Source: Propioniciclava sinopodophylli (GTDB lineage: Bacteria > Actinomycetota > Actinomycetes > Propionibacteriales > Propionibacteriaceae). Taken from it: a DNA stretch of 64,000 nucleotides. Below are positions 1 to 64,000 of the stretch, in pieces (positions within the stretch are counted from its first letter, which is position 1; the number at the start of each line of letters is the position of its first letter). The position numbers and the translations under genes are program-made. Below the pieces are notes generated by a model, which saw nothing but the letters and a program-made list of their open reading frames with translations, was not told the DNA's origin and did not search any database. The stretch spans positions 310,001 through 374,000 of the forward strand of contig NZ_SDMQ01000001.1 in assembly GCF_004324755.1 (NCBI RefSeq), given 5' to 3'.

Positions 1-1
1 G

Positions 2-169
2 GGCGGGCTACCGGTGGTGTTCGGCAGCGATCACCCCGTGACCGGGGGCTACCCGGTCGTGGGGGTCGTCACCGACGCGGACGCAGACCGGCTGGCCCAG
101 GCACGCCCGGGCCAGCAGGTGCGCTTCCGCGCGGCAGGGATCACTCCGCGTCGAGGTCCTTCTCGATGA
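2..169 (+). CDS. C-terminal end of a biotin-dependent carboxyltransferase / 5-oxoprolinase subunit C-like protein (partial)
   Basis: The frame open from the left edge ends at a TGA at 167-169 and encodes about 55 residues. The segment [20 protein letters not shown] and a following stretch rich in D/A/R and Q/V/R/F resemble the C-terminus of the KipA/PxpC (urea amidolyase-type carboxyltransferase) family, whose members hydrolyse 5-oxoproline together with PxpA and PxpB. Only the tail is present, so PxpC cannot be separated from other family members. The gene runs convergently into ptsH and its last 29 bases overlap the ptsH 3' end. Family membership rests on motif recall; function is inferred. 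Confidence 0.6.
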
Positions 170-410
170 GCGCTGCGATGGCCTCGACGGCTTCGGCGTT
201 GTCGGAGGTCACGACGACCTCTGCGCCCCTCTCCGCACCCAGGGTCATGATCATGAGGCTGGACGCCGCGTCCACGCCCTCGTCGTCGTCCCCGCCGACC
301 AGCGACAGGAGGATCTCGTCGTCGTAGGCCTCGGCGGCCTCGGCGATGATCGCGGCGGGGCGGGCGTGGAGGCCGACGGCCGAACCCACGACAACGGTCT
401 TGCTGGCCAT
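141..410 (-). CDS. ptsH: Phosphocarrier protein HPr
   Basis: The 89-residue product carries phosphate from enzyme I to the EIIA domains of the sugar phosphotransferase system in the cytoplasm. The active-site segment GLHARPAA places the phosphorylated histidine at residue 15, the canonical position. The Ser46 region is recognisable as [15 protein letters not shown], with a serine available for regulatory phosphorylation as known in Firmicutes HPr. An AAAGGAG ribosome binding site lies just upstream of the ATG. It is the last gene of the fruR-fruK-fruA-ptsH cluster, 37 bp after fruA, while enzyme I is encoded divergently at 4523-6187. Confidence 0.95.
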
Positions 411-447
411 GTATTTCTCCTTTTGAATCGGTTGTTGCCGGCAGCCG

Positions 448-2493
448 TCAGGCGACGGCTGCCTTGTTCCGGGTACCGATGAACTGCTTCGCGGCGATGA
501 CGGCGGCCGCGCCGACGATCATGCCAGCGATGATGGCGATGATGAACCCCACGGGGTTGGTGATCGCGAAGGAAACGAAGATTCCGCCGTGCGGGGCGCG
601 GCTGCCCACCCCCAGCGCCATGACCAGGGCGCCGGTGACGGCACCGCCGGCCATCATGGACGGGATGACGCGCAGCGGGTCGGCCGCGGCGAAGGGGATG
701 GCCCCTTCGGAGATGAAGGCGGCCCCGAGCAGCCAGGCCGTCCGGCCGTTCTCGATCTCGGGCTCGGTGAACAGGCGCTTGCGGACGGTGGTGGCCAGCG
801 CCATCGCCAGCGGCGGAACCATGCCCGCGGCCATCACGGCGGCCATGATCTGGAACGAGGCGTCGGTCTGGGCGGACAGGCCGGCCGTGGCGAACAGGTA
901 CGCCGCCTTGTTGACCGGGCCTCCCAGGTCGACGCACATCATCAGGCCGAGCACGACGCCGAGGAGGATCGCGGAGCCACCCGACATCCCGGTCAGGCCG
1001 TCGTAGAGGGACGTGGTCAGGGCCGCGAGGGGCTTGCCGAGCAGCATGTACATCAGGCCGCCGGTCAACAGCGTCGCGATCAGGGGGATGATCACCACCG
1101 GCATCAGGCCGGCCAACCAGCGCGGGGGCTTGAGCGCGGCGAGCCACATCGCGATGAGGCCGGCGACGAGACCCGTCACCAGGCCGCCGATGAAGCCCGC
1201 GCCGAGGGCGACGGAGATGGCGCCGCCGACGAAACCGGGCGCGATGCCGGGGCGTCCGGCCAGCGCGTAGGCGATGTAGCCCGACAGCGCCGGGACGAGG
1301 AAGCCGAACGCCGCGCCGCCGATCTTGAACATGATCGCGCCCAGCCAGATCAGCAGGCCCGCGTTCGGTCCGAGGGCCAGGGCCATGTCGGCGTTCGAGC
1401 CGTAGGTGGTGCAGGCGTCCGCACCTACGCCGGACGCCCACGCCGGCAGCGCGTCGCAGGTCGGGGCCAGCGCGATGTCGTAGCCGCCCAGGAGGAAGCC
1501 CAGGGCGATCAGCAGGCCGCCCGCGGCGACGAACGGGATCATGTAGGACACGCCCGTCATCAGCGCCTGCTGGATGCGCTTGCCCCACCCGAGCTGGGTA
1601 CCCGACCCCTCGGACGACGCCGCACCCGGGGTGCCGGACACCCGCCGGGCGTTGGGGTTCGCCGAGGCGGCGACCGCCTCCTCGACCATCTTCTTCGGCT
1701 CGTTGATCGCACGCTTCACCCCCGACTCGATCACGGGCAGGCCGGCGAACCGCTCACGATCCTTGACGCCGACGTCGGTGGCGAAGATGACGGCGGCGGC
1801 CTGGGCGATCGTGGCGGCGGGCAGCGGCGTGACGCCGCCGGACCCCTGCGTCTCGATCTGGACGTCGTAACCGAGCTCCTGGCCTGCGGCGACCAGGGAG
1901 TCCGCCGCCATGTAGGTGTGCGCGATGCCGGTCGGGCAAGCGGTGACGCCCACGATCACCGGTCGCGTCACGTCGGCCCCGGACGCCGCGGCCGCGGCAG
2001 GTGCCGCCGCCGTCGCAGCGGCAGTGGCGGCCGGAACCTCCGCCGGCGCGGGGTTCAGGACGCCGTCGACCAACTGGACGATCTCGCCGGCGGTCCGTGC
2101 GGAGCGCAGCGCAGCGAGGAAGTCCTTCTTGACCAGCGCGCGGGCGAGCTTGGTCAGCAGCTTGAGGTGGTCGGCGTCGCCGTCCGCGGCCGCTGCGATC
2201 AGGAAGACGAGGTCGGCCGGGCCGTCCTTGGCGCCGAAGTCGACCGGGTTGGCGAGGCGGGCGAAGGCCAGGGACGCCTCCGAGACGGCCGCCGAGCGGC
2301 AGTGCGGTATGGCGAACCCACCGGGCAGGCCGGTTGCGGACTTGCCCTCGCGCTCCATGGCGTCGGCGGTCAGACCGGAGGCGTCGCCACGGCCGGCCGC
2401 CGCGACGAGACCGGCGAGGGAGGCGATGACGTCCGCCTTGGTGGAGCCGAGGTCGGCGTCGAGCGCGACCAGTTCTTCGATGATGAGGGGCAC
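448..2493 (-). CDS. fruA: PTS fructose transporter, fused EIIABC
   Basis: This 681-residue membrane protein imports fructose and phosphorylates it to fructose 1-phosphate. The order is EIIA (about residues 1-150, phospho-histidine 64 in GFAIPHCRS), an Ala/Pro-rich linker (150-175), EIIB (about 178-275, phospho-cysteine 186 in VGVTACPTGIAHTYMA) and the membrane EIIC domain (about 300-670, multiple hydrophobic spans ending NPVGFIIAII). The length and domain order match actinobacterial FruA. It starts 11 bp after fruK, whose product uses the fructose 1-phosphate, and is followed by ptsH. Transcription is probably driven from upstream of fruR or fruK. Confidence 0.93.
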   Translation of the reverse strand: MPLIIEELVALDADLGSTKADVIASLAGLVAAAGRGDASGLTADAMEREGKSATGLPGGFAIPHCRSAAVSEASLAFARLANPVDFGAKDGPADLVFLIAAAADGDADHLKLLTKLARALVKKDFLAALRSARTAGEIVQLVDGVLNPAPAEVPAATAAATAAAPAAAAASGADVTRPVIVGVTACPTGIAHTYMAADSLVAAGQELGYDVQIETQGSGGVTPLPAATIAQAAAVIFATDVGVKDRERFAGLPVIESGVKRAINEPKKMVEEAVAASANPNARRVSGTPGAASSEGSGTQLGWGKRIQQALMTGVSYMIPFVAAGGLLIALGFLLGGYDIALAPTCDALPAWASGVGADACTTYGSNADMALALGPNAGLLIWLGAIMFKIGGAAFGFLVPALSGYIAYALAGRPGIAPGFVGGAISVALGAGFIGGLVTGLVAGLIAMWLAALKPPRWLAGLMPVVIIPLIATLLTGGLMYMLLGKPLAALTTSLYDGLTGMSGGSAILLGVVLGLMMCVDLGGPVNKAAYLFATAGLSAQTDASFQIMAAVMAAGMVPPLAMALATTVRKRLFTEPEIENGRTAWLLGAAFISEGAIPFAAADPLRVIPSMMAGGAVTGALVMALGVGSRAPHGGIFVSFAITNPVGFIIAIIAGMIVGAAAVIAAKQFIGTRNKAAVA

Positions 2494-2504
2494 CGGCGTT
2501 CCTT

Positions 2505-3509
2505 TCAGGAGTTCGACAGGGAAGAGACGTAAGGATGGGTGAGGGGGAGGTCGGCGGGGGTCGGGAGGCTTGTGCCGGGGAGGGAGGCGGCGGCCGAGCC
2601 GTGGTTGACCGCGGAGGCGAGGCAGTCGGCCGGGGATCCCCCGGCGACGTCGGCGAGGATGAAGCCGGCGACCGAGGAGTCACCCGCGCCGACCGTGCTG
2701 CGCACCTCGATCCGCGGCGCTGTGGCGTGCCAGGCGCCCTCGGCGTTCACGAGGACGGCACCGGCTCCGCCCAGCGTGACCAGCACGTTCGCGATGCCCC
2801 GGTCGCGCAGGCGGGAAGCCGCTTCGACGATGTCGTGGAGGTCGCCCCGCACGGCGGCGTCCTCGAAGGCGGCGGCGTCACCGCCGGTCAGCTGGGCCAG
2901 TTCATCGGAGTTGGGCTTGATCAGGTCGAACGACGCCCCGGGCAGCGCGTCCAACACGGCATCGAGGGCGGCGTCCGAGGTGTCGACGGCGACCCGGCAC
3001 CCGAGGGGCTTGAGGCGGGCCGTGAGCCGGGCGTACCAGTCCGTGGGGGCCCCGGGCGGCAGGGATCCGGACAGGGCGACCCACACTGCACCACGCGCGG
3101 CCTCCACGAGAAGGTCCGTGGCCACGGCCAGGTCGTCCACGGACAGGGTCGGCCCCGGCTCGTTGATCTTGGTCGTCGTGCCGTCGGGCTCGGTGATCGT
3201 GGTGTTGGTACGGGGGTGGCGGACGGTCGCCGGGGCGATGACCGTGAGGCCCGCCGGCAGGTCGGCGTCCAGCGACGAGCGGTACGCCTCGTCCGCGAAC
3301 GGCAGGACCGCCTCCGTGGCGACGCCTCCCGCGGCGACCACCTTGGCCACGTTCACGCCCTTACCGGCCGCTTGGGCGGAGGCGGCGGTAGCGCGCTGGA
3401 CCTCGCCGCGCGCCAGGGCGGAGCCGAGCGCGACCGTCCGGTCGATGCTGGGGTTCGCGGTGAAGGTGACCACGCGGAGGCCATGGTGCGCTGCGCTGCT
3501 GTCGGCCAT
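2505..3509 (-). CDS. fruK: 1-phosphofructokinase
   Basis: A 334-residue PfkB-family kinase that converts fructose 1-phosphate and ATP to fructose 1,6-bisphosphate, completing the PTS fructose route. The N-terminal signature FTANPSIDRTVALG and the C-terminal anion-hole/catalytic motif GAGDSSVAGF are present, with the catalytic Asp in GAGD. The ATG is preceded by a GAGGGAG ribosome binding site; about ten residues precede the usual family start. The gene sits between the DeoR-type regulator and fruA. The 98-bp gap upstream contains a TTTGTGTTGG element (3596-3605) that recurs upstream of the EIIA operon near 11720. Confidence 0.93.
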   Translation of the reverse strand: MADSSAAHHGLRVVTFTANPSIDRTVALGSALARGEVQRATAASAQAAGKGVNVAKVVAAGGVATEAVLPFADEAYRSSLDADLPAGLTVIAPATVRHPRTNTTITEPDGTTTKINEPGPTLSVDDLAVATDLLVEAARGAVWVALSGSLPPGAPTDWYARLTARLKPLGCRVAVDTSDAALDAVLDALPGASFDLIKPNSDELAQLTGGDAAAFEDAAVRGDLHDIVEAASRLRDRGIANVLVTLGGAGAVLVNAEGAWHATAPRIEVRSTVGAGDSSVAGFILADVAGGSPADCLASAVNHGSAAASLPGTSLPTPADLPLTHPYVSSLSNS

Positions 3510-3595
3510 GTCGTTTTCTCCCTCGTTGGAGTGTTGGCACTTTTATAGCGGCCCCAGCCGGACCAGCGCAAGGGTTTTACGTGGATTCATGTTGT

Positions 3596-3605
3596 TTTGT
3601 GTTGG
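3596..3605. promoter_or_regulatory. Candidate DeoR-type operator upstream of fruK
   Basis: The fruR-fruK gap contains TTTGTGTTGG (CCAACACAAA on the coding strand), with a related GTTGTTTTG immediately beside it and a GTTGGAGTGTTGG stretch near 3523-3535. The same 10-mer lies at 11720-11729 upstream of the mannitol-type EIIA gene. T-rich direct repeats of this kind are typical of DeoR-family sites. The assignment to FruR is inferred. Confidence 0.45.
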
Positions 3606-3607
3606 AA

Positions 3608-4375
3608 TCAGGCCACCTCGACCCGCATCCCCGCCGCGCGCAGCTCGGCCACGCTCGCCTCGGGCAGGCCGGAGTCGGTCACGACGGCGTCCACGTCCTC
3701 CAGGGAGGCGAACTGGACGAGGTGGTCGACCCCCAGCTTGGCGGAGTCGGTGAGCACGAACGCCTCGCGCGCGCTGGCGACCATCGCCCGTTTGACGGCA
3801 GCCTCACTCGGATCCGGGGTCGAGAAGCCGTGCGCGACCGAGAACCCGTTCGTGCCCAGGAAGGCGACGTCGACGCGGAGCCGCGCCAGCGTCTCCAGGG
3901 CCGGCGGCCCCACGACCGCCTGGGTGATCCCCCGCACCTGCCCCCCGAGGAGCCAGACCGAGCGCCCCTCCTGCTGGGAGAGGACAGCCGCCGCCGGGAC
4001 CGAGTTCGTCACCACCAGGCCGACCCAGCTGGGCAGGAGCCCGCAGAGGCGGCCCGTCGTGGTGCCGGCGTCGACGAGGACGGTGAGCCCCTCACGGTGC
4101 GGGAGCAGCCCGATCGCCTTCTGGGCGATGGCGAGCTTCTCCTCGGGCGAGGACACCTCACGGGCGGTGACGGACGGCTCGCCCAGCAGCAGCTTGTCGG
4201 CCGGCACAGCGCCGCCATGGACCCTGCTCACGAGCCCTCGCCCAGCCAGCGAGTCCAGGTCGCGGCGGATCGTCTCGGGGGTGACGTCGTAGCGGGCGGC
4301 GAGGTCGGCGACCGAGACGCGCCCCAACTCGCGGGCGCGGGTCACGATCTCGTGCTGGCGCTCCTCGGCATACAT
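3608..4375 (-). CDS. fruR: DeoR-family transcriptional regulator of the fructose operon
   Basis: A 255-residue DeoR/GlpR repressor. The N-terminal winged helix (MYAEERQHEIVTRARELGRV, recognition helix in VTPETIRRDLDSL) is followed by a sugar-phosphate-sensing DeoRC domain containing VDAGTTTGRL and FLGTNGFSVAHG. I start it at the ATG at 4375 because a GAGGAG ribosome binding site lies at the right spacing and DeoR proteins normally begin MYAEERQ; the frame stays open upstream to 4426 without a comparable site. It leads the fru cluster and is divergent from ptsI, so it can control both sides. The likely inducer is fructose 1-phosphate, inferred from family and context. Confidence 0.85.
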   Translation of the reverse strand: MYAEERQHEIVTRARELGRVSVADLAARYDVTPETIRRDLDSLAGRGLVSRVHGGAVPADKLLLGEPSVTAREVSSPEEKLAIAQKAIGLLPHREGLTVLVDAGTTTGRLCGLLPSWVGLVVTNSVPAAAVLSQQEGRSVWLLGGQVRGITQAVVGPPALETLARLRVDVAFLGTNGFSVAHGFSTPDPSEAAVKRAMVASAREAFVLTDSAKLGVDHLVQFASLEDVDAVVTDSGLPEASVAELRAAGMRVEVA

Positions 4376-4422
4376 GGGCACTCCTCGTGTCGACCGACGG
4401 TGACCAAAAGCCACACGTTCGG

Positions 4423-4439
4423 ACATGTTCCCACCATGT
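4423..4439. promoter_or_regulatory. Inverted repeat in the fruR-ptsI divergent promoter region
   Basis: ACATG (4423-4427) and CATGT (4435-4439) form a 5-7-5 inverted repeat in the 147-bp gap between the divergent fruR and ptsI starts. The location suits an operator governing both genes. Which protein binds is unknown; FruR is the obvious candidate. Confidence 0.35.
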
Positions 4440-4522
4440 GTATATCCATTTTGCGTTGACGCGGCAAGGGTGGCTTGGAAGAATCAGGGCACGTACCGCA
4501 GCACCTCACAGTGGAGGAACCC

Positions 4523-6187
4523 ATGGAGCACCAGACCGTCCGCGGCACCGGCGTGGTCGCCGGTTACGCTTACGCCCCCGTCGCCTGGACGCGCCCGGCG
4601 CCCGTGCCCCCCGCGTCCGCGGCGGTCGTCGCCGAGGACGCCCGCGAGGCCGAGGTCGCGCGGTTCAAGGCCGCCGTCGAGACGGTCGCCACCCGCTTCG
4701 CTGACCGCGCCAGCGCGGCCACCGGTGTCGCCGCCGAGGTGCTCGGCGCCACCGCCGCCCTCGCCCGCGACCGCGGCTGGAGCCGCGCCGCCATCAGGCT
4801 GATCAACAGCGGCACCGCCGCCGAGGGGGCGACCACCGCCGCCATCGAGCAGTTCGTCGCCCAGTTCGAGAAGCTGGGCGGCCTGATGGCCGAGCGGACG
4901 ACCGACCTGAAGGACATCCGCAACCGCGTCGTCGCCGAGCTCATGGGACTGCCCGAGCCGGGCGTCCCGCAGCCCACCTCGCCGGTCATCCTGTGCGCCG
5001 ATGACCTCGCCCCCGCCGACACCGCCGGCCTCGACCCCGCGCTCGTCCGCGCGCTCGTCACCCGCCTCGGCGGCCCGACCAGTCACACCGCGATCATCGC
5101 GCGCCAGCTCGGTATCCCGTGCATCGTGGCGGCGTCCTCGCTCGACACCGTCCCCGAGGGCACGCAGGTGCTGGTCGACGGCACGTCCGGCATCATCACG
5201 CTCAACCCGGACCCCGCGTCCGCCCAGGCGCTCGTCGAGGAGGACGCCCGCCTGCGGGAGGAGATCCGCTCGTGGACCGGCCCGGCGAAGACGGCCGACG
5301 GTGTGGGCGTCCAGCTGCTGGCCAACGTGCAGGACGGCAAGGCCGCAGCCAAGGCGTCCGAGAGCGAGGCCGAGGGCGTGGGCTTGTTCCGCACCGAGCT
5401 GTGCTTCCTGTCCGCGCAGACCGAGCCGAGCGTGGAAGAGCAGGCGCGCATCTACGGCGAGGTTTTCAGCGCGTTCCGCGGCAAGAAGGTCGTCGTGCGC
5501 ACGCTGGACGCCGGCTCCGACAAGCCGGTGCCGTTCGCGAACCACGAGCACGAGGAGAACCCGGCCCTGGGCGTCCGGGGCATTCGCCTTGGCTGGACGA
5601 ACCCGGGTCTGGTGGAGCGGCAGCTGGACGCCATCCAGATGGCCGCCGAGGACAACGGCGTGAGCGAGGCCTGGGTGATGGCGCCGATGGTGGCGACCGT
5701 GGACGAGGCGTACGAGTTCGCGCAGAAGTGCCGCGCCCGCGACCTCAAGCCCGGGATCATGGTCGAGGTGCCGTCGGTGGCGCTGCTGGCCGACCAGTTC
5801 CTGGCCGAGGTCGACTTCTTCTCGATCGGCACGAACGACCTGACGCAGTACACGATGGCGGCCGACCGGATGTCCTCGCACCTGGCGATGCTGACCGACC
5901 CGTGGCAACCCGCCGTGCTGCGCCTGATCGCGCTGACCGCGCAGGCAGGTGAGCGCGCCGGCAAGCCCGTCGGCGTGTGCGGCGAGGCCGCTGCCGACCC
6001 GCTGCTCGCGTGCGTGCTGGTGGGCCTGGGCGTCACGTCGCTGTCGATGGCGACCAACGCCATCCCGGCCGTCGGCGTCCAGCTGGGCAAGGTCACGATC
6101 GACCAGTGCCGCGAGGCTGCCCTGCAGGTCGCGGCGTCCCGCAACAGCCGCGACGCCAAGGAGCTCGCGGCCGAACTGCTGGGCTGA
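4523..6187 (+). CDS. ptsI: Phosphoenolpyruvate-protein phosphotransferase (enzyme I)
   Basis: A 554-residue cytoplasmic enzyme that takes phosphate from PEP and passes it to HPr. The phosphorylated histidine is in GGPTSHTAIIARQLGIPC (about residue 188). The PEP-binding barrel shows LGVRGIRL, SIGTNDLTQYTMAADR and the active-site cysteine in GVCGEAA. The ATG at 4523 has a GGAGGA ribosome binding site 6 bp upstream; an in-frame start at 4475 would add 16 residues that do not look like family sequence. It is transcribed divergently from fruR and ends at a strong hairpin. Confidence 0.95.
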   Translation: MEHQTVRGTGVVAGYAYAPVAWTRPAPVPPASAAVVAEDAREAEVARFKAAVETVATRFADRASAATGVAAEVLGATAALARDRGWSRAAIRLINSGTAAEGATTAAIEQFVAQFEKLGGLMAERTTDLKDIRNRVVAELMGLPEPGVPQPTSPVILCADDLAPADTAGLDPALVRALVTRLGGPTSHTAIIARQLGIPCIVAASSLDTVPEGTQVLVDGTSGIITLNPDPASAQALVEEDARLREEIRSWTGPAKTADGVGVQLLANVQDGKAAAKASESEAEGVGLFRTELCFLSAQTEPSVEEQARIYGEVFSAFRGKKVVVRTLDAGSDKPVPFANHEHEENPALGVRGIRLGWTNPGLVERQLDAIQMAAEDNGVSEAWVMAPMVATVDEAYEFAQKCRARDLKPGIMVEVPSVALLADQFLAEVDFFSIGTNDLTQYTMAADRMSSHLAMLTDPWQPAVLRLIALTAQAGERAGKPVGVCGEAAADPLLACVLVGLGVTSLSMATNAIPAVGVQLGKVTIDQCREAALQVAASRNSRDAKELAAELLG

Positions 6188-6193
6188 TCAGCG

Positions 6194-6229
6194 AGCGGTT
6201 CCCGTCCAGAGCGCTGGACGGGAACCGCT
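6194..6229 (+). terminator. Intrinsic terminator after ptsI
   Basis: A perfect 16-bp stem with a 4-nt loop begins 6 bp after the ptsI stop codon. It is T-poor downstream, as usual for high-GC actinobacterial terminators, and lies between convergent genes, so it may serve both strands. Confidence 0.75.
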
Positions 6230-6257
6230 GCTGTTCGGGGATGGGTTCAGTCTCCTG

Positions 6258-7373
6258 TCAGCACGGACGGCTGTCGGTGGACCACCAGGTGACGTGCCGG
6301 GAGCCGCCGTAGAGGCTGGTTCCCTCGATGGCCACGGCCGTCCGCGCGCCGTAGAAGGTGTTGGGGATCGAGAAGTTGTAGGTGTGCAGGTTCACGATGG
6401 TGTTCCGTGGCAGGTCCCGCTTCGCGATCACCTTCAGGTTGCGGTAGTCGATCACCTCGACGCTGATATCGGGATGGTCCGGGATCGTCGTGAGCGCGAT
6501 CGGCTGGATGTCGGACTTGCTCACCTTCCACGTCGTTCCAGCGGGCACCGGCCCGTTCGGCGCCTTGATCTGCAGCAGCAGCCCACGCCACGCGTTGCAC
6601 GTGTGCCCAAGGACGGCTGACTTGTACGCCGGCGTCGGCGCCGGAGGCGGAGGCGGAGGAGGCGGGGGCGTCGTGGCCGGGGCGGGAAGAATCCACCCCA
6701 CGATGCCGTCGGACGGGTTCCCCTCGCAGTCGGCCTGCAGGCTGTCGAAGTGGTCGCCCGCCTCGAAGCCGTCCGGGCGTGACGCCAGCCGGCAACGGTA
6801 CAGCGGCACGGAATCGGTGGTCGGGCCGGTCAGGACGTGGCCCAGGACGCCGAGGTTGACGCCTGCACCTTCACAGCCGGGGTCCCGGGAGCTCATCTCG
6901 TTCCAGCCGTAGAGGAAGCATCGGTAGAGCGGGGCGCTGCCGGGCACCTGGGTCGGGTAGGCCCTTCCGAGGTCCTTCTCCATGCGCCAGCTGAGCTGGC
7001 CGTTGTGGTGCGGAGGCGTTCCGTTCAGCGTCCGCTTGTCGGGCTTGGGCTGCTTGCTGAGCAGCGCCCAGCGCTCGAGCTTGGCGGTGGCACCCGCGGG
7101 CGCGGCCTGGGTCGGGTCGGGCGGCAACGGGGGCGGCGGAGGCGGAGGCGGCGGAGGCGGTGGGGGGACGGGCGTGGGGGTCGGATCCGGATCGGGCGGC
7201 GGCGGCGGTTCGGGCGGGCACGAGTCGTCGATCATCCGCTGGGGGATGCAGCCGAAGATGGGTGGGGGCCGGCGGCCGATCTCGGTGGCCATGGCGGCCG
7301 AGGTTCCCAACGTCGGGACGACGAGGGCGGCGACCAACAGGGCCACGGCCTGGCTTCGGGTGGGGGTGGGCAT
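6258..7373 (-). CDS. Secreted proline-rich protein with DUF5648-like repeats
   Basis: A 371-residue exported protein of unknown function. The start at 7373 is supported by an AGGAGG ribosome binding site and is followed by a signal peptide (hydrophobic AVALLVAALVVPTLG, cleavage likely after ATSAAMA-type residues near 30). Proline-rich linkers flank two copies of a motif beginning PLYRC (about residues 150-180 and 195-240); the second includes DGFEAGDHFDSLQADCEG, which resembles beta-propeller-like DUF5648 modules. After a second polyproline tract comes an unrecognised C-terminal domain of about 120 residues. A cell-surface or carbohydrate-binding role is possible. It is convergent with ptsI and monocistronic. 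Confidence 0.7.
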   Translation of the reverse strand: MPTPTRSQAVALLVAALVVPTLGTSAAMATEIGRRPPPIFGCIPQRMIDDSCPPEPPPPPDPDPTPTPVPPPPPPPPPPPPPLPPDPTQAAPAGATAKLERWALLSKQPKPDKRTLNGTPPHHNGQLSWRMEKDLGRAYPTQVPGSAPLYRCFLYGWNEMSSRDPGCEGAGVNLGVLGHVLTGPTTDSVPLYRCRLASRPDGFEAGDHFDSLQADCEGNPSDGIVGWILPAPATTPPPPPPPPPAPTPAYKSAVLGHTCNAWRGLLLQIKAPNGPVPAGTTWKVSKSDIQPIALTTIPDHPDISVEVIDYRNLKVIAKRDLPRNTIVNLHTYNFSIPNTFYGARTAVAIEGTSLYGGSRHVTWWSTDSRPC

Positions 7374-7623
7374 GAGTCCTCCTGAGGGTGTCAGGCGTGC
7401 CGGTGCGACACGTGCTCCGATCCTGTCGCGCCGGGGGCACCGGCCGCGTCGGAGCACCCCGGTATCCGCTCGGCCTGCCGGGGGCCCCTGCGGCATCATC
7501 CCGGTGCGGTACGCAGCCCTACCCGACGAGGGGTCCCGGCGCTACCCTCGGGGGAGGATGCCCCCGGGGCCCGGCCCGGGCAGGGTGAGGGGTATCTGCA
7601 CCACCCCCACGAGAGGACCCGCC

Positions 7624-7962
7624 ATGACCCAACGGCCCGTGGTCACCATCGAGCAGGACGACATGGTCGTCGCCACCGGACGCCTCGAGCTGCCGGACAC
7701 CATCATCCACACCGGGACGGAGCGCCTCACCGCGCCCCTCACGGTGCGGTTCGAGGACGGCTGCCGGTTCGACGTGATCGACGTCCAGCACTCGGTGCAC
7801 CCGCCCCTGATCACGGCGCTCCTGCTACCCCCGGGCAGCGCGGACGTACCGGACCCCGACCCGGGACCCTTCTGGGACGCCGACGAGGGCGACGTCGTCC
7901 GGCCGGACCCGGCCCACAAGCCTCTGTGGTGCTTCCTGCTGCCCCGGCTCCCCTACTGCTGA
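7624..7962 (+). CDS. Hypothetical protein of 112 residues
   Basis: I do not recognise this family. The ATG at 7624 has a GAGAGGA ribosome binding site. The protein begins MTQRPVVTIEQDDMVVATGR, is acidic, has no signal peptide or membrane span, and ends in a hydrophobic, cysteine-containing tail (WCFLLPRLPYC). The stop codon lies 4 bp before the GTG of a sensor kinase, so the three genes to 9825 are probably one operon and this product may be linked to the signal the kinase senses. That role is inferred from position only. Confidence 0.6.
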   Translation: MTQRPVVTIEQDDMVVATGRLELPDTIIHTGTERLTAPLTVRFEDGCRFDVIDVQHSVHPPLITALLLPPGSADVPDPDPGPFWDADEGDVVRPDPAHKPLWCFLLPRLPYC

Positions 7963-7966
7963 CGCC

Positions 7967-9160
7967 GTGGCTGCCGGCTCGGCGACCACACCCCCGACGA
8001 CCGGCCGGCCCCGTCGGGTGACGCCCACCGTCGTGGCCACCCTCGCCTGCGCGGCGCAACTGGCGGCGTGGGGAGGCGCGCCGCTGACCCGCTGGGGTGA
8101 CACCCTGCCGTGGGAGGCGGTCGTGGCCGTGACGGTCGTCGGGTTCCTCCCCTTGGCCGCCCTTCCGGAACGCCCCCGCATCGGCTTCCTCGGGGTGTGG
8201 GTGGTGGGGTGCTGGTGCCTGCTCGTACCGACCTACGATCCCAACGCCGGCCTGCTGCTGGGGCTGTTCCGGGTGGCGCGTACCCAGAGCCGCGCCGCCA
8301 CCGCCGTCGCGGCTGCTGCCGCTCTCGTCCCCGTCACGGTCTCGTCGGTCAGCACCGCCGCGTTCGTCACCGGCCGCCCCGGCGGCGACCCGGGGGCCGT
8401 CGCTTTCATCTTCGGCGTGTGGGTGGTCGTCTACGCGCTGGTCGTCGCCCTGGCGCTGCGGCTGCGCCGGGGCGCCGATCAGGTCGACCGGCTGTCAGCC
8501 GAGCTCGCGGCATCCGAGGAGCAGGCGCGCGCCCGCGAGCGGACCCGCATCGCGCGGGAACTGCACGACACCGTCGCGCACTCCCTGTCGGGCATCGCCC
8601 TGCAGGCCGCCGGCGCTCGCACCGTGCTCGCCGCGCAACGACCCACCGACCCCCTCGCCGGCGCCCTGACCAGCATCGAGGACGCAGCCTCCCAGGGCAT
8701 GCGCGAACTGCACCGCCTGCTGGGACTCATCACGGGACCGGGCGACGACGCCGATCCCGGACTGCGTCGCTGGACCGAGGTACCCGCGTTGGTCGCGCTG
8801 GCCCAGGACGCCGGCGTCCGCGTCACCTTCGTCGAAACGGGAGCCCGACGCACGCTCGATCCCAGCGTCGAGCACACCGCATTCCGCGTCGTCCAGGAGT
8901 GCCTGACGAACGCGATGAAGCACGCCGGGCACGGCGGAAGCGCCGCGGTCGACGTCGCGTGGTCGGCGCCGGCCCTGACCATCGAGGTGAGCACCCGCAC
9001 CGGCCCCGTCCGCCCGCACGCACTGCCCGGCGGACACGGGCTGAGCGGCCTGGCCGAGCGCGTCAGCACCGTCGGTGGCACCCTCGCTGCCGGACCCACC
9101 GCCGACGGGTTCCGCACCCGCGCCCGGCTCCCCCTCGACCCCGCAGGAGGCACCCGATGA
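7967..9160 (+). CDS. Sensor histidine kinase, NarL/DesK type
   Basis: A 397-residue membrane kinase. Four to five hydrophobic segments (about residues 20-165) are followed by a short coiled region and a HisKA_3 dimerisation domain with the phosphorylated His200 in RIARELHDTVAHSLSGIALQ. The ATP-binding domain shows an N box (VVQECLTNAMKHAG) and a G box (GGHGLSGLAERV). It starts with GTG 4 bp after the upstream small gene and its TGA overlaps the ATG of the response regulator (ATGA), indicating translational coupling. The extracellular loops are short, so an intramembrane or envelope signal is likely; the ligand is unknown. Confidence 0.88.
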   Translation: MAAGSATTPPTTGRPRRVTPTVVATLACAAQLAAWGGAPLTRWGDTLPWEAVVAVTVVGFLPLAALPERPRIGFLGVWVVGCWCLLVPTYDPNAGLLLGLFRVARTQSRAATAVAAAAALVPVTVSSVSTAAFVTGRPGGDPGAVAFIFGVWVVVYALVVALALRLRRGADQVDRLSAELAASEEQARARERTRIARELHDTVAHSLSGIALQAAGARTVLAAQRPTDPLAGALTSIEDAASQGMRELHRLLGLITGPGDDADPGLRRWTEVPALVALAQDAGVRVTFVETGARRTLDPSVEHTAFRVVQECLTNAMKHAGHGGSAAVDVAWSAPALTIEVSTRTGPVRPHALPGGHGLSGLAERVSTVGGTLAAGPTADGFRTRARLPLDPAGGTR

Positions 9161-9825
9161 CCGTCACCGTCGTCCTGGCAGACGACCAGCCCATGGTGCG
9201 CGCCGGCGTCCGCATGTTGTTGAGCGTCGACCCGGCGATTCAGGTGGTCGGCGAGGCGTCCGACGGGCACGAGGCGATCGCGGCCGTCGAGCGACTGCGT
9301 CCCGACGTCATCGTCATGGACCTGCGGATGCCAGGCACGGACGGAGCCGAGGCCACCCGGCGCATCGTCGCCGAGCAGGAACACACCCCGGACGCCCTCA
9401 CGCGTGTGCTGGTGCTGACCACCTTCGACGAGGACGCCGACGTCTACGCGGCGCTTCGGGCGGGGGCGAGTGGGTTCCTGCTGAAACACGCCTCGGCGGA
9501 CGTGCTGGCGACGGCGATCCGGCGGGTGGCCGAGGGCGAGTCGTGGCTCGACCCGGCGGTGGTGGGCCGGGTGATCCGGGCGCTGCGGCTGCCGCCCGGG
9601 CCCGACGGGGCGGCGGTGGCCGCGGTGCTGACGCCTCGCGAAAGGGAAGTGCTCACGTTGGTGGCCGAGGGCTTGTCGAACGCCGAGCTCTGCGACCGGC
9701 TGTTCCTGAGCGAGGCGACGGTGAAGACCCACGTGGCCCGGGTGCTGATGAAGACCGGGTCCCGCGATCGGGCCGCCGCCGTGGCCTTGGCCTACCGCAG
9801 CGGGTTCGTCCGGCCGCCGGCCTAG
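9157..9825 (+). CDS. LuxR/NarL-family response regulator
   Basis: A 222-residue regulator. The receiver domain carries the acidic pair in LADDQPMVRAGVRM, phosphorylatable Asp55 in VIVMDLRMPG, the conserved T/S in VLTTFDEDADVY and K in GFLLKHASAD. The C-terminal LuxR helix-turn-helix includes LTPREREVLTLVAEGLSNAE and LSEATVKTHVARVLMKTG. The start overlaps the kinase stop, so the two are a cognate pair. Targets are unknown. Downstream lies a 19-bp tandem repeat array before a convergent dehydrogenase gene. Confidence 0.92.
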   Translation: MTVTVVLADDQPMVRAGVRMLLSVDPAIQVVGEASDGHEAIAAVERLRPDVIVMDLRMPGTDGAEATRRIVAEQEHTPDALTRVLVLTTFDEDADVYAALRAGASGFLLKHASADVLATAIRRVAEGESWLDPAVVGRVIRALRLPPGPDGAAVAAVLTPREREVLTLVAEGLSNAELCDRLFLSEATVKTHVARVLMKTGSRDRAAAVALAYRSGFVRPPA

Positions 9826-9849
9826 AGAGATCCGCGACCGCAACCGCTG

Positions 9850-9967
9850 GGCCACACGGCCACCCGTCCGCCACACGGCCAGCGTTGGGCCACGCGGCCA
9901 GCGTTGGGCCGATGGCCCCGTGCGGGAACGATAGCCCGGTGCGGGAAGGATGGCCCGGTGCGGCGAA
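9850..9967. repeat. 19-bp tandem repeat array with convergent halves
   Basis: Plus-oriented units with core GCCACACGGCCA (variants) start at 9851, 9870, 9889 and 9908, exactly 19 bp apart. From about 9915 the same type of unit continues on the other strand (core CCGCACCGGGCCA), also at 19-bp steps, up to the terminator. The shared consensus is roughly CCRCACNGGNCCANCGTT. The array lies between convergent genes. I know no described element of this form. Confidence 0.75.
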
Positions 9968-10000
9968 AACGGGCGCCCCACGTGATGTGGGGCGCCCGTT
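9968..10000. terminator. Bidirectional terminator hairpin
   Basis: A 14-bp perfect stem (AACGGGCGCCCCAC and its complement) with a 5-nt loop sits between the convergent response regulator and zinc dehydrogenase genes, 11 bp from the dehydrogenase stop. Confidence 0.7.
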
Positions 10001-10011
10001 GGGTTGGGCGG

Positions 10012-11058
10012 TCAGGGCTCGACGGTGACCTTGATGGCCTCGCCCCTGGCCACGATGTCGAACGCCTCGAGGGCGTTCTCCAGCGGGACGTGACGGGTGA
10101 TGAGGTCCTTGACCGGGATCGCCCCGGAGGCGATGTACTCCAGGGCCGCCTTGTGGTGGGCCGGGGCCGACCCGTTGGCGCCGTGGATGTGCAACTGCCG
10201 GTAGTGCACCAGGTTCGAGTCGCACTCGATCATCGGGTTGGTCTTCGGCAGGCCGCCGAAGAACGAGATCCGACCGTTGCGGGCCGCCATGTTGATGGCC
10301 TGCTCCTGATTGATGTTGGCCGGGGTCGCGGTGATGATCACGTCGGCGCCACGGCCGTCGGTGAGCCGCATGACCTCCTCCACCACGTTGACCGACGACG
10401 CATCGATCGTCAGGTCCGGGTTCACGGCCTCCGCCGACATCTTCAGCCGCTCGGCGTTGATGTCGACGAGCACGATCCTGCTGGCCTTGTGGACCCCCCG
10501 GGCGATGCGGATGTGCATGCACCCGATCGGCCCGGCGCCGAAGACGACGACGAAGTCGCCCTCCTCGATGCCGAGCTGCTCCTGGGCGTTGATCGCGCAG
10601 GCGAACGGCTCCACGGCGGACGCCTCGTCGTACCCCACGCCGTCCGGGATGCGGTTCAACCCGTCGACCTTGAGCACCTCCTTGGGCACGATCATGTACT
10701 CGGCGAAGCCGCCGTCGTACTGGTAGCCCACCGAGGTCTGGTTGGCGCAGACCTCCATCCAACCCTTCTTGCACTCGTGGCAGTCACCGCACGGGACGGC
10801 CGCGATCACCTGGACACGGTCGCCGACGGCGAAGCCGCCCAGGGCGTCCGCCCCGACCTCGACGACCTCGCCGGCGATCTCGTGGCCCATGGTGGTCACG
10901 CGGGTGATGTTGACGTGGCCGTTGTTGCGGATCTTGACGTCGGTGCCGCAGGTCGAGCAGTTCTTGACCTTGATCTTGACCTCCTCGGGCCCACAGGTGG
11001 GCTCGGGGACGTCCTCCAGCCGGACATCGCCGGGCGCATGGAAACGCAGGGCCTTCAT
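10012..11058 (-). CDS. Zinc-dependent alcohol/polyol dehydrogenase
   Basis: A 348-residue medium-chain dehydrogenase. The catalytic zinc site is seen as NCSTCGTDVK and TMGHEIAGEV, the structural zinc site as PCGDCHECKKGWMEVC with four cysteines, and the Rossmann motif as VVFGAGPIGCMHI. Length and motifs fit the sorbitol/threonine dehydrogenase branch. The ATG at 11058 is preferred because a GAGGAG site lies 8 bp upstream, inside the end of the EIIA gene; the GTG at 11067 has no usable site. Coupling to a mannitol-type EIIA suggests oxidation of a polyol phosphate. It is not the MtlD family normally paired with mannitol PTS. The substrate is unproven. Confidence 0.8.
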   Translation of the reverse strand: MKALRFHAPGDVRLEDVPEPTCGPEEVKIKVKNCSTCGTDVKIRNNGHVNITRVTTMGHEIAGEVVEVGADALGGFAVGDRVQVIAAVPCGDCHECKKGWMEVCANQTSVGYQYDGGFAEYMIVPKEVLKVDGLNRIPDGVGYDEASAVEPFACAINAQEQLGIEEGDFVVVFGAGPIGCMHIRIARGVHKASRIVLVDINAERLKMSAEAVNPDLTIDASSVNVVEEVMRLTDGRGADVIITATPANINQEQAINMAARNGRISFFGGLPKTNPMIECDSNLVHYRQLHIHGANGSAPAHHKAALEYIASGAIPVKDLITRHVPLENALEAFDIVARGEAIKVTVEP

Positions 11059-11063
11059 CGACT

Positions 11064-11639
11064 TCACTCCTCTTCCGGTGCCAGCAGGTCCAGCACCTCG
11101 TCAACACTGGTGGTCGTCCGCAGCCGCTCGGCCTTGGACTTGTCGGCGAGCACTGTGGCGAGGGCGCTCAGGATGCCCACGTGCTCGTCGGAGTTGGACG
11201 CGATCGGGATCGCCACGTACGCAGTCTTGCCGTTCCAGTCGACGCCGCCGGGGAATTGCAGGAATCCGAGCGCCGCCTTGCGGATGTGGCCGCGCGACTC
11301 GTTGGTGCCGTGCGGGATCGCCACGCCGTTGCCCATGAACGTCGACACCTGGTGCTCACGCTCGAGCATGCCGGCGATGTAACCCTCCTCGGCCGCACCG
11401 ATGGCGACCAGCGTCTGGCCGGCCAGCCGGATGGCCTCCTCCTTGTTGGACGCGCTCAGGCCCAGGCGCACGGCCTCGCGCGGCAGCACGTTCGGGTCAA
11501 GCTTCTTAGTGCGCTCCTTCGGGGCGGACGCCGCGGGTGCGGCGGCGGCTGCCGGAGCGGACCCGCTGTTGGCCAGCTTGACCGCTTCCACGACGTCGTC
11601 GTAGACGGGGCTGCCCATGAAGTTGTCGACCGTGAACAT
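11064..11639 (-). CDS. PTS mannitol-type EIIA protein
   Basis: A cytoplasmic phosphocarrier of the mannitol/fructose EIIA superfamily. The segment VSTFMGNGVAIPHGTNESR contains the active histidine, and GVDWNGKTAYVAIPIA and DEHVGILSALA match MtlF/MtlA EIIA. The first 60 or so residues (MFTVDNFMGSPVYDDVVEAV, then an Ala/Pro linker) are not part of the usual domain. The start is uncertain: GTG at 11657 and ATG at 11639 and 11618 all lack a good ribosome binding site. No EIIC or EIIB gene accompanies it here, so the membrane partner must be elsewhere or it is an orphan. The stop overlaps the ribosome binding region of the dehydrogenase gene, forming an operon. Confidence 0.82.
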   Translation of the reverse strand: MFTVDNFMGSPVYDDVVEAVKLANSGSAPAAAAAPAASAPKERTKKLDPNVLPREAVRLGLSASNKEEAIRLAGQTLVAIGAAEEGYIAGMLEREHQVSTFMGNGVAIPHGTNESRGHIRKAALGFLQFPGGVDWNGKTAYVAIPIASNSDEHVGILSALATVLADKSKAERLRTTTSVDEVLDLLAPEEE

Positions 11640-11707
11640 CGTCGCGGACGGCACCACTGGGGACGAGTCTGCGCCAATACAAAAACGGAGTCAAGAGGCA
11701 TCGCCAC

Positions 11708-11733
11708 TTTTTGTGTGGGTTTGTGTTGGGTTG
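11708..11733. promoter_or_regulatory. Candidate DeoR-type operator upstream of the EIIA-dehydrogenase operon
   Basis: The region reads as repeated T-rich GTGTGGG / GTGTTGGG units and contains TTTGTGTTGG at 11720-11729, identical to the 10-mer upstream of fruK at 3596-3605. A possible -35 (TTGACT on the minus strand) lies between it and the gene. The match suggests common control of the two PTS operons. Confidence 0.45.
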
Positions 11734-11750
11734 TCGCGCCAAGGTGCAGC

Positions 11751-11783
11751 GGAGCCCGCACCCCGAACGGGAATGCGGGCTCC
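11751..11783. terminator. Terminator downstream of the DUF3618 operon
   Basis: A perfect 10-bp stem (GGAGCCCGCA / TGCGGGCTCC) with a 13-nt loop lies 13 bp past the stop codon at 11797 and before the EIIA operon promoter region, in the right place to end the 13636-to-11797 transcript. Confidence 0.6.
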
Positions 11784-11796
11784 GGGGAGGGTGGGA

Positions 11797-12420
11797 TCAG
11801 AGCGGATTGCGGGGGTCCGCCTTGGCCTGCTCCGCCGACACCTCGGCCTGGGTGCGTACGTCGTCCACGGCCGACCTGGCATCGTCGCGGACGTTCTCAC
11901 CCGCGGCCGCGGCGACCCCCTTGACCCCCTCGACGGCGTCCTGTGCGGCCGGCTTGAGGTGGTCGGCGGCCTCCTGGGCCATCGCCTTGGCCTCCTCGAC
12001 CAGCGGCTCCGCCTTGTCCTTGGCGGTGGCGGCGAGGTCCTGCTCGGCCCGCGTGGACGGGATGAGCCCACCGACGAGGGCGCCGAGGCCGAAGGCGATC
12101 AGGCCAGCGGCCAGCGGGTTGCCCTGCGCCTGCCGGCGCACCTGGCGGGGGGCGTCCGCCACCGCGATCTTGGCGTCCTCGACCGCGCCGGCGGCACGGT
12201 TCTGGACATCACCCACGGCGCCGTCGTCCCACGGGTCGTTCGGGTCGCCGAAGACGCGGTGCTTGAGGCTGGCCGCACCCTCCTTGACCTTGTCGACCTG
12301 GCGGCGAGCCACGTTGGCCGGGTTGGCGCCGTCACCGAGCGCGTTCACGTTGTCGCTGAGTTCGGCGCGGGTGCGCTCGATGTCCCGACGGATCTCCTCG
12401 GGCGAGTTGTGGACGGTCAT
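11797..12420 (-). CDS. DUF3618 domain protein
   Basis: A 207-residue protein, last of three overlapping genes. The N-terminal SPEEIRRDIERTRAELSDNV is the DUF3618 signature. A short glycine-rich hydrophobic segment (about residues 103-120, GLIAFGLGALVGGLI) could anchor it in the membrane, and the remainder is a charged alanine-rich helix likely to form amphipathic or apolipoprotein-like coils. The ATG overlaps the TGA of the holin-like gene (TGATG). DUF3618, PspH-like holin III and Ala-rich helical genes occur together in many actinobacteria. A role in envelope stress or cell-surface maintenance is plausible but unproven. Confidence 0.8.
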   Translation of the reverse strand: MTVHNSPEEIRRDIERTRAELSDNVNALGDGANPANVARRQVDKVKEGAASLKHRVFGDPNDPWDDGAVGDVQNRAAGAVEDAKIAVADAPRQVRRQAQGNPLAAGLIAFGLGALVGGLIPSTRAEQDLAATAKDKAEPLVEEAKAMAQEAADHLKPAAQDAVEGVKGVAAAAGENVRDDARSAVDDVRTQAEVSAEQAKADPRNPL

Positions 12421-12938
12421 CAGTTCTTCTCCTCGTTGCCGGTCACGGCGTTGGGAATCTTGCTCACGGTGTCGGCGGTCTCGGGCAGGCCCTTGACTCG
12501 CTTGAGTTCGCCCTTGCCGCTGTTCATCAGCACGAGGGCGACGATGCCGTAGACGACGGCGATGATCAGCCCGGACCAGCCGAGCGCCGGGCGCTCCGCC
12601 GCCCCGATGAGGACGGCGATGCCCCACCACGCGGCGAGCGAGGCGAACAGCAGGGCGAAGAAGCCGGCCACGCCGGCCCCACCGAGCAGCCCGGCACCCT
12701 TGCCCGCGCGGCTGGCCATCTGGCCAGCCTCCGCCTTGGCGAGGGCGACCTCCTGGCGGATCAGCGTGGAGGCGTTGCCGAGCAGGTCGCTGGCGATCTC
12801 ACCGAGGGAGCGTGGGTCCTCGGCGAAGCGGTCGACAGGGGGCGGCGATTCCGCCTTGGTCGCGCTCGTTCCCAGCCCGGACGCGGTGGGTTCGGCGAGG
12901 GGCGGCGGGCCGTAGGGGTCGTTGGGGGTCTGGGTCAT
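12420..12938 (-). CDS. Phage holin family (superfamily III)-like membrane protein
   Basis: A 172-residue protein starting MTQTPNDPYGPPPL, with a proline-rich cytoplasmic N-terminus, the conserved segment ASTLIRQEVALAKAEAGQMA (about residues 55-74), two membrane spans (GVAGFFALLFASLAAWWGIA and GWSGLIIAVVYGIVALVLM) and a charged C-tail. This is the Actinobacterial holin-X/DUF1469 type, which is a cellular protein rather than a phage lysis gene. The ATG overlaps the stop of the upstream gene (ATGA), so translation is coupled along the operon. Confidence 0.8.
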   Translation of the reverse strand: MTQTPNDPYGPPPLAEPTASGLGTSATKAESPPPVDRFAEDPRSLGEIASDLLGNASTLIRQEVALAKAEAGQMASRAGKGAGLLGGAGVAGFFALLFASLAAWWGIAVLIGAAERPALGWSGLIIAVVYGIVALVLMNSGKGELKRVKGLPETADTVSKIPNAVTGNEEKN

Positions 12939-13636
12939 GCGGACCCCCAAGGACGGCCTGCGTTCGGGTCGAAGGTCTCGACCGGCTCGACCGGCACCAC
13001 CGGATCGACGGGCGCGACGGGGGTCACACGGTCCGTCGACTCGAGCGAGCCGGAGGCCCGATAGCCGCCCTGCAGGGCGGCCGGGTCGTCGGCGTCGCGC
13101 AGGCTGCGGGCGAGGCGTCCAGCCAGGAGGCCAGCGCCACCCGCGATCGCGAGGAACGCCCACGGATTGCGCGCGGCGTAACGACGGACACCGGCCAGCG
13201 CCTGGTCGAGGTCGTTGTCGCGCAGCCACGCGGCCGCACGGTCGCCGTACTGCTCGCCGGTGTGCGCCAGGTTGGTGAGCGTGCCGTTGGCCTCGGGGGC
13301 GGACGCCATGGCGCGCAACTCATCGGTCAGGGCCTCCACCGCGTCTGCGAGGCGGCCCTGGACGGTGGACGCCTGGGTGCGGAGCTCCGAGACCGACTCG
13401 TCCAGCAGGCGGCGCCCCTGGACCTTGGCCTCGTCGACGACCTGGGCACCTTCGGCCTTGGCGGTCGCGAGGACGTCCTGACCGGCGGCGACGCCGGCGT
13501 CCTTGACGTCGGAGGCGGGGCCGGCGACCGATGCGACGGCCTCCCGCCGCTCACGCGCCGCGGGGTCGGTCGAGACGGGATCGGGGGTCAACCCCTGCCC
13601 TGCCGGGCGATAGGGGTCGTTGGGGTACGAAGACAT
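12935..13636 (-). CDS. Alanine-rich helical membrane-associated protein
   Basis: A 233-residue protein that opens the three-gene operon, with a GAGGAG ribosome binding site. It starts MSSYPNDPYRPAG, closely like the N-terminus of the next gene product, then has a long Ala/Glu/Asp helix (about residues 30-150), one weak hydrophobic segment (WAFLAIAGGAGLLAGRLA, about 172-189) and a repetitive Pro-Val tail (PVAPVDPVVPVEPVETF). The layout resembles DUF883/ElaB-like and apolipoprotein-like envelope proteins. I do not assign a family. The shared N-terminal motif with its neighbour suggests a common partner. Confidence 0.65.
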   Translation of the reverse strand: MSSYPNDPYRPAGQGLTPDPVSTDPAARERREAVASVAGPASDVKDAGVAAGQDVLATAKAEGAQVVDEAKVQGRRLLDESVSELRTQASTVQGRLADAVEALTDELRAMASAPEANGTLTNLAHTGEQYGDRAAAWLRDNDLDQALAGVRRYAARNPWAFLAIAGGAGLLAGRLARSLRDADDPAALQGGYRASGSLESTDRVTPVAPVDPVVPVEPVETFDPNAGRPWGSA

Positions 13637-13849
13637 TCAGGTCTCCTCTCGAAGGCACGAAATCCCGGCGGAGAGCCGGGCTGCGCCTCCCACGATTGCA
13701 GCATCTGCGCTAGTCAGCAAGCTATTGGCCCGATTTGACCAGCGAGGACGCCTCCGCGATCCGGGGCTTCGGTCCTCGGCAGAGGGATGACCCGGACCCA
13801 ACCCCCACTCTCCCCCGAACACGTCCGGGCGTGCGTTGCGGCGACGGCC

Positions 13850-14170
13850 CCCAGGGGGGCTGGCACGGCGGTGGCCGCGGACGGGGGCGACGCGCCCACC
13901 GCGGCGACGACGCGACAGGACCCGACCTCGCCTCCCTGAACGCCGTCCTCCACGGGGCGGCGGCACCGACCTGCGCGTGGCCCTGGCTGCGATCGAGGAG
14001 CAGCGGCCCCGACCCACGCTCGCCGTGGTCCTCACCGACGGCCCCGCACCGCCTCGCCTCCATCGCTGCTGCCGCCCAGTCGGTGGGCGTCTTGGCACTG
14101 CCGGCCCACGCCCAGACAACGCGCCGGCTCCGGCTCGCTCCTGACCCGCGGGTGGTCCGGCTGGCTGGGT
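13850..14170 (+). pseudogene. Decayed VWA-domain protein (C-terminal remnant)
   Basis: In the 666 bp between the upstream operon and the small membrane gene at 14303, one frame encodes GGGTDLRVALAAIEEQRPRP followed by TLAVVLTDG (about 13956-14040), a classic MIDAS-containing half of a VWA domain of the DUF2201/metallopeptidase type. The sequence before it (DLASLNAVLHG) and after it (RLASIAAAAQSVGVLALP) makes sense only in a different frame, so at least two frameshifts are present and no intact start exists. The rest of the gap holds nothing I recognise except the inverted repeat at 14205-14294. Confidence 0.5.
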
Positions 14171-14204
14171 CAGCGGGTCCTCCGTCGCTGATGCGCACGA
14201 CAAA

Positions 14205-14294
14205 TGACGCTCAGCCGCCTCTCGATCTCGTGCTCGACCACCTCCCCCGCTCGGGGGCCGGGTCGCGCGTGGGTCGAGAGGCGGCTGAGCGTCA
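14205..14294. repeat. Long inverted repeat, 21-bp perfect arms
   Basis: The arm TGACGCTCAGCCGCCTCTCG (plus one base) at 14205-14225 recurs exactly inverted at 14274-14294, with a 48-bp GC-rich spacer that can fold further. It sits just downstream of the VWA relic and just beyond the 3' end of the small membrane gene. It could be a terminator, a small structured RNA or the ends of a miniature element; no flanking duplication is evident. Confidence 0.7.
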
Positions 14295-14302
14295 CTTCGC
14301 CA

Positions 14303-14452
14303 TCATGGGTGGGTCAGGCAGGCAGCAACCAACCGCGCCCGCCAGCGGGCGTTCTCGACGCCCAGCTCCGTGGCCCGCCGCCGCTGCAGGACGGCCAGCC
14401 GGCCGACCGCGACGAGGGCGGCGGCGAGCACCAGCGCGACCAGCCATTCCAT
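14303..14452 (-). CDS. Small single-span membrane protein (49 residues)
   Basis: Reading from the ATG at 14452 gives MEWLVALVLAAALVAVGRLA, a membrane span, then a basic helical tail (VLQRRRATELGVENARWRAR) and a stop at 14303. A GGGGGTG ribosome binding site lies 5 bp upstream. The pattern of one hydrophobic helix followed by an arginine-rich amphipathic segment is typical of genuine small membrane proteins. No homologue is known to me. It lies between DUF1206 and the inverted repeat. Confidence 0.45.
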   Translation of the reverse strand: MEWLVALVLAAALVAVGRLAVLQRRRATELGVENARWRARLVAACLTHP

Positions 14453-14503
14453 AGCGCACCCCCGGCGTCCCTCAGGTGCACCGAGCCTAGGACATGCCCC
14501 CGG

Positions 14504-15346
14504 TCAGGCGTGCTTCGCGTGTCTGGCCCAGAAGAAGCAGTAGATGCCGTAGGCGCCGATGCCGGTGGCCAGTGCCACCAGCAGCCACGTGCCGAACGGC
14601 TGATTGAGGACGTGCTGGAGCGCCTTGTCGAGCCCGCCTGCCTTCTGGGCGTCCGCGTCGAGGGCCGCCCACAGGAACAGGACGCCGACGATGCCGATGG
14701 CGATGCCCTTGCCGATGAACCCCGCCTGGCCGAGGCGGAGCGCCTTGCCCGTGAGCGTCGTGTCGAGATCCTCGTTGAACGACTCACGGAACGCGCGCAC
14801 GATCTGGGCGATGCCGTAGCCGAGCACGGCGAGGCCGACCAGGGCCACCAGCACCTGTCCGAACGGCAACGCGAGCAACCCCTCGGACAGCGACTCCTGG
14901 GCGTCCCCGCCGTCGTCGGCGTCCGGGCCGGACGCGATCCGCGCCGCCGACAGGCCCAGGTAGCCGTACAGCACCGCGCGCAGCGCGGCGGACACGCGCT
15001 TGCGGAGGCGCTTGAACCCGTCGAACTCGTGGAAACCGATCACGGCGGTGACCAGCTGCCAGACGACCAGGGCGAGGAACCCGACGGCCACGACCCACAT
15101 CAGCCCGGCTCCCAGGGGCGTCTCGGCGAGCGAGCGCAGCGCCCCGGTGTTCGAGGCCTCCTCGCCCACACCCCGCATGCCCAGCGCCAGCCGGATCGCC
15201 ATGGTCGCCACCAGCAGGTGCACGATGCCGTAGAAGACGAGGCCGACCTTCACCAGCCACTGGTAGGCCGTCGACTGCTCTACCTTCCGCGCCGCGCCCT
15301 TCCCCTTGCCAGCGGCTGCTCGGGCCGCCCTCTCCGCATCCCCCAT
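14504..15346 (-). CDS. DUF1206 membrane protein
   Basis: A 280-residue integral membrane protein built from three similar two-helix units, as in DUF1206. Repeats are visible at VKVGLVFYGIVHLLVATMAI, at the AALRAVLYGYLGLSAARIA region and at GQAGFIGKGIAIGIVGVLFL; each has the small-residue motif near G(Y/K)G(I/L). The N-terminus is short and basic. The function is unknown. It ends 11 bp after the GT12-like gene starts its 3' end region, i.e. its start (15346) lies 11 bp from the glycosyltransferase stop (15357), so the two are likely co-transcribed. Confidence 0.8.
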   Translation of the reverse strand: MGDAERAARAAAGKGKGAARKVEQSTAYQWLVKVGLVFYGIVHLLVATMAIRLALGMRGVGEEASNTGALRSLAETPLGAGLMWVVAVGFLALVVWQLVTAVIGFHEFDGFKRLRKRVSAALRAVLYGYLGLSAARIASGPDADDGGDAQESLSEGLLALPFGQVLVALVGLAVLGYGIAQIVRAFRESFNEDLDTTLTGKALRLGQAGFIGKGIAIGIVGVLFLWAALDADAQKAGGLDKALQHVLNQPFGTWLLVALATGIGAYGIYCFFWARHAKHA

Positions 15347-15356
15347 GCCCGGAAGG

Positions 15357-16850
15357 CTAGCGGTCCAGCAGGCCCTGCTCCACGAGAAGCCGGACGAACC
15401 CGTGCAGTTGTTCCTCGGCCTCGGCGGGCGGGTCGTCGAAGACCGCCAGCACCTCGGCCACCACCGCGTCGGGCGTGCGCCGCTCGTCGCCGAACGCGGC
15501 GAAGACCGCGTCGCCGGGGGTGGTCAGCGTGAGAACCGGCCCGGCTGGCAGCGGCGCGGCGAGGATCGCCTCCTCGGTCTCCACCCAGCCCACGCGCGGC
15601 GAGCGCCGCAGGCCGGACGCCCCGGCCCCGGCCTCCGCGGCCGCCCCGTCGGGGGACGGCCAGCGCCCGGCGTCCCGCGCCAGCCCGGCGACGCCCGCGA
15701 ACAGCGCCGGGACGGCGTCCGCCACCTCGGCGGCCTTGGGCAGCAGCTGCAACTCGCCCCACAGGGGGTGCGTGAACTGGCCGCGCGCACCGCGCCACCC
15801 CATCGTGCCCAGCACCGCGACGAGGGCGTCCGGGCCGCCGATGACGCTGATCCGGGCCCTGTCGCTGTCGGGCCCGCCGCCGTGCACCAGCGTGACGCCA
15901 AGGTCGCGCGCGACGACCTCGAGCGCCGCGTGGTGGAGGGCGAGCCGCTGGGCGTCCGTCAACGCGCCCGAGTCCGCGTCCGGGAGCGACGCACCGCGTC
16001 CGCCCCACTTCTGGGCGATCCAAGCCTGGTCGGCCGAGGTGTCCATGCGGAAGGACTGGTAGTGGGCGTCGAAGTAGGAGTGCGCGTGCAGGCAAACCAT
16101 CGCGGGGTCGACGACGCACACGAGGCGCCCGTAGGCGGAGGTGAAGAAGTCGTTGTGGTCGACACGCTTGAGCTTGTCGTCGTAGCCGATCGCCCGCACG
16201 GACGCGGTGCGCGCGATGTAGAAGTTGGGCACTTTGTAAGCCACGGGGAGGCCGTCGATGAGCGTGCCGCGGCGCACGCGCGGCTCGCCGTCCTCGGCGT
16301 AGAGGGCGGCCGAGGAGTAGTCGGCCGTGCGCCACAGCGGCAGGTGGACGACCCGGCCGCCGACCACGTCGACCTCGGGGTTGCGGTCGAGGTAGTCGAG
16401 CACGCGGGCGACGTCGAAGTCGGGCAGCAGCACCATGTCGTCGTCGGTCATGAACACGTACTCGGTCTCCACGGCGGCCAGCAGGGCGTTGCGTCCCGCG
16501 CCGATGCCGGTGTCGAACGGCAGCGCCACGACCCGCGTCGCCGGGTCGTGCGGCGCCACCGGCGCACGGCTGTCATCGGCCACGACCACCGGACCCGAGA
16601 ACACCCTCCGGATGCTGGCGAGCATCCGGCGCAGCACGGCCGGACGCTCGAACGTCTTCACGACCAGCGTGAGGTTGCCCGGGTCGACCGGCCCGCGCCC
16701 CCGGCGGCGCGCCCACGCGGACGCCACGGCCGTCTCGGCCCCGATCAGCCCCCCGTAGGCCCACTGCAGCACCGGACGCCGCCCCGTCCCGTGCGCGATC
16801 CCGGATACCCGGCGCTTCAGCGCCGCCTGCCACTCCCGACGCCCACCCAT
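15357..16850 (-). CDS. GT12-like glycosyltransferase fused to a PqqD-like domain
   Basis: A 497-residue cytoplasmic protein. Residues about 60-290 form a GT-A glycosyltransferase with features of family 12 (GM2-synthase type): VVKTFERPAVLRRMLASIRR, VVADDS, a GAGRNALL segment, the metal-binding MTDDDMVL, DVVGG and VPNFYIARTASVRAIGYDD followed by VDHNDFF. Residues 300-420 are unassigned. The last 65 or so (LTLTTPGDAVFAAFGDERRT to the C-terminus) resemble a PqqD-type winged-helix peptide carrier. Such tails bind leader peptides in RiPP pathways, so a peptide or protein acceptor is possible; no precursor peptide is seen nearby. It is divergent from the patatin gene, with 22-bp repeats in between. 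Confidence 0.65.
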   Translation of the reverse strand: MGGRREWQAALKRRVSGIAHGTGRRPVLQWAYGGLIGAETAVASAWARRRGRGPVDPGNLTLVVKTFERPAVLRRMLASIRRVFSGPVVVADDSRAPVAPHDPATRVVALPFDTGIGAGRNALLAAVETEYVFMTDDDMVLLPDFDVARVLDYLDRNPEVDVVGGRVVHLPLWRTADYSSAALYAEDGEPRVRRGTLIDGLPVAYKVPNFYIARTASVRAIGYDDKLKRVDHNDFFTSAYGRLVCVVDPAMVCLHAHSYFDAHYQSFRMDTSADQAWIAQKWGGRGASLPDADSGALTDAQRLALHHAALEVVARDLGVTLVHGGGPDSDRARISVIGGPDALVAVLGTMGWRGARGQFTHPLWGELQLLPKAAEVADAVPALFAGVAGLARDAGRWPSPDGAAAEAGAGASGLRRSPRVGWVETEEAILAAPLPAGPVLTLTTPGDAVFAAFGDERRTPDAVVAEVLAVFDDPPAEAEEQLHGFVRLLVEQGLLDR

Positions 16851-16873
16851 GCCCCCATTCGACCACACCCCCT

Positions 16874-16914
16874 CCGCCGAGAGCCCCGGTGTTGGGCGTC
16901 GACAGCCCCTGTCG
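16874..16914. repeat. 22-bp repeat locus A (two plus units)
   Basis: Two units with cores GCCGAGAGCCCC and GTCGACAGCCCC lie 22 bp apart in the divergent promoter region between the glycosyltransferase and patatin genes. They belong to the family described at 39361, 44031, 52525, 57144 and 59690. Confidence 0.75.
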
Positions 16915-16946
16915 GATTGTCGGCCCGAGATCGTAGTGTTTCGCGC

Positions 16947-18803
16947 ATGACCACCCCTACCCCCTGCGACCTCGTGATGAAAGGCGGCGTGACGAGCGGC
17001 ATCGTCTATCCCCGCCTCGTGACGCGCCTGTCCCACCGCCACCGCTTCGTGCGCATCGGCGGCGCGTCCGCGGGCGCGATCGCCGCCGCGTTCACCGCGG
17101 CCGCCGAGTTCGACCGCCACCGCCGCGCGGGTGGCCACGTGCCCGACACCGACAGCCCGACGGGTTTCGACCTGCTCCACCTCATGCCGGACGCCCTGGC
17201 CCACGGCCTCCCCGCCCTGTTCGCCCCCCGCAACGACCTCCGCCACCACCTCGGCGCGGTCCTCGCCCTCGTCGACAAGCGGGGCGCGGGCAAGGTCCTC
17301 CCGGCCCTGCGCCACACCGTCGCCGGCTCGGCCGGACGCCTCGGGCTCGGCCTGGTCGCCTGCCTCGCGTTCGGGGCCGCCCTGGCCTGGTGCACCTGGG
17401 CCACGGGCGCGGCCGACCCGTGGGTCGCGGTGCTGACCGGACTCCTCCTTGCGGTGCTGCTGTTCGGCATCGTGGCCCTCTTCTGTCTGGTCTGGTTCGT
17501 CAGGGTGGGCTTCGAACGCGCCGTCGACAACGGGTACGGGCTCGTCCGCGGCTTGACCGACCCCGACGCCGGCACCGAGCCCGGCGGAGCCCTGACCGAG
17601 TGGATCACCGACAACCTCGATGCCACGGCCGGCCTGCCCCCGGGCCGCCCTCTCACGTTCGGCGACCTCTGGGGGCCCGAGGCTGTCCGCGCCCACCGCC
17701 GGCTGCGGCTCGGCACCGGCGAGCGCGCCGTCGACCCGGCGAAGCTGGAGTCGTTCAAGCCGATCATCGACCTGCAGGTCATGACCACCTGCCTGTCGCT
17801 GCGGCGTCCGTACACGTTCCCGTTCACGACGCGGGTCTTCCACTGGTGCCCCGACTGCTGGGCCGGCTGGTTCCCCCCACGCGTGATCGACCACCTCGTC
17901 GCCACGTCCAGGCCGGCGCGCCCGGAGCGCCAGCGCATCGACGGGGTGCCGACGCTCATCCCCGACCACTGCCTGCACCACACGGGCGTGCCGTTGCGCC
18001 GCCTCCCCCACCCCTCCGACATGCCGGTGACGGTGGGCGTCCGGCTGAGCCTGTCGTTCCCGGGCGTGATCAGCGCGGTGCCGATGTGGGTGCTCGACCG
18101 GTACCGTGCCGAGGGCCATTGGGGCTGGCGCGAGGTGTGGTTCTCCGACGGGGGCCTCACGTCGAACTTCCCGCTGGAGTTCTTCGACGCCCCGCTGCCC
18201 GGCCACCCCACCTTCGGCGTGACACTCGAGGCCCCGCACCCCGACTTCCCCGACCAGCTGGCGTTCCGACCCCTGAGGAACAACTCCGGCATCCTCGGCC
18301 GGGTGCGCCCCATCACCGGCGTCGGCTCATTCGTCGAGGCGATCATCGGCGTGCTCGTCGACTGGCGCGACGCCCTCACCGTGCCGGCCGCGGGCAACCG
18401 CGACCGGGTCGTCGAGGTGCGCATCCCCGAGGACGCGGGCGGCCTCCACCTCACGATGCCGCCCGAGGTCGTCACCGAGGTGGCCCGCCGCGGAGACGCC
18501 GGGGCGGCCGAGCTGGAGTCCTTCGACTGGGACAACCACCGCTGGATCCGCTACCGCACCGCCACCGCCGGCCTGGGCGACCTGCTGCACGACGCCCGCG
18601 AGAACTGGGGCCACTACGCCGACCTGCTGGAGCGCGAGAAGCCGCCCAGCTACCCCGTTGACGAGGGCCGCGAGGTCGACGACCGCGCAGCGACGGCGTC
18701 CCTGCTGGCCACGGCCGAGCGCATCCGCGAACTCGGCTACCCCGCCCACACCGGCCAGGTGCCCACGCCCCGACGGCCGTTCCGGGCCACCCCGTCGACG
18801 TGA
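16947..18803 (+). CDS. Patatin-like phospholipase with membrane segments
   Basis: A 618-residue patatin-fold lipid acyl hydrolase. The oxyanion loop KGGVTSGIVYP is at residues 12-22, the nucleophile Ser in GGASAGAI at about 38-45 (GXSXG), and the dyad Asp in FSDGGLTSNFP near 400. Two adjacent hydrophobic segments (about 135-185) insert a membrane anchor between these catalytic parts, an unusual layout seen in the RpoH-suppressor-like patatin group. A TAGTGT hexamer 7 nt before the ATG predicts a leaderless transcript. It probably acts on phospholipid at the membrane face; the substrate is unknown. The next gene starts 16 bp downstream. Confidence 0.8.
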   Translation: MTTPTPCDLVMKGGVTSGIVYPRLVTRLSHRHRFVRIGGASAGAIAAAFTAAAEFDRHRRAGGHVPDTDSPTGFDLLHLMPDALAHGLPALFAPRNDLRHHLGAVLALVDKRGAGKVLPALRHTVAGSAGRLGLGLVACLAFGAALAWCTWATGAADPWVAVLTGLLLAVLLFGIVALFCLVWFVRVGFERAVDNGYGLVRGLTDPDAGTEPGGALTEWITDNLDATAGLPPGRPLTFGDLWGPEAVRAHRRLRLGTGERAVDPAKLESFKPIIDLQVMTTCLSLRRPYTFPFTTRVFHWCPDCWAGWFPPRVIDHLVATSRPARPERQRIDGVPTLIPDHCLHHTGVPLRRLPHPSDMPVTVGVRLSLSFPGVISAVPMWVLDRYRAEGHWGWREVWFSDGGLTSNFPLEFFDAPLPGHPTFGVTLEAPHPDFPDQLAFRPLRNNSGILGRVRPITGVGSFVEAIIGVLVDWRDALTVPAAGNRDRVVEVRIPEDAGGLHLTMPPEVVTEVARRGDAGAAELESFDWDNHRWIRYRTATAGLGDLLHDARENWGHYADLLEREKPPSYPVDEGREVDDRAATASLLATAERIRELGYPAHTGQVPTPRRPFRATPST

Positions 18804-18819
18804 GGGGCCTGACCACGCC

Positions 18820-19737
18820 GTGACCCACCGCACCCGCACCTGGACGCCCGCGTGGCCGTGCCCCGTGGCGTCCATCTGGTCCACTTGGCGCCGCGGCACG
18901 GGTGACCCGACCTACCGCGTCGACGAGGCCGGACGCCACTGGCGCGCCCTGCACACTCCCACCGGCCCGGCGACTGTGCGCATCCTGCCCCGCCCCCAGG
19001 CGGGCACGGTCGAGGCGGACGCCTGGGGCGACGGCGCCGACTGGGCCCTGGACCAGCTGCCCCAGCTTCTGGGCGCCGACGACGACCCGACCGGCTTCGA
19101 GCCACGCCCTGAGCACCCCGTCCTGGCGCGGGCGTGGCACGTCCACCGGCACTGGCGGGTGGGCCGCGGCGGGGTGGTGTGGCAGGCGCTGCCGTCGGCG
19201 ATCATCGAGCAGAAGGTGACCGGCCAGGAGGCGTTCGGCGCCCAGCGCCGCCTCGCGCGCCGCTTCGGGACGCCCGCGCCCGGCCCGGCCGCAGACCTCG
19301 GGCTGCGCCTGACCCCCACCCCGGAGCAGCTCCGCGCGATCCCGTCCTGGGAGTGGCTGCGCCTGCCGGTCGACCACGCCCGCTCGGCGACACTGCTGCG
19401 GGCCGCGCGGGTGGCGTCCGGCCTCGAGCGCACCATTGCGCGGCCGGACGCCGATGCCCGCCTGCGTTCGGTGCCCGGTATCGGGGTGTGGACGTCGGCC
19501 GAGGTGCGCCAGCGCGCCCACGGGGACGCCGACGCCGTGAGCTTCGGCGACTACCACGTGGCGCGCAGCATCGGGTGGGCGCTCATCGGTGAGCAGACCG
19601 ACGACGACGCGGTCGCGGAGTTGCTCGAGCCGTACGCGGGGCACCGCTACCGGGTGCAGCGCCTGCTGGAACTGGCCGGCGTCCGGCACCCGCAACACGG
19701 CCCACGCATGGCACCGCGGGCCCACCTTCCGAGGTGA
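18820..19737 (+). CDS. DNA-3-methyladenine glycosylase II family (AlkA-like)
   Basis: A 305-residue HhH-GPD base-excision repair enzyme removing alkylated bases. The helix-hairpin-helix is LRSVPGIGVWTSAEVRQRA and the catalytic aspartate is in AVSFGDYHVARSI. The first half (PSAIIEQKVTGQEAFGAQRR) matches the conserved helical core of the family. It begins with GTG, with a GAGGGG sequence about 10 bp upstream. It probably shares a transcript with the patatin gene although no functional link is evident, and it ends in a bidirectional hairpin. Confidence 0.85.
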   Translation: MTHRTRTWTPAWPCPVASIWSTWRRGTGDPTYRVDEAGRHWRALHTPTGPATVRILPRPQAGTVEADAWGDGADWALDQLPQLLGADDDPTGFEPRPEHPVLARAWHVHRHWRVGRGGVVWQALPSAIIEQKVTGQEAFGAQRRLARRFGTPAPGPAADLGLRLTPTPEQLRAIPSWEWLRLPVDHARSATLLRAARVASGLERTIARPDADARLRSVPGIGVWTSAEVRQRAHGDADAVSFGDYHVARSIGWALIGEQTDDDAVAELLEPYAGHRYRVQRLLELAGVRHPQHGPRMAPRAHLPR

Positions 19738-19745
19738 GCCCGCGG
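19714..19745. terminator. Bidirectional terminator overlapping the alkA-like stop
   Basis: A 14-bp stem with one mismatch (CCGCGGGCCCACCT against AGGTGAGCCCGCGG, 4-nt loop) spans the stop codon of the glycosylase gene and is followed by CGTCTTT. It separates convergent genes. Confidence 0.6.
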
Positions 19746-19769
19746 GCCGTCTTTGCGGGGTGTGTCAGG

Positions 19770-20321
19770 TCAGCTGAGCACCTTCAGCTGCCAGGGGTAG
19801 GTGTAGGACTCGCCGTTCCACGTCTTGATGGCTCCGACGATGCCGAGCACGATCGAGCCGAGCGCGCCGGCGATGATGAGCGGGATGCCGATGACGGCAC
19901 CGATGACGGTGAACGTCAGCAGCCAGCCGATGATGCTCATCAGCCAGGTGGTCAGCACGAAGTTGAACGCGCCGGCCGAGGCGTTGCGCACGAAGGGCGA
20001 GCTGTCCTTCCTCACGAGGTAGACCACGAGGGGGCCGACGATGTTGAGCCAGCCGGCCGACACGATCGTGGCGATCGGCGCGGACAGGTGGGCGATCATC
20101 GCCCACAGTCGCTCGTCACCGCTGGCGCGGTGGCCGCCGGAGTGGTTGCGGCTGAGCGGCTGCCCGGCGTAGGGGTTCGAGTTGTAGGCGTCCTGGTAGG
20201 ACGAGCCCGACGAGTAGGGCTGGCCGGTCTGGGGGAACGGCGGCGGCGCGTCCATCGGGTTGGCCCAGGGCTTTCCGCCCTGGGGGTTCGGCGAGGAGTT
20301 CTGGGCCTGCGGATCAGTCAT
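19770..20321 (-). CDS. DUF4870 membrane protein
   Basis: A 183-residue protein with a proline/serine/tyrosine-rich cytoplasmic N-terminus (about 75 residues) and a DUF4870 membrane domain: RLWAMIAHLSAPIATIVSAG, a second span after LVRKDSSPFVRNASAGAFNF, and a third at AVIGIPLIIAGALGSIVLGI. The motif HLS...FV..NA..AFNF is typical of the family. The ATG at 20321 has a GGAG site 5 bp upstream. The function is unknown; relatives are small constitutive membrane proteins. Confidence 0.82.
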   Translation of the reverse strand: MTDPQAQNSSPNPQGGKPWANPMDAPPPFPQTGQPYSSGSSYQDAYNSNPYAGQPLSRNHSGGHRASGDERLWAMIAHLSAPIATIVSAGWLNIVGPLVVYLVRKDSSPFVRNASAGAFNFVLTTWLMSIIGWLLTFTVIGAVIGIPLIIAGALGSIVLGIVGAIKTWNGESYTYPWQLKVLS

Positions 20322-20432
20322 GACTCCATGATCCACCCGATCCCGGTGCGTTTTAAGCCTCTCAAGGGGGTGGTCAGGGGGCGTTCGGGGAACACCCGGC
20401 CGACCCGGGGTGGAGAACGGAGGTCGAGCGGG

Positions 20433-21416
20433 TCAGCCCAGGGAGTTGAGGTGCCGCTGGAGGGCCCGCGTGGTCGCCGGGCCCCAGACGCCGTCGGCCG
20501 TCGCGCCGACGACCCGCTGGACGCCGCGCGTGGTCTGCGGCCCGCGGACGCCGTCCACCGCAACACCGACCTTGGCCTGAAGCGCACGGGTGGTCGCCGG
20601 GCCCCAGACGCCGTCGGCGTTGGTGCCGACCCACCGCTGCATGGCGGTGATCGTCGGGCGGTCCAAAGTGCCGTTGACAGCCAGGTCGCCGCCGGGGGCG
20701 GGCACCGGTGACGGTGCGGGCGCAGGCGTGCTGGGTGCTCCCTTCAACAGGAACGACTGGAGCGCACGTGTCGTGGCGGGGCCCCAGACGCCGTCCGGGC
20801 TGGCGCCCACCACGGTCTGGACGCGGACGGTGGTCTGCCGGTCGCGGATTCCGGTGACGGACGCCCCGACCTTGGCCTGCAGGGCGCGCGTGGTGGCCGG
20901 GCCCCAGATGCCGTCGGGGGACGCGCCGACCCACTTCTGCATCGCGATGATGGTCGGGCGGTCGAGGTCACCGTTGACGGTGAGGGTGTCGTTGGCGGGG
21001 GGCGCGGGCTGCGCGCCGCCGTCGTCGTTCACGGGCTGCGCGTAGCGGTCGGCCCCGCCGTTCTCCTTGGTCAGGCCGGCCTTCACCGAGCAGGTCGGCC
21101 ACGCGCCTGGGCCCTGGACGTACAGCGTCCGGCGGGCGATCGCGATCTGCTGCGCCTTGGTGGCGTGGTGGGGGTAGTAGGCGTACTCGCGGCCGCCGAA
21201 CGCGGCCCACGTGCTCAGCGAGAACTGGACGCCGCCGTAATAGCCGTTGCCGGTGTTGATCGACCAGTTGCCGCTGGACTCGCACCGGGCCACGCGGTCC
21301 CACACCTCGAACTCGTTCGCGCCGGCCTGGGACATCATCAGGCTGCCGCCCACAAGGGCGCCCCACGAGACCATGGCGGTTGCGACCAGTCCGGTCACGA
21401 GGCGGTTGCTGGGCAT
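20433..21416 (-). CDS. Resuscitation-promoting-factor-type lytic transglycosylase with eight peptidoglycan-binding-like repeats
   Basis: A 327-residue secreted muralytic protein. A signal peptide (LVTGLVATAMVSWGALVGG) precedes an Rpf domain (about residues 35-110) with the catalytic Glu in WDRVARCESSGNWSINTGNG and GVQFSLSTWAAFGG. The C-terminal half is two blocks of four about 20-residue units; the phrase WGPATTRALQ occurs identically four times. These look like short peptidoglycan_binding_1-type repeats. The start is the ATG at 21416, with a GGAAGGA site; the preceding GTG is too close to that site. The role is cell-wall cleavage and growth stimulation. Confidence 0.88.
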   Translation of the reverse strand: MPSNRLVTGLVATAMVSWGALVGGSLMMSQAGANEFEVWDRVARCESSGNWSINTGNGYYGGVQFSLSTWAAFGGREYAYYPHHATKAQQIAIARRTLYVQGPGAWPTCSVKAGLTKENGGADRYAQPVNDDGGAQPAPPANDTLTVNGDLDRPTIIAMQKWVGASPDGIWGPATTRALQAKVGASVTGIRDRQTTVRVQTVVGASPDGVWGPATTRALQSFLLKGAPSTPAPAPSPVPAPGGDLAVNGTLDRPTITAMQRWVGTNADGVWGPATTRALQAKVGVAVDGVRGPQTTRGVQRVVGATADGVWGPATTRALQRHLNSLG

Positions 21417-21531
21417 CACATGTCCTTCCGACGACGAGCGGGCCGGAATCGAGCATGCGGGCGTCCCTGAGGAATCGTCAAAGGATTACCGAGAAACCCT
21501 CAGGGAAAGGTCAAAGGTGCGAGGGGGCTCG

Positions 21532-21813
21532 TCAGCTCTGGTTGTAGAACGAGCCGGTGAGGTGCGCGGCGTCGTCCATGGCGGTCACGCCGGGCGGCGC
21601 GAGCACCAGCACGTAGGCGGTCACCTTGTCGATGTTGCCCTGCAGGCCGAACACCATGCCGGAGACGAAGTCGACCAGGCGGTGCATCTCCTCGGCGTCC
21701 ATGCGGGTGAGGTCGAGCACCACGATGTCGCCGTCGCGCAGGTGCTCGCCGATCACCCGGGACTCCCGGTAGGAGGTCGGATGGAACACGACGATGCTGC
21801 GGGCCTGTGGCAC
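21532..21813 (-). CDS. Short SepF-like cell division protein
   Basis: A 93-residue protein consisting almost only of the SepF (DUF552) core: SIVVFHPTSYRESRVIGEHL, DGDIVVLDLTRMD and FVSGMVFGLQGNIDKVTAYV, followed by a short tail. GTG at 21813 has an AAGGGAG site 6 bp upstream. Actinobacterial SepF of the division cluster normally carries an N-terminal amphipathic membrane-targeting helix and linker, absent here, so this is probably a second SepF paralogue. It is divergent from the PEPCK gene. Polymerisation or FtsZ tethering would need a partner for membrane attachment. Confidence 0.82.
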   Translation of the reverse strand: MPQARSIVVFHPTSYRESRVIGEHLRDGDIVVLDLTRMDAEEMHRLVDFVSGMVFGLQGNIDKVTAYVLVLAPPGVTAMDDAAHLTGSFYNQS

Positions 21814-21966
21814 GAGGGCTCCCTTCTGGCCGCACCAGTCTCCCAGACTGCGGCAGGACGCCGTGGGCACGACACCCTCCCTAACACACCCGCTGCGTCC
21901 GGACGGTTCGGTGCCAACGCCGCGGAACCCCGTGACTTTTCGCCCGATCCGAAAGAGGGTGTTCTC

Positions 21967-24900
21967 ATGGACGCATCCACCGCCGCCATCAACCTCCGAC
22001 TCGCACTCATCGGCCAGCCCTTGGTGGACGCCGAGGAGTTCGCCTCCGACACCACGATTGCCCCCCTGTTGGCCCGGCAGCGCGAGCTGTCCCGGCGGCT
22101 GTCCGACCGGCTCTCCCCCACCGACCAGCGCATCCAGGACTTCCTCGACGACTACCTCGCCGGCACGTCGACCAAGGTGGAGCTGCCCCGCCGCACGCTC
22201 GTCCTGGACCAGCCCGGGCTCGCGCGCGAACTGAGCCTGCCTGTCGACTCCGACTCCTTCTCCTCTGACCTGCTCTCGAGCTACCGCCTGGTCAACGGCG
22301 TCCTGCACAACCCCGCCAACGACCGCCGCACGACCGCGGGCGTGTTCCACATCGCCGAGGGCGGGCTGCCGATCCCCGACGACAAGGTCGCCGTCGACCG
22401 CGACGCCGCCGCGCGCATCTTCGCCGCCGCCTTCACCCCGCCGGCCGAAGCCCGGCGCCTGCCCTGGTCCTCGACCGCCGACGATCCGGCCGAGTGCTTC
22501 GTGTCGTTGCTGCTGCGTCCGCTCGTGGTGCCGGGGGTGCACGGCGTCAATCCCGAGCGCAGCCTCGAGGTGCGCTTCATCGTGCCGGGCGGCATGGTCG
22601 CCAACCTCGACTTCGTCGAGTCGATCTTCGGCAACGGCGGCGACCCCTACCTGCCCGAGAACGACGCTTCGCTCGACCCCGAGACCTGGACCGGCCACAC
22701 CGGCCTGGTCGTGCTCGCCCCACACCTCACCGCGCTGACGAAGAAGGAGTTGGGCTTGCCCCACGTCTCCGAGGCCACCGAGCGCCAGAAGCGCGACGGC
22801 CAGTGCTGGGAGGCCGAGGACGAGCGCTACAACGGTGGCCAGGCCTTCAAGCTGTGCCTGCGCGACGCCCGCGGCGTCATCGCCACCGTGATCGCCGACA
22901 ACTACTTCGGCTACTGCAAGAAGGAGGTCAAGACCCAGATCTCCTACTCCGCCAACCTGCTTGGCAACGCCGAGGAGGAGCACGCCGGTGGCGCCGTCGT
23001 GTTCCCGGCCTACAACCTCGGCCGCGAGTGGGTCGACGCCCGGACGCCCGCGTCCTACACCGTCGCGGACGCCGTGGCGCGCGACCCCGAGCTGTGGGAG
23101 CGGCAGCCCGCCGGTCACGCCGTCCACGCCGCGTGGGACCACCTGACGCTGGTGCCCGCCGGCGCGTCCTTCTCCCTGTCCAACCGCTCGGTGACCTGGG
23201 ACGGCCCCGACGGCGCCGGCGAGATCCGCCTGGACGCCGGGCACACCTACCTGCTGCCCAACGGCTACCGCGTCCACGCCAAGCACCGCGAGACCGACCG
23301 CACGCACTGGCACCTGGTGGGCACCTCGTCGGAGCCGACGCACTGCCACAAACCGGCCACCGTGTCCGGCGGCGGCAAGAGCGAGATCAGCAAGTCGATC
23401 CTGGATGCCTTCCAGTTCGGCCCGATCTGGGTGTCGGACTTCGAGTCCGACATGGACCAGGTGCAGCAGCTCATCGACGGTGACTACCAGTGGCGCTTCG
23501 CCGACCCCGAGCGGAACGGCTCCGACCACCGCGGCATCCTGTCCGAGGAGCGCTCGCTGGGCTCGGTCATCAAGCTGATGACTCCCTCCAGCCGCTTCAG
23601 TGACGGCCACAACGCACACCTGCGCACGATCCCCGACCACGTGAAGGAACTGCTCTTCACGGTGAAGCGGTACCACCGGCCCGAGTGGGGCTCCGACTGG
23701 CGCAGCCACTTCAGCGTCCGCACGATCAACGGCCGCGAGGGCAACTCACTGCGCGTGGACGGTGACCCGGTGGTGGCCAACTACCTGCGCGTCGGCTTCG
23801 AGACGGACGGCTCGTGGCGCCTGTTCTCGCTGCGCCCCGACTTCTCGGCCGCCGTGAAGGTGCAGTCCGAGGACGACATCACGGCGTCCACCGTCGTGCC
23901 CGGCGCCAGCATTCCGCACGCGGATGCCACGGCGTCCGGCCTGTCACGCAAGGTGGTGGCCAACTGCGAGCAGCTCCTGTTCCAGCGCCCCGACGACGCG
24001 ATCCACCGCGGCTACGACAAGCAGACCGAGATCGACATGAGCCAGCCCGGCACGTTCATCTCCAACTTCGAGCCGCTGACCCACGACGACGCCCGGGAGA
24101 TGGTCGAGGACGTCCAGGCGTTCTCGCTGTACAGCGAGCCGATGGCCGGCCTCATCGAGTACGTGGCCGAGATGGCCGACGACGAGGGCCCCGCCTACTT
24201 CGTCAGCTCCTCGGAGCCGCGCCTGGTCAACGGCAAGCCGTCGAAGAACCCGCGGTACCTGCAGGTGCGCCCCGACCTGTCGAAGCCGGAGGCGACGGCC
24301 ACGGCCGACATCGCGCTGCACCTGTTCCTGCGCGTTCCGCTCGACCAGCCGTGCCCCGCGCCGGTCGACATCGTCGCCGCCGGGCGCCGCAACAACGCGG
24401 CCGAGCCGGGCGTCCCGCCGCTGTGCACCTACAACCCGCTGCACTACATGGAGCTGCCCGAGCTCTTCATGGAGTTCATCAGCTCGATGACCGGCAAGTC
24501 CCCGTCGACGACGGGCGCAGGCTCGGAGGGCGCGATGACAAAGGGGCCGTTCAACGCGCTGCCGCCCATCTACGACCTGAACGCCGCCCTGCTCTCGTTC
24601 GTGCTGACCGGGTACGACGGCTGGCTGTCGTCGGCGGGCATGATCGGCCCCAAGGTCCGCATCGACCACGACTTCTCGATGCTGGTGCCCGAACTGTTCA
24701 GCCGCATGAAGGACGACGAGCGCTCGGCCGCCTCCCTGATCGCGAACGGCTACCTGGAGAAGCTGGCCGACTTCGAGCACGACGGCGCGACCGTCGCGGC
24801 GTCCCGGCTCGGCTACCGGATGAACGAGGCGTTCGCGACCACGTTCTTCGGGCGCATCTTCCTGCACCCCGACGTGGTGTTCACCCCCGAGATGCTCAAG

Positions 24901-25356
24901 CCGGAGCTCCAGGACCTCGACACCTTCGCCGAGTCGATGGCCACGATCGTGAAGACCCACGAGCGGGTCGCTCGGTCCTACTTCGGCGACGGCACGATCG
25001 TCGACGCCGTCCCGCCGCTGCGCGGACTGCTGGAGATCATGGCCAACGGCGCGACCAGCGAGGGCTGGACGCTCGACTCGGACGAGTTCCGCTCCCAGTT
25101 CGAGCGGGATGCCGTGCTCGCCTCCGACTGGTACGCAGCGCGGCTGGACGCCAAGCGGGCCGAGGAGCTGCGCCAGGCGCACCGTGCGACGTTCGGGCTG
25201 GGCGACTTCCTCGCCGAGCCGGCGAACGCCGAGGCCGCCGACCGCCTTGGCATCGCCGACCGTCTGGCGGACGCCGAGGCGTCCGTGGAGCGGCTGGGGT
25301 CCGCCGCGTACCGCGCGTCGCTCGTGGGCACGATCGGGCGCCAGCCCCTGGGCTGA
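21967..25356 (+). CDS. PPi-type phosphoenolpyruvate carboxykinase (carboxytransphosphorylase)
   Basis: A 1129-residue cytoplasmic protein starting MDASTAAINLRLALIGQPLV, preceded by an AGAGGG ribosome binding site. Size and composition match the PPi-dependent PEPCK known from Propionibacterium and Entamoeba, which interconverts PEP, CO2 and phosphate with oxaloacetate and PPi and is about twice the length of ATP or GTP enzymes. Recognisable stretches include YNGGQAFKLCLRDARG, a GGGKSEISKSI loop (about residue 470) that could bind phosphate groups, and CTYNPLHYMELPELFMEF. I see no strict ATP-type P-loop. It would supply oxaloacetate for the propionate pathway. Assignment rests on length, lineage and recalled similarity, not a search. 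Confidence 0.72.
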   Translation: MDASTAAINLRLALIGQPLVDAEEFASDTTIAPLLARQRELSRRLSDRLSPTDQRIQDFLDDYLAGTSTKVELPRRTLVLDQPGLARELSLPVDSDSFSSDLLSSYRLVNGVLHNPANDRRTTAGVFHIAEGGLPIPDDKVAVDRDAAARIFAAAFTPPAEARRLPWSSTADDPAECFVSLLLRPLVVPGVHGVNPERSLEVRFIVPGGMVANLDFVESIFGNGGDPYLPENDASLDPETWTGHTGLVVLAPHLTALTKKELGLPHVSEATERQKRDGQCWEAEDERYNGGQAFKLCLRDARGVIATVIADNYFGYCKKEVKTQISYSANLLGNAEEEHAGGAVVFPAYNLGREWVDARTPASYTVADAVARDPELWERQPAGHAVHAAWDHLTLVPAGASFSLSNRSVTWDGPDGAGEIRLDAGHTYLLPNGYRVHAKHRETDRTHWHLVGTSSEPTHCHKPATVSGGGKSEISKSILDAFQFGPIWVSDFESDMDQVQQLIDGDYQWRFADPERNGSDHRGILSEERSLGSVIKLMTPSSRFSDGHNAHLRTIPDHVKELLFTVKRYHRPEWGSDWRSHFSVRTINGREGNSLRVDGDPVVANYLRVGFETDGSWRLFSLRPDFSAAVKVQSEDDITASTVVPGASIPHADATASGLSRKVVANCEQLLFQRPDDAIHRGYDKQTEIDMSQPGTFISNFEPLTHDDAREMVEDVQAFSLYSEPMAGLIEYVAEMADDEGPAYFVSSSEPRLVNGKPSKNPRYLQVRPDLSKPEATATADIALHLFLRVPLDQPCPAPVDIVAAGRRNNAAEPGVPPLCTYNPLHYMELPELFMEFISSMTGKSPSTTGAGSEGAMTKGPFNALPPIYDLNAALLSFVLTGYDGWLSSAGMIGPKVRIDHDFSMLVPELFSRMKDDERSAASLIANGYLEKLADFEHDGATVAASRLGYRMNEAFATTFFGRIFLHPDVVFTPEMLKPELQDLDTFAESMATIVKTHERVARSYFGDGTIVDAVPPLRGLLEIMANGATSEGWTLDSDEFRSQFERDAVLASDWYAARLDAKRAEELRQAHRATFGLGDFLAEPANAEAADRLGIADRLADAEASVERLGSAAYRASLVGTIGRQPLG

Positions 25357-25370
25357 ACCACTCACGCCTT

Positions 25371-25407
25371 GGCTGGGCCCGTCGGAGCGGATTCGGCGGA
25401 CCCAGCC
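25371..25407 (+). terminator. Terminator after the PPi-PEPCK gene
   Basis: GGCTGGG and CCCAGCC close an interrupted stem of about 12 pairs with a 9-13-nt loop, starting 15 bp after the stop codon. Confidence 0.55.
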
Positions 25408-25428
25408 GTGCGGGTGACAAGCGCAAAG

Positions 25429-25450
25429 GGTTGATCCCCTGCAATCAACC
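25429..25450. promoter_or_regulatory. Palindromic operator plus promoter of the SatD-like gene
   Basis: GGTTGAT (25429-25435) and ATCAACC (25444-25450) form a 7-8-7 inverted repeat directly upstream of a TAGCAT hexamer (25454-25459), which ends 6 nt before the ATG. The palindrome would cover the -35 region. Because the gene product carries a C-terminal helix-turn-helix, autoregulation is the simplest explanation. Confidence 0.5.
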
Positions 25451-25465
25451 TCATAGCATTGACAC

Positions 25466-26050
25466 ATGTTCGCGTTGACGATCGACCAGCGAGGTTCGCG
25501 CCGCGGCGAAGACCTCGTGCCGAGGCTCCTCGCCGCGCTGGCCGACGTCCCGGCCGTCCTCCCGTTCGAGCGGACGGTCGGGGACGAGGTCCAGGGTCTG
25601 CTCGACGATGCGGACGCCGTGCTGGCCGCCCTGCTCGTGGTGCTGCGCGACGGGCGCTGGTCGGTCGGGCTCGGCATCGGGTCCGTCGAGCACCCCCTCC
25701 CCGCCTCGGCCCGGGCCGCCCGCGGGCAGGCCCTCCTGGACGCCCGCGCCGCGGTCGAGCGGGCCAAGGACGCCGGCGAGGTCCGCCTGGCCGTGGCGTC
25801 GGCGTCCGACCCCGTGGCGGCACGCGACGTCGAAGCGCTGGCCCGGCTGATCGGCACCCTCGTCCACCGTCGCACCGAGCGGCAGTGGGCCGTGGTGGAC
25901 GCCGTGGACGCCGCCCCCACCCAGCGCGCCGCCGCCGAGGCCCTCGGCGTCACCCCGCAGAACGTGTCACAGGCCCTGGCCGCCTCGGCCATCGCGGTCG
26001 AGCGCGCGGGTTACCCTGTGCTGGTCCGACTGCTGGAGGAGGCGACGTGA
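25466..26050 (+). CDS. SatD-like regulator with C-terminal helix-turn-helix
   Basis: A 194-residue protein. The first part (MFALTIDQRGSRRGEDLVPR, FERTVGDEVQGLL, VGLGIGSVEHP) resembles SatD-family proteins, and residues about 150-190 (TQRAAAEALGVTPQNVSQAL) are a helix-turn-helix. The start is leaderless, with TAGCAT 6 nt upstream. The stop overlaps the GTG of a membrane-protein gene (GTGA), so the two proteins are made together. Regulator plus small membrane protein pairs of this type recur in actinobacteria. The signal and regulon are unknown. Confidence 0.65.
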   Translation: MFALTIDQRGSRRGEDLVPRLLAALADVPAVLPFERTVGDEVQGLLDDADAVLAALLVVLRDGRWSVGLGIGSVEHPLPASARAARGQALLDARAAVERAKDAGEVRLAVASASDPVAARDVEALARLIGTLVHRRTERQWAVVDAVDAAPTQRAAAEALGVTPQNVSQALAASAIAVERAGYPVLVRLLEEAT

Positions 26051-26475
26051 CCGTCTGGCTGTCCGCCCTCGTGGTCGCCGCCGCCCTCGCGCTCTCGGTG
26101 GGGCTGGGTCTGGCCGTGTCCGTCCTCGTGCTGCGCTGGGCACGCGTGCCCGAACTGGTGCTGCCCGAGTACGAGCGGGACGCCTCGGGTCGCCTCGTCC
26201 CGATCCTGTCCACCGCGCCGAAGCCCTCGCGGCCCCTGCTGCGGGGCGGCCTGTGGGTCGGCATCCTCGAACGCCTGGCCATCACCGGCGCGATCATCGC
26301 CCAGCACCCCGAGTTGATCGCCGTGGTTGTGGCGGTCAAGGGCCTGGGCCGCTACCCCGAACTGCAGCAGGCGGGCGGCGCCAGCGAGCGGTTCATCATC
26401 GGCACGCTCGCGTCGTTCACGGTGGCGGTGGCCGTCGGCCTGGCGGCCGGCGCGGTGCTGCCGTTGTTGCCCTGA
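26047..26475 (+). CDS. Conserved small membrane protein paired with the SatD-like regulator
   Basis: A 142-residue protein with an N-terminal span (LSALVVAAALALSVGLGLAV), a cytoplasmic linker, a central conserved segment (GLWVGILERLAITGAIIAQH followed by VVAVKGLGRYPEL) and a C-terminal span (FTVAVAVGLAAGAVLPLLP). The GTG start overlaps the preceding stop codon. I do not recognise a functional family. The strict coupling suggests a two-part module in which the membrane protein signals to, or is controlled by, the regulator. Confidence 0.7.
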   Translation: MTVWLSALVVAAALALSVGLGLAVSVLVLRWARVPELVLPEYERDASGRLVPILSTAPKPSRPLLRGGLWVGILERLAITGAIIAQHPELIAVVVAVKGLGRYPELQQAGGASERFIIGTLASFTVAVAVGLAAGAVLPLLP

Positions 26476-26535
26476 ACCACCGGCGGTTGCCGCCCTGACT
26501 GGGGATTGTGGCTGACCGGGTGATAGAACGGCCGG

Positions 26536-27990
26536 GTGAGCGACCACAACATCGTCCGCGTGGCGGGGACGGACAGGACTTTCCACCGGCTGAAGATCCT
26601 GGTCGTCGTCCTGCTGCCGCTGGCCATGGCCCTGATGGCCGTGTCTGCGGTGAACGTGGCGCTGCCGACCATCGAGTTGGGGCTGGGTGCCACCCCCTCG
26701 GACGTGCAATGGATCCTCTCGGGCTACGCGCTCGCGCTCGGCGTCTCCCTCATCCCCGCCGGCCGCGCCGGTGACGTGCTGGGTCGCGGCAGCTGGTTCG
26801 TCGCCGGCCTGGTGCTGTTCGTGGTCGCCTCGCTCGCGTGCGGTCTCGCGCCCACCCCTCTCCTGCTGAACGTGGCCCGCATCGTGCAGGGTGTGGGCGC
26901 CGGCATCTTTTCCCCGCAGGTCACGGGCATGATCCAGCAGTACTTCACCGGCCAGGGCCGGGCGAAGGCCTTCGCGATGTTCGGGCTGGTCATCTCGGCC
27001 TCGGTCGCCGTGGGCCCCGTGCTCACCGGCGCGATCATCCAGGCGCTCGGCCCCGAGGACGGCTGGCGCTGGGCGTTCTTCATCTACATCCCCATCGGCC
27101 TGCTGGCCCTGGCGCTCGCGCTGGCCTGGTTCCCGTTCGAGACCGAACGCAAGCGCAGGGCTGCACGTGCCGGGGGCGGGCCGGCGTCCGAGCGCCTTGA
27201 CCTCGACCCGCTCGGCACCGTCCTGCTGACGCTCGCGATCCTCGCGCTGATGTACCCCTTCATGGCCCACCAACCGTGGGCGTGGTGGCTGCTGCCGCTG
27301 GCGCCGGTCGTCCTGTGGCTGTGGGTGCGCTGGGAGCGCGGCTACGCCGCCCGCGGCCGCGCGCCGATGGTCGACATGAACCTGTTCGGGTTCCGCTCGT
27401 TCCGCAACGGCATGCTCGTCTCGGGCGTGATGTTCCTCGGCGTGGCCTCCACGTTCGCGGTGCTGGCGCTGTTCCTCCAGAACGGCCTGCACGTGCCCGC
27501 GATCGCGGTGGGCCTCATCGGGCTGCCCAACGCGGTCATCAGTGCGTTCTCCTCGATCTGGTCGGTGAAGTACGTGCTGAGCCACGGCCGCCGCCTCATC
27601 GTCTGGATGCTCGGGCTGATGGTGCTCGGCACGGCCCTGAGCATCGGCGTCGTCCTGCTGCTGCCGTACGGGGTGCCGTGGTGGGCGCTCGGCGCCACGT
27701 TGGCGCTGAACGGGTTCGCCATGGGCGCGATCGGCTCGGCCAACCAGACCCTCTCCCTCCAGGACGTCCCGCACGAGCACGGCGGCACGGCCGGCGGCAT
27801 CAAGCAGACGGTCGAGCGCATCGGCGCGGCCCTGGGCAACGCGATGATCGTCGGCATCTTCTTCGCTTTCGTGTCGACCGGCTATCCCGGCGCGTTCGTC
27901 GCCGCGTACGCCGCGGTCACGGCCTGCGTCATCGCCGCCGCGGCGATCGCGGTGTTCGACGAGCGGCAGCACCACTCGATCAGAAGCTGA
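26536..27990 (+). CDS. DHA2-family MFS drug/proton antiporter
   Basis: A 484-residue inner-membrane transporter with about 14 predicted spans. The first span begins LVVVLLPLAMALMAVSAVNV, motif A appears as PAGRAGDVLGRGSWF, and the antiporter motif C region appears as GLVISASVAVGPVLTGAI. The VNVALPTIELGLGATPSDVQ segment is diagnostic of the EmrB/QacA group. The GTG start is leaderless (TAGAAC 6 nt upstream). Probable substrates are lipophilic cations or antibiotics. No regulator is adjacent, and it converges with azlD. Confidence 0.87.
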   Translation: MSDHNIVRVAGTDRTFHRLKILVVVLLPLAMALMAVSAVNVALPTIELGLGATPSDVQWILSGYALALGVSLIPAGRAGDVLGRGSWFVAGLVLFVVASLACGLAPTPLLLNVARIVQGVGAGIFSPQVTGMIQQYFTGQGRAKAFAMFGLVISASVAVGPVLTGAIIQALGPEDGWRWAFFIYIPIGLLALALALAWFPFETERKRRAARAGGGPASERLDLDPLGTVLLTLAILALMYPFMAHQPWAWWLLPLAPVVLWLWVRWERGYAARGRAPMVDMNLFGFRSFRNGMLVSGVMFLGVASTFAVLALFLQNGLHVPAIAVGLIGLPNAVISAFSSIWSVKYVLSHGRRLIVWMLGLMVLGTALSIGVVLLLPYGVPWWALGATLALNGFAMGAIGSANQTLSLQDVPHEHGGTAGGIKQTVERIGAALGNAMIVGIFFAFVSTGYPGAFVAAYAAVTACVIAAAAIAVFDERQHHSIRS

Positions 27991-28067
27991 AGCCCCGGCC
28001 TTCGCCGCGGATTCCCCGGTCAGGATCACCCGCGGGCGGCCGAGGCCGGATGGAAGAGGCCGCTGGC

Positions 28068-28379
28068 TCAGAACCCCGCCACACGGGCCAGCGCCGCGGC
28101 GATGGCGCCCACGATGACGACCACCAGGTAGGGCGCCTTGAGCCACAGCGCGATCGCGGCCGCCACGAGGGCCGCGACGCGGGCGTCCATCACGACGGCC
28201 GTGCCGGTCACGAACGTGTTGGCGACGACGAGGCTGGTCAGCAGCCCGACCGTCATGCCGGTGCTGACCGTGGCGACCCACGGGCGGTCGAGCACCGAGT
28301 CGGGCACGAGGTAGCCCGCCATCTTCGTGGCGTAGGCGATGCCGCAGGCGATGAGCACCCAGGCCCAGAGCTCGGTCAT
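28068..28379 (-). CDS. azlD: Branched-chain amino acid exporter small subunit AzlD
   Basis: A 103-residue, four-span protein (LWAWVLIACGIAYATKMAGY, STGMTVGLLTSLVVANTFV, AAIALWLKAPYLVVVIVGAI). It is the small partner of AzlC, together forming a BrnFE/AzlCD exporter for branched-chain amino acids or related compounds. Its ATG overlaps the azlC stop (ATGA). In corynebacteria the homologue is controlled by an Lrp protein; none is adjacent here. Confidence 0.85.
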   Translation of the reverse strand: MTELWAWVLIACGIAYATKMAGYLVPDSVLDRPWVATVSTGMTVGLLTSLVVANTFVTGTAVVMDARVAALVAAAIALWLKAPYLVVVIVGAIAAALARVAGF

Positions 28380-29065
28380 GCGCCCCTCCGGTGCTGGGCA
28401 ACGGTAACAGCCGCTGAGACGGCAGCCGCGAGGATGATGGGGATGCCCGGCGGCACGAGCGGAACGGCGACGAGCGTGACGAACGCGGCCGCGATGGCGA
28501 TGGCGTGGGCGTCCCGGTTGGTCAGGCGCGGCCAGAGCAGGCCGAGGAAGGCCGCGACCGCCGCCCCGTCCAGGCCCCAGGCGGCGGGATCGCCGAGCCG
28601 CTCGCCCAGCAGCGCGCCGAGCAAGGTGAAGAGGTTCCAGAGCACCCACACCCCGACGCCCGCGGCCCAGAAGCCGCGGCGGCGCTCGTCGGCGCTGACC
28701 TGGGCGACCGCGGTGGCGGTCGACTCGTCGATGGTGAGGTGGGCCTGCAGCGGGCGGACGGCCCGGCGGGGCCGCAGCAGGGCGTTGATCTGGACGCCGT
28801 ACACCGCATTGCGGAGCCCCAACAGCGAGGCGGCCGTGGCGGCGGCGGCGAGCGATCCTCCGCCGGAGAGGACGCCGATGAAGGCGAACTGCGAGCCGCC
28901 GGTGAACATCAGGGCGCTGAGCGCGACCGCCTGCCAGACCGACAGCCCGGCCGCGACGGCCAGCGCCCCGAAGGAGATGCCGTAGAGGCCGACCGCGACG
29001 GAGATCGACAGCCCCATCCGGACTGCCGGCGTGAGCCGGGCAGTGGTCGGGGCGAGGCTGGTCAC
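28376..29065 (-). CDS. azlC: Branched-chain amino acid exporter large subunit AzlC
   Basis: A 229-residue membrane protein with the AzlC signature near the N-terminus (VGLYGISFGALAVAAGLSVW, SALMFTGGSQFAFIGVL) and LRNAVYGVQI. I choose the GTG at 29065 because a TAGCAT hexamer (29073-29078 on the minus strand) ends exactly 7 nt upstream, predicting a leaderless mRNA; the downstream ATG at 29017 has no ribosome binding site. The gene begins 23 bp beyond a very long hairpin that ends the opp operon. Confidence 0.85.
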   Translation of the reverse strand: MTSLAPTTARLTPAVRMGLSISVAVGLYGISFGALAVAAGLSVWQAVALSALMFTGGSQFAFIGVLSGGGSLAAAATAASLLGLRNAVYGVQINALLRPRRAVRPLQAHLTIDESTATAVAQVSADERRRGFWAAGVGVWVLWNLFTLLGALLGERLGDPAAWGLDGAAVAAFLGLLWPRLTNRDAHAIAIAAAFVTLVAVPLVPPGIPIILAAAVSAAVTVAQHRRGA

Positions 29066-29087
29066 CGGGGTGATGCTAGCCCGCCGG

Positions 29088-29149
29088 TGTGCAGTTCGAG
29101 GCGGCGATCCCATCGCTGGAGCGATGGGATCGCCGCCTCGAACCGCACA
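29088..29149. terminator. Very long hairpin terminating the opp operon
   Basis: Thirty base pairs with a single A-C mismatch close on a tiny loop, 13 bp after the oppF stop and 23 bp before the azlC start. It is far longer than the other terminators in the window and would overlap the azlC -35 region. Confidence 0.65.
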
Positions 29150-29161
29150 CCCACCCGGGTG

Positions 29162-30310
29162 TCAGTCCTCAGGCAGCAGGGTCGTCCCGGGAACGGCGTG
29201 GGGCGCGGGCTCCGGCGCCTCGGTGGGCTCGGTCAGCACCGCCTCGACCGCGTGACGCTGGATCTCGCCTGACGCGATCCCTTCGGCGAAGTGGCACGCC
29301 ACCCGGTGCGACCCGGGCAAGCCCTCGATCGTGACCTGGCGCAGCGCCGGCCGCTCGGTCGAGCACCGGGTCTGCTGCGCCCAGGGGCAACGGGTGTGGA
29401 ACCGGCAGCCCGAGGGCGGGTTCGCCGGCGACGGCAGGTCGCCCGAGAGCAGGATCCGCTCGCGGGTGTCCTCCACCACCGGGTCCGGCACGGGGATGGC
29501 CGACAGCAGCGCCCGCGTGTACGGGTGCAGCGGCATGGCGTACAGGTCGTCGGCCTCCGCCTCCTCGACCAGGGCGCCCAGGTACATCACCCCGATGCGG
29601 TCGGAGATGTGCCGCACCACGGCCAGGTCGTGCGCGATGACGAGGTAGGTGAGCCCGAACTCCTCCTGGAGATCCTGCAGCAGGTTGATGACCTGGGCCT
29701 GCACCGACACGTCCAGCGCCGAGACGGGCTCGTCGGCCACGATCAGCTCCGGGTCCACCGACAGCGCCCGCGCGATGCCGACGCGCTGCCGCTGGCCGCC
29801 GGAGAACTCGTGCGGGTACTTCGACAGGGCCGAGGCGGGCAGGCCGACGGCGTCGAGCAGCTCGACCAGCCGGTCACGCGCCCCCTTCTTGTCGGACGCC
29901 AACCCGTGCGCCTGCATGCCCTCCAGGAGCAGCTGCTCGACGGTCTGGCGCGGGTCCAGGCTGCCCAGCGGGTCCTGGAACACCATCTGCATGTGGCGGC
30001 GCTGGCGGCGCAGGTCCTCGCCCTTGAGTGTGGCCAGGTCGACACCACCCAACGTCACCGACCCCTCGGTGAGCTCCTCCAGCTGCAGCAGCGCGCGCCC
30101 GAAGGTCGACTTGCCACAGCCGGACTCGCCCACCAGCCCGTAGGTCTCCCCGCGCCGGATGGTGAGGTCCATGCCGTCCACGGCGTACACGTGGCCGACC
30201 GTCCGGTCGATGAGCAGGCCGCTCTTGATGGGGAAGTGCACCTTCACCCCCCGCGCGTCGACGAGCACCTCGCCGGGGGCGATCCCGGACGCGTCCACGA
30301 CCTCGGTCAT
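29162..30310 (-). CDS. oppF: Oligopeptide ABC transporter ATP-binding protein OppF
   Basis: A 382-residue ATPase. Walker A is [20 protein letters not shown], the signature motif is [15 protein letters not shown] and Walker B is [13 protein letters not shown]. The C-terminal extension contains the oligopeptide ABC motif with cysteines ([20 protein letters not shown]), characteristic of the OppD/F families and probably binding an iron-sulfur cluster. The ATG at 30310 overlaps the oppD stop. It works as a heterodimer with OppD. Confidence 0.92.
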
Positions 30311-31335
30311 GCCCGGCCCTCCTCGATGCGTTGGCGGTCGGCGGCGGTCAGCGGGTAGTGGCAGCGCAGCAGCCGCAGCCCGCCGTCGGTTCGCGCCTCT
30401 TCGTCGGGCAGCAGGTCCGGTGCCACCGTGCGACACTTCTCGCCCTCCTGGTGGCAGCGCGGCGCGAACGCGCACGCGTGGTCCCAGGGGATGTTGTCGG
30501 CCACCGACCCGCGGATCGGGAACAGCCGGGCGTCCCGGTCGCCGTCCAGCCGGGGGATCGACCCCAGCAGCCCGCCGGTGTAGGGGTGGCGCGGCTCGGC
30601 GAACAGCGGGTGCCGCTTGGCGCGCTCGACGATGCGCCCGCCGTAGAGCACGTTGACGCCGTCGCACAGGCCGGCGACCACGCCGAGGTCGTGGGTGATC
30701 ATGATCAGCGCCGTGCCCGACTGCTCGACCAGGTCGGTCAACAGCGCGAGGATCTGGGCCTGGATCGTCACGTCCAGCGCGGTGGTCGGCTCGTCGGCGA
30801 TCAGCAGGCGCGGCTCGCAGGCCAGCGCCATGGCGATCAGCGCACGCTGGCGCATGCCGCCCGAGAGCTGGTGCGGGTACTCCTTCAGGCGCCGGGTGGG
30901 GTCGGGAATGCCGACCTTGTCGAGCATCTCGGCCGCCTGCCTGGCCGCCACCGCCCGGTTCTCGCCGCGGTGCCGCGTGATCACCTCGGAGACCTGCACC
31001 CCGATCGGGACGACCGGGTTCAGCGACGACAGCGGGTCCTGGAAGATCATCGCCAGTTCCGCGCCGCGCTTGTCGCGCATGGCGGCGTCCGGCAGGGTCA
31101 ACAGCTCGGTGCCGGCGAAGCGGACCGACCCCGTCACCTGGTTGCCGCGTCGGGCGAGCAGCCGCATGATCGCCAGCGACGTCACCGACTTGCCGCAGCC
31201 GGACTCGCCCACCAGCCCGACGACCTCGCCGGGAGCGACGTTGAACGTGACCTTGTCGACGGCCGTGAACGGCTCTTGGCCTTGGCGGGTGAACCGCACC
31301 GAAAGGTCGTCGACCTCGAGCAGGGGCGTGCTCAT
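30307..31335 (-). CDS. oppD: Oligopeptide ABC transporter ATP-binding protein OppD
   Basis: A 342-residue ATPase with Walker [21 protein letters not shown], signature [15 protein letters not shown], Walker [14 protein letters not shown] and a cysteine-containing C-terminal motif ([14 protein letters not shown]). The ATG at 31335 follows an AGGAGG site located in the short gap after oppC. It pairs with OppF to power peptide import. Confidence 0.92.
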
Positions 31336-31339
31336 CGCC

Positions 31340-32374
31340 TCACCTCCTGGACTTCGGGTCGAGCGACTCGCGCAATGACTCACCGACGAGGGTGAAGCCG
31401 AGCGCCACCACGATGATGCACAGGGCCGGGTAGACGGCCAGGTGCGGGTGGGAGTCGAAGTACGGTTGGGCGTTGCCGAGCATCTGGCCCCACTCCGGCG
31501 AGCGGTCGTCGGGGTTGCCCAGGCCGAGGAACGACAGGGCGGCCGCGTCGATGATCGCCGTGGCCAGCACCAGGGTGGCCTGGACGATCACGGGCCCCAT
31601 CGCGTTGGGCAACATGTGCCGGAATACGATGGGCCCCTTCCGGACGCCCAGGGCCCGGGCCGCCAGCACGTGGTCGGAGTGGCGTTGCGCCAGCATCGAG
31701 CCGCGCAGGAGCCGCGCGAACACGGGGACCTGCACGATCGCGATGGCGAGGATGACGGTCCACTGAGACGGCGAGCGGAACATCGCCGCGATGGAGAAGG
31801 CCATCAGCAGCGACGGGATCGACAGCAGCACGTCGACCACGCGCATGACCACGGAGTCGACCCAGCCGCCGAACGCCCCGGCGAGCGTGCCCAGGGTCAT
31901 GCCGCCGAGCAGGCCGCCGAGCGTGGCCAGAACGCCGACGAGCAACGTCTGGCGCGCGCCCACCATCAGGCGCGACAGCACGTCACGGCCCTGGTAGTCG
32001 GCGCCGAGCGGGTGGCCCGGCTGGGGGCCGGGCACGGGGTTGGTCTGGCGGTTCACCTGGTCGATCAGGACGCGGGTGGCCGGGTCGTGTGGCGCGATGA
32101 GCGGCGCGACGACGGCCAGGACGATGAACAGCACCACGATGGCGGCCCCGAAGAGGAATACCCAGTCACGGCGCAGGCGGCGCCAGGCCGACATCCACAG
32201 GCTGACGCCCTCACCGGACGCCACGCGCCCGGCGTCGCTGACGGCGGTGGCCACGCCACCGCCCGCCGAACCGCCCGAGGAACCGGACGGCGCCGCGGTC
32301 GAGGCCAGCGCGTCGAGGCGTGCCTTCTTGTGCGACGGGGTGCCCGGCATCGGGCGACGAGGAGAATCGGTCAT
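31340..32374 (-). CDS. oppC: Oligopeptide ABC transporter permease OppC
   Basis: A 344-residue permease. A long cytoplasmic N-terminal tail (about 70 residues) precedes the first span (WVFLFGAAIVVLFIVLAVVA). The periplasmic segment GHPLGADYQGRDVLSRLMVG is the hallmark of OppC/DppC, and the EAA-like coupling loop is ARALGVRKGPIVFRHMLPNA. Six spans are expected. It lies 4 bp from oppD and 9 bp from oppB. Confidence 0.92.
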   Translation of the reverse strand: MTDSPRRPMPGTPSHKKARLDALASTAAPSGSSGGSAGGGVATAVSDAGRVASGEGVSLWMSAWRRLRRDWVFLFGAAIVVLFIVLAVVAPLIAPHDPATRVLIDQVNRQTNPVPGPQPGHPLGADYQGRDVLSRLMVGARQTLLVGVLATLGGLLGGMTLGTLAGAFGGWVDSVVMRVVDVLLSIPSLLMAFSIAAMFRSPSQWTVILAIAIVQVPVFARLLRGSMLAQRHSDHVLAARALGVRKGPIVFRHMLPNAMGPVIVQATLVLATAIIDAAALSFLGLGNPDDRSPEWGQMLGNAQPYFDSHPHLAVYPALCIIVVALGFTLVGESLRESLDPKSRR

Positions 32375-32383
32375 GTCAGCCCC

Positions 32384-33394
32384 TTACCGCACCCGGACGC
32401 GCGGGTCGATGGCCGCGTACGCGATGTCGACGACCATGTTGACGAGGATGTAGATGAGGGCGGCCATCATGATCAGCACCTGCAGCACCGCGTAGTCGCG
32501 GGTCTCGAAGCCGTAGGCCAGCGCGTGCCCGACGCCCCGGAAGGTGAACACGCGCTCGGTCAGGACGGCGCCCGCGAGCAGCGCGCCGGTCTGCAGGCCG
32601 ATGGTGGTCACGACGGGGATAAGCGCGTTGCGCAGCACGTGCCGCCCGCGGATCGTCGCGGCGCGCAGGCCCTTGGCCTGGGCGGTGCGGACGTAGTCCT
32701 CGTCCAGCACCTCGAGCACCGAGGCGCGCGTGATGCGCAGGATCACCGCGAACGGGATCGAGCTGAGGGCCACGGCGGGCAGGATCAGGTGGCGCAGGGC
32801 GTCCCAGGCAGCGTCCCACTCGCGGGTCAGCAGTCCGTCGAGCACGTACATGCCGGTGATGTGGGTGGCGTTGATGCCGACGCTCTGGCGTCCGGAAGGC
32901 GGCAGGACGCCGAGCTGAATCGCGAACACGTACTTCAGCGCGAACGCCAGGAAGAACACGGGGACCGCGATGCCGACCAGCGAGAAGAGTACCGACCCGG
33001 TGTCGAGGAAGGTGCCGCGGTGGCGGGCGGCGAGGTAGCCCAGCGGGATGCCGAGCAGGATCGCCAGGGTCAGGGCGAAGAAGCTGAGCTCGATGGTCGC
33101 CGGGAACCTGGACAGGAAGATCTCGAGCGCGTCGCGTCCGGGCAGGACGCCGGTGGAGACCCCGAACTGGCCCTGCGCGGCCCGCTCGAGGAAGCGCAGG
33201 TACTGGATGAAGATCGGCTGGTCGAGGCCGAGCGCCTGCTCCAGTGCGGCGCGGTCCTCGGGGGTGCTGCGCTCGCCGAGGAGCGCGGACACGGGGCCGC
33301 CCGGCAGCGAGCGCAGCCAGGCGAACAAGAGGAGGGACAGGACGAAGAGGGTCACGATGGCTTGGAGGAGCCGCCGGACGATGTATCTGCTCAC
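32384..33394 (-). CDS. oppB: Oligopeptide ABC transporter permease OppB
   Basis: A 336-residue six-span permease starting MSRYIVRRLLQAIVTLFVLS, the usual OppB/DppB N-terminus. The coupling loop reads EVLDEDYVRTAQAKGLRAAT followed by RNALIPVVT. It is separated from oppA by 69 bp containing a strong hairpin, which probably lowers read-through so that the binding protein is made in excess. Confidence 0.92.
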   Translation of the reverse strand: MSRYIVRRLLQAIVTLFVLSLLLFAWLRSLPGGPVSALLGERSTPEDRAALEQALGLDQPIFIQYLRFLERAAQGQFGVSTGVLPGRDALEIFLSRFPATIELSFFALTLAILLGIPLGYLAARHRGTFLDTGSVLFSLVGIAVPVFFLAFALKYVFAIQLGVLPPSGRQSVGINATHITGMYVLDGLLTREWDAAWDALRHLILPAVALSSIPFAVILRITRASVLEVLDEDYVRTAQAKGLRAATIRGRHVLRNALIPVVTTIGLQTGALLAGAVLTERVFTFRGVGHALAYGFETRDYAVLQVLIMMAALIYILVNMVVDIAYAAIDPRVRVR

Positions 33395-33424
33395 AGGCTC
33401 ACCAGGAGGAGGAGGAGGCGAGGG

Positions 33425-33458
33425 CGGGGGCCGTGGGTGCGTGCACCCACGGCCCCCG
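33425..33458 (-). terminator. Intra-operon hairpin between oppA and oppB
   Basis: A perfect 16-bp stem (CGGGGGCCGTGGGTGC and its complement) with a 2-nt centre starts 6 bp after the oppA stop. Such elements commonly attenuate or stabilise the substrate-binding-protein message in ABC operons. Confidence 0.7.
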
Positions 33459-33463
33459 GGACC

Positions 33464-35176
33464 TCACTCGGTGATCGTGACCGTGGAGAAGTCCTCCGCG
33501 GCCAGCGGGCTGGTCACCAGACCGTTCACGCCGGCGGCCACGACGATGGCCGGCGGGCTGTGGGAGATCGGGAGACCGGGCAGGTACTCCTCGGCGATCT
33601 TCTTGTTCAGGTCGGAGACCATCTGGTCGCGCTTGGCGGCGTCCGGCTCGGAGTCGGCGGCCACCAGGGCGTCGGTCAGCTCCTGCGCAAACGGGTAGTT
33701 CTTCGTCGCGAAGGCGTTGTCCTGCTTGGTGAAGAAGGTGCCGATGAAGTTGTCGGCCGAGTCGTAGTCACCGGTCCAGCCCAGCAGGAAGGCCGGGGCC
33801 TCACCCTGCTCGGTGCCGTCGAGGTAGCCACCGGTCCAGGGCTTGGCGACCGGGTTGATGGTGACACCCACGGCCTCCCAGTCGGAGCGGATGGCCTCGT
33901 AGATGGACGCCGGGTCCGGCATGTACGGACGGGTCACCTCGGTGGGCTGCCAGAACTCGAGGGTCAGGTCGGAGTGACCGGCCTCGGCCAGGAGGGCCTT
34001 GGCCTTCTCGGGGTCGTGCGGGTACGGCTGCAGCGAGGTGTTGTAGCCGGACACGGCCTTCGGGAAGAACTGGCTCGCGGCCTCGGCGCCCTCGGGCAGC
34101 TGCGACTGGACGAGCTGGTCACGGTTGATCGCGTAGGACAGGGCCTGGCGGACGCGGACGTCCTTGAGGGCCTCGTTCTTGGTGGCGTTCAGGCCGACGT
34201 AGAGGATGTTGAACGCGGGGCGGATCTCCACCTTCGCGCCGCCGTCCTCGAGTGCCTTCCAGTCAACCGGGTTGGGCAGGTCGTAGCCGTGGATCGTGCC
34301 GGCCTGCAGCTCCTGGCGGCGGGTCGACTCGTCGGGGATCGTGCGGATGACCATCTTGGCCACGCCCGCCTTGGTGCCCCAGTAGTCCTCGTTGCGGTTC
34401 AGCGTGACCTCGCCTGCGGCGTCGTCGTATCCGCCGAAGGTGAACGCGCCGGTACCGGTCGGGTGCTCGAGGGCGTAGGCCGGGTAGGTGAAGCCGCTGC
34501 CCTGCGCCTGGACATTGTTGGCGTCGTACTTCTCGTGCGCCGTCGGGCTCTGGATGGCGTACGCGCCGTGGGCGAGGATGTCGGGGAACTTCGAGGTGAC
34601 GCGGGTGACCTTGACCGTGGCGGTCATGCCGTCGGCGGTGCAGGACTCGAACAGCGAGTCCTTGTCGGTCTGGTCGGCGAAGCCACCGAAGTTGTTGTTC
34701 CAGTAGTAGGTCACCGCGGAGCTCTGGGCGGCGCCGGTCTGGTTGTACCAGCGGTCGAAGTTCGCGCACACCGCCGCGGCGTCGAGGTCGGTGCCGTCGT
34801 GGAACGTGACGCCCTCGCGGATCTTGAACGTCCAGGTGAGGCCGTCCTCGGAGCCCTCGTAGGACTCCGCGAGCCCGGGGCCCGTCTTCGCCTCGCCGGG
34901 GAGGAAGTCGAGCAGCTGCTCGTAGATCTGGCGGGTGACGCGGAACGTCTCACCGTCGGAGGCGTAGAAGGGGTCGAACAGCTTGGGGGCGCCAGCGGCG
35001 CCGAAGATGAAGGTGGCGTCGGCATTGGCGTTGCCAGAGTCGGACCGGGCGGCCGTGGCACCCGTCGTACCTTGCGGTGCCGACGTCGTCGGGGTCCGCT
35101 GCGACTCCGCGCAGGCGGACAGGCCGACTGCGAGGGCCAGCGCGCCAGCGACGGCGACCAGCTTGCGGTTGGGCAT
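33464..35176 (-). CDS. oppA: Oligopeptide-binding lipoprotein OppA
   Basis: A 570-residue SBP_bac_5 protein. The signal peptide ends in a lipobox (AVGLSACAES, cysteine at residue 22), so it is anchored to the outer face of the membrane. Conserved family segments include YEGSEDGLTWTFKIREGVTF and VRQALSYAINRDQLVQ. It is first in the oppABCDF operon, with a good ribosome binding site upstream, and defines the specificity, probably for di- or oligopeptides. Confidence 0.9.
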   Translation of the reverse strand: MPNRKLVAVAGALALAVGLSACAESQRTPTTSAPQGTTGATAARSDSGNANADATFIFGAAGAPKLFDPFYASDGETFRVTRQIYEQLLDFLPGEAKTGPGLAESYEGSEDGLTWTFKIREGVTFHDGTDLDAAAVCANFDRWYNQTGAAQSSAVTYYWNNNFGGFADQTDKDSLFESCTADGMTATVKVTRVTSKFPDILAHGAYAIQSPTAHEKYDANNVQAQGSGFTYPAYALEHPTGTGAFTFGGYDDAAGEVTLNRNEDYWGTKAGVAKMVIRTIPDESTRRQELQAGTIHGYDLPNPVDWKALEDGGAKVEIRPAFNILYVGLNATKNEALKDVRVRQALSYAINRDQLVQSQLPEGAEAASQFFPKAVSGYNTSLQPYPHDPEKAKALLAEAGHSDLTLEFWQPTEVTRPYMPDPASIYEAIRSDWEAVGVTINPVAKPWTGGYLDGTEQGEAPAFLLGWTGDYDSADNFIGTFFTKQDNAFATKNYPFAQELTDALVAADSEPDAAKRDQMVSDLNKKIAEEYLPGLPISHSPPAIVVAAGVNGLVTSPLAAEDFSTVTITE

Positions 35177-35312
35177 CGGTGATGTCCTCTCGTTCGGGGG
35201 GCCGGCCCGGGTCCGGCCCAGCGATTGGGGTCAACCCAAGCAGAGTGGTTGAACAGCCCTCCACCAACCGCGCCATCTCGTGACCCAATTGAAACGCAGC
35301 TAGGCTCGCTTC

Positions 35313-35891
35313 GTGCTCCTGTCTGACCGCGACATCGCTGCCCAGATCGAGGCCGGGCGCGTCCGGCTCGACCCGTTCGACGCGGACCTCGTCCAGCCCT
35401 CCAGCATCGACGTGCGACTGGACCGCTACTTCCGGCTGTTCGACAACCACAAGTACCCCTTCATCGACCCCGCCGAGGAGCAGCCCGAGCTGACCCGGTT
35501 GGTCGAGGTCGACGCCGACGAGCCGTTCATTCTGCACCCCGGGGAGTTCGTGCTCGCCAGCACGCTGGAGCAGGTGACGCTGCCCGACGACATCGCCGCG
35601 CGCGTGGAGGGCAAGTCCTCCCTCGGGCGCCTCGGGCTGCTGACCCACGCGACCGCCGGGTTCGTCGACCCCGGCTTCACCGGCCACGTCACCCTCGAGC
35701 TCAGCAACGTCGCCACGCTGCCGATCAAGCTGTGGCCGGGCATGAAGATCGGGCAGCTGTGCTTCTTCCGGCTCAGCTCGGCCGCCGAGCACCCGTACGG
35801 GACGAGCCGGCGCGGCTCCCACTACCAGGGTCAGCGCGGGCCGACGGCCTCGCGTTCGTTCGAGGGCTTCAGGCGGACGCCTCCGGCGTGA
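35313..35891 (+). CDS. dcd: dCTP deaminase, bifunctional dUMP-forming type
   Basis: A 192-residue enzyme converting dCTP to dUTP and, in the mycobacterial/archaeal bifunctional type, onward to dUMP. Signature segments are [34 protein letters not shown] and [19 protein letters not shown] with the catalytic Glu. The C-terminal tail ([15 protein letters not shown]) closes over the nucleotide. A TAGGCT hexamer lies 6 nt before the GTG, predicting a leaderless mRNA. The last 23 bp overlap the 3' end of a convergent tetR gene. Confidence 0.92.
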
Positions 35892-36486
35892 GCTGGGCGG
35901 CCAGCACCGCCAGCATGCCGGGGGTCAGCAGGCCCTCGGCCAACTGCTGCTGGGTCAGCGCGTAGTAGTAATCGGCCTCCTCGGAGCCGTGCGGCCAGCG
36001 GTTCAGCTCGAACAACGTGAAGCCGTGCAGCGACGTCCAGACCGTGATGATGAGCGCGGTCGGGTCGGTACGCCGCAGGACGCCCTGGGCCATGAGTGAC
36101 TCCACCAACGCGATGACCCGGGCCATGTCCTCCTCGCCGAGGGCGATCGGGCCGCCGTCCTCGAAGGTCAGCCGGTAGAGGTCGGGATGGCGGCGCGCCC
36201 AGGCGCGGTAGCGGCGCCCTGCCGCGCCGAAGGCGTCCAGGCTCTCGTCGGGCTCGTCGAACAGGACGACGTGGGCGAGCAGCTCGGCCCGGGCCAGCTC
36301 GATGACCGCCTCCATCAGGGCGTCCTTGCCGCCGAAGATCGAGTAGATGGCGTTCGTCGAGGTGCCGCACCGGGCGGCGAGCTCACGCAGGGAGACGTGC
36401 TCGGAGGCATGGGTGCGCAGACGCTCCAGCGCCGCCGCGACGAGTCGGTCGCGGAGGTCCTCCGGGTAGGTCTTGGTCCGAGGCAC
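35869..36486 (-). CDS. TetR-family transcriptional regulator
   Basis: A 205-residue repressor. The N-terminal helix-turn-helix is [20 protein letters not shown] preceding [10 protein letters not shown]; the C-terminal half is a TetR_C_33/WHG-type ligand domain with [20 protein letters not shown]. The GTG start has a TACAGT hexamer 6 nt upstream (leaderless). It overlaps dcd convergently and follows the phosphotransferase gene by 18 bp in divergent-looking spacing, but both read on the minus strand. Target unknown. Confidence 0.85.
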
Positions 36487-36504
36487 GGCGAAACTGTACG
36501 ACGG

Positions 36505-37416
36505 TCAGTCGGACTCGCTCGCCACGCCGTTCAGGGCGTGACGGCCGATGGCGGTGAGCCACGGGTGGTCGTCGCTCATCGTGGTGAGGATGAGGCCCAG
36601 GTGCAGCGCCCAGGCCTTGGCTCGGGTCCACGTGGCCGAGTCCACGGCCCCGCCCTCGTCGATCTGGCCGCGGAACGCGGCGCGTCCGGCATCGTCGAAG
36701 GTGAGCCAGGCTGTGGCGAGGTCGCAGGCGGGGTCGCCAGCGGTCATGTCACCCCAGTCGATGACGCCCGCGAGCTGGCCGTCGTCGCCGCGCAGCATGT
36801 TGTGGGGGTGGAGGTCGCCGTGGACCCAGGCGTCCACGCCGTCGAAGTCGGGGGCCGCGACCCAGGCCTCCCACCGCGGCTGCAGCGCGTCGGCCAGGTC
36901 ACGCGAGCCGGCCTCGGTCAGCTGGGCGAGGCGGTCGCGGACGCGTTCGGCCGTGGCCGGCGTGGCCAGCGAGCCGCCGCGCGCCGGGTTGACCGGGGCG
37001 GACGCCGGCGCGGGCACGTGCAGCGACCAGAGGAAGTCGGCCAGTTGGGGCGCGAACGACGTGCGCTCGGCGACGGGGACCGACGAGACCGGCGTGCCCT
37101 GGATGAACTCGACCACCGCCCAAGGGCGACCGAACGCCTGCGAGGGGGTGCCGACGACGATCGGCTGGGGCGTCCGGAGCGTGACGAACTGCCCCAGCAC
37201 CGGGAGCCAGCGCACCTCGTTCGCGATCAACGGCACTGCGGCTTCCCGGCGCGGCAGCCGGACGGCCAGCGTCTCGCCGAGGCGGTAGGTGTCGTTGTCC
37301 CAGCCACTGGCGTGCGGGCGGATGGGGAGGTCGGCGAGTGCCGGGGCCTGGGCGGCCAACAGGGTCGCCACGAGGTCGACGGACGTGGCGAGGTCGGCAG
37401 AGGGTGCGAGGGCCAT
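36505..37416 (-). CDS. Aminoglycoside phosphotransferase (APH)-family kinase
   Basis: A 303-residue protein with the APH fold: the N-lobe segment GWDNDTYRLGETLAVRLPRR carries the ATP-binding lysine/arginine region, the catalytic loop is AWVHGDLHPHNMLRGDDG (HGDxxxxN) and the DFG-equivalent is VIDWGDMTAGDPACDLA. These kinases phosphorylate small hydroxylated metabolites or antibiotics. The N-terminal ATG lacks an obvious ribosome binding site. The substrate is unknown, and resistance should not be assumed. Confidence 0.83.
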   Translation of the reverse strand: MALAPSADLATSVDLVATLLAAQAPALADLPIRPHASGWDNDTYRLGETLAVRLPRREAAVPLIANEVRWLPVLGQFVTLRTPQPIVVGTPSQAFGRPWAVVEFIQGTPVSSVPVAERTSFAPQLADFLWSLHVPAPASAPVNPARGGSLATPATAERVRDRLAQLTEAGSRDLADALQPRWEAWVAAPDFDGVDAWVHGDLHPHNMLRGDDGQLAGVIDWGDMTAGDPACDLATAWLTFDDAGRAAFRGQIDEGGAVDSATWTRAKAWALHLGLILTTMSDDHPWLTAIGRHALNGVASESD

Positions 37417-37521
37417 GCATCCATTGGACGCCCCGGGGGCCCCGTGCCCCAAGAACTTGCGGTGGGTTGCAGCGGGAGGCGGCCCCCGGGCCGGTTCGCC
37501 GGGTGCGGCATGATGGGCGGT

Positions 37522-38139
37522 ATGAGCGTCCTGGAGGCGGCCGTGCGCGCCAACCGCATCGTGGTCGAAGTGCCGCGCACCGGCGTCGAGGACTGGGTGG
37601 TGGCCGCCGAGGTGCTCCTCCAGGAGGGGCTGGGCGCCTGGGCCTTTCCCGTGGAGCTGGTGCACCTCCTGCCCGAGGTGCTGGCCCTGCACGGCCATCG
37701 CGCGCGCGTGGGGGTGTGCGGTGTGACGGACGCCGAGGGCGTCCGGACGGCTGTGGCGGCGGGGGCGCACTTCGTGCTCGCCCCCGTCTCCGGCAGCGAC
37801 CTGCTGGCGGGGGCGGGGGAAGTGCCGCTCCTGACCGGCGGGTTGACCCCGCAGGAGGTGGCGGACGTGCTCCGGACCGGCGCCGATACCGCCCTCGTGG
37901 CGCCGGCGGACGCTCTGGGTGCCGCCTACGCCCGCTCCCTGCCGCCGCTGTTCCCTGCGGCCTCCCTGGTGCCGTGGGGGAGGCTCGAGCGCTACCAGTG
38001 CGACATGTGGTTCCAGGCCGGGGCGTCGGCGGCCGTGGTGTCCGAGGTGATCCTCCGTCCCGAGGACGGCGCGGGGGCCAACGCGCCCGACGAGGTGGCC
38101 CGGCGGGCGGCTTCGTTCCGACCATTGAATGTCAACTGA
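37522..38139 (+). CDS. KDPG-aldolase-like protein lacking catalytic residues
   Basis: A 205-residue TIM-barrel protein. The end segments RVGVCGVTDAEGVRTAVAAG, AHFVLAPVSGSDLL, PLLTGGLTPQEVADVLRTGA and ADALGAAYARSLPPLFP align in order with the Eda family. However, the Schiff-base lysine position (K in KLFPAE) reads as Leu in LVAPADAL and the catalytic glutamate (E in IEVTLR) reads as Pro in AFPVEL. So it is probably not an active aldolase but a sugar-acid-phosphate-binding or divergent enzyme. A CATGAT hexamer lies 7 nt before the ATG. Confidence 0.65.
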   Translation: MSVLEAAVRANRIVVEVPRTGVEDWVVAAEVLLQEGLGAWAFPVELVHLLPEVLALHGHRARVGVCGVTDAEGVRTAVAAGAHFVLAPVSGSDLLAGAGEVPLLTGGLTPQEVADVLRTGADTALVAPADALGAAYARSLPPLFPAASLVPWGRLERYQCDMWFQAGASAAVVSEVILRPEDGAGANAPDEVARRAASFRPLNVN

Positions 38140-38161
38140 GCGAATCCTGAGCATCCCCGAT

Positions 38162-38190
38162 TTGACCCTGAGAAAATCTCAGCTAAGTTA
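38162..38190 (+). promoter_or_regulatory. Promoter of the SH3-domain cell-wall gene with dyad in the spacer
   Basis: TTGACC (38162-38167) and AAGTTA (38185-38190) are 17 bp apart. The spacer holds CTGAG-AAAAT-CTCAG, an inverted repeat positioned where a repressor would block RNA polymerase. A GGAG ribosome binding site precedes the ATG at 38226. Confidence 0.5.
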
Positions 38191-38225
38191 GTGCTGTCTC
38201 AGTCTCAAGCAATCGGAGTCACACG

Positions 38226-39290
38226 ATGTACGAAGCCCGACGTGCCGCGGATCCCCAGGCCGCCCCGTCCGACGCTGCCGCTGCCTTCGTGGTGCCCGCG
38301 CGCCGCGCGGCCCGCTCCCGCGGAGACTTCCTCCGCACCCGCGTCGCCCCGACGGCCGTCTCCGTGGCGCTGCTCGCGACGTCCGGCGCCTTCGCGCTGA
38401 ACCTCCGCGCCACCGAGGAGGCCACCGCCACCCCCGCCCCCGTGCGTGCCGCCGACCCCGTCAGCCGCGACACCGCCCGCACCCTCGTCGAGACGACCGA
38501 GGAGGCCCCGGCTGAGGAGGCCCCCGCCGAGGAGGCCCCGGCCGAGGCCGTCGAGGTCGTGGCGACCGAGGGCGCCGAGGCGTTCATCGGTGGCCAGTGG
38601 GCCGCCGCGATCGGCGCCCCCGCCGGCACCAAGTTCACGCAGACCGACGTCGTCGTCCGCGCCCAGGCCTCCGGCGACGCCGCCAAGCTCGGCACCGTCT
38701 CCGAGGGCGACAAGGTTGCGATCCTGGACAGGACCGCCAACGGCTTCCGCCAGATCAAGTTCGGCAGCACTGTCGGCTACGTGCTCGACTCGAAGCTTGG
38801 CAACAAGGCCCCGGTGAAGAAGGAGGCCCCGAAGACCGAGGCCGCCGCCCCCAAGGAATCGACCAAGGAATCGACCACGGCCGCCCCCGCCAAGGAGAGC
38901 GCCTCCAAGAAGGAGGCCGCGGCTCCCCAGGAGACGAACCTGCCGGCGCCCGGCAAGTCGGTCCTGGGGCTGAAGCCCCGCGCCATGGTCGTCTACAACG
39001 CCGTCACCGCCCGCTGGTCGTTCGCGGCCATCGGTGGCTACCGCGCCACCAACAACCGCTCGAACCACGGCTCCGGCGGCGCGATCGACTTCATGACCTA
39101 CAAGGACTCCGCCAAGGGCTGGGCCGTCGCCAAGTACGTGGCCGCCAACGCCGATGCGTTCAAGGTCGACCACATCATCTTCGAGCAGAAGATCTGGACG
39201 CCCTACAAGCCCTATTGGCGCCCCATGGCTGACCGTGGTTCCATCACGGCGAACCACTACGACCACGTGCACGTCTCCGTGAAGCTCTGA
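38226..39290 (+). CDS. Membrane-anchored SH3b protein with a VanY-like C-terminal domain
   Basis: A 354-residue cell-envelope protein. A cytoplasmic N-terminus and one span (TAVSVALLATSGAFALNLRA, about 42-62) are followed by an Ala/Pro/Glu repeat (EEAPAEEAPAEEAPAEAV), a bacterial SH3 domain (TDVVVRAQASGDAAKLGTV to VGYVLDSKL, about 135-195), a lysine-rich linker and a C-terminal domain of about 100 residues. The latter contains SNHGSGGAIDFMTYKD and NHYDHVHVSV, consistent with the H/D/H zinc ligands of D-Ala-D-Ala carboxypeptidase-like folds. It probably binds and trims peptidoglycan. Confidence 0.8.
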   Translation: MYEARRAADPQAAPSDAAAAFVVPARRAARSRGDFLRTRVAPTAVSVALLATSGAFALNLRATEEATATPAPVRAADPVSRDTARTLVETTEEAPAEEAPAEEAPAEAVEVVATEGAEAFIGGQWAAAIGAPAGTKFTQTDVVVRAQASGDAAKLGTVSEGDKVAILDRTANGFRQIKFGSTVGYVLDSKLGNKAPVKKEAPKTEAAAPKESTKESTTAAPAKESASKKEAAAPQETNLPAPGKSVLGLKPRAMVVYNAVTARWSFAAIGGYRATNNRSNHGSGGAIDFMTYKDSAKGWAVAKYVAANADAFKVDHIIFEQKIWTPYKPYWRPMADRGSITANHYDHVHVSVKL

Positions 39291-39360
39291 CCTTCCGGCC
39301 CTGAACTGCCCGGCCCCCGACGCGAACACGCGACGGGGGTCGGAGCATGTCCACCCCCAT

Positions 39361-39472
39361 CCGCCGAGAGCCCCGTGTTTACCCGCCGAGAGCCCCGGGT
39401 TTACCCGCCGAGAGCCCCGCGTTTTTCGGTCGAGAGCCCCAGTTCTGTCCGCCGACAGCCCCTCCCTTGGGC
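39361..39472. repeat. 22-bp repeat locus B (five plus units)
   Basis: Cores GCCGAGAGCCCC, GCCGAGAGCCCC, GCCGAGAGCCCC, GTCGAGAGCCCC and GCCGACAGCCCC start at 39363, 39385, 39407, 39429 and 39451, exactly 22 bp apart; the other 10 bp of each unit vary and are often G/T-rich. The array lies between the SH3 gene and pgi, both on the plus strand. It is the clearest unidirectional array in the window. Confidence 0.85.
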
Positions 39473-39515
39473 GAGACCCCGGCAGGTCGACGTGCCGAGC
39501 CCTAGGCTGGCGTCC

Positions 39516-41180
<1,665 letters not shown>

Positions 41181-41186
41181 TCGCGG

Positions 41187-42071
41187 GTGCCCGACTACCT
41201 GGAGGTCAACCGAGCGAACTGGGACGCCCGCGCCGACGTCCACGTGGGCCCGGGCGGATACCGGCTGGATGCGATCGAGGACCCGGCCTGGATCTCCCAG
41301 GCGGTCGCCTTCGACCGCCCGCTGTTGGGGGACCTGACCGGGGCCCACGGCGTCCACCTGCAGTGCCACATCGGCACCGACACGATCAGTCTCGCCCGAC
41401 TCGGCGCGCACATGACCGGCGTCGACCTGTCGCCGCGCTCGCTTCACCACGCCCGCACGATCGCGGCGCGGGCGCGGGTGGCGGTCGACTACGTCGAAGC
41501 TGACCTCTACTCCGCCCCCGAGGCCCTCGACGGACGCACCTTCGACCTCGTCTACACCGGCATCGGCGCCCTGTGCTGGCTACCCGACATCGGGCGCTGG
41601 GGCACCACGGTCGCGCGGCTCCTGCGCCCCGGCGGACGACTCTTCGTCCGCGACGCCCATCCCGTCCTCAACGCGCTCGGTGCCGTCCGGGTGGGGGAGC
41701 AGCACGAGTACTGGGCCGAGGCGTCCGACCGCCTCACCCCCCTCGGTGACTGGACGCCGTCGCTCGAGTTGCCCTACTGGACACCCGCCGAGGGCACCGT
41801 GTGGCACGACGGGGTCTCCTACACCGGCGAGGGCACGGTCGCGAGCCCGGCCTCGGTGGAGTGGAACCACGCGTTGTCGGAGATCGTCATGGCGGTGATC
41901 GACGCCGGCCTCGCCCTGGAGTTGCTGGCCGAGCACGACTCGCTGCCCTGGGATGCCCTCCCCGGCCTCATGGTCGCCGACGAGCGGGGCGAGTACAGCC
42001 TTGCCGACCGGCCCGAACGACTGCCGGCGTCGTTCACCCTCATCGCTGCGCGCGCGGCTTGTAACAGCTGA
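41187..42071 (+). CDS. Class I SAM-dependent methyltransferase
   Basis: A 294-residue methyltransferase. Motif I appears as LQCHIGTDTISLARLGAHMT followed by GVDLSP, the acidic loop as VEADLYSAPEALDG and motif IV/post-motif as FDLVYTGIGALCWLPD. The N-terminal NRANWDARADVH is common in small-molecule methyltransferases of this group. It begins with GTG 6 bp after pgi and is probably co-transcribed with it. The substrate is unknown. Confidence 0.82.
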   Translation: MPDYLEVNRANWDARADVHVGPGGYRLDAIEDPAWISQAVAFDRPLLGDLTGAHGVHLQCHIGTDTISLARLGAHMTGVDLSPRSLHHARTIAARARVAVDYVEADLYSAPEALDGRTFDLVYTGIGALCWLPDIGRWGTTVARLLRPGGRLFVRDAHPVLNALGAVRVGEQHEYWAEASDRLTPLGDWTPSLELPYWTPAEGTVWHDGVSYTGEGTVASPASVEWNHALSEIVMAVIDAGLALELLAEHDSLPWDALPGLMVADERGEYSLADRPERLPASFTLIAARAACNS

Positions 42072-42103
42072 GGGGGTTCCTCCCGCGTCGTCGTCGTGAC
42101 AAC

Positions 42104-42135
42104 GGTGAGTGTCGCGCACTCAGGTGAGTGACACG
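42104..42135. promoter_or_regulatory. 19-bp-spaced palindromic sites upstream of the sanA-like gene
   Basis: GGTGAGTG occurs at 42104 and 42123, 19 bp apart. The first copy is part of a perfect 6-5-6 palindrome TGAGTGTCGCGCACTCA (42106-42122). This resembles an operator doublet. It lies about 35 bp upstream of a leaderless TAACCT promoter hexamer (42170-42175). Confidence 0.45.
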
Positions 42136-42182
42136 CCCCTGCGGCACCCGGGCCACCGCGACGCCCGGGTAACCTCGACGCC

Positions 42183-42860
42183 GTGAGCACCCGCCAGCGC
42201 CCCCGTCGCCCCGTCCTGCGGGCGGTGGGGGCGCTGGTCGCCCTCGCCGGACTCGGCGCGCTCGCCATCGGCGGTCCGGCTCTCTGGACCCGCGCCATGG
42301 CCCACGACCGCAACCTCACGGCGTCCCAGGCGCCGGCGCGCGACGTGGCGATCATCTTCGGCGCCGAGATGTACCCCTCGGGGCGGCCCAGCCCCTACCT
42401 CAAGGCGCGACTCGACCTCGGCGTCCGGCTCTACCAGGAGGGCAAGGCGAAGGTGCTCATGGTGTCGGGCGACAACGCCCCCGAGCACCACCGCGAGTCG
42501 ACCAACATGAAGCGGTACCTGGTGGCGCAGGGCGTCCCGGCCGAGCGCGTCGTCGAGGACGAGCACGGCTACGACACCTACGACACCTGCGTGCGCGCCC
42601 GTGACGTCTTCGGCGTCACCGAGGCGTTGCTGGTGAGCCAGCGCTACCACCTGCACCGTGCGGTCGCGACCTGCCGGGCCGTCGGCGTGGACGCCGTGGG
42701 CGTCGGCGACGTCTCGGTCAAGCGCACCTCCAAGCGCTGGGACGAGTTCGCGCAGCGCGAGCTCGGCGCCAACCTCAAGATGGTCTGGGACCTCACGACC
42801 CGCCGCACCCCCAACCTCGAGGGTGACCCCGAGGCCGTCAGCGCGGCGCTGGGTCGCTGA
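42183..42860 (+). CDS. SanA/YdcF-family (DUF218) membrane protein
   Basis: A 225-residue protein with an N-terminal membrane anchor (LRAVGALVALAGLGALAIGG) and a DUF218 domain facing outward: VAIIFGAEMYPSGRPSPYLK, KVLMVSGDNAPEHH, EDEHGYDTYDTCVRARDVFG and ALLVSQRYHLHRAVATCRAV. This is the SanA branch, linked in enterobacteria to vancomycin exclusion and envelope integrity. TAACCT 7 nt before the GTG predicts a leaderless mRNA. The last 23 bp overlap a convergent remnant. Confidence 0.85.
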   Translation: MSTRQRPRRPVLRAVGALVALAGLGALAIGGPALWTRAMAHDRNLTASQAPARDVAIIFGAEMYPSGRPSPYLKARLDLGVRLYQEGKAKVLMVSGDNAPEHHRESTNMKRYLVAQGVPAERVVEDEHGYDTYDTCVRARDVFGVTEALLVSQRYHLHRAVATCRAVGVDAVGVGDVSVKRTSKRWDEFAQRELGANLKMVWDLTTRRTPNLEGDPEAVSAALGR

Positions 42861-43077
42861 CCGTCGACCGCGTGAAGGCGTCCTTCGGCACGCCCACCAG
42901 CAGCAGCAGAGCGCACACCGCGGCCGTCAGGCCGCACAGGCCCCAGACCACGAGGTAGCCCGACAACGGAGCTGCGGTGCGGCCGGCCTCCACCGCCGCC
43001 TCCGACACCCCGTGGAACAGCGCCACCCCGAACACCGCCGACGCGATCCGCCGAGGGCTCGGGTTGGATACGCCCAA
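42838..43077 (-). pseudogene. Remnant of a membrane transporter C-terminus
   Basis: The minus-strand frame encodes ASAVFGVALFHGVSEAAVEA and then PLSGYLVVWGLCGLTAAVCA leading into LLLLVGVPKDAF, the look of the last two spans and tail of an MFS or similar transporter. Nothing upstream (43078-43240) extends it and there is no ribosome binding site, so I read it as a 3' fragment of a deleted gene. A genuine two-span small protein cannot be excluded. Confidence 0.4.
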
Positions 43078-43248
43078 GGCGCCGGTCCCGTGCGTCGAGG
43101 GCGTGGGCGCCCAAGCCGTCGGCGGGGGTCCGACCGCAAACAGGGCTCCAACTTTGGTGCGAACTCACCCGCGTGGCTTGGGTCGAGGGCTTCATCCCTT
43201 CGTGCCGGGTAGCGGATTCTCAGGAAATGTGGCGACCGAGCGGGTTGG

Positions 43249-44025
43249 ATGGGGCCATGGAACCACCCCCGTAACCCCCTCACCCGCCGTCGACTCCTCA
43301 CCCTCACCGGTGTGGCCGCCGCCGGTGCCGTGCTGTCATCCTGCTCGTCAGCCACCCCCACGACCACCGCCCCAGCCACGACACCCGCCATGAGCCCCAC
43401 GGCCGCAGGTGCGCCGCCCACGTCCGACGTTCCCGACAGCCCGACCCCCGACCAGGCGCTGGCCCTGCTCAAGGAGGGCAACGCTCGGTTCGCCGCAGCG
43501 CAATCCCAGCCCATCAACGAGTCTGTGGGCCGCCGGGCCGAGGTCGCGACGGGACAGTCCCCGTTCGCGACGATCGTGTCCTGCGTCGACTCCCGGGTGC
43601 CCCCGGAGCTCGTCTTCGACCACGGCCTCGGTGACCTGTTCGTCGTGCGCTCGGCCGGGCAGGTGCTCGACAAGGCCATCGTCGGTAGCGTCGAGTACGG
43701 GATGGACCACCTGCACGTCCCCCTCATCGTCGTGGCCGGCCACTCGGCGTGCGGTGCGGTCACCGCAGCAGTCGAGGCGGCCGGATCCGGGGGCCATGCC
43801 CCGGGCGACATCGCCTACCTCGTCGAGGAGATCACACCTGCCGTCGAGGCGGTGAAGGGGCAGGGGGGTGACACGGTGTCCCTGGCCATCGCCGAGCAAG
43901 CCCGCTCGGTCGCCCGGGAACTCTCCGAGAACACAATCATCGCCAAGGCGATCGCCGACGGCAAGGTGAAGGTGGTCAGCGCCGTCTACGACCTGAACTC
44001 CGGCAAGGTCGACTTCCACTCCTGA
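43249..44025 (+). CDS. Exported beta-carbonic anhydrase lipoprotein
   Basis: A 258-residue protein. The N-terminus has a twin-arginine-like TRRRLLTLTG, a hydrophobic stretch and a lipobox (AVLSSCSS, cysteine near 32), followed by a Thr/Pro/Ala linker. The catalytic domain carries the beta-class zinc ligands in SCVDSRVPPE (Cys, Asp) and VAGHSACGAVTA (His, Cys), plus VVRSAGQVLD. It would hydrate CO2 at the outer membrane face. CO2/bicarbonate supply fits a cell that uses carboxylating PEPCK. The ribosome binding site is weak. Confidence 0.87.
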   Translation: MGPWNHPRNPLTRRRLLTLTGVAAAGAVLSSCSSATPTTTAPATTPAMSPTAAGAPPTSDVPDSPTPDQALALLKEGNARFAAAQSQPINESVGRRAEVATGQSPFATIVSCVDSRVPPELVFDHGLGDLFVVRSAGQVLDKAIVGSVEYGMDHLHVPLIVVAGHSACGAVTAAVEAAGSGGHAPGDIAYLVEEITPAVEAVKGQGGDTVSLAIAEQARSVARELSENTIIAKAIADGKVKVVSAVYDLNSGKVDFHS

Positions 44026-44030
44026 CCCCC

Positions 44031-44082
44031 GCCGACAGCCCAAAACACGGGCTGTCGGCGCCCGGAACGCAGGCTCTCGGCG
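44031..44082. repeat. 22-bp repeat locus C (one plus, two minus units)
   Basis: GCCGACAGCCC at 44031 faces two reverse units, GGGCTGTCGGC (ending 44059) and GGCTCTCGGC (ending 44081), which are 22 bp apart. The first pair forms an 11-bp hairpin with a 7-nt loop just after the carbonic anhydrase stop codon. It lies between carbonic anhydrase and argS. Confidence 0.75.
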
Positions 44083-44109
44083 CGTCGGCGGTGTGGGAGA
44101 ATGTTGAGC

Positions 44110-45744
44110 ATGCAATCGCTCGCCTCCCTGCTCACGTCGCGGGTCGAGGCCGCCGCCGGTGTCGACCCGGAGATGCGGCCCGCCACGAAGCCCCAGTTCG
44201 GCCACTTCCAGAGCAACGTGGCGCTGCGCCTGGCCAAGGCAGAGGGGCGCCCCCCGCGTGACGTCGCCGCCGACCTGATCACCCGCATCGACGTCGCCGA
44301 CCTGTGCGAGCCGCTCGAGGTCGCCGGGCCCGGGTTCATCAACTTCCGCATTCGCTCCGAGGTGCTGGCGCGGGCGGCGTCCGACCTGCTCGCGGATCCC
44401 CACACCGGCATCGACCAGGCGGACGCCCCGCAGAAGATCGTCATCGACTACAGCTCGCCGAACGTGGCCAAGCAGATGCACGTCGGCCACCTGCGCACGA
44501 CGATCATCGGCGACTGCTTCAACCGCGTCCTGACCGCGACGGGCCACAGCGTCCTGCCGCAGAACCACATCGGCGACTGGGGGCGCCAGTTCGGCATGCT
44601 CATCGAGCAGACCCTGGACGAGGGCCTCGACCTCAGCACCCTCGACCTTGCAGGCGCCGAGGAGCTCTACAAGCGCGCCAACGAGCGCCTCAAGGCCGAC
44701 GAGTCCTTCGCCGACCGTGCCCGCAACCGGGTGGTCGCGCTGCAGGCCGGAGACGAGCAGACCCGCGCGATCTGGCAGCGCCTCATCGACGTCTCCAAGG
44801 TGGGCTTCAACGAGACCTACCACCGCCTTGGCGTGCTCCTGACCGACGAGCACATCGCGGGCGAGTCGTCCTACAACCACCTGCTGGAGGACGTCTGCAC
44901 CGACCTCGAGCAGCGCGGCATCGCCGTGGTCGACGACGGTGCGCTCGTGGTGTTCGTCGACGGCTTCGACGCCCCGGCGATCCTGCGCAACCGGCACGGC
45001 GGTTACGGCTACGACGTCACCGACGTCGCCGCGCTGAAGTACCGCGCCGAGACGCTGGGGGCCGACCGCCTGATCTACGTCACGGACGCCCGCCAGCGCA
45101 ACCACTTCGAACTCGTGTTCGCGGTGGCGCGCAAGGCCGGCTACATCCCCGACTCGTTGGTCACCGAGCACGTCGGCTACGGCATGGTGCTCGGACGCGA
45201 CGGGCGTCCGTTCTCCACCCGTGAGGGCACGGCCGCCTACCTCATCGACCTGCTGGACGCCGCGGAGGAGCATGTCACCCGGCCGGTCGCGCTGGCGGCG
45301 ATCAAGTACGCCGACCTGTCCAACCAGCTGCAGAAGGACTACGTCTTCGACGCCGAGCGGATGACCGCGACGACCGGCGACACCGGGCCCTACCTGCAGT
45401 ACGCCCACGCGCGCGCCAACCAGATCCTGCGCCGCGCCGAGGCGGACGGCATCGCCTGGTCGACCATCACGGTGCTGGACGAGCCCGCCGAGCAGGCGCT
45501 GGCGCTGCTGCTGTCGCGGTTCGGGGAGATCGTCGCGCTCGTCGCCGAGGACCTCCAGCCGCACAAGCTGTGCACCTACCTGTTCGACCTGGCCACGGCC
45601 ATGAGCTCGTTCTACGAGCAGTGTCCGGTGCTGAAGTCGGAAGGCGAGGTGCGGGCGTCCCGCCTCGCGCTGTGCGCGACGACGAAGAAGGTGCTGGCCA
45701 CGGGCCTCGGCCTGCTCGGCATCGAAGCCCCCGACCAGATGTGA
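44110..45744 (+). CDS. argS: Arginyl-tRNA synthetase
   Basis: A 544-residue class I synthetase charging tRNA-Arg. The HIGH-type motif is in SSPNVAKQMHVGHLRTTIIG; the Arg-binding NHIGDWGRQFGMLI and the DALR anticodon-binding C-terminus (YAHARANQILRRA to ALCATTKKVLATGLGLLGI) are clear. I use the ATG at 44110, with GGGAGA at 9 bp; the ATG at 44101 is too close to that site. It is a single-copy housekeeping gene, convergent with ppgK with a 3-bp gap. Confidence 0.95.
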   Translation: MQSLASLLTSRVEAAAGVDPEMRPATKPQFGHFQSNVALRLAKAEGRPPRDVAADLITRIDVADLCEPLEVAGPGFINFRIRSEVLARAASDLLADPHTGIDQADAPQKIVIDYSSPNVAKQMHVGHLRTTIIGDCFNRVLTATGHSVLPQNHIGDWGRQFGMLIEQTLDEGLDLSTLDLAGAEELYKRANERLKADESFADRARNRVVALQAGDEQTRAIWQRLIDVSKVGFNETYHRLGVLLTDEHIAGESSYNHLLEDVCTDLEQRGIAVVDDGALVVFVDGFDAPAILRNRHGGYGYDVTDVAALKYRAETLGADRLIYVTDARQRNHFELVFAVARKAGYIPDSLVTEHVGYGMVLGRDGRPFSTREGTAAYLIDLLDAAEEHVTRPVALAAIKYADLSNQLQKDYVFDAERMTATTGDTGPYLQYAHARANQILRRAEADGIAWSTITVLDEPAEQALALLLSRFGEIVALVAEDLQPHKLCTYLFDLATAMSSFYEQCPVLKSEGEVRASRLALCATTKKVLATGLGLLGIEAPDQM

Positions 45745-45747
45745 CGC

Positions 45748-46611
45748 CTACTTTTTCTTGTCCTTCTTCGCCTTCTTGGCCTCGCTCTTGATCTTCTCGG
45801 GGGCCATGCGCTTCATGTCCTCGGGCGTCAGGTCCTTGAGCTCGTCGGGGTTGGCGAGGCGGTCGACCGCCAGCCAGGCAGCGCCGACGATGCCGGCCGC
45901 GTTGCGCAGGTGGGCGGGCACGATCGGGGTCTTGAGCTTCAGCAGCGGCAGGAACTTCTGGGCGTTCTTCGATACCCCGCCCCCGACCACGATCAGGTCG
46001 GGCCAGGTCAGGAACTCGAGGCGCTCGTAGTAGGGCTGGAGGCGCTCGGTCGCCCAGGTTTCGTAGGAGAGCTCCTCGCGGTCCTTGACGGACGCCGCGG
46101 CCTGCGGCTCGGCGTCGGCGCCGTTCATCTCGATGTGGCCGAGCTCCTGGTTCGGGATGAGAACGCCCTTGTGGATCACTGCGGTGCCGATGCCCGTGCC
46201 GAGCGTGGTGACGATGACCAGGCCAGGGTGGTCCTTGGCCGCGCCCCAGCGTACCTCGGCGATGCCCGCGGCGTCCGCGTCATTGACGAGCGTGATCGGA
46301 CGGCCGAGGGCTTCTTCGAAGATGCGCTCGGCCGGGGCGTCCACCCACGAGGGGTCGATGTTGGCGGCCGAACGGGTGATGCCGTGGGTGACGACCGCGG
46401 GCACGGTGATGCCGATGGGGGCGTCTCCCAGCTCGGCGGAGAAGTGGTCGGCGATCTGCTTCACGATGGCGGCGACGGCCTCGGGCGTGGCCGGCCGAGG
46501 CGTCGGGATGCGCAGGCGGTCGACGGCGAACTCGCCCTTCTTGAGGTCAACGATGGCCCCCTTGATGCCGGAGCCGCCGATGTCGATGCCGAGTGCGTAC
46601 CGCGTGTTCAT
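45748..46611 (-). CDS. ppgK: Polyphosphate glucokinase
   Basis: A 287-residue ROK-family kinase that phosphorylates glucose with polyphosphate (and often ATP). Motifs are LGIDIGGSGIKGAIVDLKKG, the substrate segment LVNDADAAGIAEVRWGA and the phosphate loop TTLGTGIGTAVIHKG, then NQELGHIEMNG. The lysine-rich tail (KSEAKKAKKDKKK) is typical of actinobacterial members and suits polyanion binding. TAGGGT 7 nt before the ATG predicts a leaderless mRNA. Confidence 0.93.
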   Translation of the reverse strand: MNTRYALGIDIGGSGIKGAIVDLKKGEFAVDRLRIPTPRPATPEAVAAIVKQIADHFSAELGDAPIGITVPAVVTHGITRSAANIDPSWVDAPAERIFEEALGRPITLVNDADAAGIAEVRWGAAKDHPGLVIVTTLGTGIGTAVIHKGVLIPNQELGHIEMNGADAEPQAAASVKDREELSYETWATERLQPYYERLEFLTWPDLIVVGGGVSKNAQKFLPLLKLKTPIVPAHLRNAAGIVGAAWLAVDRLANPDELKDLTPEDMKRMAPEKIKSEAKKAKKDKKK

Positions 46612-46637
46612 GGGGGCAACCCTACTGGTGCGGGCGG

Positions 46638-48200
46638 TCACTCTGTCGAGGGCGCGGACCCGGTCGGGACCGGTGCCGGGAGCAGGGCGGGCAGGGGAGC
46701 GGTGGTGGGCGTCCAGATGTCCGGCGCGCCGGCCAGGACGACGCCGGCCGGGTCGGCCTCCACCACGGCGTCCCGCAGGCCCGGCGGGTCGAGCAGCTCG
46801 GCGACCCGTGAGGTGCGAGCACGGTCCATCTCGGCGAACGCGAGCGCGCGGGCGTGTGTCTCCCCGAGGTGGTTGACCGAGTTCGCGTCGAACATGTCGG
46901 TGGTCGTCGTGAGCACGCTCGCCAGGCCGAGGCGGCGCTCGAAGGGGCCCTGGCTGATCGTCACCGACTGCAGGCGGGCGTGCGGCACGATGAACTGGCG
47001 GCGGTGCAGCCACCCCGACCGGCCGACCAGCACGCGGTCGTCGGCGGCGTACCCCTGCCACTCCCACTGCAGCGGGTCGAGCCAACGGGCGCGCTCGGGC
47101 GTCCGGGTGAACTGGAGCTGGTCGAGCTCCAGGCCGGGCCACAGCGCCGCCAGGGCGACCTGCACCTGGGCGGGCGTGCCGAACGGCAGGTAGATCAGCG
47201 AGGTGCCGAGTTCGTCGCTGTCCTCGTCGCCCACGCCGAGGATCGTCACGTCGAGGCGCGCCCGGCCGAGCCAGCGCCAGATCAGCGGCTGTTGCGTCTG
47301 GACGGCCTGCACCCGGTGGGTGGGAATCGTCTGCGAGCGCAGCGTGAAAAGGCCGCGGGTGATGCGCAGGCCGGCGGGCGTCCGGGCCAGGGTGTAGTTG
47401 AACTGCTCGAACAGTCGCTTTGACAGGTAGCTGAACAGGGCGAACGCCAGGCCCACCATGCCGCCGCCCAACGCCAGCGTCGACCAGTCGAACACCGCGC
47501 CGAGGATCCACGGCAGCGTGAAGCCGAGAGCGATCAGCGGCATGTCGAGGGTCGCGAATGCGCTCAGGATGATCTCGCCCGGCGTCAGGCGCACCAGCAC
47601 GTGGTCGCCGGTGGCCGAGTCGTCCCAGGCGGACGCGCCACGCCCCGGCTCGGCGGTCGTCGCCGTGCGCCCGTGCGCCCGGGCCATCAGATAGTCGCGG
47701 ATCTCGGTCGCCCGGGCCCGCTTCAGGTACTTCAGGGACGCGCCGCCCTCGGCGCCCACGTCGATCTGCACCTGCGCCAGCCCCAGCAGGCGGGCCGCGA
47801 AGGGCTGGGTGACGTCGACCGACTGGATGCGGCTGAACGCGATGCGTTGGCTCTCCTGGAAGGCGCCGGTGTTCTCGAGCCGAAACTCGCGGTCGTCGAT
47901 GACGAACCGGTTCGTCCACCATGACCAGTAGCCGAACCCGAGGCCGACCGCGACGCCGGCGGCGGCGACGTAGACCCACCACGGCGCCGACGTCAGCAAC
48001 TCCTCGAGCTTGTCGACGTCCTCCCAGAGTGGGTCGCCCTGCAGGAACGACGTGACCACGTACCAGCCGAGGGCCACCACGCCGATCCACAGTCTGACCA
48101 GCGGGCTGAGCGGGTGCATCCGCTCCTCGATGACGGGCACGGACGCCCCGGGCGCGGCCTCGGCGCCGGGCGGCCCGGGCGGGGGCAGGAAGTCGCTCAC
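46638..48200 (-). CDS. YdbT-like protein with three bacterial PH domains
   Basis: A 520-residue membrane protein. Two pairs of spans (about 35-100 and 225-275) separate three bPH2 domains, recognisable at TNRFVIDDREFRLENTGAFQ, at FNYTLARTPAGLRITRGLFT and at QFIVPHARLQSVTISQGPFE, each with the R-x-Q-S/A-V pattern. The GTG overlaps the stop of the upstream ydbS-like gene, so the two form a unit as in Bacillus, where YdbST affects resistance to a bacteriocin. Here an envelope defence role is inferred only by homology. Confidence 0.85.
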   Translation of the reverse strand: MSDFLPPPGPPGAEAAPGASVPVIEERMHPLSPLVRLWIGVVALGWYVVTSFLQGDPLWEDVDKLEELLTSAPWWVYVAAAGVAVGLGFGYWSWWTNRFVIDDREFRLENTGAFQESQRIAFSRIQSVDVTQPFAARLLGLAQVQIDVGAEGGASLKYLKRARATEIRDYLMARAHGRTATTAEPGRGASAWDDSATGDHVLVRLTPGEIILSAFATLDMPLIALGFTLPWILGAVFDWSTLALGGGMVGLAFALFSYLSKRLFEQFNYTLARTPAGLRITRGLFTLRSQTIPTHRVQAVQTQQPLIWRWLGRARLDVTILGVGDEDSDELGTSLIYLPFGTPAQVQVALAALWPGLELDQLQFTRTPERARWLDPLQWEWQGYAADDRVLVGRSGWLHRRQFIVPHARLQSVTISQGPFERRLGLASVLTTTTDMFDANSVNHLGETHARALAFAEMDRARTSRVAELLDPPGLRDAVVEADPAGVVLAGAPDIWTPTTAPLPALLPAPVPTGSAPSTE

Positions 48201-48850
48201 AGCCCCGACCCCTCGGCGTCGCTGAGCTCGATGATGAGGTCGCGCAGTGCCTTGGCCTCGTCGGAGGGAAGCCCCGGCACGGTGGCGCTCGCGCCGGCCG
48301 TGACGAGCTCGACCGTCGACAGCCCGAAGGCCTGCATGAGGGGGCCGGAGCTGACCTTGGCCACCTGCATGCGGCCGAAGGGGATGACCTCCAGGCGGCG
48401 GAACATCAGGCCGCTGACCACGCAGAGGTCCTTCTCGCGGCGGGCCCAGCCGAGCGCGGCCACGTACCGGCGCGAGCGGAAGAACAGCCACAGCCACCAG
48501 GCCAGCCCCAGCGCGAGCCACGCGACGGCGACCCAGCGGACGGGCTCCTCGGGCGGGACGAGGAACCAGATGGCGACCGACGCAGGGATGAACAGGATCG
48601 CCAGCCAGATCGACGAGGTGATGCGCTTGACGGCGGTCAGCTTGGGGGAGACGCGACGCCAGGCGTCCGACGGGGGAGCGAAGGGCTCGACCGCGCGGTC
48701 GGGGAGGCCGTCCAGGCTGGGGTCGGGGACAAACGGCGTCCTTGCCGGTTCGGCTGCGAGCGGCGCTGGCACGGGCTGGGCGAGCGGGGGTTCCGGGGTG
48801 GGGGACGCCGCGGGGGTGGGCGCCGTGAACTCGGGCTGCTGGGACTGCAT
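48197..48850 (-). CDS. YdbS-like bacterial PH domain protein
   Basis: A 217-residue protein. A proline-rich N-terminal third is followed by two spans (LTAVKRITSSIWLAILFIPA and WVAVAWLALGLAWWLWLFF) and a bPH2 domain (KDLCVVSGLMFRRLEVIPFG, RMQVAKVSSGPLMQAFGLST). I start at the ATG at 48850 because TAGGGT (48858-48863) lies exactly 7 nt upstream; the GTG at 48859 would fall inside that promoter. Translation is coupled to the YdbT-like gene. Confidence 0.82.
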   Translation of the reverse strand: MQSQQPEFTAPTPAASPTPEPPLAQPVPAPLAAEPARTPFVPDPSLDGLPDRAVEPFAPPSDAWRRVSPKLTAVKRITSSIWLAILFIPASVAIWFLVPPEEPVRWVAVAWLALGLAWWLWLFFRSRRYVAALGWARREKDLCVVSGLMFRRLEVIPFGRMQVAKVSSGPLMQAFGLSTVELVTAGASATVPGLPSDEAKALRDLIIELSDAEGSGL

Positions 48851-48919
48851 GCCCCACACCCTAGGAGGTCGGGCCGACGTTCCGACCCGTCATCCGGCGC
48901 GACCAAGGTCGATCGCCTG

Positions 48920-49543
48920 TCAGCGGCGGCGCTGCTTGCCCTTGGCGTCGATGCCACCGAACATCACGAACCCCTTGAGCACGATCGTGGGCGCCCCGGG
49001 TGCGGGGTTGATGTTCTTCACGTCCGTGCCGCCGAAGATGGCGACCGTCTCGTTGCGGACGTTCACGCCCTCGGGAACGATCACTTCCACGCCCCCGAAG
49101 GCGCAGAAGACGTTGAGCGTGGTGACGTCCGAGGCGTAGGTGGCGTCGCGGAAGTCGAACGACGACCCACCGAACAGGGTGACGTTGGAGATGTTGCGGC
49201 GCGCGCGCCACGAGCCGGCCCGCTCCATGCCGCCGAAGATCGCGAACGTGGTCTCCGCCTCGTTGGTGTCGCCCGAGCGGTCCACGGTGGGGGCGCCGGC
49301 GGAAGAGAAGGCGCCGACGGCACGTCCGGGGTTGGAGCCGGGGATGAGGTCGGCGGTGAGCCCTCGGAGGTCGTCGAAGGTCTTGGCCTCCATCGCCTGG
49401 GCAAGGCGGGCGTCGTGCTCGTCGCGGCTGAGGCGTCCCTCGGCGTAGGCGGCCGACAGCAGGTCGGTCACGATGGCGCGGTCGGAATCCGCAGCACGCA
49501 TGTGGCCGGGGAAGCGGTGGGGCTCGGGGTAGGCGTCGCTCAT
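48920..49543 (-). CDS. DUF1707 protein with a LiaF-like C-terminal domain
   Basis: A 207-residue soluble protein. The N-terminal DUF1707 is seen as MRAADSDRAIVTDLLSAAYA then EGRLSRDEHDARLAQAMEAK. The C-terminal half (NVTLFGGSSFDFRDATY, NVFCAFGGVEVIVPEGVNV, FGGTDVKN) is the beta-solenoid domain shared with LiaF, a negative regulator of envelope-stress signalling. No membrane span is present. TAGGTT 6 nt before the ATG indicates a leaderless mRNA. No stress kinase is adjacent. Confidence 0.85.
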   Translation of the reverse strand: MSDAYPEPHRFPGHMRAADSDRAIVTDLLSAAYAEGRLSRDEHDARLAQAMEAKTFDDLRGLTADLIPGSNPGRAVGAFSSAGAPTVDRSGDTNEAETTFAIFGGMERAGSWRARRNISNVTLFGGSSFDFRDATYASDVTTLNVFCAFGGVEVIVPEGVNVRNETVAIFGGTDVKNINPAPGAPTIVLKGFVMFGGIDAKGKQRRR

Positions 49544-49681
49544 GGGGCCAACCTAACCCCGTTGTTCGGCCCAATCGATGGCGCCCAACCGCTTCGGGGG
49601 AGACACCGGGGTGACCCCTGAGCGGTGATGTGCGACGTTGGGTGCCGGATGGCTATGATGGCGGGGTTGCGCGAGAAACAC

Positions 49682-49755
49682 GCGGGCGTAGCTCAATGGT
49701 AGAGCGCCAGCTTCCCAAGCTGGACACGCGGGTTCGATTCCCGTCGCCCGCTCCA
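49682..49755 (+). tRNA. tRNA-Gly (anticodon CCC)
   Basis: A 7-bp acceptor stem (GCGGGCG/CGCCCGC), a D-arm with GTAGCTCAATGGTAGAGC, the anticodon stem-loop CCAGC-TTCCCAA-GCTGG and a T-arm with GGTTCGATTCC are complete, and CCA is encoded. The anticodon CCC reads GGG. A TATGAT hexamer upstream at 49654-49659 is a likely -10. The gene forms the boundary of the eroded element that follows. Confidence 0.93.
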
Positions 49756-49782
49756 AACGAACAGTGGTTGTCACGGTGCAGT

Positions 49783-49953
49783 TCATGCCAGGTCCGATCC
49801 ACGACTCACACCCTCGCCCTCGTCGTCGTGCCCTCTACGTGCCCAATCGGTGCCCAATTGGGCCTCCGCGAGCGCGTCCATGCCCTCCGCAATGGCGCGG
49901 TCCCGGTCCGCTGTCCGATGCTGGTGGACCAGCGCAGCATGGAGGTGTACTGT
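49783..49953 (-). pseudogene. C-terminal remnant of a tyrosine integrase
   Basis: The minus strand reads HAALVHQHRTADRDRAIAEG, then MDALAEAQLGTDWARRGHDD and a stop at 49783. The phrase AALVHQHxTxxRDRAIA is the characteristic tail of actinobacterial phage-type integrases. Its 3' end lies 28 bp from tRNA-Gly, the standard arrangement for an element integrated at a tRNA 3' end. The catalytic domain is missing because of fusion to hsdR-like sequence at about 49950. Confidence 0.65.
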
Positions 49954-50189
49954 CGCCGGCTGAGCAGGCGGACCTGGCTGATGGGGACAGCTTCGACACG
50001 GAGGCCTTGTTCGCGGCCACGATGACGCAACGCGAATCCACGGAGAACATTTCCTACCTGGCGTTCACCGCCACTCCGAAGCCGAAGACGATGGAGTTGT
50101 TCGGAACAGCCGATCCAGACGACTTTGCTGACGATGGCACGCCCAAGCCGAAGGCGTTCCGTCTCTACTCGATGCGGCAGGCAATCTGA
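49954..50189 (+). pseudogene. Fragment of a type I restriction endonuclease subunit (hsdR)
   Basis: The frame reads FDTEALFAATMTQRESTENI, then SYLAFTATPKPKTMELFG and KPKAFRLYSMRQAI, matching the helicase motif III region (FxAFTATPK) of HsdR. It breaks off where the 64-bp IS relic begins, which also supplies the stop codon. No hsdM or hsdS remains. It is a deletion scar of a restriction-modification locus. Confidence 0.65.
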
Positions 50190-50250
50190 ACCGCCCCAGA
50201 TTCAGTGGAGGTGCGTGTTGTCCCGGGACCAGCTGGTTCTGGGCGGTTCA
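50187..50250. mobile_element. 64-bp IS relic with terminal inverted repeats
   Basis: The segment begins TGAACCGCCCCAGA and ends TCTGGGCGGTTCA, a near-perfect inverted pair like the ends of actinobacterial IS3-group elements. Only 37 bp lie between them, so no transposase is encoded. It is either an internally deleted IS or a miniature derivative. No clear target duplication flanks it. Confidence 0.55.
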
Positions 50251-50613
50251 CATGTCCGATCCGCCCCACGAATCCGCTCAGGGAAGTTCCACCCAGCGTT
50301 CGAAGCCACGATCGGCTTTGGCTGATGCCTCTCAGGGCTGCGCCTACGACTTCGCGACGAACCGCACGAGGGGAAATTCCGGCATCCTGCGCCTCCGCGA
50401 CTGGCGCTCGGGTTGCCCCGTCATTACCTCGGCGGTGCATTCATGCATGGTGAGGCCCCGGCGCACCCCTCAGGATTTCCCCGTATCTGCCGGCTACAAG
50501 GCCAGATGCTATTCGCGATGAGAAGGTGAGGGGTGGAGGACTCCATGAGTTCATCAGGGGCCAGTGCCCTGTTCTGCCGTCCTCCTTCTCCGGTTCGTTC
50601 CCAGGGTCCAGCG
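50251..50613. other. Gap without recognisable gene
   Basis: This 363-bp stretch between the IS relic and the fic gene has short open frames on both strands, but none has a ribosome binding site, family motif or consistent codon bias. It is probably decayed cargo of the element. The end near 50570-50613 would hold the fic 3' untranslated region. Confidence 0.5.
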
Positions 50614-51834
50614 TCAGGTTGATTGCCTGGTGGGGTCGGATCCGAGCAGAACATCGATGACGGTGGGTGCCGCGAAGCGTCGGTTGTACTCGGTCGGGCC
50701 CCAATGACCGAGGACCCCGAGTTCCACGAGTGAGTCGACAAGCTTGTTTGTCCGCCCGTAGGACAGGTTGAGGGCAGCTGCGGCCTCCCTGACGGTGAAG
50801 GTGGGCTGACCGACGGCGAAGTCGACAAGTTGTCGCGCCGACCCTGCGCGCAAGGTCGAGGCGGCGACCTGCTGCGTAAGGTCGGCCTGGACGCGGGCGA
50901 GCTGTTCCATGCGGTGCCGGGTCTGGTCGGCGGAGGCTTGCAGGCCCCGGGCGAAGAAGCCCACCCAGCTATCCCAATCGCCGTGCGTGGAGACGCCCAT
51001 GAGGCATCCGAAATAGTCGGCGCGGTGGCCCTCGAACCAGGGCGAGACCGACAAGGTCGGTTCCGACAGGACGCCAGAGTGGTGCAACTGGACGACGATG
51101 AGGAGGCGCCCCAAGCGTCCGTTGCCATCATGGAACGGATGCAGCGCCTCGAACTGGTAGTGGGCCAACGCAGCGGCAACCACCGGGTCGAAGCGGCCAC
51201 GGTGGTCGCCAGACATCCAGATCAGGAGGTCGCTGAGGCGCGCAGCCAGGTCCGGACCCGGGGGAGCGGGGACGAACTGGGCCGCCTTGATCGGCGGCTC
51301 GGTCAGGTCGGCGTCCTGCCTGCGGCCGATGACCACCTGGACGTCACGAACACGGCCCGTCTGCGAGCTGCGGTGCCGGGTGCCCTCCATCAGACGCTCC
51401 TGCAATTGGCCCAGCATTGACACCGTGAGCGCTCGGCGTTCCTGAGACCATCCGAAGGCGGCTTCGGCGACGACCAGGTAGTTGAGAACTTCGCGCAAGG
51501 ACGGGTCCTTCTCCGCGTCGTCATCGGCGGCCAGCACCTTCATGAGCGGCTCGTAAGTGCCCTCCAAGGCGGCCGTTGACTGGGCTTCCACGCGAAGCGT
51601 CGCCTGCCGGAACAGCCGGGGGTTCGGCAACGAACGAGCGGTGCTATCGAGCGCCGCGAGCGAGGCGCGTGCGTCCGCGACTGCCCGATAGGTGGCCCCA
51701 GACAGCTCAGGGGACTCCCCGGGCAGCGGATCGGGAACGAACGCAGCATGTGTCCACTTGCCGCGCGCGGGGTCGACGCCGGCGATCGGAACAAGTTGCC
51801 TTACGGCGCTGTTGGCGAACAGATCAAGTCTCAC
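50614..51834 (-). CDS. Fic-family AMP-transferase
   Basis: A 406-residue protein with the Fic core motif HPFHDGNGRLGRLL (about residues 232-245), which transfers AMP or a related moiety to target hydroxyls. An inhibitory-helix-like STAALEGT near residue 90 (S/TxxxEG) suggests a class II enzyme held inactive by its own N-terminus. The C-terminal 70 residues form a winged-helix-like domain (TFTVREAAAALNLSYGRTNK). It lies in the eroded island, and no toxin partner is adjacent. The gene is intact; targets are unknown. Confidence 0.9.
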   Translation of the reverse strand: MRLDLFANSAVRQLVPIAGVDPARGKWTHAAFVPDPLPGESPELSGATYRAVADARASLAALDSTARSLPNPRLFRQATLRVEAQSTAALEGTYEPLMKVLAADDDAEKDPSLREVLNYLVVAEAAFGWSQERRALTVSMLGQLQERLMEGTRHRSSQTGRVRDVQVVIGRRQDADLTEPPIKAAQFVPAPPGPDLAARLSDLLIWMSGDHRGRFDPVVAAALAHYQFEALHPFHDGNGRLGRLLIVVQLHHSGVLSEPTLSVSPWFEGHRADYFGCLMGVSTHGDWDSWVGFFARGLQASADQTRHRMEQLARVQADLTQQVAASTLRAGSARQLVDFAVGQPTFTVREAAAALNLSYGRTNKLVDSLVELGVLGHWGPTEYNRRFAAPTVIDVLLGSDPTRQST

Positions 51835-51959
51835 AATGTCACTCTACGCGGCCAAGAGGAATGAAGCGACGCGAGAATGTTCCATTTGGGACACTCCCAG
51901 ACTAGATGTGTCGTCATCGTGGCCGTCACGACACTTCGCGGGGTTCTGCCCCCCTTCGG

Positions 51960-52451
51960 CACGCACGCTGTGTCATCCCGGTGGTAGCCGCCGCCCACGC
52001 CGATCCAGCGGCCGTCGGCGAACCGGTCGGCGATGTCGATGACGAGGCGTTGGGCCAGGGCCATGGCGTCCACGGACAACGACAGGTCGGCGAGGGGGCG
52101 GAGCGGTGGGGGTCGGCGCCGTGCTGGGCGACGATCACCTAGGGTCGGAACGCCTCGATGAGCGGCGGGACGATCGCGGCGAAGGAGTGCAGCCACACGC
52201 GGTCGGCCGTGCGGGGCAGGAGGGCCACACACGTTGACGGCCGTGCCCCGGGCGTCCGCCCCGCCCACCTCGCGCGGGAAGCCGGTGTGGGGGAAGAGGT
52301 GCAGCCCCGATTCGTGCAGGGAGATGGTGAGGACACGCGGGTCGTCCCAGAAGACGCGCTCGACGGCGTCTGTGTGATTGGCGTCGAGGTCGACGTAGGC
52401 GACGCGGTCGGCCCCGTGGTCGAGCAGCCACCTGGTCGCCGACGGCACCAT
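51960..52451 (-). pseudogene. Frameshifted acuC-like (histone-deacetylase family) fragment
   Basis: Pieces in three frames together give the second half of an AcuC-type deacetylase: WLLDHGADRVAYVDLDANHT, VFWDDPRVLTISLHESGLHL, then after a frameshift SFAAIVPPLIEAFRP, then IVAQHGADPHR, then LADLSLSVDAMALAQRLVID. The N-terminal third is absent and at least three frameshifts occur. AcuC normally deacetylates acetyl-CoA synthetase or polyamine-like substrates. The gene is dead. Confidence 0.7.
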
Positions 52452-52524
52452 TGAGATCGAGGGTCAGGAGCGCCCGGCCGTCGTGGCGACGTTCCCTAAC
52501 CGCTTCTACGCCTGACCCCTCTTC

Positions 52525-52700
52525 GCCGAGAGCCCCGGGTTTCACTGCCGAGAGCCCCGGTTGCGTCCGCCGACAGCCCGCAGCGGGGGCTTTCGGTGCA
52601 GAACGCCAGGGCTGTCGGCGCAGAATGCCGGGGCTGTCGGCGCAGAACGCCGGGGCTGTCGGCGCAGAACGCAGGGGCTGTCGGCGCAGAACGCCGGGGC
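52525..52700. repeat. 22-bp repeat locus D (three plus, six minus units)
   Basis: Plus cores at 52525, 52547 and 52569 (GCCGAGAGCCCC twice, then GCCGACAGCCC) are followed by minus units whose GGGC starts at 52587, 52609, 52631, 52653, 52675 and 52697. Every step within each half is exactly 22 bp. The minus units are nearly identical (GGGCTGTCGGCGCAGAACGC). The array fills the gap between the acuC relic and the DAC-domain gene; the rest of the gap to 52800 shows only a possible promoter. Confidence 0.85.
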
Positions 52701-52800
52701 ACTGGTCGTGCCTCCCGCTTCGCCGCGGCGAAGGGCAGTGGGACTGGCCGCCGAGCAGCGTGAATAGCGGAAACGGTCCCCGGCTGACAACATTCGCACC

Positions 52801-54516
52801 GTGGCGGAGATGTGGGAGCACCAAGCGGGCTTCAGGTGGTCCCTGGAGCAGTTGGCCAACGAGGTGCTCGACCGCGCCGGCGCCAACGTCGACCCCCGCG
52901 CCTACCTGATCGGGTTCCGCGACAACGGACAGGTCACCGTCGAACCGGCCCGTGGGCACTTCGACCGCGACATCCTCGCCGACGCGCTCGACCGCGCGCA
53001 GCAGCGCTTCGCCCGCTCCAAGGCGCGCCGTGAGGCCGGCGACGACGAGAACGCCCTCGCCGCGGCCGAGTCGTACGTCCGCCGCGAGGTGCTGGCCGAG
53101 AAGCTAGGCGAGGCCGCGCGCACCGTCGGGCGCCAGCACTTCGCGGGCATCGGCGTCCCGATCGGGGAGTGGTTCATCGTTCCCGTGCTGGCCATCCACG
53201 CCGACCCGTGGAACGACCTCGCCCGCCTCCGCCGCACGCCCGCCGGCGACTCTTCGCCCCGCAGCTTCCCCGAGGCCGCCGTCACCGCCGTCCTCGACGC
53301 GGCCAGCCGCGAGCTGGATCGTCGCGTCCCGGGCGTCCGCCTGCACGTCGACCCGGACGCCGTCCTCCGCTCGGCCGCGGACGTGTTCGTCTCCACCCTC
53401 GTCCAGCGGGCCGGCCAGGACCTCGCCCACGGCGTCCGGCACGCACTCGACGCCGTGTCCGCCCAGCCGTACGAGGGACGCGCGGGCACGGGGTCGGTCC
53501 TGCTGGCCCAGCAGGGGCACCCCGACCTGACCGTCGAGGTCGCCCTCGAGCACCCGGTGCCCGTGGCGCTGGCGCGGTCGTTCCGCAAGGTGCTCGAGAT
53601 GTCGGACGCCGACCTGCACCTCCTCTGCGACGGGCGCGAGGTGTTCGGGCTCGGCACGCTCGCCGACACCTACAACGCCGACTCCGAGTACGTGTTCACC
53701 GCCACGATCAGCGGCAACGGGTCGTGGGAGCTGTGGCACCAGTCCACGCCGCTGCTGCGCATGGACAACGGCCTGCCGCAGCTGCCCCGCGAGCGCCTCG
53801 ACGAGGACGAGTTCTCGCACACGGTCGACCTCGTCTTTCCCGAGGCGTCCGCACGTAACGCGCGCCAGCTGTGGGAGATGGCCGTCGCCTGCGCGCGCCA
53901 GTCGCACGGCACGATGCTGGTCGTCCACCCGGACGCCGCCGCCGAGTCCGACCGCCTGCTGCCGCAGGTGCACGCGATCACGCCGGCGCGCCTCACCGGG
54001 CGTGTCCTGACCGCTGCAACGTCGATCGACGGCGCCGTGCTCGTCAGCCCGGACGGCCGCGTCCACGCCGTCGGCGTCATCCTCGACGGCGTGGCCACCG
54101 GCACCGGCGACTCCGGGCGCGGTGCGCGCTACAACTCGGCGATCCGTTACCTGGCCGGCGCCGGGCGGGGCGCCATGGTCATCATCGTCAGCGAGGACGG
54201 CAAGATCGACCTGCTGCCCAAGCTCAAGCGCCGGATGCGGCGCGAGACCGTGCAGCGGGCCGTCGACCGGCTCGTCGCGCGCTCCGCCGAGGGCGAGGAG
54301 CTCGAGGCGTTCGACCGCGCCAACCGGGCCGTGGTGGCGATCGAGTTCTACCTCAACCAGGAGCAGTGCGACCAGGTCAACGCCGCCCGCGACGCCGTTC
54401 AGGGCCGCGAGTGGGCGGCCGAGCACCTGCGCCGCCAGTTCGTCCCCGTTGCGCCCGACCCGGCGATGGACGACAGCTACTTCGTCGACCGCCGGACGGG
54501 CGCGTCCGAGGGCTGA
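52801..54516 (+). CDS. DisA_N/DAC (diadenylate cyclase)-domain protein with unknown N-terminal half
   Basis: A 571-residue cytoplasmic protein. Residues about 400-490 look like a diadenylate cyclase domain: SIDGAVLVSPDGRVHAVGVI supplies the DGA motif, and GRGARYNSAIRYLAGAGRGA stands where GTRHRAA is expected, followed by MVIIVSEDGKIDL. In canonical enzymes the second motif is RHR/RHxxA; here it is ARYNSA, so activity is uncertain. The first 380 residues show no domain I know. It starts with GTG without a ribosome binding site. It could make or sense c-di-AMP. Confidence 0.65.
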   Translation: MAEMWEHQAGFRWSLEQLANEVLDRAGANVDPRAYLIGFRDNGQVTVEPARGHFDRDILADALDRAQQRFARSKARREAGDDENALAAAESYVRREVLAEKLGEAARTVGRQHFAGIGVPIGEWFIVPVLAIHADPWNDLARLRRTPAGDSSPRSFPEAAVTAVLDAASRELDRRVPGVRLHVDPDAVLRSAADVFVSTLVQRAGQDLAHGVRHALDAVSAQPYEGRAGTGSVLLAQQGHPDLTVEVALEHPVPVALARSFRKVLEMSDADLHLLCDGREVFGLGTLADTYNADSEYVFTATISGNGSWELWHQSTPLLRMDNGLPQLPRERLDEDEFSHTVDLVFPEASARNARQLWEMAVACARQSHGTMLVVHPDAAAESDRLLPQVHAITPARLTGRVLTAATSIDGAVLVSPDGRVHAVGVILDGVATGTGDSGRGARYNSAIRYLAGAGRGAMVIIVSEDGKIDLLPKLKRRMRRETVQRAVDRLVARSAEGEELEAFDRANRAVVAIEFYLNQEQCDQVNAARDAVQGREWAAEHLRRQFVPVAPDPAMDDSYFVDRRTGASEG

Positions 54517-54518
54517 GG

Positions 54519-55316
54519 TCAGCCGATCGGTTGCTGGAGGTCGACCACCCAGCCCTCGCCGTCGAACGGCGTGGACAGGTACACCTCGCGGCAGGTGCCC
54601 TGGGCCGTGAGCCCCCGGCGCTCCACCTCGCTGACGAGGCCCTGCCACGCGGCTTGGATGCCCTCCAGGTCGGGCGCCACGTACTGCGTGGTCAGCGCCC
54701 GATCGACGGCCTCCACCGTCACTTCCTCCAGGCCGGCGGGGGTGGGGGCGTCCCCGATCGGCTCGGCGGCGGAGGCGATCATGGCGTCCCTGTCGGGGGC
54801 GTAGAGGGCGACGCCGGGGCCGACCGGGTGGACGCCGGACGCCGTCAGCGCCGACCCGACGGAGTCGAACAGCGGGCCCATCTCGGTCTCGAACGACGTC
54901 ATGTCGGTGATGCGCACCGATCGGGCGGCCAGGGTCAGGGCGGGCAGGGCGGTCTCGTGGTACGTGGACATGGGGATCTCCTTCGCAATCAGGCGGATAC
55001 GCGCCTGGACCTGCGCGAGACGGCGTGCGTCGGCCCGGAGCTGGTGGGTCAGCTCGTCGGAGCGCTGCCGCAACAGCGCCAGGACCTCACCCTCGGACGC
55101 CCCGTCGGCCAGCAGGTGGCCGACCTGGTCGAGGGAGAAGCCGAGGTCCTTCAGCGCGACCAGGCGGTTGGCTCGGTCGAGCTGGGCGGTGGAGTACGAG
55201 CGGTAACCCGTGTACTCGTCGACGCGAGCCGGCTCGAGCAGGCCCAGCCGGTCGTAGTGCCGCAGCATGCGCACCGACACCCCGACCAGACGGGCGAACT
55301 CTCCGATACTCAACAT
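54519..55316 (-). CDS. MerR-family regulator with a GyrI-like effector domain
   Basis: A 265-residue protein. The N-terminal MerR domain (LSIGEFARLVGVSVRMLRHY, DEYTGYRSYSTAQLDRANRL) is followed by a dimerisation helix (to about residue 115) and a GyrI-like/AraC effector-binding domain (LAARSVRITDMTSFETEMG to the C-terminus). This is the BmrR/TipA-type multidrug-sensing layout. A perfect 8-1-8 palindrome at 55332-55348 lies upstream of its start and is the likely autoregulatory operator. It ends convergently 2 bp from the DAC gene. Confidence 0.87.
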   Translation of the reverse strand: MLSIGEFARLVGVSVRMLRHYDRLGLLEPARVDEYTGYRSYSTAQLDRANRLVALKDLGFSLDQVGHLLADGASEGEVLALLRQRSDELTHQLRADARRLAQVQARIRLIAKEIPMSTYHETALPALTLAARSVRITDMTSFETEMGPLFDSVGSALTASGVHPVGPGVALYAPDRDAMIASAAEPIGDAPTPAGLEEVTVEAVDRALTTQYVAPDLEGIQAAWQGLVSEVERRGLTAQGTCREVYLSTPFDGEGWVVDLQQPIG

Positions 55317-55331
55317 GTCTGCACTCCACCG

Positions 55332-55348
55332 CCTGACACCGTGTCAGG
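55332..55348. promoter_or_regulatory. MerR-type operator palindrome
   Basis: CCTGACACCGTGTCAGG is perfectly symmetric around one base and matches the TGACAC...GTGTCA dyads placed between -35 and -10 in MerR-regulated promoters. It lies 15 bp upstream of the merR start. Confidence 0.7.
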
Positions 55349-55359
55349 TTCAAGCCCCG

Positions 55360-55929
55360 CTACGAGGCCGACCAGTACGGGTCGCGTCCGATGAACGACA
55401 TGAGCCGGTCGGTGGCGTCCGCGTCCGCGCGCAGCGGGCCGCGCTCGGAACCGAACTGGCCGGACGCCCTCAGCATGGGCTCGATCGGCTCCATGCCGGC
55501 GAGCATCTCGGTGGCGACGGCCTCGTCGAGGCGGTCGTCCTGCCCCGTGGCGCGGGCCAGGTCCCACGTGTGCATGAACACGTCGGCGGTGTAGAAGTTC
55601 TGGATCATCACCGCCAGTGGCATGTCGCCGGTCATCGGGTTGGAGAAGGTCTTGGTCTGGGTGGCCGGGTCCTCCAGCACCGCTTGGACGGCATCGCGCT
55701 GGTGCTCCCACGCGGCGAGCAGGTCGACCTTCGGGTCGGGGCCGTCGGGCAGCGCGACGTCGGAGCCCGCGGCGAGCATGCCCGGGAACCACTCCAGCAG
55801 GTGCTCGACGACCGAGCGGGCCTTCCACCCGGCGACGGGGGCGGGGGCGTCCCAATCGGCGACGCCCTTGATGCGGTCGGTGAACGTGGCGGAAGCCGAG
55901 CGGTGGGCCTCGGCGAACTGGTTGCTCAT
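55360..55929 (-). CDS. TIGR03086-type metal-binding protein (DinB/maleylpyruvate isomerase fold)
   Basis: A 189-residue protein with the four-helix DinB-like pattern: NQFAEAHRSASATFTDRIKG, WKARSVVEHLLEWFPGML (first His), FYTADVFMHTWDLARATGQD (second His pair) and the C-terminal LMSFIGRDPYW tail seen in the TIGR03086 group. Such proteins are thought to be mycothiol- or metal-dependent transferases. ATG at 55929 is the only good start. Function in detail unknown. Confidence 0.8.
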   Translation of the reverse strand: MSNQFAEAHRSASATFTDRIKGVADWDAPAPVAGWKARSVVEHLLEWFPGMLAAGSDVALPDGPDPKVDLLAAWEHQRDAVQAVLEDPATQTKTFSNPMTGDMPLAVMIQNFYTADVFMHTWDLARATGQDDRLDEAVATEMLAGMEPIEPMLRASGQFGSERGPLRADADATDRLMSFIGRDPYWSAS

Positions 55930-55990
55930 GGTCAAACGCTAGCCGCGGCGTCCGACAGAATGCGCCGGACGCGGTGGATCCGCGGTTGCT

Positions 55991-56539
55991 TCACAGGTAC
56001 CGGCGCATCCCGGCGACGACCTGGTCGAAGCGGTCCCGCGGCAGCGAGACCGAGACGCGGCGCACGGCGTCCGGGTCGACGCGGATGACGCGGTTCACCC
56101 GCACCTCCGACTCGCGGCCGCGGTTGTCCCACGCGCCGGCGCCGATGTCGACCCAGAAGCGGCCCGCGCGGGCCTCCTGCTGCTCGTCGAAGTCGTGGTC
56201 CTTGCTGGTCATCTGCAGGCCGAGCAGCCACGGGCCGTCGCGCCCGACGAGCACGACGGGGCGGTCCTTGCCGCGGGAGTGGTCCTCCTCGTAGGGCACC
56301 CACGTCCACACGACCTCGCCGGGGTCGGGGCGGTTGCCGCGCACCGGCGCGTAGTCCACCTGCGGCATGCCCCGGAAGTCGCCGGGGTAGCTCTGACGGC
56401 CGGACGCCGCGGGCTCGCTGCGCTGCCGCTGCCGCGGCTGTTGCTGCTCCTGGCGTGGACGGCGGGTGGCCTCGCGCAGGCCGGTGCGCAGGAGGTCCCG
56501 GGCGATGCGGCCGAGGGCGGAGAGGAGGCGGTTGTCCAT
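55991..56539 (-). CDS. PemK/MazF-like protein
   Basis: A 182-residue protein. A basic N-terminal helix and a Gln/Arg-rich linker (QEQQQPRQRQRSEP) precede a PemK/MazF fold: GEVVWTWVPYEEDHSRGKDR, PVVLVGRDGPWLLGLQMTSK. In true MazF toxins this region binds RNA. Homologues of this form are common in actinobacteria without an antitoxin gene, and none is adjacent here, so a toxin role is doubtful. It lies 10 bp upstream from the next gene's stop and is probably co-transcribed with it. Confidence 0.75.
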   Translation of the reverse strand: MDNRLLSALGRIARDLLRTGLREATRRPRQEQQQPRQRQRSEPAASGRQSYPGDFRGMPQVDYAPVRGNRPDPGEVVWTWVPYEEDHSRGKDRPVVLVGRDGPWLLGLQMTSKDHDFDEQQEARAGRFWVDIGAGAWDNRGRESEVRVNRVIRVDPDAVRRVSVSLPRDRFDQVVAGMRRYL

Positions 56540-56549
56540 TCGGGGGAGC

Positions 56550-57122
56550 CTAGCGATAGCGGGGCAGGGGGCCGTAGTGGACCTCGTCCGGCCGGACCAC
56601 GGCGGGGGCCGCGGGGTGGCGGCGGAGGTGCCAGCGCTCGGCGAAGGAGCGGGCGGCGGGCGTCCACAGCAGGGCGGCGCCGAGCGCGATGAGGGGGATG
56701 CCGATCCAGGCCACCCAGTTGATGAGCAGGGCCAGCAGGGAGACGGCCGTGGCGATGAGGCCGGCCCTGCGCGCCCAGCCGAACCCGCGCCAGCCGTAGT
56801 GGCCGGCGATGATCGCGCCCGCCCCGATGAGGAGGGTGACGACGAACAGCGCGGTGACCATGAGGACGCGCAGCAGGCTGCCCGGCTCGGTGGCGACGAC
56901 GCCGTTCAGCCATGCGGCGTCACCGAACTCACGGACGCTGCGCCAGAAGGCCCACAACAAGCCCGCGACGACGAACGCGATGCCGGTGAAGAACGCGGCG
57001 GCGGACGCCCACACCACGGCCGGACGCCTGGGTTCGCCGGTGTTCTGGTCGACGGAGGTGTCGACCGTCCGTGCAGCCGTGCCGATGCTCGGCTGCGCGG
57101 TGTTCTCGGAAGCGCTGGACAC
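56550..57122 (-). CDS. Four-span membrane protein of unknown function
   Basis: A 190-residue protein with spans at VVWASAAAFFTGIAFVVAGL, LLRVLMVTALFVVTLLIGAG, AGLIATAVSLLALLINWVAW and IGIPLIALGAALLW, plus a proline-rich C-tail (HPAAPAVVRPDEVHYGPLPR). The GTG at 57122 is the first reasonable start; further upstream lies repeat locus E. I do not recognise the family. Confidence 0.65.
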   Translation of the reverse strand: MSSASENTAQPSIGTAARTVDTSVDQNTGEPRRPAVVWASAAAFFTGIAFVVAGLLWAFWRSVREFGDAAWLNGVVATEPGSLLRVLMVTALFVVTLLIGAGAIIAGHYGWRGFGWARRAGLIATAVSLLALLINWVAWIGIPLIALGAALLWTPAARSFAERWHLRRHPAAPAVVRPDEVHYGPLPRYR

Positions 57123-57143
57123 GGCGCCCAGCCTAGACGCTGC

Positions 57144-57220
57144 GCGGAGAGCCCCTGTTCCGACCGCCCAAGGCCCCCAGCAGGGGCTGTCGGCAGACAA
57201 ACACGGGGCTCTCGGCGGCT
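57144..57220. repeat. 22-bp repeat locus E (two plus, two minus units)
   Basis: Plus units start at 57144 (GCGGAGAGCCCC) and 57166; minus units have GGGC at 57184 and 57206 (GGGCTGTCGGC and GGGCTCTCGGC). The array spans the upstream side of the four-span gene and ends 63 bp from the CoA-transferase stop. Confidence 0.75.
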
Positions 57221-57282
57221 GGGGGCGCGCACGCGAACGGGGCGCCGGCTGGAAGCCGGGGCCCCGCTGGTGCAGGAGAAGG

Positions 57283-58788
57283 TCAGCCCTTCATCGAGCC
57301 CGTCTCGAGGAAGCGGCGGTGCCACTCGTGCGAGGTGGCCAGGTCGTGCGGGGTGTGCGCCCCGTTGGCGACCTTGGCGGCGCGGGCGACGTACTCGAGG
57401 AGAGCCTCGCGGTAGTCCGGGTGGGCGCAGTTCTCGATGATGACCTTGGCGCGCTGCTTCGGCGACAGGCCACGCAGGTCGGCCAGACCCTGCTCTGTGA
57501 TGATGACCTGCACGTCGTGCTCGGTGTGGTCGTGGTGCGACACCATCGGCACGATCGCGGAGATGTCACCGTTCTTGGCCAGCGACGGGGACACGAAGCA
57601 CGAGATGTAGGCGTTGCGGGTGAAGTCGCCCGAGCCGCCGATGCCGTTCTGCATGCGGGAGCCCATGATGTGGGTCGAGTTCACGTTGCCGTAGATGTCG
57701 GCCTCGATCATGCCGTTGCAGGAGACGACGCCGAGTCGACGGATGACCTCGGGGTTGTTCGAAACCTCCTGCGGGCGCAGCACGATGTGCTCGCGGTACT
57801 TCTTGGCGTTGTCGTTCATCCTCGCCGCAGCCTCGGGCGACAGCGAGAAGGCGGTGGCGGAGGCGACCAGCAGCTTGCCGGAGTCGATCATGTCGACCAT
57901 GCCGTCCTGGATGACCTCGGTGTAGGAGGTCAGCTGCTCGAACGGACCCTCGTTGAGGCCCACGAGCACCGCGTTGGCGATGTTGCCCACGCCGGACTGC
58001 ATCGGGAGCAGGTTCTTGGGCATGCGGCCCTGCTTCACCTCGTTGCCGAGGAAGTCGAGCAGGTTTTCCGCGATGGTCTTCGACTCCTGGTCGAGCGGCT
58101 TGAACGGCGAGTTGCGATCCTCGGCGTCCGTCTCGATGACCGCGGCGACGCGGCTCCAGTCGATGTCGTAGTACTTCGAGCCGATGCGGTCGCCGGCGGC
58201 GTTGATCGGGATGGCGACGTTCTCGCCCGGCAGCTTCATCGAGTAGATGTCGTGCATGCCCTCCAGATCGATGGACTGCCACGCGTTCACCTCGAGGATG
58301 ATCTTCTTGGCGGTCTCGAGGTACACGTTGTTGTTGCCGACCGAGGAGGAGGGGATCGCGGTGCCGTCGGCGTTGATGGCCGCGACCTCGACGACGGCGA
58401 CGTCCAGGTCGCCCCAGAAGCCCTGGCGAACCTGCGGGCCGGAGTGGGAGAGGTGCACGTCGTAGTACTCGGACGTGCCGGCGTTGATCTTGTTCCGCAT
58501 CACGGGGTCGGACTGGTACGGCATGCGCATGGAGATGCCGTCGACCGCGGCGAGGGCACCGTCGTGCTCGGGCGCGGTGGACGCGCCGGTGTAGGACGCG
58601 ATCTGGAACTCATCACCCCTGTCGTGGGCGGCCTTGATCTCGGCGGCCAGCGCCTCGGGCAAGACCTTCGGGTAGCCGGAACCGGTGAAGCCGGAGAACC
58701 CGACCCGGTCGCCGTTCTTGATCAGCTTGGCGGCCTCCTCGGCCGACATCACCTTGGAGCGGTACGTGTCAGAAGCGATGCGGGACAT
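57283..58788 (-). CDS. Acetyl-CoA hydrolase/transferase family CoA-transferase (succinyl-CoA:acetate/propionate type)
   Basis: A 501-residue class I CoA-transferase. KNGDRVGFSGFTGSGYPKVL, SSVGNNNVYLETAKKIILEV and the active-site Glu in NGMIEADIYGNVNSTH are conserved, and YISCFVSPSLAKNGDISAIV supports the acetate/succinate group. ATG at 58788 follows GGGAGGAAA. In propionibacteria this enzyme moves CoA from succinyl-CoA to propionate or acetate, or releases product, closing the Wood-Werkman cycle. It is distinct from the PEPCK but belongs to the same metabolism. Confidence 0.88.
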   Translation of the reverse strand: MSRIASDTYRSKVMSAEEAAKLIKNGDRVGFSGFTGSGYPKVLPEALAAEIKAAHDRGDEFQIASYTGASTAPEHDGALAAVDGISMRMPYQSDPVMRNKINAGTSEYYDVHLSHSGPQVRQGFWGDLDVAVVEVAAINADGTAIPSSSVGNNNVYLETAKKIILEVNAWQSIDLEGMHDIYSMKLPGENVAIPINAAGDRIGSKYYDIDWSRVAAVIETDAEDRNSPFKPLDQESKTIAENLLDFLGNEVKQGRMPKNLLPMQSGVGNIANAVLVGLNEGPFEQLTSYTEVIQDGMVDMIDSGKLLVASATAFSLSPEAAARMNDNAKKYREHIVLRPQEVSNNPEVIRRLGVVSCNGMIEADIYGNVNSTHIMGSRMQNGIGGSGDFTRNAYISCFVSPSLAKNGDISAIVPMVSHHDHTEHDVQVIITEQGLADLRGLSPKQRAKVIIENCAHPDYREALLEYVARAAKVANGAHTPHDLATSHEWHRRFLETGSMKG

Positions 58789-58962
58789 CCATTTCCTCCC
58801 TGAAATGACGTTCTTGGGCGACACCTTAGCCAAACTCCCGCCTCGCGTGCTCACCCGCATTGCCGCCCGTGAGCGGCCGGACGCCGCCGGCTCGGCCCGG
58901 CCGGGTCTGTGTGGCCCGGACGCGCTGGGCGGCGCCCTAGACTGACGGTGAAAGGGGTAGTC

Positions 58963-59685
58963 GTGAGTGGTGAGCAGGAGGCCGTGCCGACTGGCACGAC
59001 GCTGCCCGCACGCAAGCCGACGCCCCTGTGGCTGGTCGTCCTCGGCAACGTCGTCGTCGCCCTGGCCATCGTGTCCCTGGTGCAGACGTTCGTCGTCCGG
59101 GTCCACAACGTCGCCTCGGGTTCGATGCAGGAGACCCTCGGCGTCCGTGACCGCGTGCTGTCGTCCAACCTGCCCTACCTGAACTCGGGGCCCCAGCGCG
59201 GCGACATCGTGATCTTCGGGCACGGTGCGTCCTGGGAGGACCCGGTCCGCACCCCCGACCCCAACCCTGTGATCGCGGCCGTCCGCATCTTCGGCGACGT
59301 CACCGGCATCGGCATCTCCAACCGGACTTACACCGTCAAGCGCGTGCTCGGCATACCGGGGGACACCGTCGAATGCTGCGACGCGCAGGGCCGACTCGTG
59401 GTGAACGGGCAGTCGATCGACGAGCCGTACATCCACCGCGACCTGCCCTTCATCGCAGGAGGCCTCGACTGCGCGAGCACGCCGCGGTCCGCGCGCTGCT
59501 TCCCGCCCATCACGGTGCCCGAGGGGAGTTACCTCGTCCTGGGCGACCACCGCTCGAACTCGGCCGATTCGGTCTCGGGGTGTCGCGGGGCGAGGGACGC
59601 CGTTGGGTGCGCCCGCCTCGTCCCGGGCGCCCGCATCACCGGCAAGGTGATTGCGAAGGCCTGGCCGCCCGGCCCGGTCGGCTGA
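58963..59685 (+). CDS. lepB: Signal peptidase I
   Basis: A 240-residue type I signal peptidase. One N-terminal span (WLVVLGNVVVALAIVSLVQT) leads to the catalytic serine in NVASGSMQETLGVRDRVLSS and the lysine in TYTVKRVLGIPGDTVECCDA; box E reads YLVLGDHRSNSADS. An AAAGGGG site 6 bp before GTG 58963 fixes the start. It cleaves exported preproteins such as those at 6258 and 20433. Confidence 0.9.
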   Translation: MSGEQEAVPTGTTLPARKPTPLWLVVLGNVVVALAIVSLVQTFVVRVHNVASGSMQETLGVRDRVLSSNLPYLNSGPQRGDIVIFGHGASWEDPVRTPDPNPVIAAVRIFGDVTGIGISNRTYTVKRVLGIPGDTVECCDAQGRLVVNGQSIDEPYIHRDLPFIAGGLDCASTPRSARCFPPITVPEGSYLVLGDHRSNSADSVSGCRGARDAVGCARLVPGARITGKVIAKAWPPGPVG

Positions 59686-59689
59686 TCCC

Positions 59690-59948
59690 GCCGAGGGCTT
59701 GGGTCCAGACCGCCGAGGGCTCCGGTTCGATGCGCCGAGGGCTCCGGTTCGATGCGTCGAGTGCTCCGGTTCGCTGATCTGCGTGCGGATTTCCCTACAG
59801 AACTCAAGCCCTCGGCGGTCTGAAGGCAAGCCCTCGGCGGTCTGAAGGCAAGCCCTCGGCGGTCTGAAGGCAAGCCCTCGGCGGTCTGAAGGCAAGCCCT
59901 CGGCGGCCTGAAGGCAAGCCCTCGGCGCTTCTAACCCAAGCCCTCGGC
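59690..59948. repeat. 22-bp repeat locus F (four plus, seven minus units)
   Basis: Plus cores GCCGAGGGCT (or GTCGAGTGCT) start at 59690, 59712, 59734 and 59756. After a 40-bp unrelated stretch, minus units with AAGCCCTCGGC start at 59806, 59828, 59850, 59872, 59894, 59916 and 59938. All steps are 22 bp. The last unit runs into the 3' end of the pqqD-like gene and encodes part of its C-terminus. It lies between convergent lepB and pqqD. Confidence 0.85.
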
Positions 59949-60197
59949 GGTCAGCAGACCGAGGCTCACCAGCTCGTCCACCAGCCGCTGGACGCCCTCG
60001 CTCGCGTCCCCCTCGGGCGGGGAACCGAACAGTCCCACCAACACCTCGGTGAGTTCCGGCACCGTCAGGGGTTCGGACACCGCGTCGTAGGCGGCCAGCC
60101 CGAGCGGGCTGAGCTCCACGACTCGGCGTTCCAGCAGCAGCAGGGTGCGGCCGTCCCGCTCGAGGCGGTCGACGACGGGTACGGCGTGGACCGTCAT
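59931..60197 (-). CDS. PqqD-family protein
   Basis: An 88-residue winged-helix protein: RLERDGRTLLLLERRVVELS, PLGLAAYDAVSEPLTVPELT and VQRLVDELVSLGLLTAEGLG. It matches the stand-alone PqqD fold that binds leader peptides for RiPP enzymes. The start overlaps the stop of the HprK-like gene (ATGA), a strong operon link. No precursor peptide or radical-SAM enzyme is visible nearby. The C-terminal LTAEGLG is encoded by a 22-bp repeat unit. Confidence 0.78.
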   Translation of the reverse strand: MTVHAVPVVDRLERDGRTLLLLERRVVELSPLGLAAYDAVSEPLTVPELTEVLVGLFGSPPEGDASEGVQRLVDELVSLGLLTAEGLG

Positions 60198-60949
60198 GTT
60201 TCCTCCAGCGCCTCGATCAGCACGTCACGGGCGCTCTCGGCCTCGGCGTACGTCACCAGCAGGGTGGGCGGACGGGCGTCCAGGAACGCGGCCAGGCTGT
60301 GCAGCGGCGTCCCGAGGGAGCTGAGCGACGAGCTCTCGCTCGTGAGCTGGACGATGGCGTCCAACACCCCCAGCGGCTCCACCGTGGGTGTCGTCAGCGA
60401 CTCGTCGCGCCGGATCAGCACGAACCTCCGCAAGCGCGCATCGGGGTGCACGCGCGCCAGGCCCAGCTCGTCCGGTGACGTCTCGATCTTCACCCCGGTG
60501 AAGTCCGGCGGGCGGATCGACAGGGGCTTCTCGTAGGGCATGATCCGGCCGTCCAGGTTGAACCCGACCGTCTCGTCGGTCACGTAGCCGTGCGTGCGAC
60601 CCAGCACGCCCGACAGCGTGGTCTTGCCCGTGCCGCCCGGCGCCACGTAGGCCAGCGCCGCACCCGTACGAGGGTCCGTCACCGCCCCTGCGTGGAACAT
60701 GAACAGGCGCCCGCGCTGGGCCTGGATGGCCGTCTGGGTGACGTCCTGGGTCAACCGCTGGAGGCGAGGGGCCAGGTCCTCGTCCGCCTCCAGCGACACT
60801 GTCAAGGGAGGCGCATCGATCTCGCTGCCCCGCGGCACGAGGCACCGCGACCAGGCCGTGCGGAGGGCGTCCGTCAGCTCGTCGACCCGAGACCCGCTCA
60901 CGGTGACGTGGACGCGCACGCCCAGCCCGTGGAGGTCCAAAGAGGTCAC
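60194..60949 (-). CDS. HPr-kinase-like P-loop protein
   Basis: A 251-residue protein. The P-loop YVAPGGTGKTTLSGVLGRTH (about residues 110-129) and ETVGFNLDGRIMPYEKPLSI resemble HprK-type serine kinases found beside PqqD in RiPP-like clusters. Those lack the HprK N-terminal domain, as here. The start at 60949 (GTG) is fixed by TAGGGT 7 nt upstream; the GTG at 60958 would overlap it. It is coupled to the pqqD gene. The substrate may be a peptide or protein; it is unlikely to be HPr. Confidence 0.68.
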   Translation of the reverse strand: MTSLDLHGLGVRVHVTVSGSRVDELTDALRTAWSRCLVPRGSEIDAPPLTVSLEADEDLAPRLQRLTQDVTQTAIQAQRGRLFMFHAGAVTDPRTGAALAYVAPGGTGKTTLSGVLGRTHGYVTDETVGFNLDGRIMPYEKPLSIRPPDFTGVKIETSPDELGLARVHPDARLRRFVLIRRDESLTTPTVEPLGVLDAIVQLTSESSSLSSLGTPLHSLAAFLDARPPTLLVTYAEAESARDVLIEALEET

Positions 60950-60989
60950 GCCCGCCACCCTAGCGGGATGGCGGGCGTGGACGACTTCG

Positions 60990-61847
60990 TCAGGCGAGGG
61001 TGATGCGCTGCTTGAGCGTGTGCGTCTCGCCGGGACGCAGGGTGAGCTGGTCCGCCAGCGCGTTCGCGGCCTCGATGCAGATCATGCCCTGCCACTCGTC
61101 GTCGCCGAAGTCCGGCGCGGCGGCGGACTTGTCGACCCACGGGTTCCAGATGACCGTGTTGGCCGAACCCGACTTGGCGATGACCAGCTTGCGGCCGAGC
61201 ACCGGGTCGTCGAGGACGACCTCGCCGGTGGAGCGGTACACGCGATCGGTCTCGCCCGTGATCGTCACGTCGCCGGACTGGGTCTCGGTCTGGCCGGTCA
61301 CCTTGTCGTAGTACTCGGCGCCGTCGAGGCCGGACACCGACACCTTGCGGACGTCGCCCACCGCCAGGTAGGTGTGCAGCGCGCCGTCGAGCGGCACATG
61401 GCTCTGGCCGGTGTTGGTGACCTCGAGGGTCATGCCCAGGTACTCGGGGGTGAACTTCGCGACGAAGCGCGCCTCGTACCGGTACGGCCAGTCGGGCTGC
61501 TGCCCGGTCATGGCGTTGTCCAGGGTGTACTCGACCAGCAGGCGGCCGTCGCGATCGAGGGTGTCCTTGATGTCGCTGAGGTGCCAGGTGTGCAGGCGGG
61601 CGAAGCCGTGGCCGGGCTCCTGGTCACCCGCGCGTCCGTTGCCGAACCACGGGAAGCAGATCGGGACGCCACCGCGGATGGGCTGCCCGTCGGCGAACCA
61701 GGACTTGGCGCTCATCCACAGCACGGGGGCCGCGCCGTCGGGCTGCCAGGACCACACGTGCGCGCCCTGGTCGAACACGCCGTAGTGCCCGGACCCGATC
61801 GTGGCCTCGACGCCCCGAAGTGGGTTTTCGGTGATCTCATGCTCCAT
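60990..61847 (-). CDS. D-hexose-6-phosphate mutarotase
   Basis: A 285-residue aldose-1-epimerase superfamily enzyme (YeaD type) interconverting anomers of glucose 6-phosphate and similar sugars. Conserved pieces are PIRGGVPICFPWFGNGRAGD, PGHGFARLHTWHL (catalytic His), VPLDGALHTYLAVGDV and VIWNPWVDKSAA. A GAGGAGG ribosome binding site precedes the ATG. It supports the hexose phosphate pool that pgi and ppgK handle. Confidence 0.88.
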   Translation of the reverse strand: MEHEITENPLRGVEATIGSGHYGVFDQGAHVWSWQPDGAAPVLWMSAKSWFADGQPIRGGVPICFPWFGNGRAGDQEPGHGFARLHTWHLSDIKDTLDRDGRLLVEYTLDNAMTGQQPDWPYRYEARFVAKFTPEYLGMTLEVTNTGQSHVPLDGALHTYLAVGDVRKVSVSGLDGAEYYDKVTGQTETQSGDVTITGETDRVYRSTGEVVLDDPVLGRKLVIAKSGSANTVIWNPWVDKSAAAPDFGDDEWQGMICIEAANALADQLTLRPGETHTLKQRITLA

Positions 61848-61933
61848 TGGAAAGACCTCCTCGTTGGTGGTGCTCTGGTGAACCGAGCCTAGTCCGACTC
61901 ACTGTCGTATACGACCCCGGACGGGAGAAAGGT

Positions 61934-61963
61934 CACGACCCGGACGAAGTCGTCCGGGTCGTG
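61934..61963 (-). terminator. Terminator after the DUF1015 gene
   Basis: A 14-bp stem (CACGACCCGGACGA with its complement) with a 2-nt centre lies 25 bp past the DUF1015 stop, between that gene and the mutarotase start. Confidence 0.6.
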
Positions 61964-61987
61964 GTCGTCGGGGCTCGGTGAGGGCGA

Positions 61988-63289
61988 TCAGCGGATGGCG
62001 CGGGCCTCCAGGTAGAACCGCTTGTCCTGGGCGTGACCCATGGAGAATGTCTTGCGCGGCAGGGGACCGTCGACGGCGATCGAACGGAAGAACGCGTCCT
62101 TGCCGATGCCGGGCAGGAGGAACGCCACGTTCCCCGGACGCGAGCCCAGGCCGGCGGCCACGTCCTCGCCGTGGACGTAGTCGATCTCGGCTTCGGCGTG
62201 CTCGGCCAGCCACGTGTCCAGGAACGACTGGAGTGTCCCGACCGCGAGCTGGTGCGTGGGGGAGGGCACCTCCACCACGCTCACACCGGACGCCCGTGCC
62301 ACGGCGAACCGCTGCGCGTGGCCGGCGGTCACGGCATCCAGCGCCTCCTGCAGCGAGCCGACGGGGCGCTCCGACGCACCCAGGGCCGCGACCAGGTCGT
62401 CGGCGGCGTCCGCCCCGTCGAACACGACCCGGTGGATCGGCTCGAACGACAGCGAGTCGTCGTGAAGGTTGACCAGCTCGACCAACGCCCAGCGCGCGGG
62501 GTGGTCGGACGCCGCGCCCGCGGCCTTGTGCTCGTTCCAGATGGCCTTCGCCGTGGCCAGCGAGTGGTTGCCGTCGCCCATCGCGAACTGCATCGGGTGA
62601 TCCGACGACAGCCCGTAGCGGGCCTGGTAGGCCTCCGTCGCGACGAGCCCGTCCAGGGCGGCGAACACGGACGCCTGCAGGCCCGGGTCGGCGACGAGGC
62701 GTCCGGTCACGTGGCCAGAGCCGAGCATGAGGTCGGTGTCGTACGCCGTCGCCAAGGACTCGCGCGCAGCCAGCACCGGCGCCAGCACGGCCCCCTCGGG
62801 GTCGTCGTAGAGCACCATGATGTGCGGCAGCTCGAGGGGGGCGTCGCGGCGCACGGCCATGCGCGGGGGCAGTCGGTCGAGCACCGTCCCCTCGGTGGAG
62901 CGGATCGGCGACACGGCCGTCGAGGAGTAGTCGTACGCTTCGAGGTCCACCTCGACGACCAGGCCCCGCTGGACGCCGCCGCTGTGCGTGCGTTCCACGT
63001 ACACGATCGCCTCGTACGGCTCGAGCAACCCACGGCCGAGGTAGTCGTGCATGGCCGCCTTGCAGGCGTGGACGCGCTGCGCCACGTCCGGGGCACCGAG
63101 GTGCAGCTCGGGCAGGACCAGCCGCAGCGTGGAGGGGGCGTCGCCGACGAGCTCCTCCACCTGGGCCCAGTACTCGGGCTGGGAGGTGTACTGGTCACAC
63201 GCGATGACGGCCCAGCGGTGCACGTCGACGGACGCGGTGGGCAGCAGCACGCGTGGGACGCGCACGCAGGCAGCGGTCTGGACGGACAT
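61988..63289 (-). CDS. DUF1015 family protein
   Basis: A 433-residue protein. The family hallmark MGDGNHSLATAKAIWNEHKA (about residue 240) and the N-terminal HRWAVIACDQYTSQPEYWAQ, LPELHL and YDYSSTAVSPIRSTEGTVLD are present. Structures of relatives suggest an enzyme with a bound ligand, but the function is not known. CAGACT lies 7 nt before the ATG, consistent with leaderless transcription. It often accompanies amino acid genes elsewhere; here it stands alone. Confidence 0.82.
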   Translation of the reverse strand: MSVQTAACVRVPRVLLPTASVDVHRWAVIACDQYTSQPEYWAQVEELVGDAPSTLRLVLPELHLGAPDVAQRVHACKAAMHDYLGRGLLEPYEAIVYVERTHSGGVQRGLVVEVDLEAYDYSSTAVSPIRSTEGTVLDRLPPRMAVRRDAPLELPHIMVLYDDPEGAVLAPVLAARESLATAYDTDLMLGSGHVTGRLVADPGLQASVFAALDGLVATEAYQARYGLSSDHPMQFAMGDGNHSLATAKAIWNEHKAAGAASDHPARWALVELVNLHDDSLSFEPIHRVVFDGADAADDLVAALGASERPVGSLQEALDAVTAGHAQRFAVARASGVSVVEVPSPTHQLAVGTLQSFLDTWLAEHAEAEIDYVHGEDVAAGLGSRPGNVAFLLPGIGKDAFFRSIAVDGPLPRKTFSMGHAQDKRFYLEARAIR

Positions 63290-63343
63290 GCCGGCCAGTC
63301 TGCCACCCCGCAGGCGGGCGGGGTGGCCCGGTCCGCAGCCTGC

Positions 63344-64000
63344 TCAGGCGTCCTGGCTGAAGACCAGCACGGAGTAGGGGCCGACCGACACGTTGCCGTG
63401 CCACTGCATGCCGTCGGCGTCCTCCTCGTAGGCCTCGAGTTCGAACGACTCGTAGTTGCCGAACAAGGAGCTGTAGAGGGTGGCGTCCGAGTTGAAGCGC
63501 AGCTTCCACAGCCCTCCCGAGGGCAGCCCGATGCGGCGGTACTCGACGGGTTCGGCCGACAGGTTGACCACCACGACGACGTCGTCGCCGGGGCCGTGGT
63601 CGAGCCAGCGGTGGAACACCAGCAGGTTGTCGTCCTCGTTCACGTGGTGCACGGTCAGGCCGCGCCCCGTCAGGCCGCGGGTCACGCCACCCCGGTTGAG
63701 GCGGAGGTCGATCAGGTCGCTGTAGAGGCGGGCGATGCCGGAGAAGTCCTCATTGCGCTTCCAGTCCAGCGGGACGTCGTCGCGGAACCAGCCGCCCTCG
63801 AGGAACTCCTGCCCCTGGAAGATCATCGGGATGCCCGGCGACGTCATCACCAGTGCGGCCCCGATCGTGGAGCGCTTCTGGGCGGGCCAGCCCGTGGCGT
63901 TGTCCGCCTCGATCTCCTCCGGGACGCGGGCCTGCCCGTTGGCCACCTCGTCGTGGGACTCGGTGTAGATCACGCGCTCCAGGGGGTCGCCATAGTGGTG
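63344..64000 (-). CDS. Alpha-amylase/branching-enzyme family protein, C-terminal part (partial)
   Basis: The frame is open at the right edge and gives at least 218 residues of the C-terminal half. DPLERVIYTESHDEVANGQA contains the conserved HDE of GH13, IPMIFQGQEFLEGGWF is the conserved barrel strand, and the end is an all-beta domain (GLWKLRFNSDATLYSSLFGN to SVGPYSVLVFSQDA). It matches GlgB-like or related glycogen enzymes; the full gene is needed to tell branching enzyme from amylase. Confidence 0.75.
   Translation of the reverse strand, partial: HHYGDPLERVIYTESHDEVANGQARVPEEIEADNATGWPAQKRSTIGAALVMTSPGIPMIFQGQEFLEGGWFRDDVPLDWKRNEDFSGIARLYSDLIDLRLNRGGVTRGLTGRGLTVHHVNEDDNLLVFHRWLDHGPGDDVVVVVNLSAEPVEYRRIGLPSGGLWKLRFNSDATLYSSLFGNYESFELEAYEEDADGMQWHGNVSVGPYSVLVFSQDA

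Follow-up and report, generated by a model that had tools for sequence, protein, structure and literature searches.

Systems of REP repeats and their RAYT partners, which include REPtrons, BIMEs, and REPINs, are the best-known pairing of a gene with dispersed extragenic repeats, and they involve one enzyme fold. Tandem 22-bp units are found in R6K-type iterons. The RAYT gene is described as lying between two inverted repeats, the REP repeats as dispersed and mostly clustered, and several such genes as occurring per genus (PMC2817692, PMC3733652). Also described are TIRtrons, in which a RAYT-like gene lies between inverted repeats that at times occur elsewhere in the genome as well (PMC3733652). 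Here we analyse arrays of 22-bp units in a 64-kb stretch of DNA, hereafter the window, and in related genomes. We propose, with a probability of roughly two in three, that these arrays are dispersed non-coding copies of repeats flanking a gene for an AbiEi-like winged-helix/DUF559-type (PD-(D/E)XK-like) nuclease.

Results

As stated in the preliminary description, the window holds six loci with cores spaced 22 bp apart; our scans recovered ~33 units (A 2, B 5, C 3, D 9, E 3, F 11) versus the at least 34 claimed. Array A (16876..16919, plus strand) consists of two plus units of dialect 1, the second with core GTCGACAGCCCC, and array B (39363..39472, plus strand) of five plus units of the same dialect, flanked by genes for an SH3-domain protein and a phosphoglucose isomerase. 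Array C (44031..44081), flanked by a carbonic anhydrase gene and argS, combines one plus core, a short loop and two minus units. Three plus units are followed by six minus units in array D (52525..52707), which is of dialect 1, with a junction gap of 5 bp and five of the six minus units accepted by a stricter finder, and one degenerate plus unit by two minus units in array E (57144..57216). Array F (59690..59948) comprises four plus and then seven minus units of dialect 2 (GCCGAGGGCTYS). Arrays C, D, E, and F, the four in which both orientations occur, all place their plus units first, as had been noticed. The 10-bp linkers are visibly alike within arrays, and we accept the local amplification proposed for them. 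The two core forms reported initially both occur, but as separate dialects of one repeat kind, with a unit consensus of about GCCGASAGCCCCGGNNTTNTGC; the GTAG or CGTC tag plus short palindrome of REP units is absent from this consensus, by eye. Array F does extend into the end of the gene to its right, the final codons of which fall within the outermost core. The name pqqD given to this gene was not borne out, its 88-aa product lacking a Pfam match at 0.001. Rfam searches of the window at curated thresholds returned nothing but one tRNA.

The 22-bp spacing is strict beyond the window and in congeners, which supports the claim that the period is meaningful. Core pairs in the analysed DNA of five genomes of the genus numbered 235 at 22 bp, as opposed to 2, 0, and 1 at 21, 23, and 24 bp, respectively, and the wider core GCCGASRRCY yielded 120 pairs at 22 bp in 841 kb of the source genome, with at most 2 at each other spacing from 10 to 43. 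The 3.07-Mb genome contains 264 matches to the pattern GCCGASAGCCCC and 3 to its reversed version, and the array finder returned 0 arrays on reversed sequence. Across 234 unit pairs at 22 bp, the non-core positions show 891 differences, whereas just 3 pairs have a spacing of 21 or 24 bp.

Arrays had been described as always intergenic, which holds for 104 of 109; the other 5 lie inside our own gene calls, whose starts are possibly wrong. Among the 104 intergenic arrays, 87 have a single orientation, 16 are convergent and one (C2:78973-79116, order ---+++) is divergent, so that "never divergent" is true of the window and not of the genome. The convergent order is beyond chance, and one divergent against 16 convergent arrays falls short of the widespread divergence that would have spoken against the preliminary description. 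Paired stems are not a general property of the arrays, because most (87/104) have one orientation and because the two arms of the array at C22:11819-12111 differ in dialect. A facing array lies across the gene at the tail side of 28 of the 87 single-orientation arrays (about 14 pairs) and a same-orientation array in one case; another same-orientation pair, outside this count, sits at a contig edge (C33 of G008). Sense orientation after a stop codon was rejected as the sole rule, since gaps between co-directional genes contain 28 sense and 18 antisense single-orientation arrays.

Presence of the arrays across the genus is patchy. They were found in 5/13 genomes, with spellings particular to each, and those of the window represent two of at least three core dialects in the source genome (G000), which has three main dialects and a fourth spelling (C16) without a known gene. 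In a collection of 84,980 species, 2 records contained a single exact match each to the dialect-1 tandem pattern, which we take as chance, and the dialect-1/G001-type and dialect-2 tandem patterns, the ones sought in IMG/VR, had no match there.

A DNA-binding partner for the arrays, as suggested in the preliminary description, is plausible, and the candidate gene lies outside the window. Eight genes with a ~300-aa product related to AbiEi/DUF559 proteins carry 22-bp arrays within their surrounding 1.5 kb (8/8). They are 49-100% identical to the query and belong to 4/13 genomes (G000, G001, G007, and G008), all array-bearing; the gene is absent from all 8 array-poor genomes of the genus. Each of the array-flanked genes has one dialect, and three of them lie in the source genome (C22:79257, C7:59094, and C11:388241). 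Facing arrays stand directly on either side of five of the eight genes, four according to the finder (L196, L206, L197, and L198) and one with two left units identified by eye (L207); at L214 the minus array is one gene further away, and contig ends cut the L199 and L208 loci. Arrays of GCCGA-type core were seen beside 0/22 other paralogs in the genus. In G001, dialect-1 arrays occur without a gene of that dialect, and G011, with arrays amounting to 21 core pairs, has no family gene at E<=0.001; we assume its arrays to be orphans after gene loss.

The eight array genes form one group in the tree (100/99), within which the dialect-2 genes of four species (100/98) and the GAC-type genes of two species (100/98) cluster. 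The gene tree therefore tracks dialect, not species, for two of three dialects, even though G000 carries three; the dialect-1 genes of G000 and G008 are ungrouped (22% of bootstrap trees). With the three dialect labels placed jointly on the tree, 2/200 shuffles need as few changes. The dialect-2 gene adjoins an enolase-like gene in 4/4 species, and the t3 gene of G000, the GAC gene of G007 and the t1 gene of G008 adjoin one common ATPase-like gene.

The eight array proteins have no Pfam match above the cut-off, no NCBIfam match was obtained for three of the eight, and PADLOC AbiEi matches were 5e-6 or weaker, with none for L214. Relatives match PADLOC AbiEi down to 1.6e-18, and Pfam AbiEi_4 and DUF559 exceed their cut-offs in 2/8 and 1/8 of them (40.2 bits over a cut-off of 25 and 27.7 bits over 20.6, respectively). 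Roles of the array proteins' N-terminus as a winged helix and of their C-terminus as a nuclease are thus predicted from the sequences of these relatives. Residues D208, E219, D221, K225, and R259 are near-invariant in a 22-row alignment. A PDB search with a family protein gave a single meaningless match (E 1.7). Homologs at E<=1e-20 exist in 149/394 genomes drawn from the class, while 66 candidate IMG/VR stretches contained no protein relative and plasmids gave no match in tblastn with the L206 protein at 1e-8. RAYT/REP proper was dismissed as a candidate, the HUH Y1 transposase (PF01797) being found in 0/13 genomes of the genus with a control positive in 5/14 named genomes.

Repeats also flank members of the wider family. 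Left versus right flank scores of >=45, a cut picked after the scores were known, were reached by 22/24 homologs of other genera, 15/21 in-genus paralogs and 1/130 ordinary genes, 83/130 of which came from G006 and not from the homologs' own genomes; at >=60 the figures were 18/24, 13/21, and 1/130. This count omits L215 (contig edge) as well as L222 and L224 (truncated second copy of a locus), and 2/6 GCCGA-array genes fell below the cut of 45 (scores 36 and 24). When flanks of different loci were paired, inverted matches scored 32 at the 95th percentile but 94 at the 99th, and reached 762 at most; we tentatively attribute the high values to common neighbour genes or dialects. The flank repeats in other genera differ from the 22-bp arrays in sequence and period. 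The C33 hairpin of another family member in G000 is also present at 4 other places within 1.0 Mb, with no match for its reversed control, and the period-19 repeat of G029 forms exact tandem pairs, 3 at its gene and 5 elsewhere (reversed control 0), with 0 in 19 other genomes of its genus. For the G477 repeat, a single additional copy was seen, and it is diverged. Among 8 other flank repeats sought in the analysed DNA, dispersal was convincing for C33 alone: five were without match, one of these with 4 reversed-control matches, G001q had two weak matches, and G005 matched at one place, with a control match.

Many array sites differ among congeners, and shared sites can hold different dialects. 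Site B carries a terminator-like hairpin and no array in G006 and G011 (by eye) and a dialect-2 array in G001, where a minus core precedes two plus cores, a divergent order, and AGTTTT lies directly 3' of the minus-plus hairpin. At site C, G008 shows a hairpin of one plus and one minus unit at the equivalent place. The genes flanking site E are 265 bp apart in the source genome versus about 910-960 bp in G001, G006, and G011, and those flanking site F overlap at their stop codons in G001, where the array is absent. G000 and G001 share an array-bearing piece of 5.5 kb at 97.9% identity, with one array in it, and transfer alone is therefore able to move arrays. A gene-cassette model, with arrays as the ends of inserted genes, was also considered: gene 87 (C11:388232-389125) is absent at the equivalent place from three congeners (G001, G006, and G011) and gene 122 (C11:427948-428949) from one (G001), but other enclosed genes are ancestral, and the model was discarded. 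Gene-order change is a weak mark of arrays, at 10/15 arrays versus 13/37 array-free gaps >=60 bp in G001, 9/13 versus 15/28 in G006, and 7/9 versus 10/14 in G011. Inspected by eye, the array ends showed no target-site duplication. Filled and empty sites had diverged too far for their junctions to be placed exactly, and no insertion with precisely defined junctions was encountered.

Discussion

Array placement first brings to mind transcription terminators or mRNA 3'-end hairpins, with the association with the gene family being incidental. Array edges lie at a median of 9 bp from stop codons, 87/117 of them within 25 bp, where 200 random placements gave 63 on average and 71 at most; 32/104 arrays sit between convergent genes, although such pairs make up only 77/565 intergenic gaps >=60 bp, and hairpins resembling terminators occupy site B in two congeners. 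We nonetheless consider this explanation unlikely, given the single orientation of 87/104 arrays. Moreover, the consensus does not provide a stem followed by a T-run: a T-rich linker follows the plus core, so that the sequence 3' of the common convergent hairpin is A-rich, with site B of G001 (AGTTTT) as the exception. Dialects and the flanking of one gene family would also be left unexplained. Somewhat less probable still is a regulon in which the AbiEi-like protein regulates transcription through the arrays as its scattered operators and neither cuts nor copies them. The AbiEi-like N-terminal region of the relatives, the suitability of tandem phased sites for a winged-helix protein, and the arrays around the gene itself would agree with this, but the arrays do not centre on promoters: where an edge faces a gene start, the median distance is 76 bp, and 16/91 such edges are within 25 bp, slightly below the random mean of 24 (lowest of 200, 15). 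Such operators would also have to differ between congeners at many sites, and no function would be left for the conserved nuclease-like residues.

We regard as the most improbable option that the arrays are satellite-like repeats propagated through slippage and gene conversion, independently of any dedicated protein, and that the gene between them is a passive hitch-hiker. Local homogenisation, different dialects at shared sites and the near-identical array-bearing piece of G000 and G001, for which transfer can suffice, are compatible with it. However, homologs in other genera are flanked by repeats of other sequence and period, and the dialect-2 gene keeps one fixed place, with its own dialect, in four species.

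If arrays are instead dispersed copies of the gene-flanking repeats, we infer binding, cutting and copying or mobilisation, as well as the direction of cause, from the association described above. The winged helix would recognise the 12-bp core, and the 22-bp spacing, equal to two helical turns, would allow several protein copies to bind in phase. The nuclease-like domain could then nick or cut at the array, and repair or template switching might copy units within the array, across the gene in inverted orientation, and to new places, where they would be tolerated chiefly just behind stop codons. A wider proposal, which we hold tentatively as a real possibility, is that these are members of a widespread class of selfish elements in actinobacteria, with no relation to RAYTs or other transposases. 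Their protein, a DUF559-type nuclease fused to an AbiEi-like winged helix, would recognise its own phased arrays, cut them and multiply them; each protein lineage would have its own dialect, and leftover arrays would reshape 3' ends genome-wide. If so, they would be a second, independent gene-repeat solution, implying that such partnerships evolve repeatedly, and would point to a function for a protein family that is common (149/394 class genomes). Several co-diverged protein/repeat pairs within one genus would offer a direct test bed for the evolution of DNA specificity. AbiEi/DUF559 genes with cognate repeats were not found among the matches listed in a literature search with subscription journals and preprints outside its scope, in which the core letters occurred in 7 papers, all unrelated by title.

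Tandem 22-bp units are shared with R6K-type iterons, unlike which the present arrays occupy many chromosomal places and have inverted arms. The AbiEi-like N-terminal region of the relatives recalls AbiE type IV toxin-antitoxin systems (PMC3985639); the DUF559-like C-terminal part and own flanking repeats set the present family apart, and the genes noted next to it are enolase-like or ATPase-like. Homologs in G278, G293, and G261, with flanking inverted repeats of 76-89 aligned bases, resemble TIRtrons (PMC3733652), but the enzyme family is unrelated to tyrosine transposases. As in REP/RAYT systems (PMC2817692, PMC3733652), inverted repeats stand on either side of the gene, directly so in 5/8 array genes, the same repeats are dispersed extragenically, here as 104/109 intergenic arrays, and a single genus holds several genes of this kind. 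In contrast, the repeat is a tandem array at a fixed 22 bp where REP is a single short palindrome, and the partner protein is AbiEi/DUF559-like. The partnership of array and gene thus looks like a so far undescribed counterpart of REP/RAYT "REPtrons" built on an unrelated enzyme.

Array spacing and placement

All six arrays proposed in the preliminary description are present in the window (C11:310001-374000; 71% G+C) at the positions it gave, and they belong to a genome-wide set. The argS gene found there is similar to those of Nonomuraea and Embleya, pointing to an actinobacterium. The exact dialect-1 core GCCGASAGCCCC occurs 264 times in the P. sinopodophylli genome (G000; 3.07 Mb in 43 contigs), as compared with 3 occurrences of the reversed pattern. 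Within 841 kb of this genome, every pair of exact dialect-1 cores lying on the same strand and ≤400 bp apart was spaced by a multiple of 22, and the wider pattern GCCGASRRCY yielded 120 pairs at 22 bp but no more than 2 at each of the other spacings between 10 and 43. The core is thus far from equally common at other spacings, and the exact 22-bp period claimed for it stands. Across five species, 235 core pairs were spaced by 22, 2 by 21, none by 23, and 1 by 24, a count biased toward 22 by the G007 and G011 loci, which were selected with the 22-bp pattern; those of G000 and most of those of G001 and G008 (spacing of 18-46 permitted in the latter two) were selected without this bias. Of the 12 positions that lie outside the 10-bp core, a mean of 3.8 differ between paired units; spacing is thus conserved while unit sequence drifts.

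When run on 1.39 Mb from five genomes, a generic finder, which itself requires 22-bp partners, retrieved 109 arrays; the reversed sequence gave none. Relative to our own gene calls, 104 are intergenic: 87 with a single orientation, 16 convergent, and 1 divergent. Predominance of convergent halves was therefore upheld, whereas the assertion that they never diverge holds for the window but not for the wider genome. The gene on the tail side of the 87 single-orientation arrays is followed by a facing array in 28 cases and by a same-orientation array in 1, indicating that the convergent rule holds over whole genes; no divergent enclosure of a single gene was found among the consecutive arrays examined. 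Array edges facing a stop codon lie at a median distance of 9 bp, with 87 out of 117 within 25 bp (mean 63 and maximum 71 in 200 random placements), and the median for start-facing edges is 76 bp. Directly right of array D, a gene at 52801-54516 of the window encodes two domains, DACNG and DACNH, that probably act as sensors.

Core dialects and their distribution

G000 uses at least three core dialects, namely 1 (GCCGASAGCCCC), 2 (GCCGAGGGCTTG/CC), and 3 (GCCGAGGACTCG), and a fourth spelling occurs on contig C16. There, an array at 3544-3687 comprises seven plus units whose most frequent core, GTCCAGGACTTC, is nearer to the G011 dialect than to the main G000 dialects. Among 198 family genomes, tandem GCCGASRRCY pairs concentrate in five (316 in G000, 66 in G008, 55 in G001, 48 in G007, and 21 in G011), with 0 or 1 pair in the other eight genomes of the genus; in other genera, one pair each was scored in 7 of 185 genomes, and the reversed control gave one each in 5. 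Core spellings are particular to each array-bearing species. One and the same intergenic place carries dialect 1 in G001 (position 2845678) and dialect 2 in G000 (C11:88759); likewise, a gene annotated by eye as glutamine-amidotransferase-like has dialect 2 in its left flank in G001 and dialect 1 in G008. Site F (59690-59948 of the window) is occupied in G000. In G001 this site is empty, and the stop codons of the two neighboring genes overlap.

A 0.7-Mb portion of the complete 3.43-Mb G001 chromosome (C1:182218-849887) harbors 18 of its 24 GCCGASAGCC pairs. The sole exact dialect-1 tandem pair of G001 lies in a 5.5-kb piece (C1:256500-262012) that is 97.9% identical to C4:62008-67519 of G000, two genomes otherwise far more diverged, which suggests that the piece was probably transferred recently.

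A subfamily of AbiEi/DUF559-related genes is flanked by the arrays

The gene at C22:79257-80096 of G000 is enclosed by facing arrays and belongs to a small subfamily, of which a genus-wide search recovered eight members with 49-100% identity (three in G000, one in G001, and two each in G007 and G008) along with more distant paralogs. Every one of the eight is flanked by 22-bp arrays, whereas arrays of the GCCGA-type core accompany none of 22 distant paralogs. Enclosure is direct on both sides in five, involves a second array one gene further in one, and is cut by contig ends in two. G011 carries arrays, and no subfamily member was found in it by the same search.

In the gene tree, the eight array-flanked genes group together (support 100/99), as do the dialect-2 genes of four species (100/98) and the GAC-type genes of two (100/98), the latter label (GCCGAGGACTCG plus GCCGAGGACCGG) having been assigned after the cores were seen; no grouping of the two dialect-1 genes was resolved. 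Shuffled labels fitted the tree as well in 16 of 500 cases for dialect 2, 52 of 500 for GAC, and 500 of 500 for dialect 1; when the three labels were taken jointly, 2 of 200 shuffles did so. In each of its four species, the dialect-2 gene has an enolase-like gene as its neighbor, and three other array genes, in G000, G007, and G008, adjoin one and the same ATPase-like gene (both neighbors named by eye). The pattern looks as though these genes were inherited at fixed places while repeat and protein diverged together.

The array proteins examined gave no Pfam match above cut-off, no NCBIfam match, and weak matches or none to the PADLOC AbiEi models, and solved structures offered no credible match. 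Among their relatives, AbiEi_4 and DUF559 scored above cut-off in two and one of eight, respectively, and AbiEi models were matched by six of six (best 1.6e-18). A 22-row alignment, with outside rows 25-36% identical to the first, revealed invariant E176 and Q194 and near-invariant D208, E219, D221, K225, R246, and R259, a set that we take to fit the DUF559-type PD-(D/E)XK motif.

Many homologs carry flanking repeats of their own

In a class-wide profile search, 149 of 394 genomes had a homolog at E≤1e-20. We drew 24 homologs from other genera, mostly best-scoring, before their flanks were seen. Many have their own repeat on both sides, with period 19 (two G029 genes), period 20 (G278), or as hairpins (G352, G434, and G477). 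Left and right flanks were scored against each other, direct or inverted; at a cut of 45, set after the scores were seen, 22 of 24 outside homologs passed, as did 15 of the 21 paralogs that are in the genus but not in the GCCGA group, versus 1 of 130 ordinary genes comparable in length, of which 83 came from G006. At 60, the figures were 18 of 24 and 13 of 21 versus 1 of 130. Below 45 fell loci L228 and L241 outside the genus and L233, L200, L209, L205, L220, and L213 within it; L233 (G000 C42:98312-99100), with scores of 22 and 24 and no repeats detected, is an exception. Six GCCGA-array genes scored 104, 124, 102, 46, 36, and 24. In 689 cross-locus flank pairs, direct scores reached 33 at the 99th percentile and 38 at most, and inverted scores 32 at the 95th, 94 at the 99th, and 762 at most, the high values probably stemming from loci with common neighbor genes or dialects. 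L215, a family member close to the end of its contig (G007 C129), has a direct score of 708, reflecting either a large direct duplication or misplaced gene bounds. Homologs from six genomes (L231, L237, L239, L240, L243, and L247) have TGATCACGTTCA in common near the outer end of otherwise differing flanking inverted repeats, as might be the case for true ends of an element.

Dispersal was evident for the three G000 dialects, the G029 repeat, and the hairpin of the C33 paralog in G000, which recurs at 4 further places in 1.0 Mb (none in the reversed control). Most other repeats sought gave no convincing dispersal. Of eight flank repeats sought elsewhere in partial genomes, the C33 hairpin among them, five were without a match, the G001q repeat had two weak matches, and the G005 repeat one further place but also one control match. 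For the G477 repeat, a single additional copy, itself diverged, was seen.

A proposed gene-repeat partnership

The arrays are neither random nor merely local, and appear to exemplify a partnership between gene and repeat that is broadly distributed in this bacterial class. On sequence grounds the association is strong; the function of the partnership is a proposal, from binding onwards. The winged helix of the protein would read the array core, phased copies would let it bind cooperatively, a nick or cut within an array would set off repair or copying, and new arrays would persist behind genes, where harm is small. Among the literature matches listed, none describes a partnership of AbiEi/DUF559 genes with cognate repeats. 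Membership in REP/RAYT itself was rejected because the features that define it are absent, with a Y1 transposase in 0 of 13 genus genomes and neither a GTAG nor a CGTC tag. By analogy with RAYT, convergent order would be expected if unit tails must face inward for a productive pair. RAYT genes sit between REPs in inverted orientation, an arrangement to which that of the array genes can be likened, and the partnership between array and gene would operate like that of REP and RAYT.
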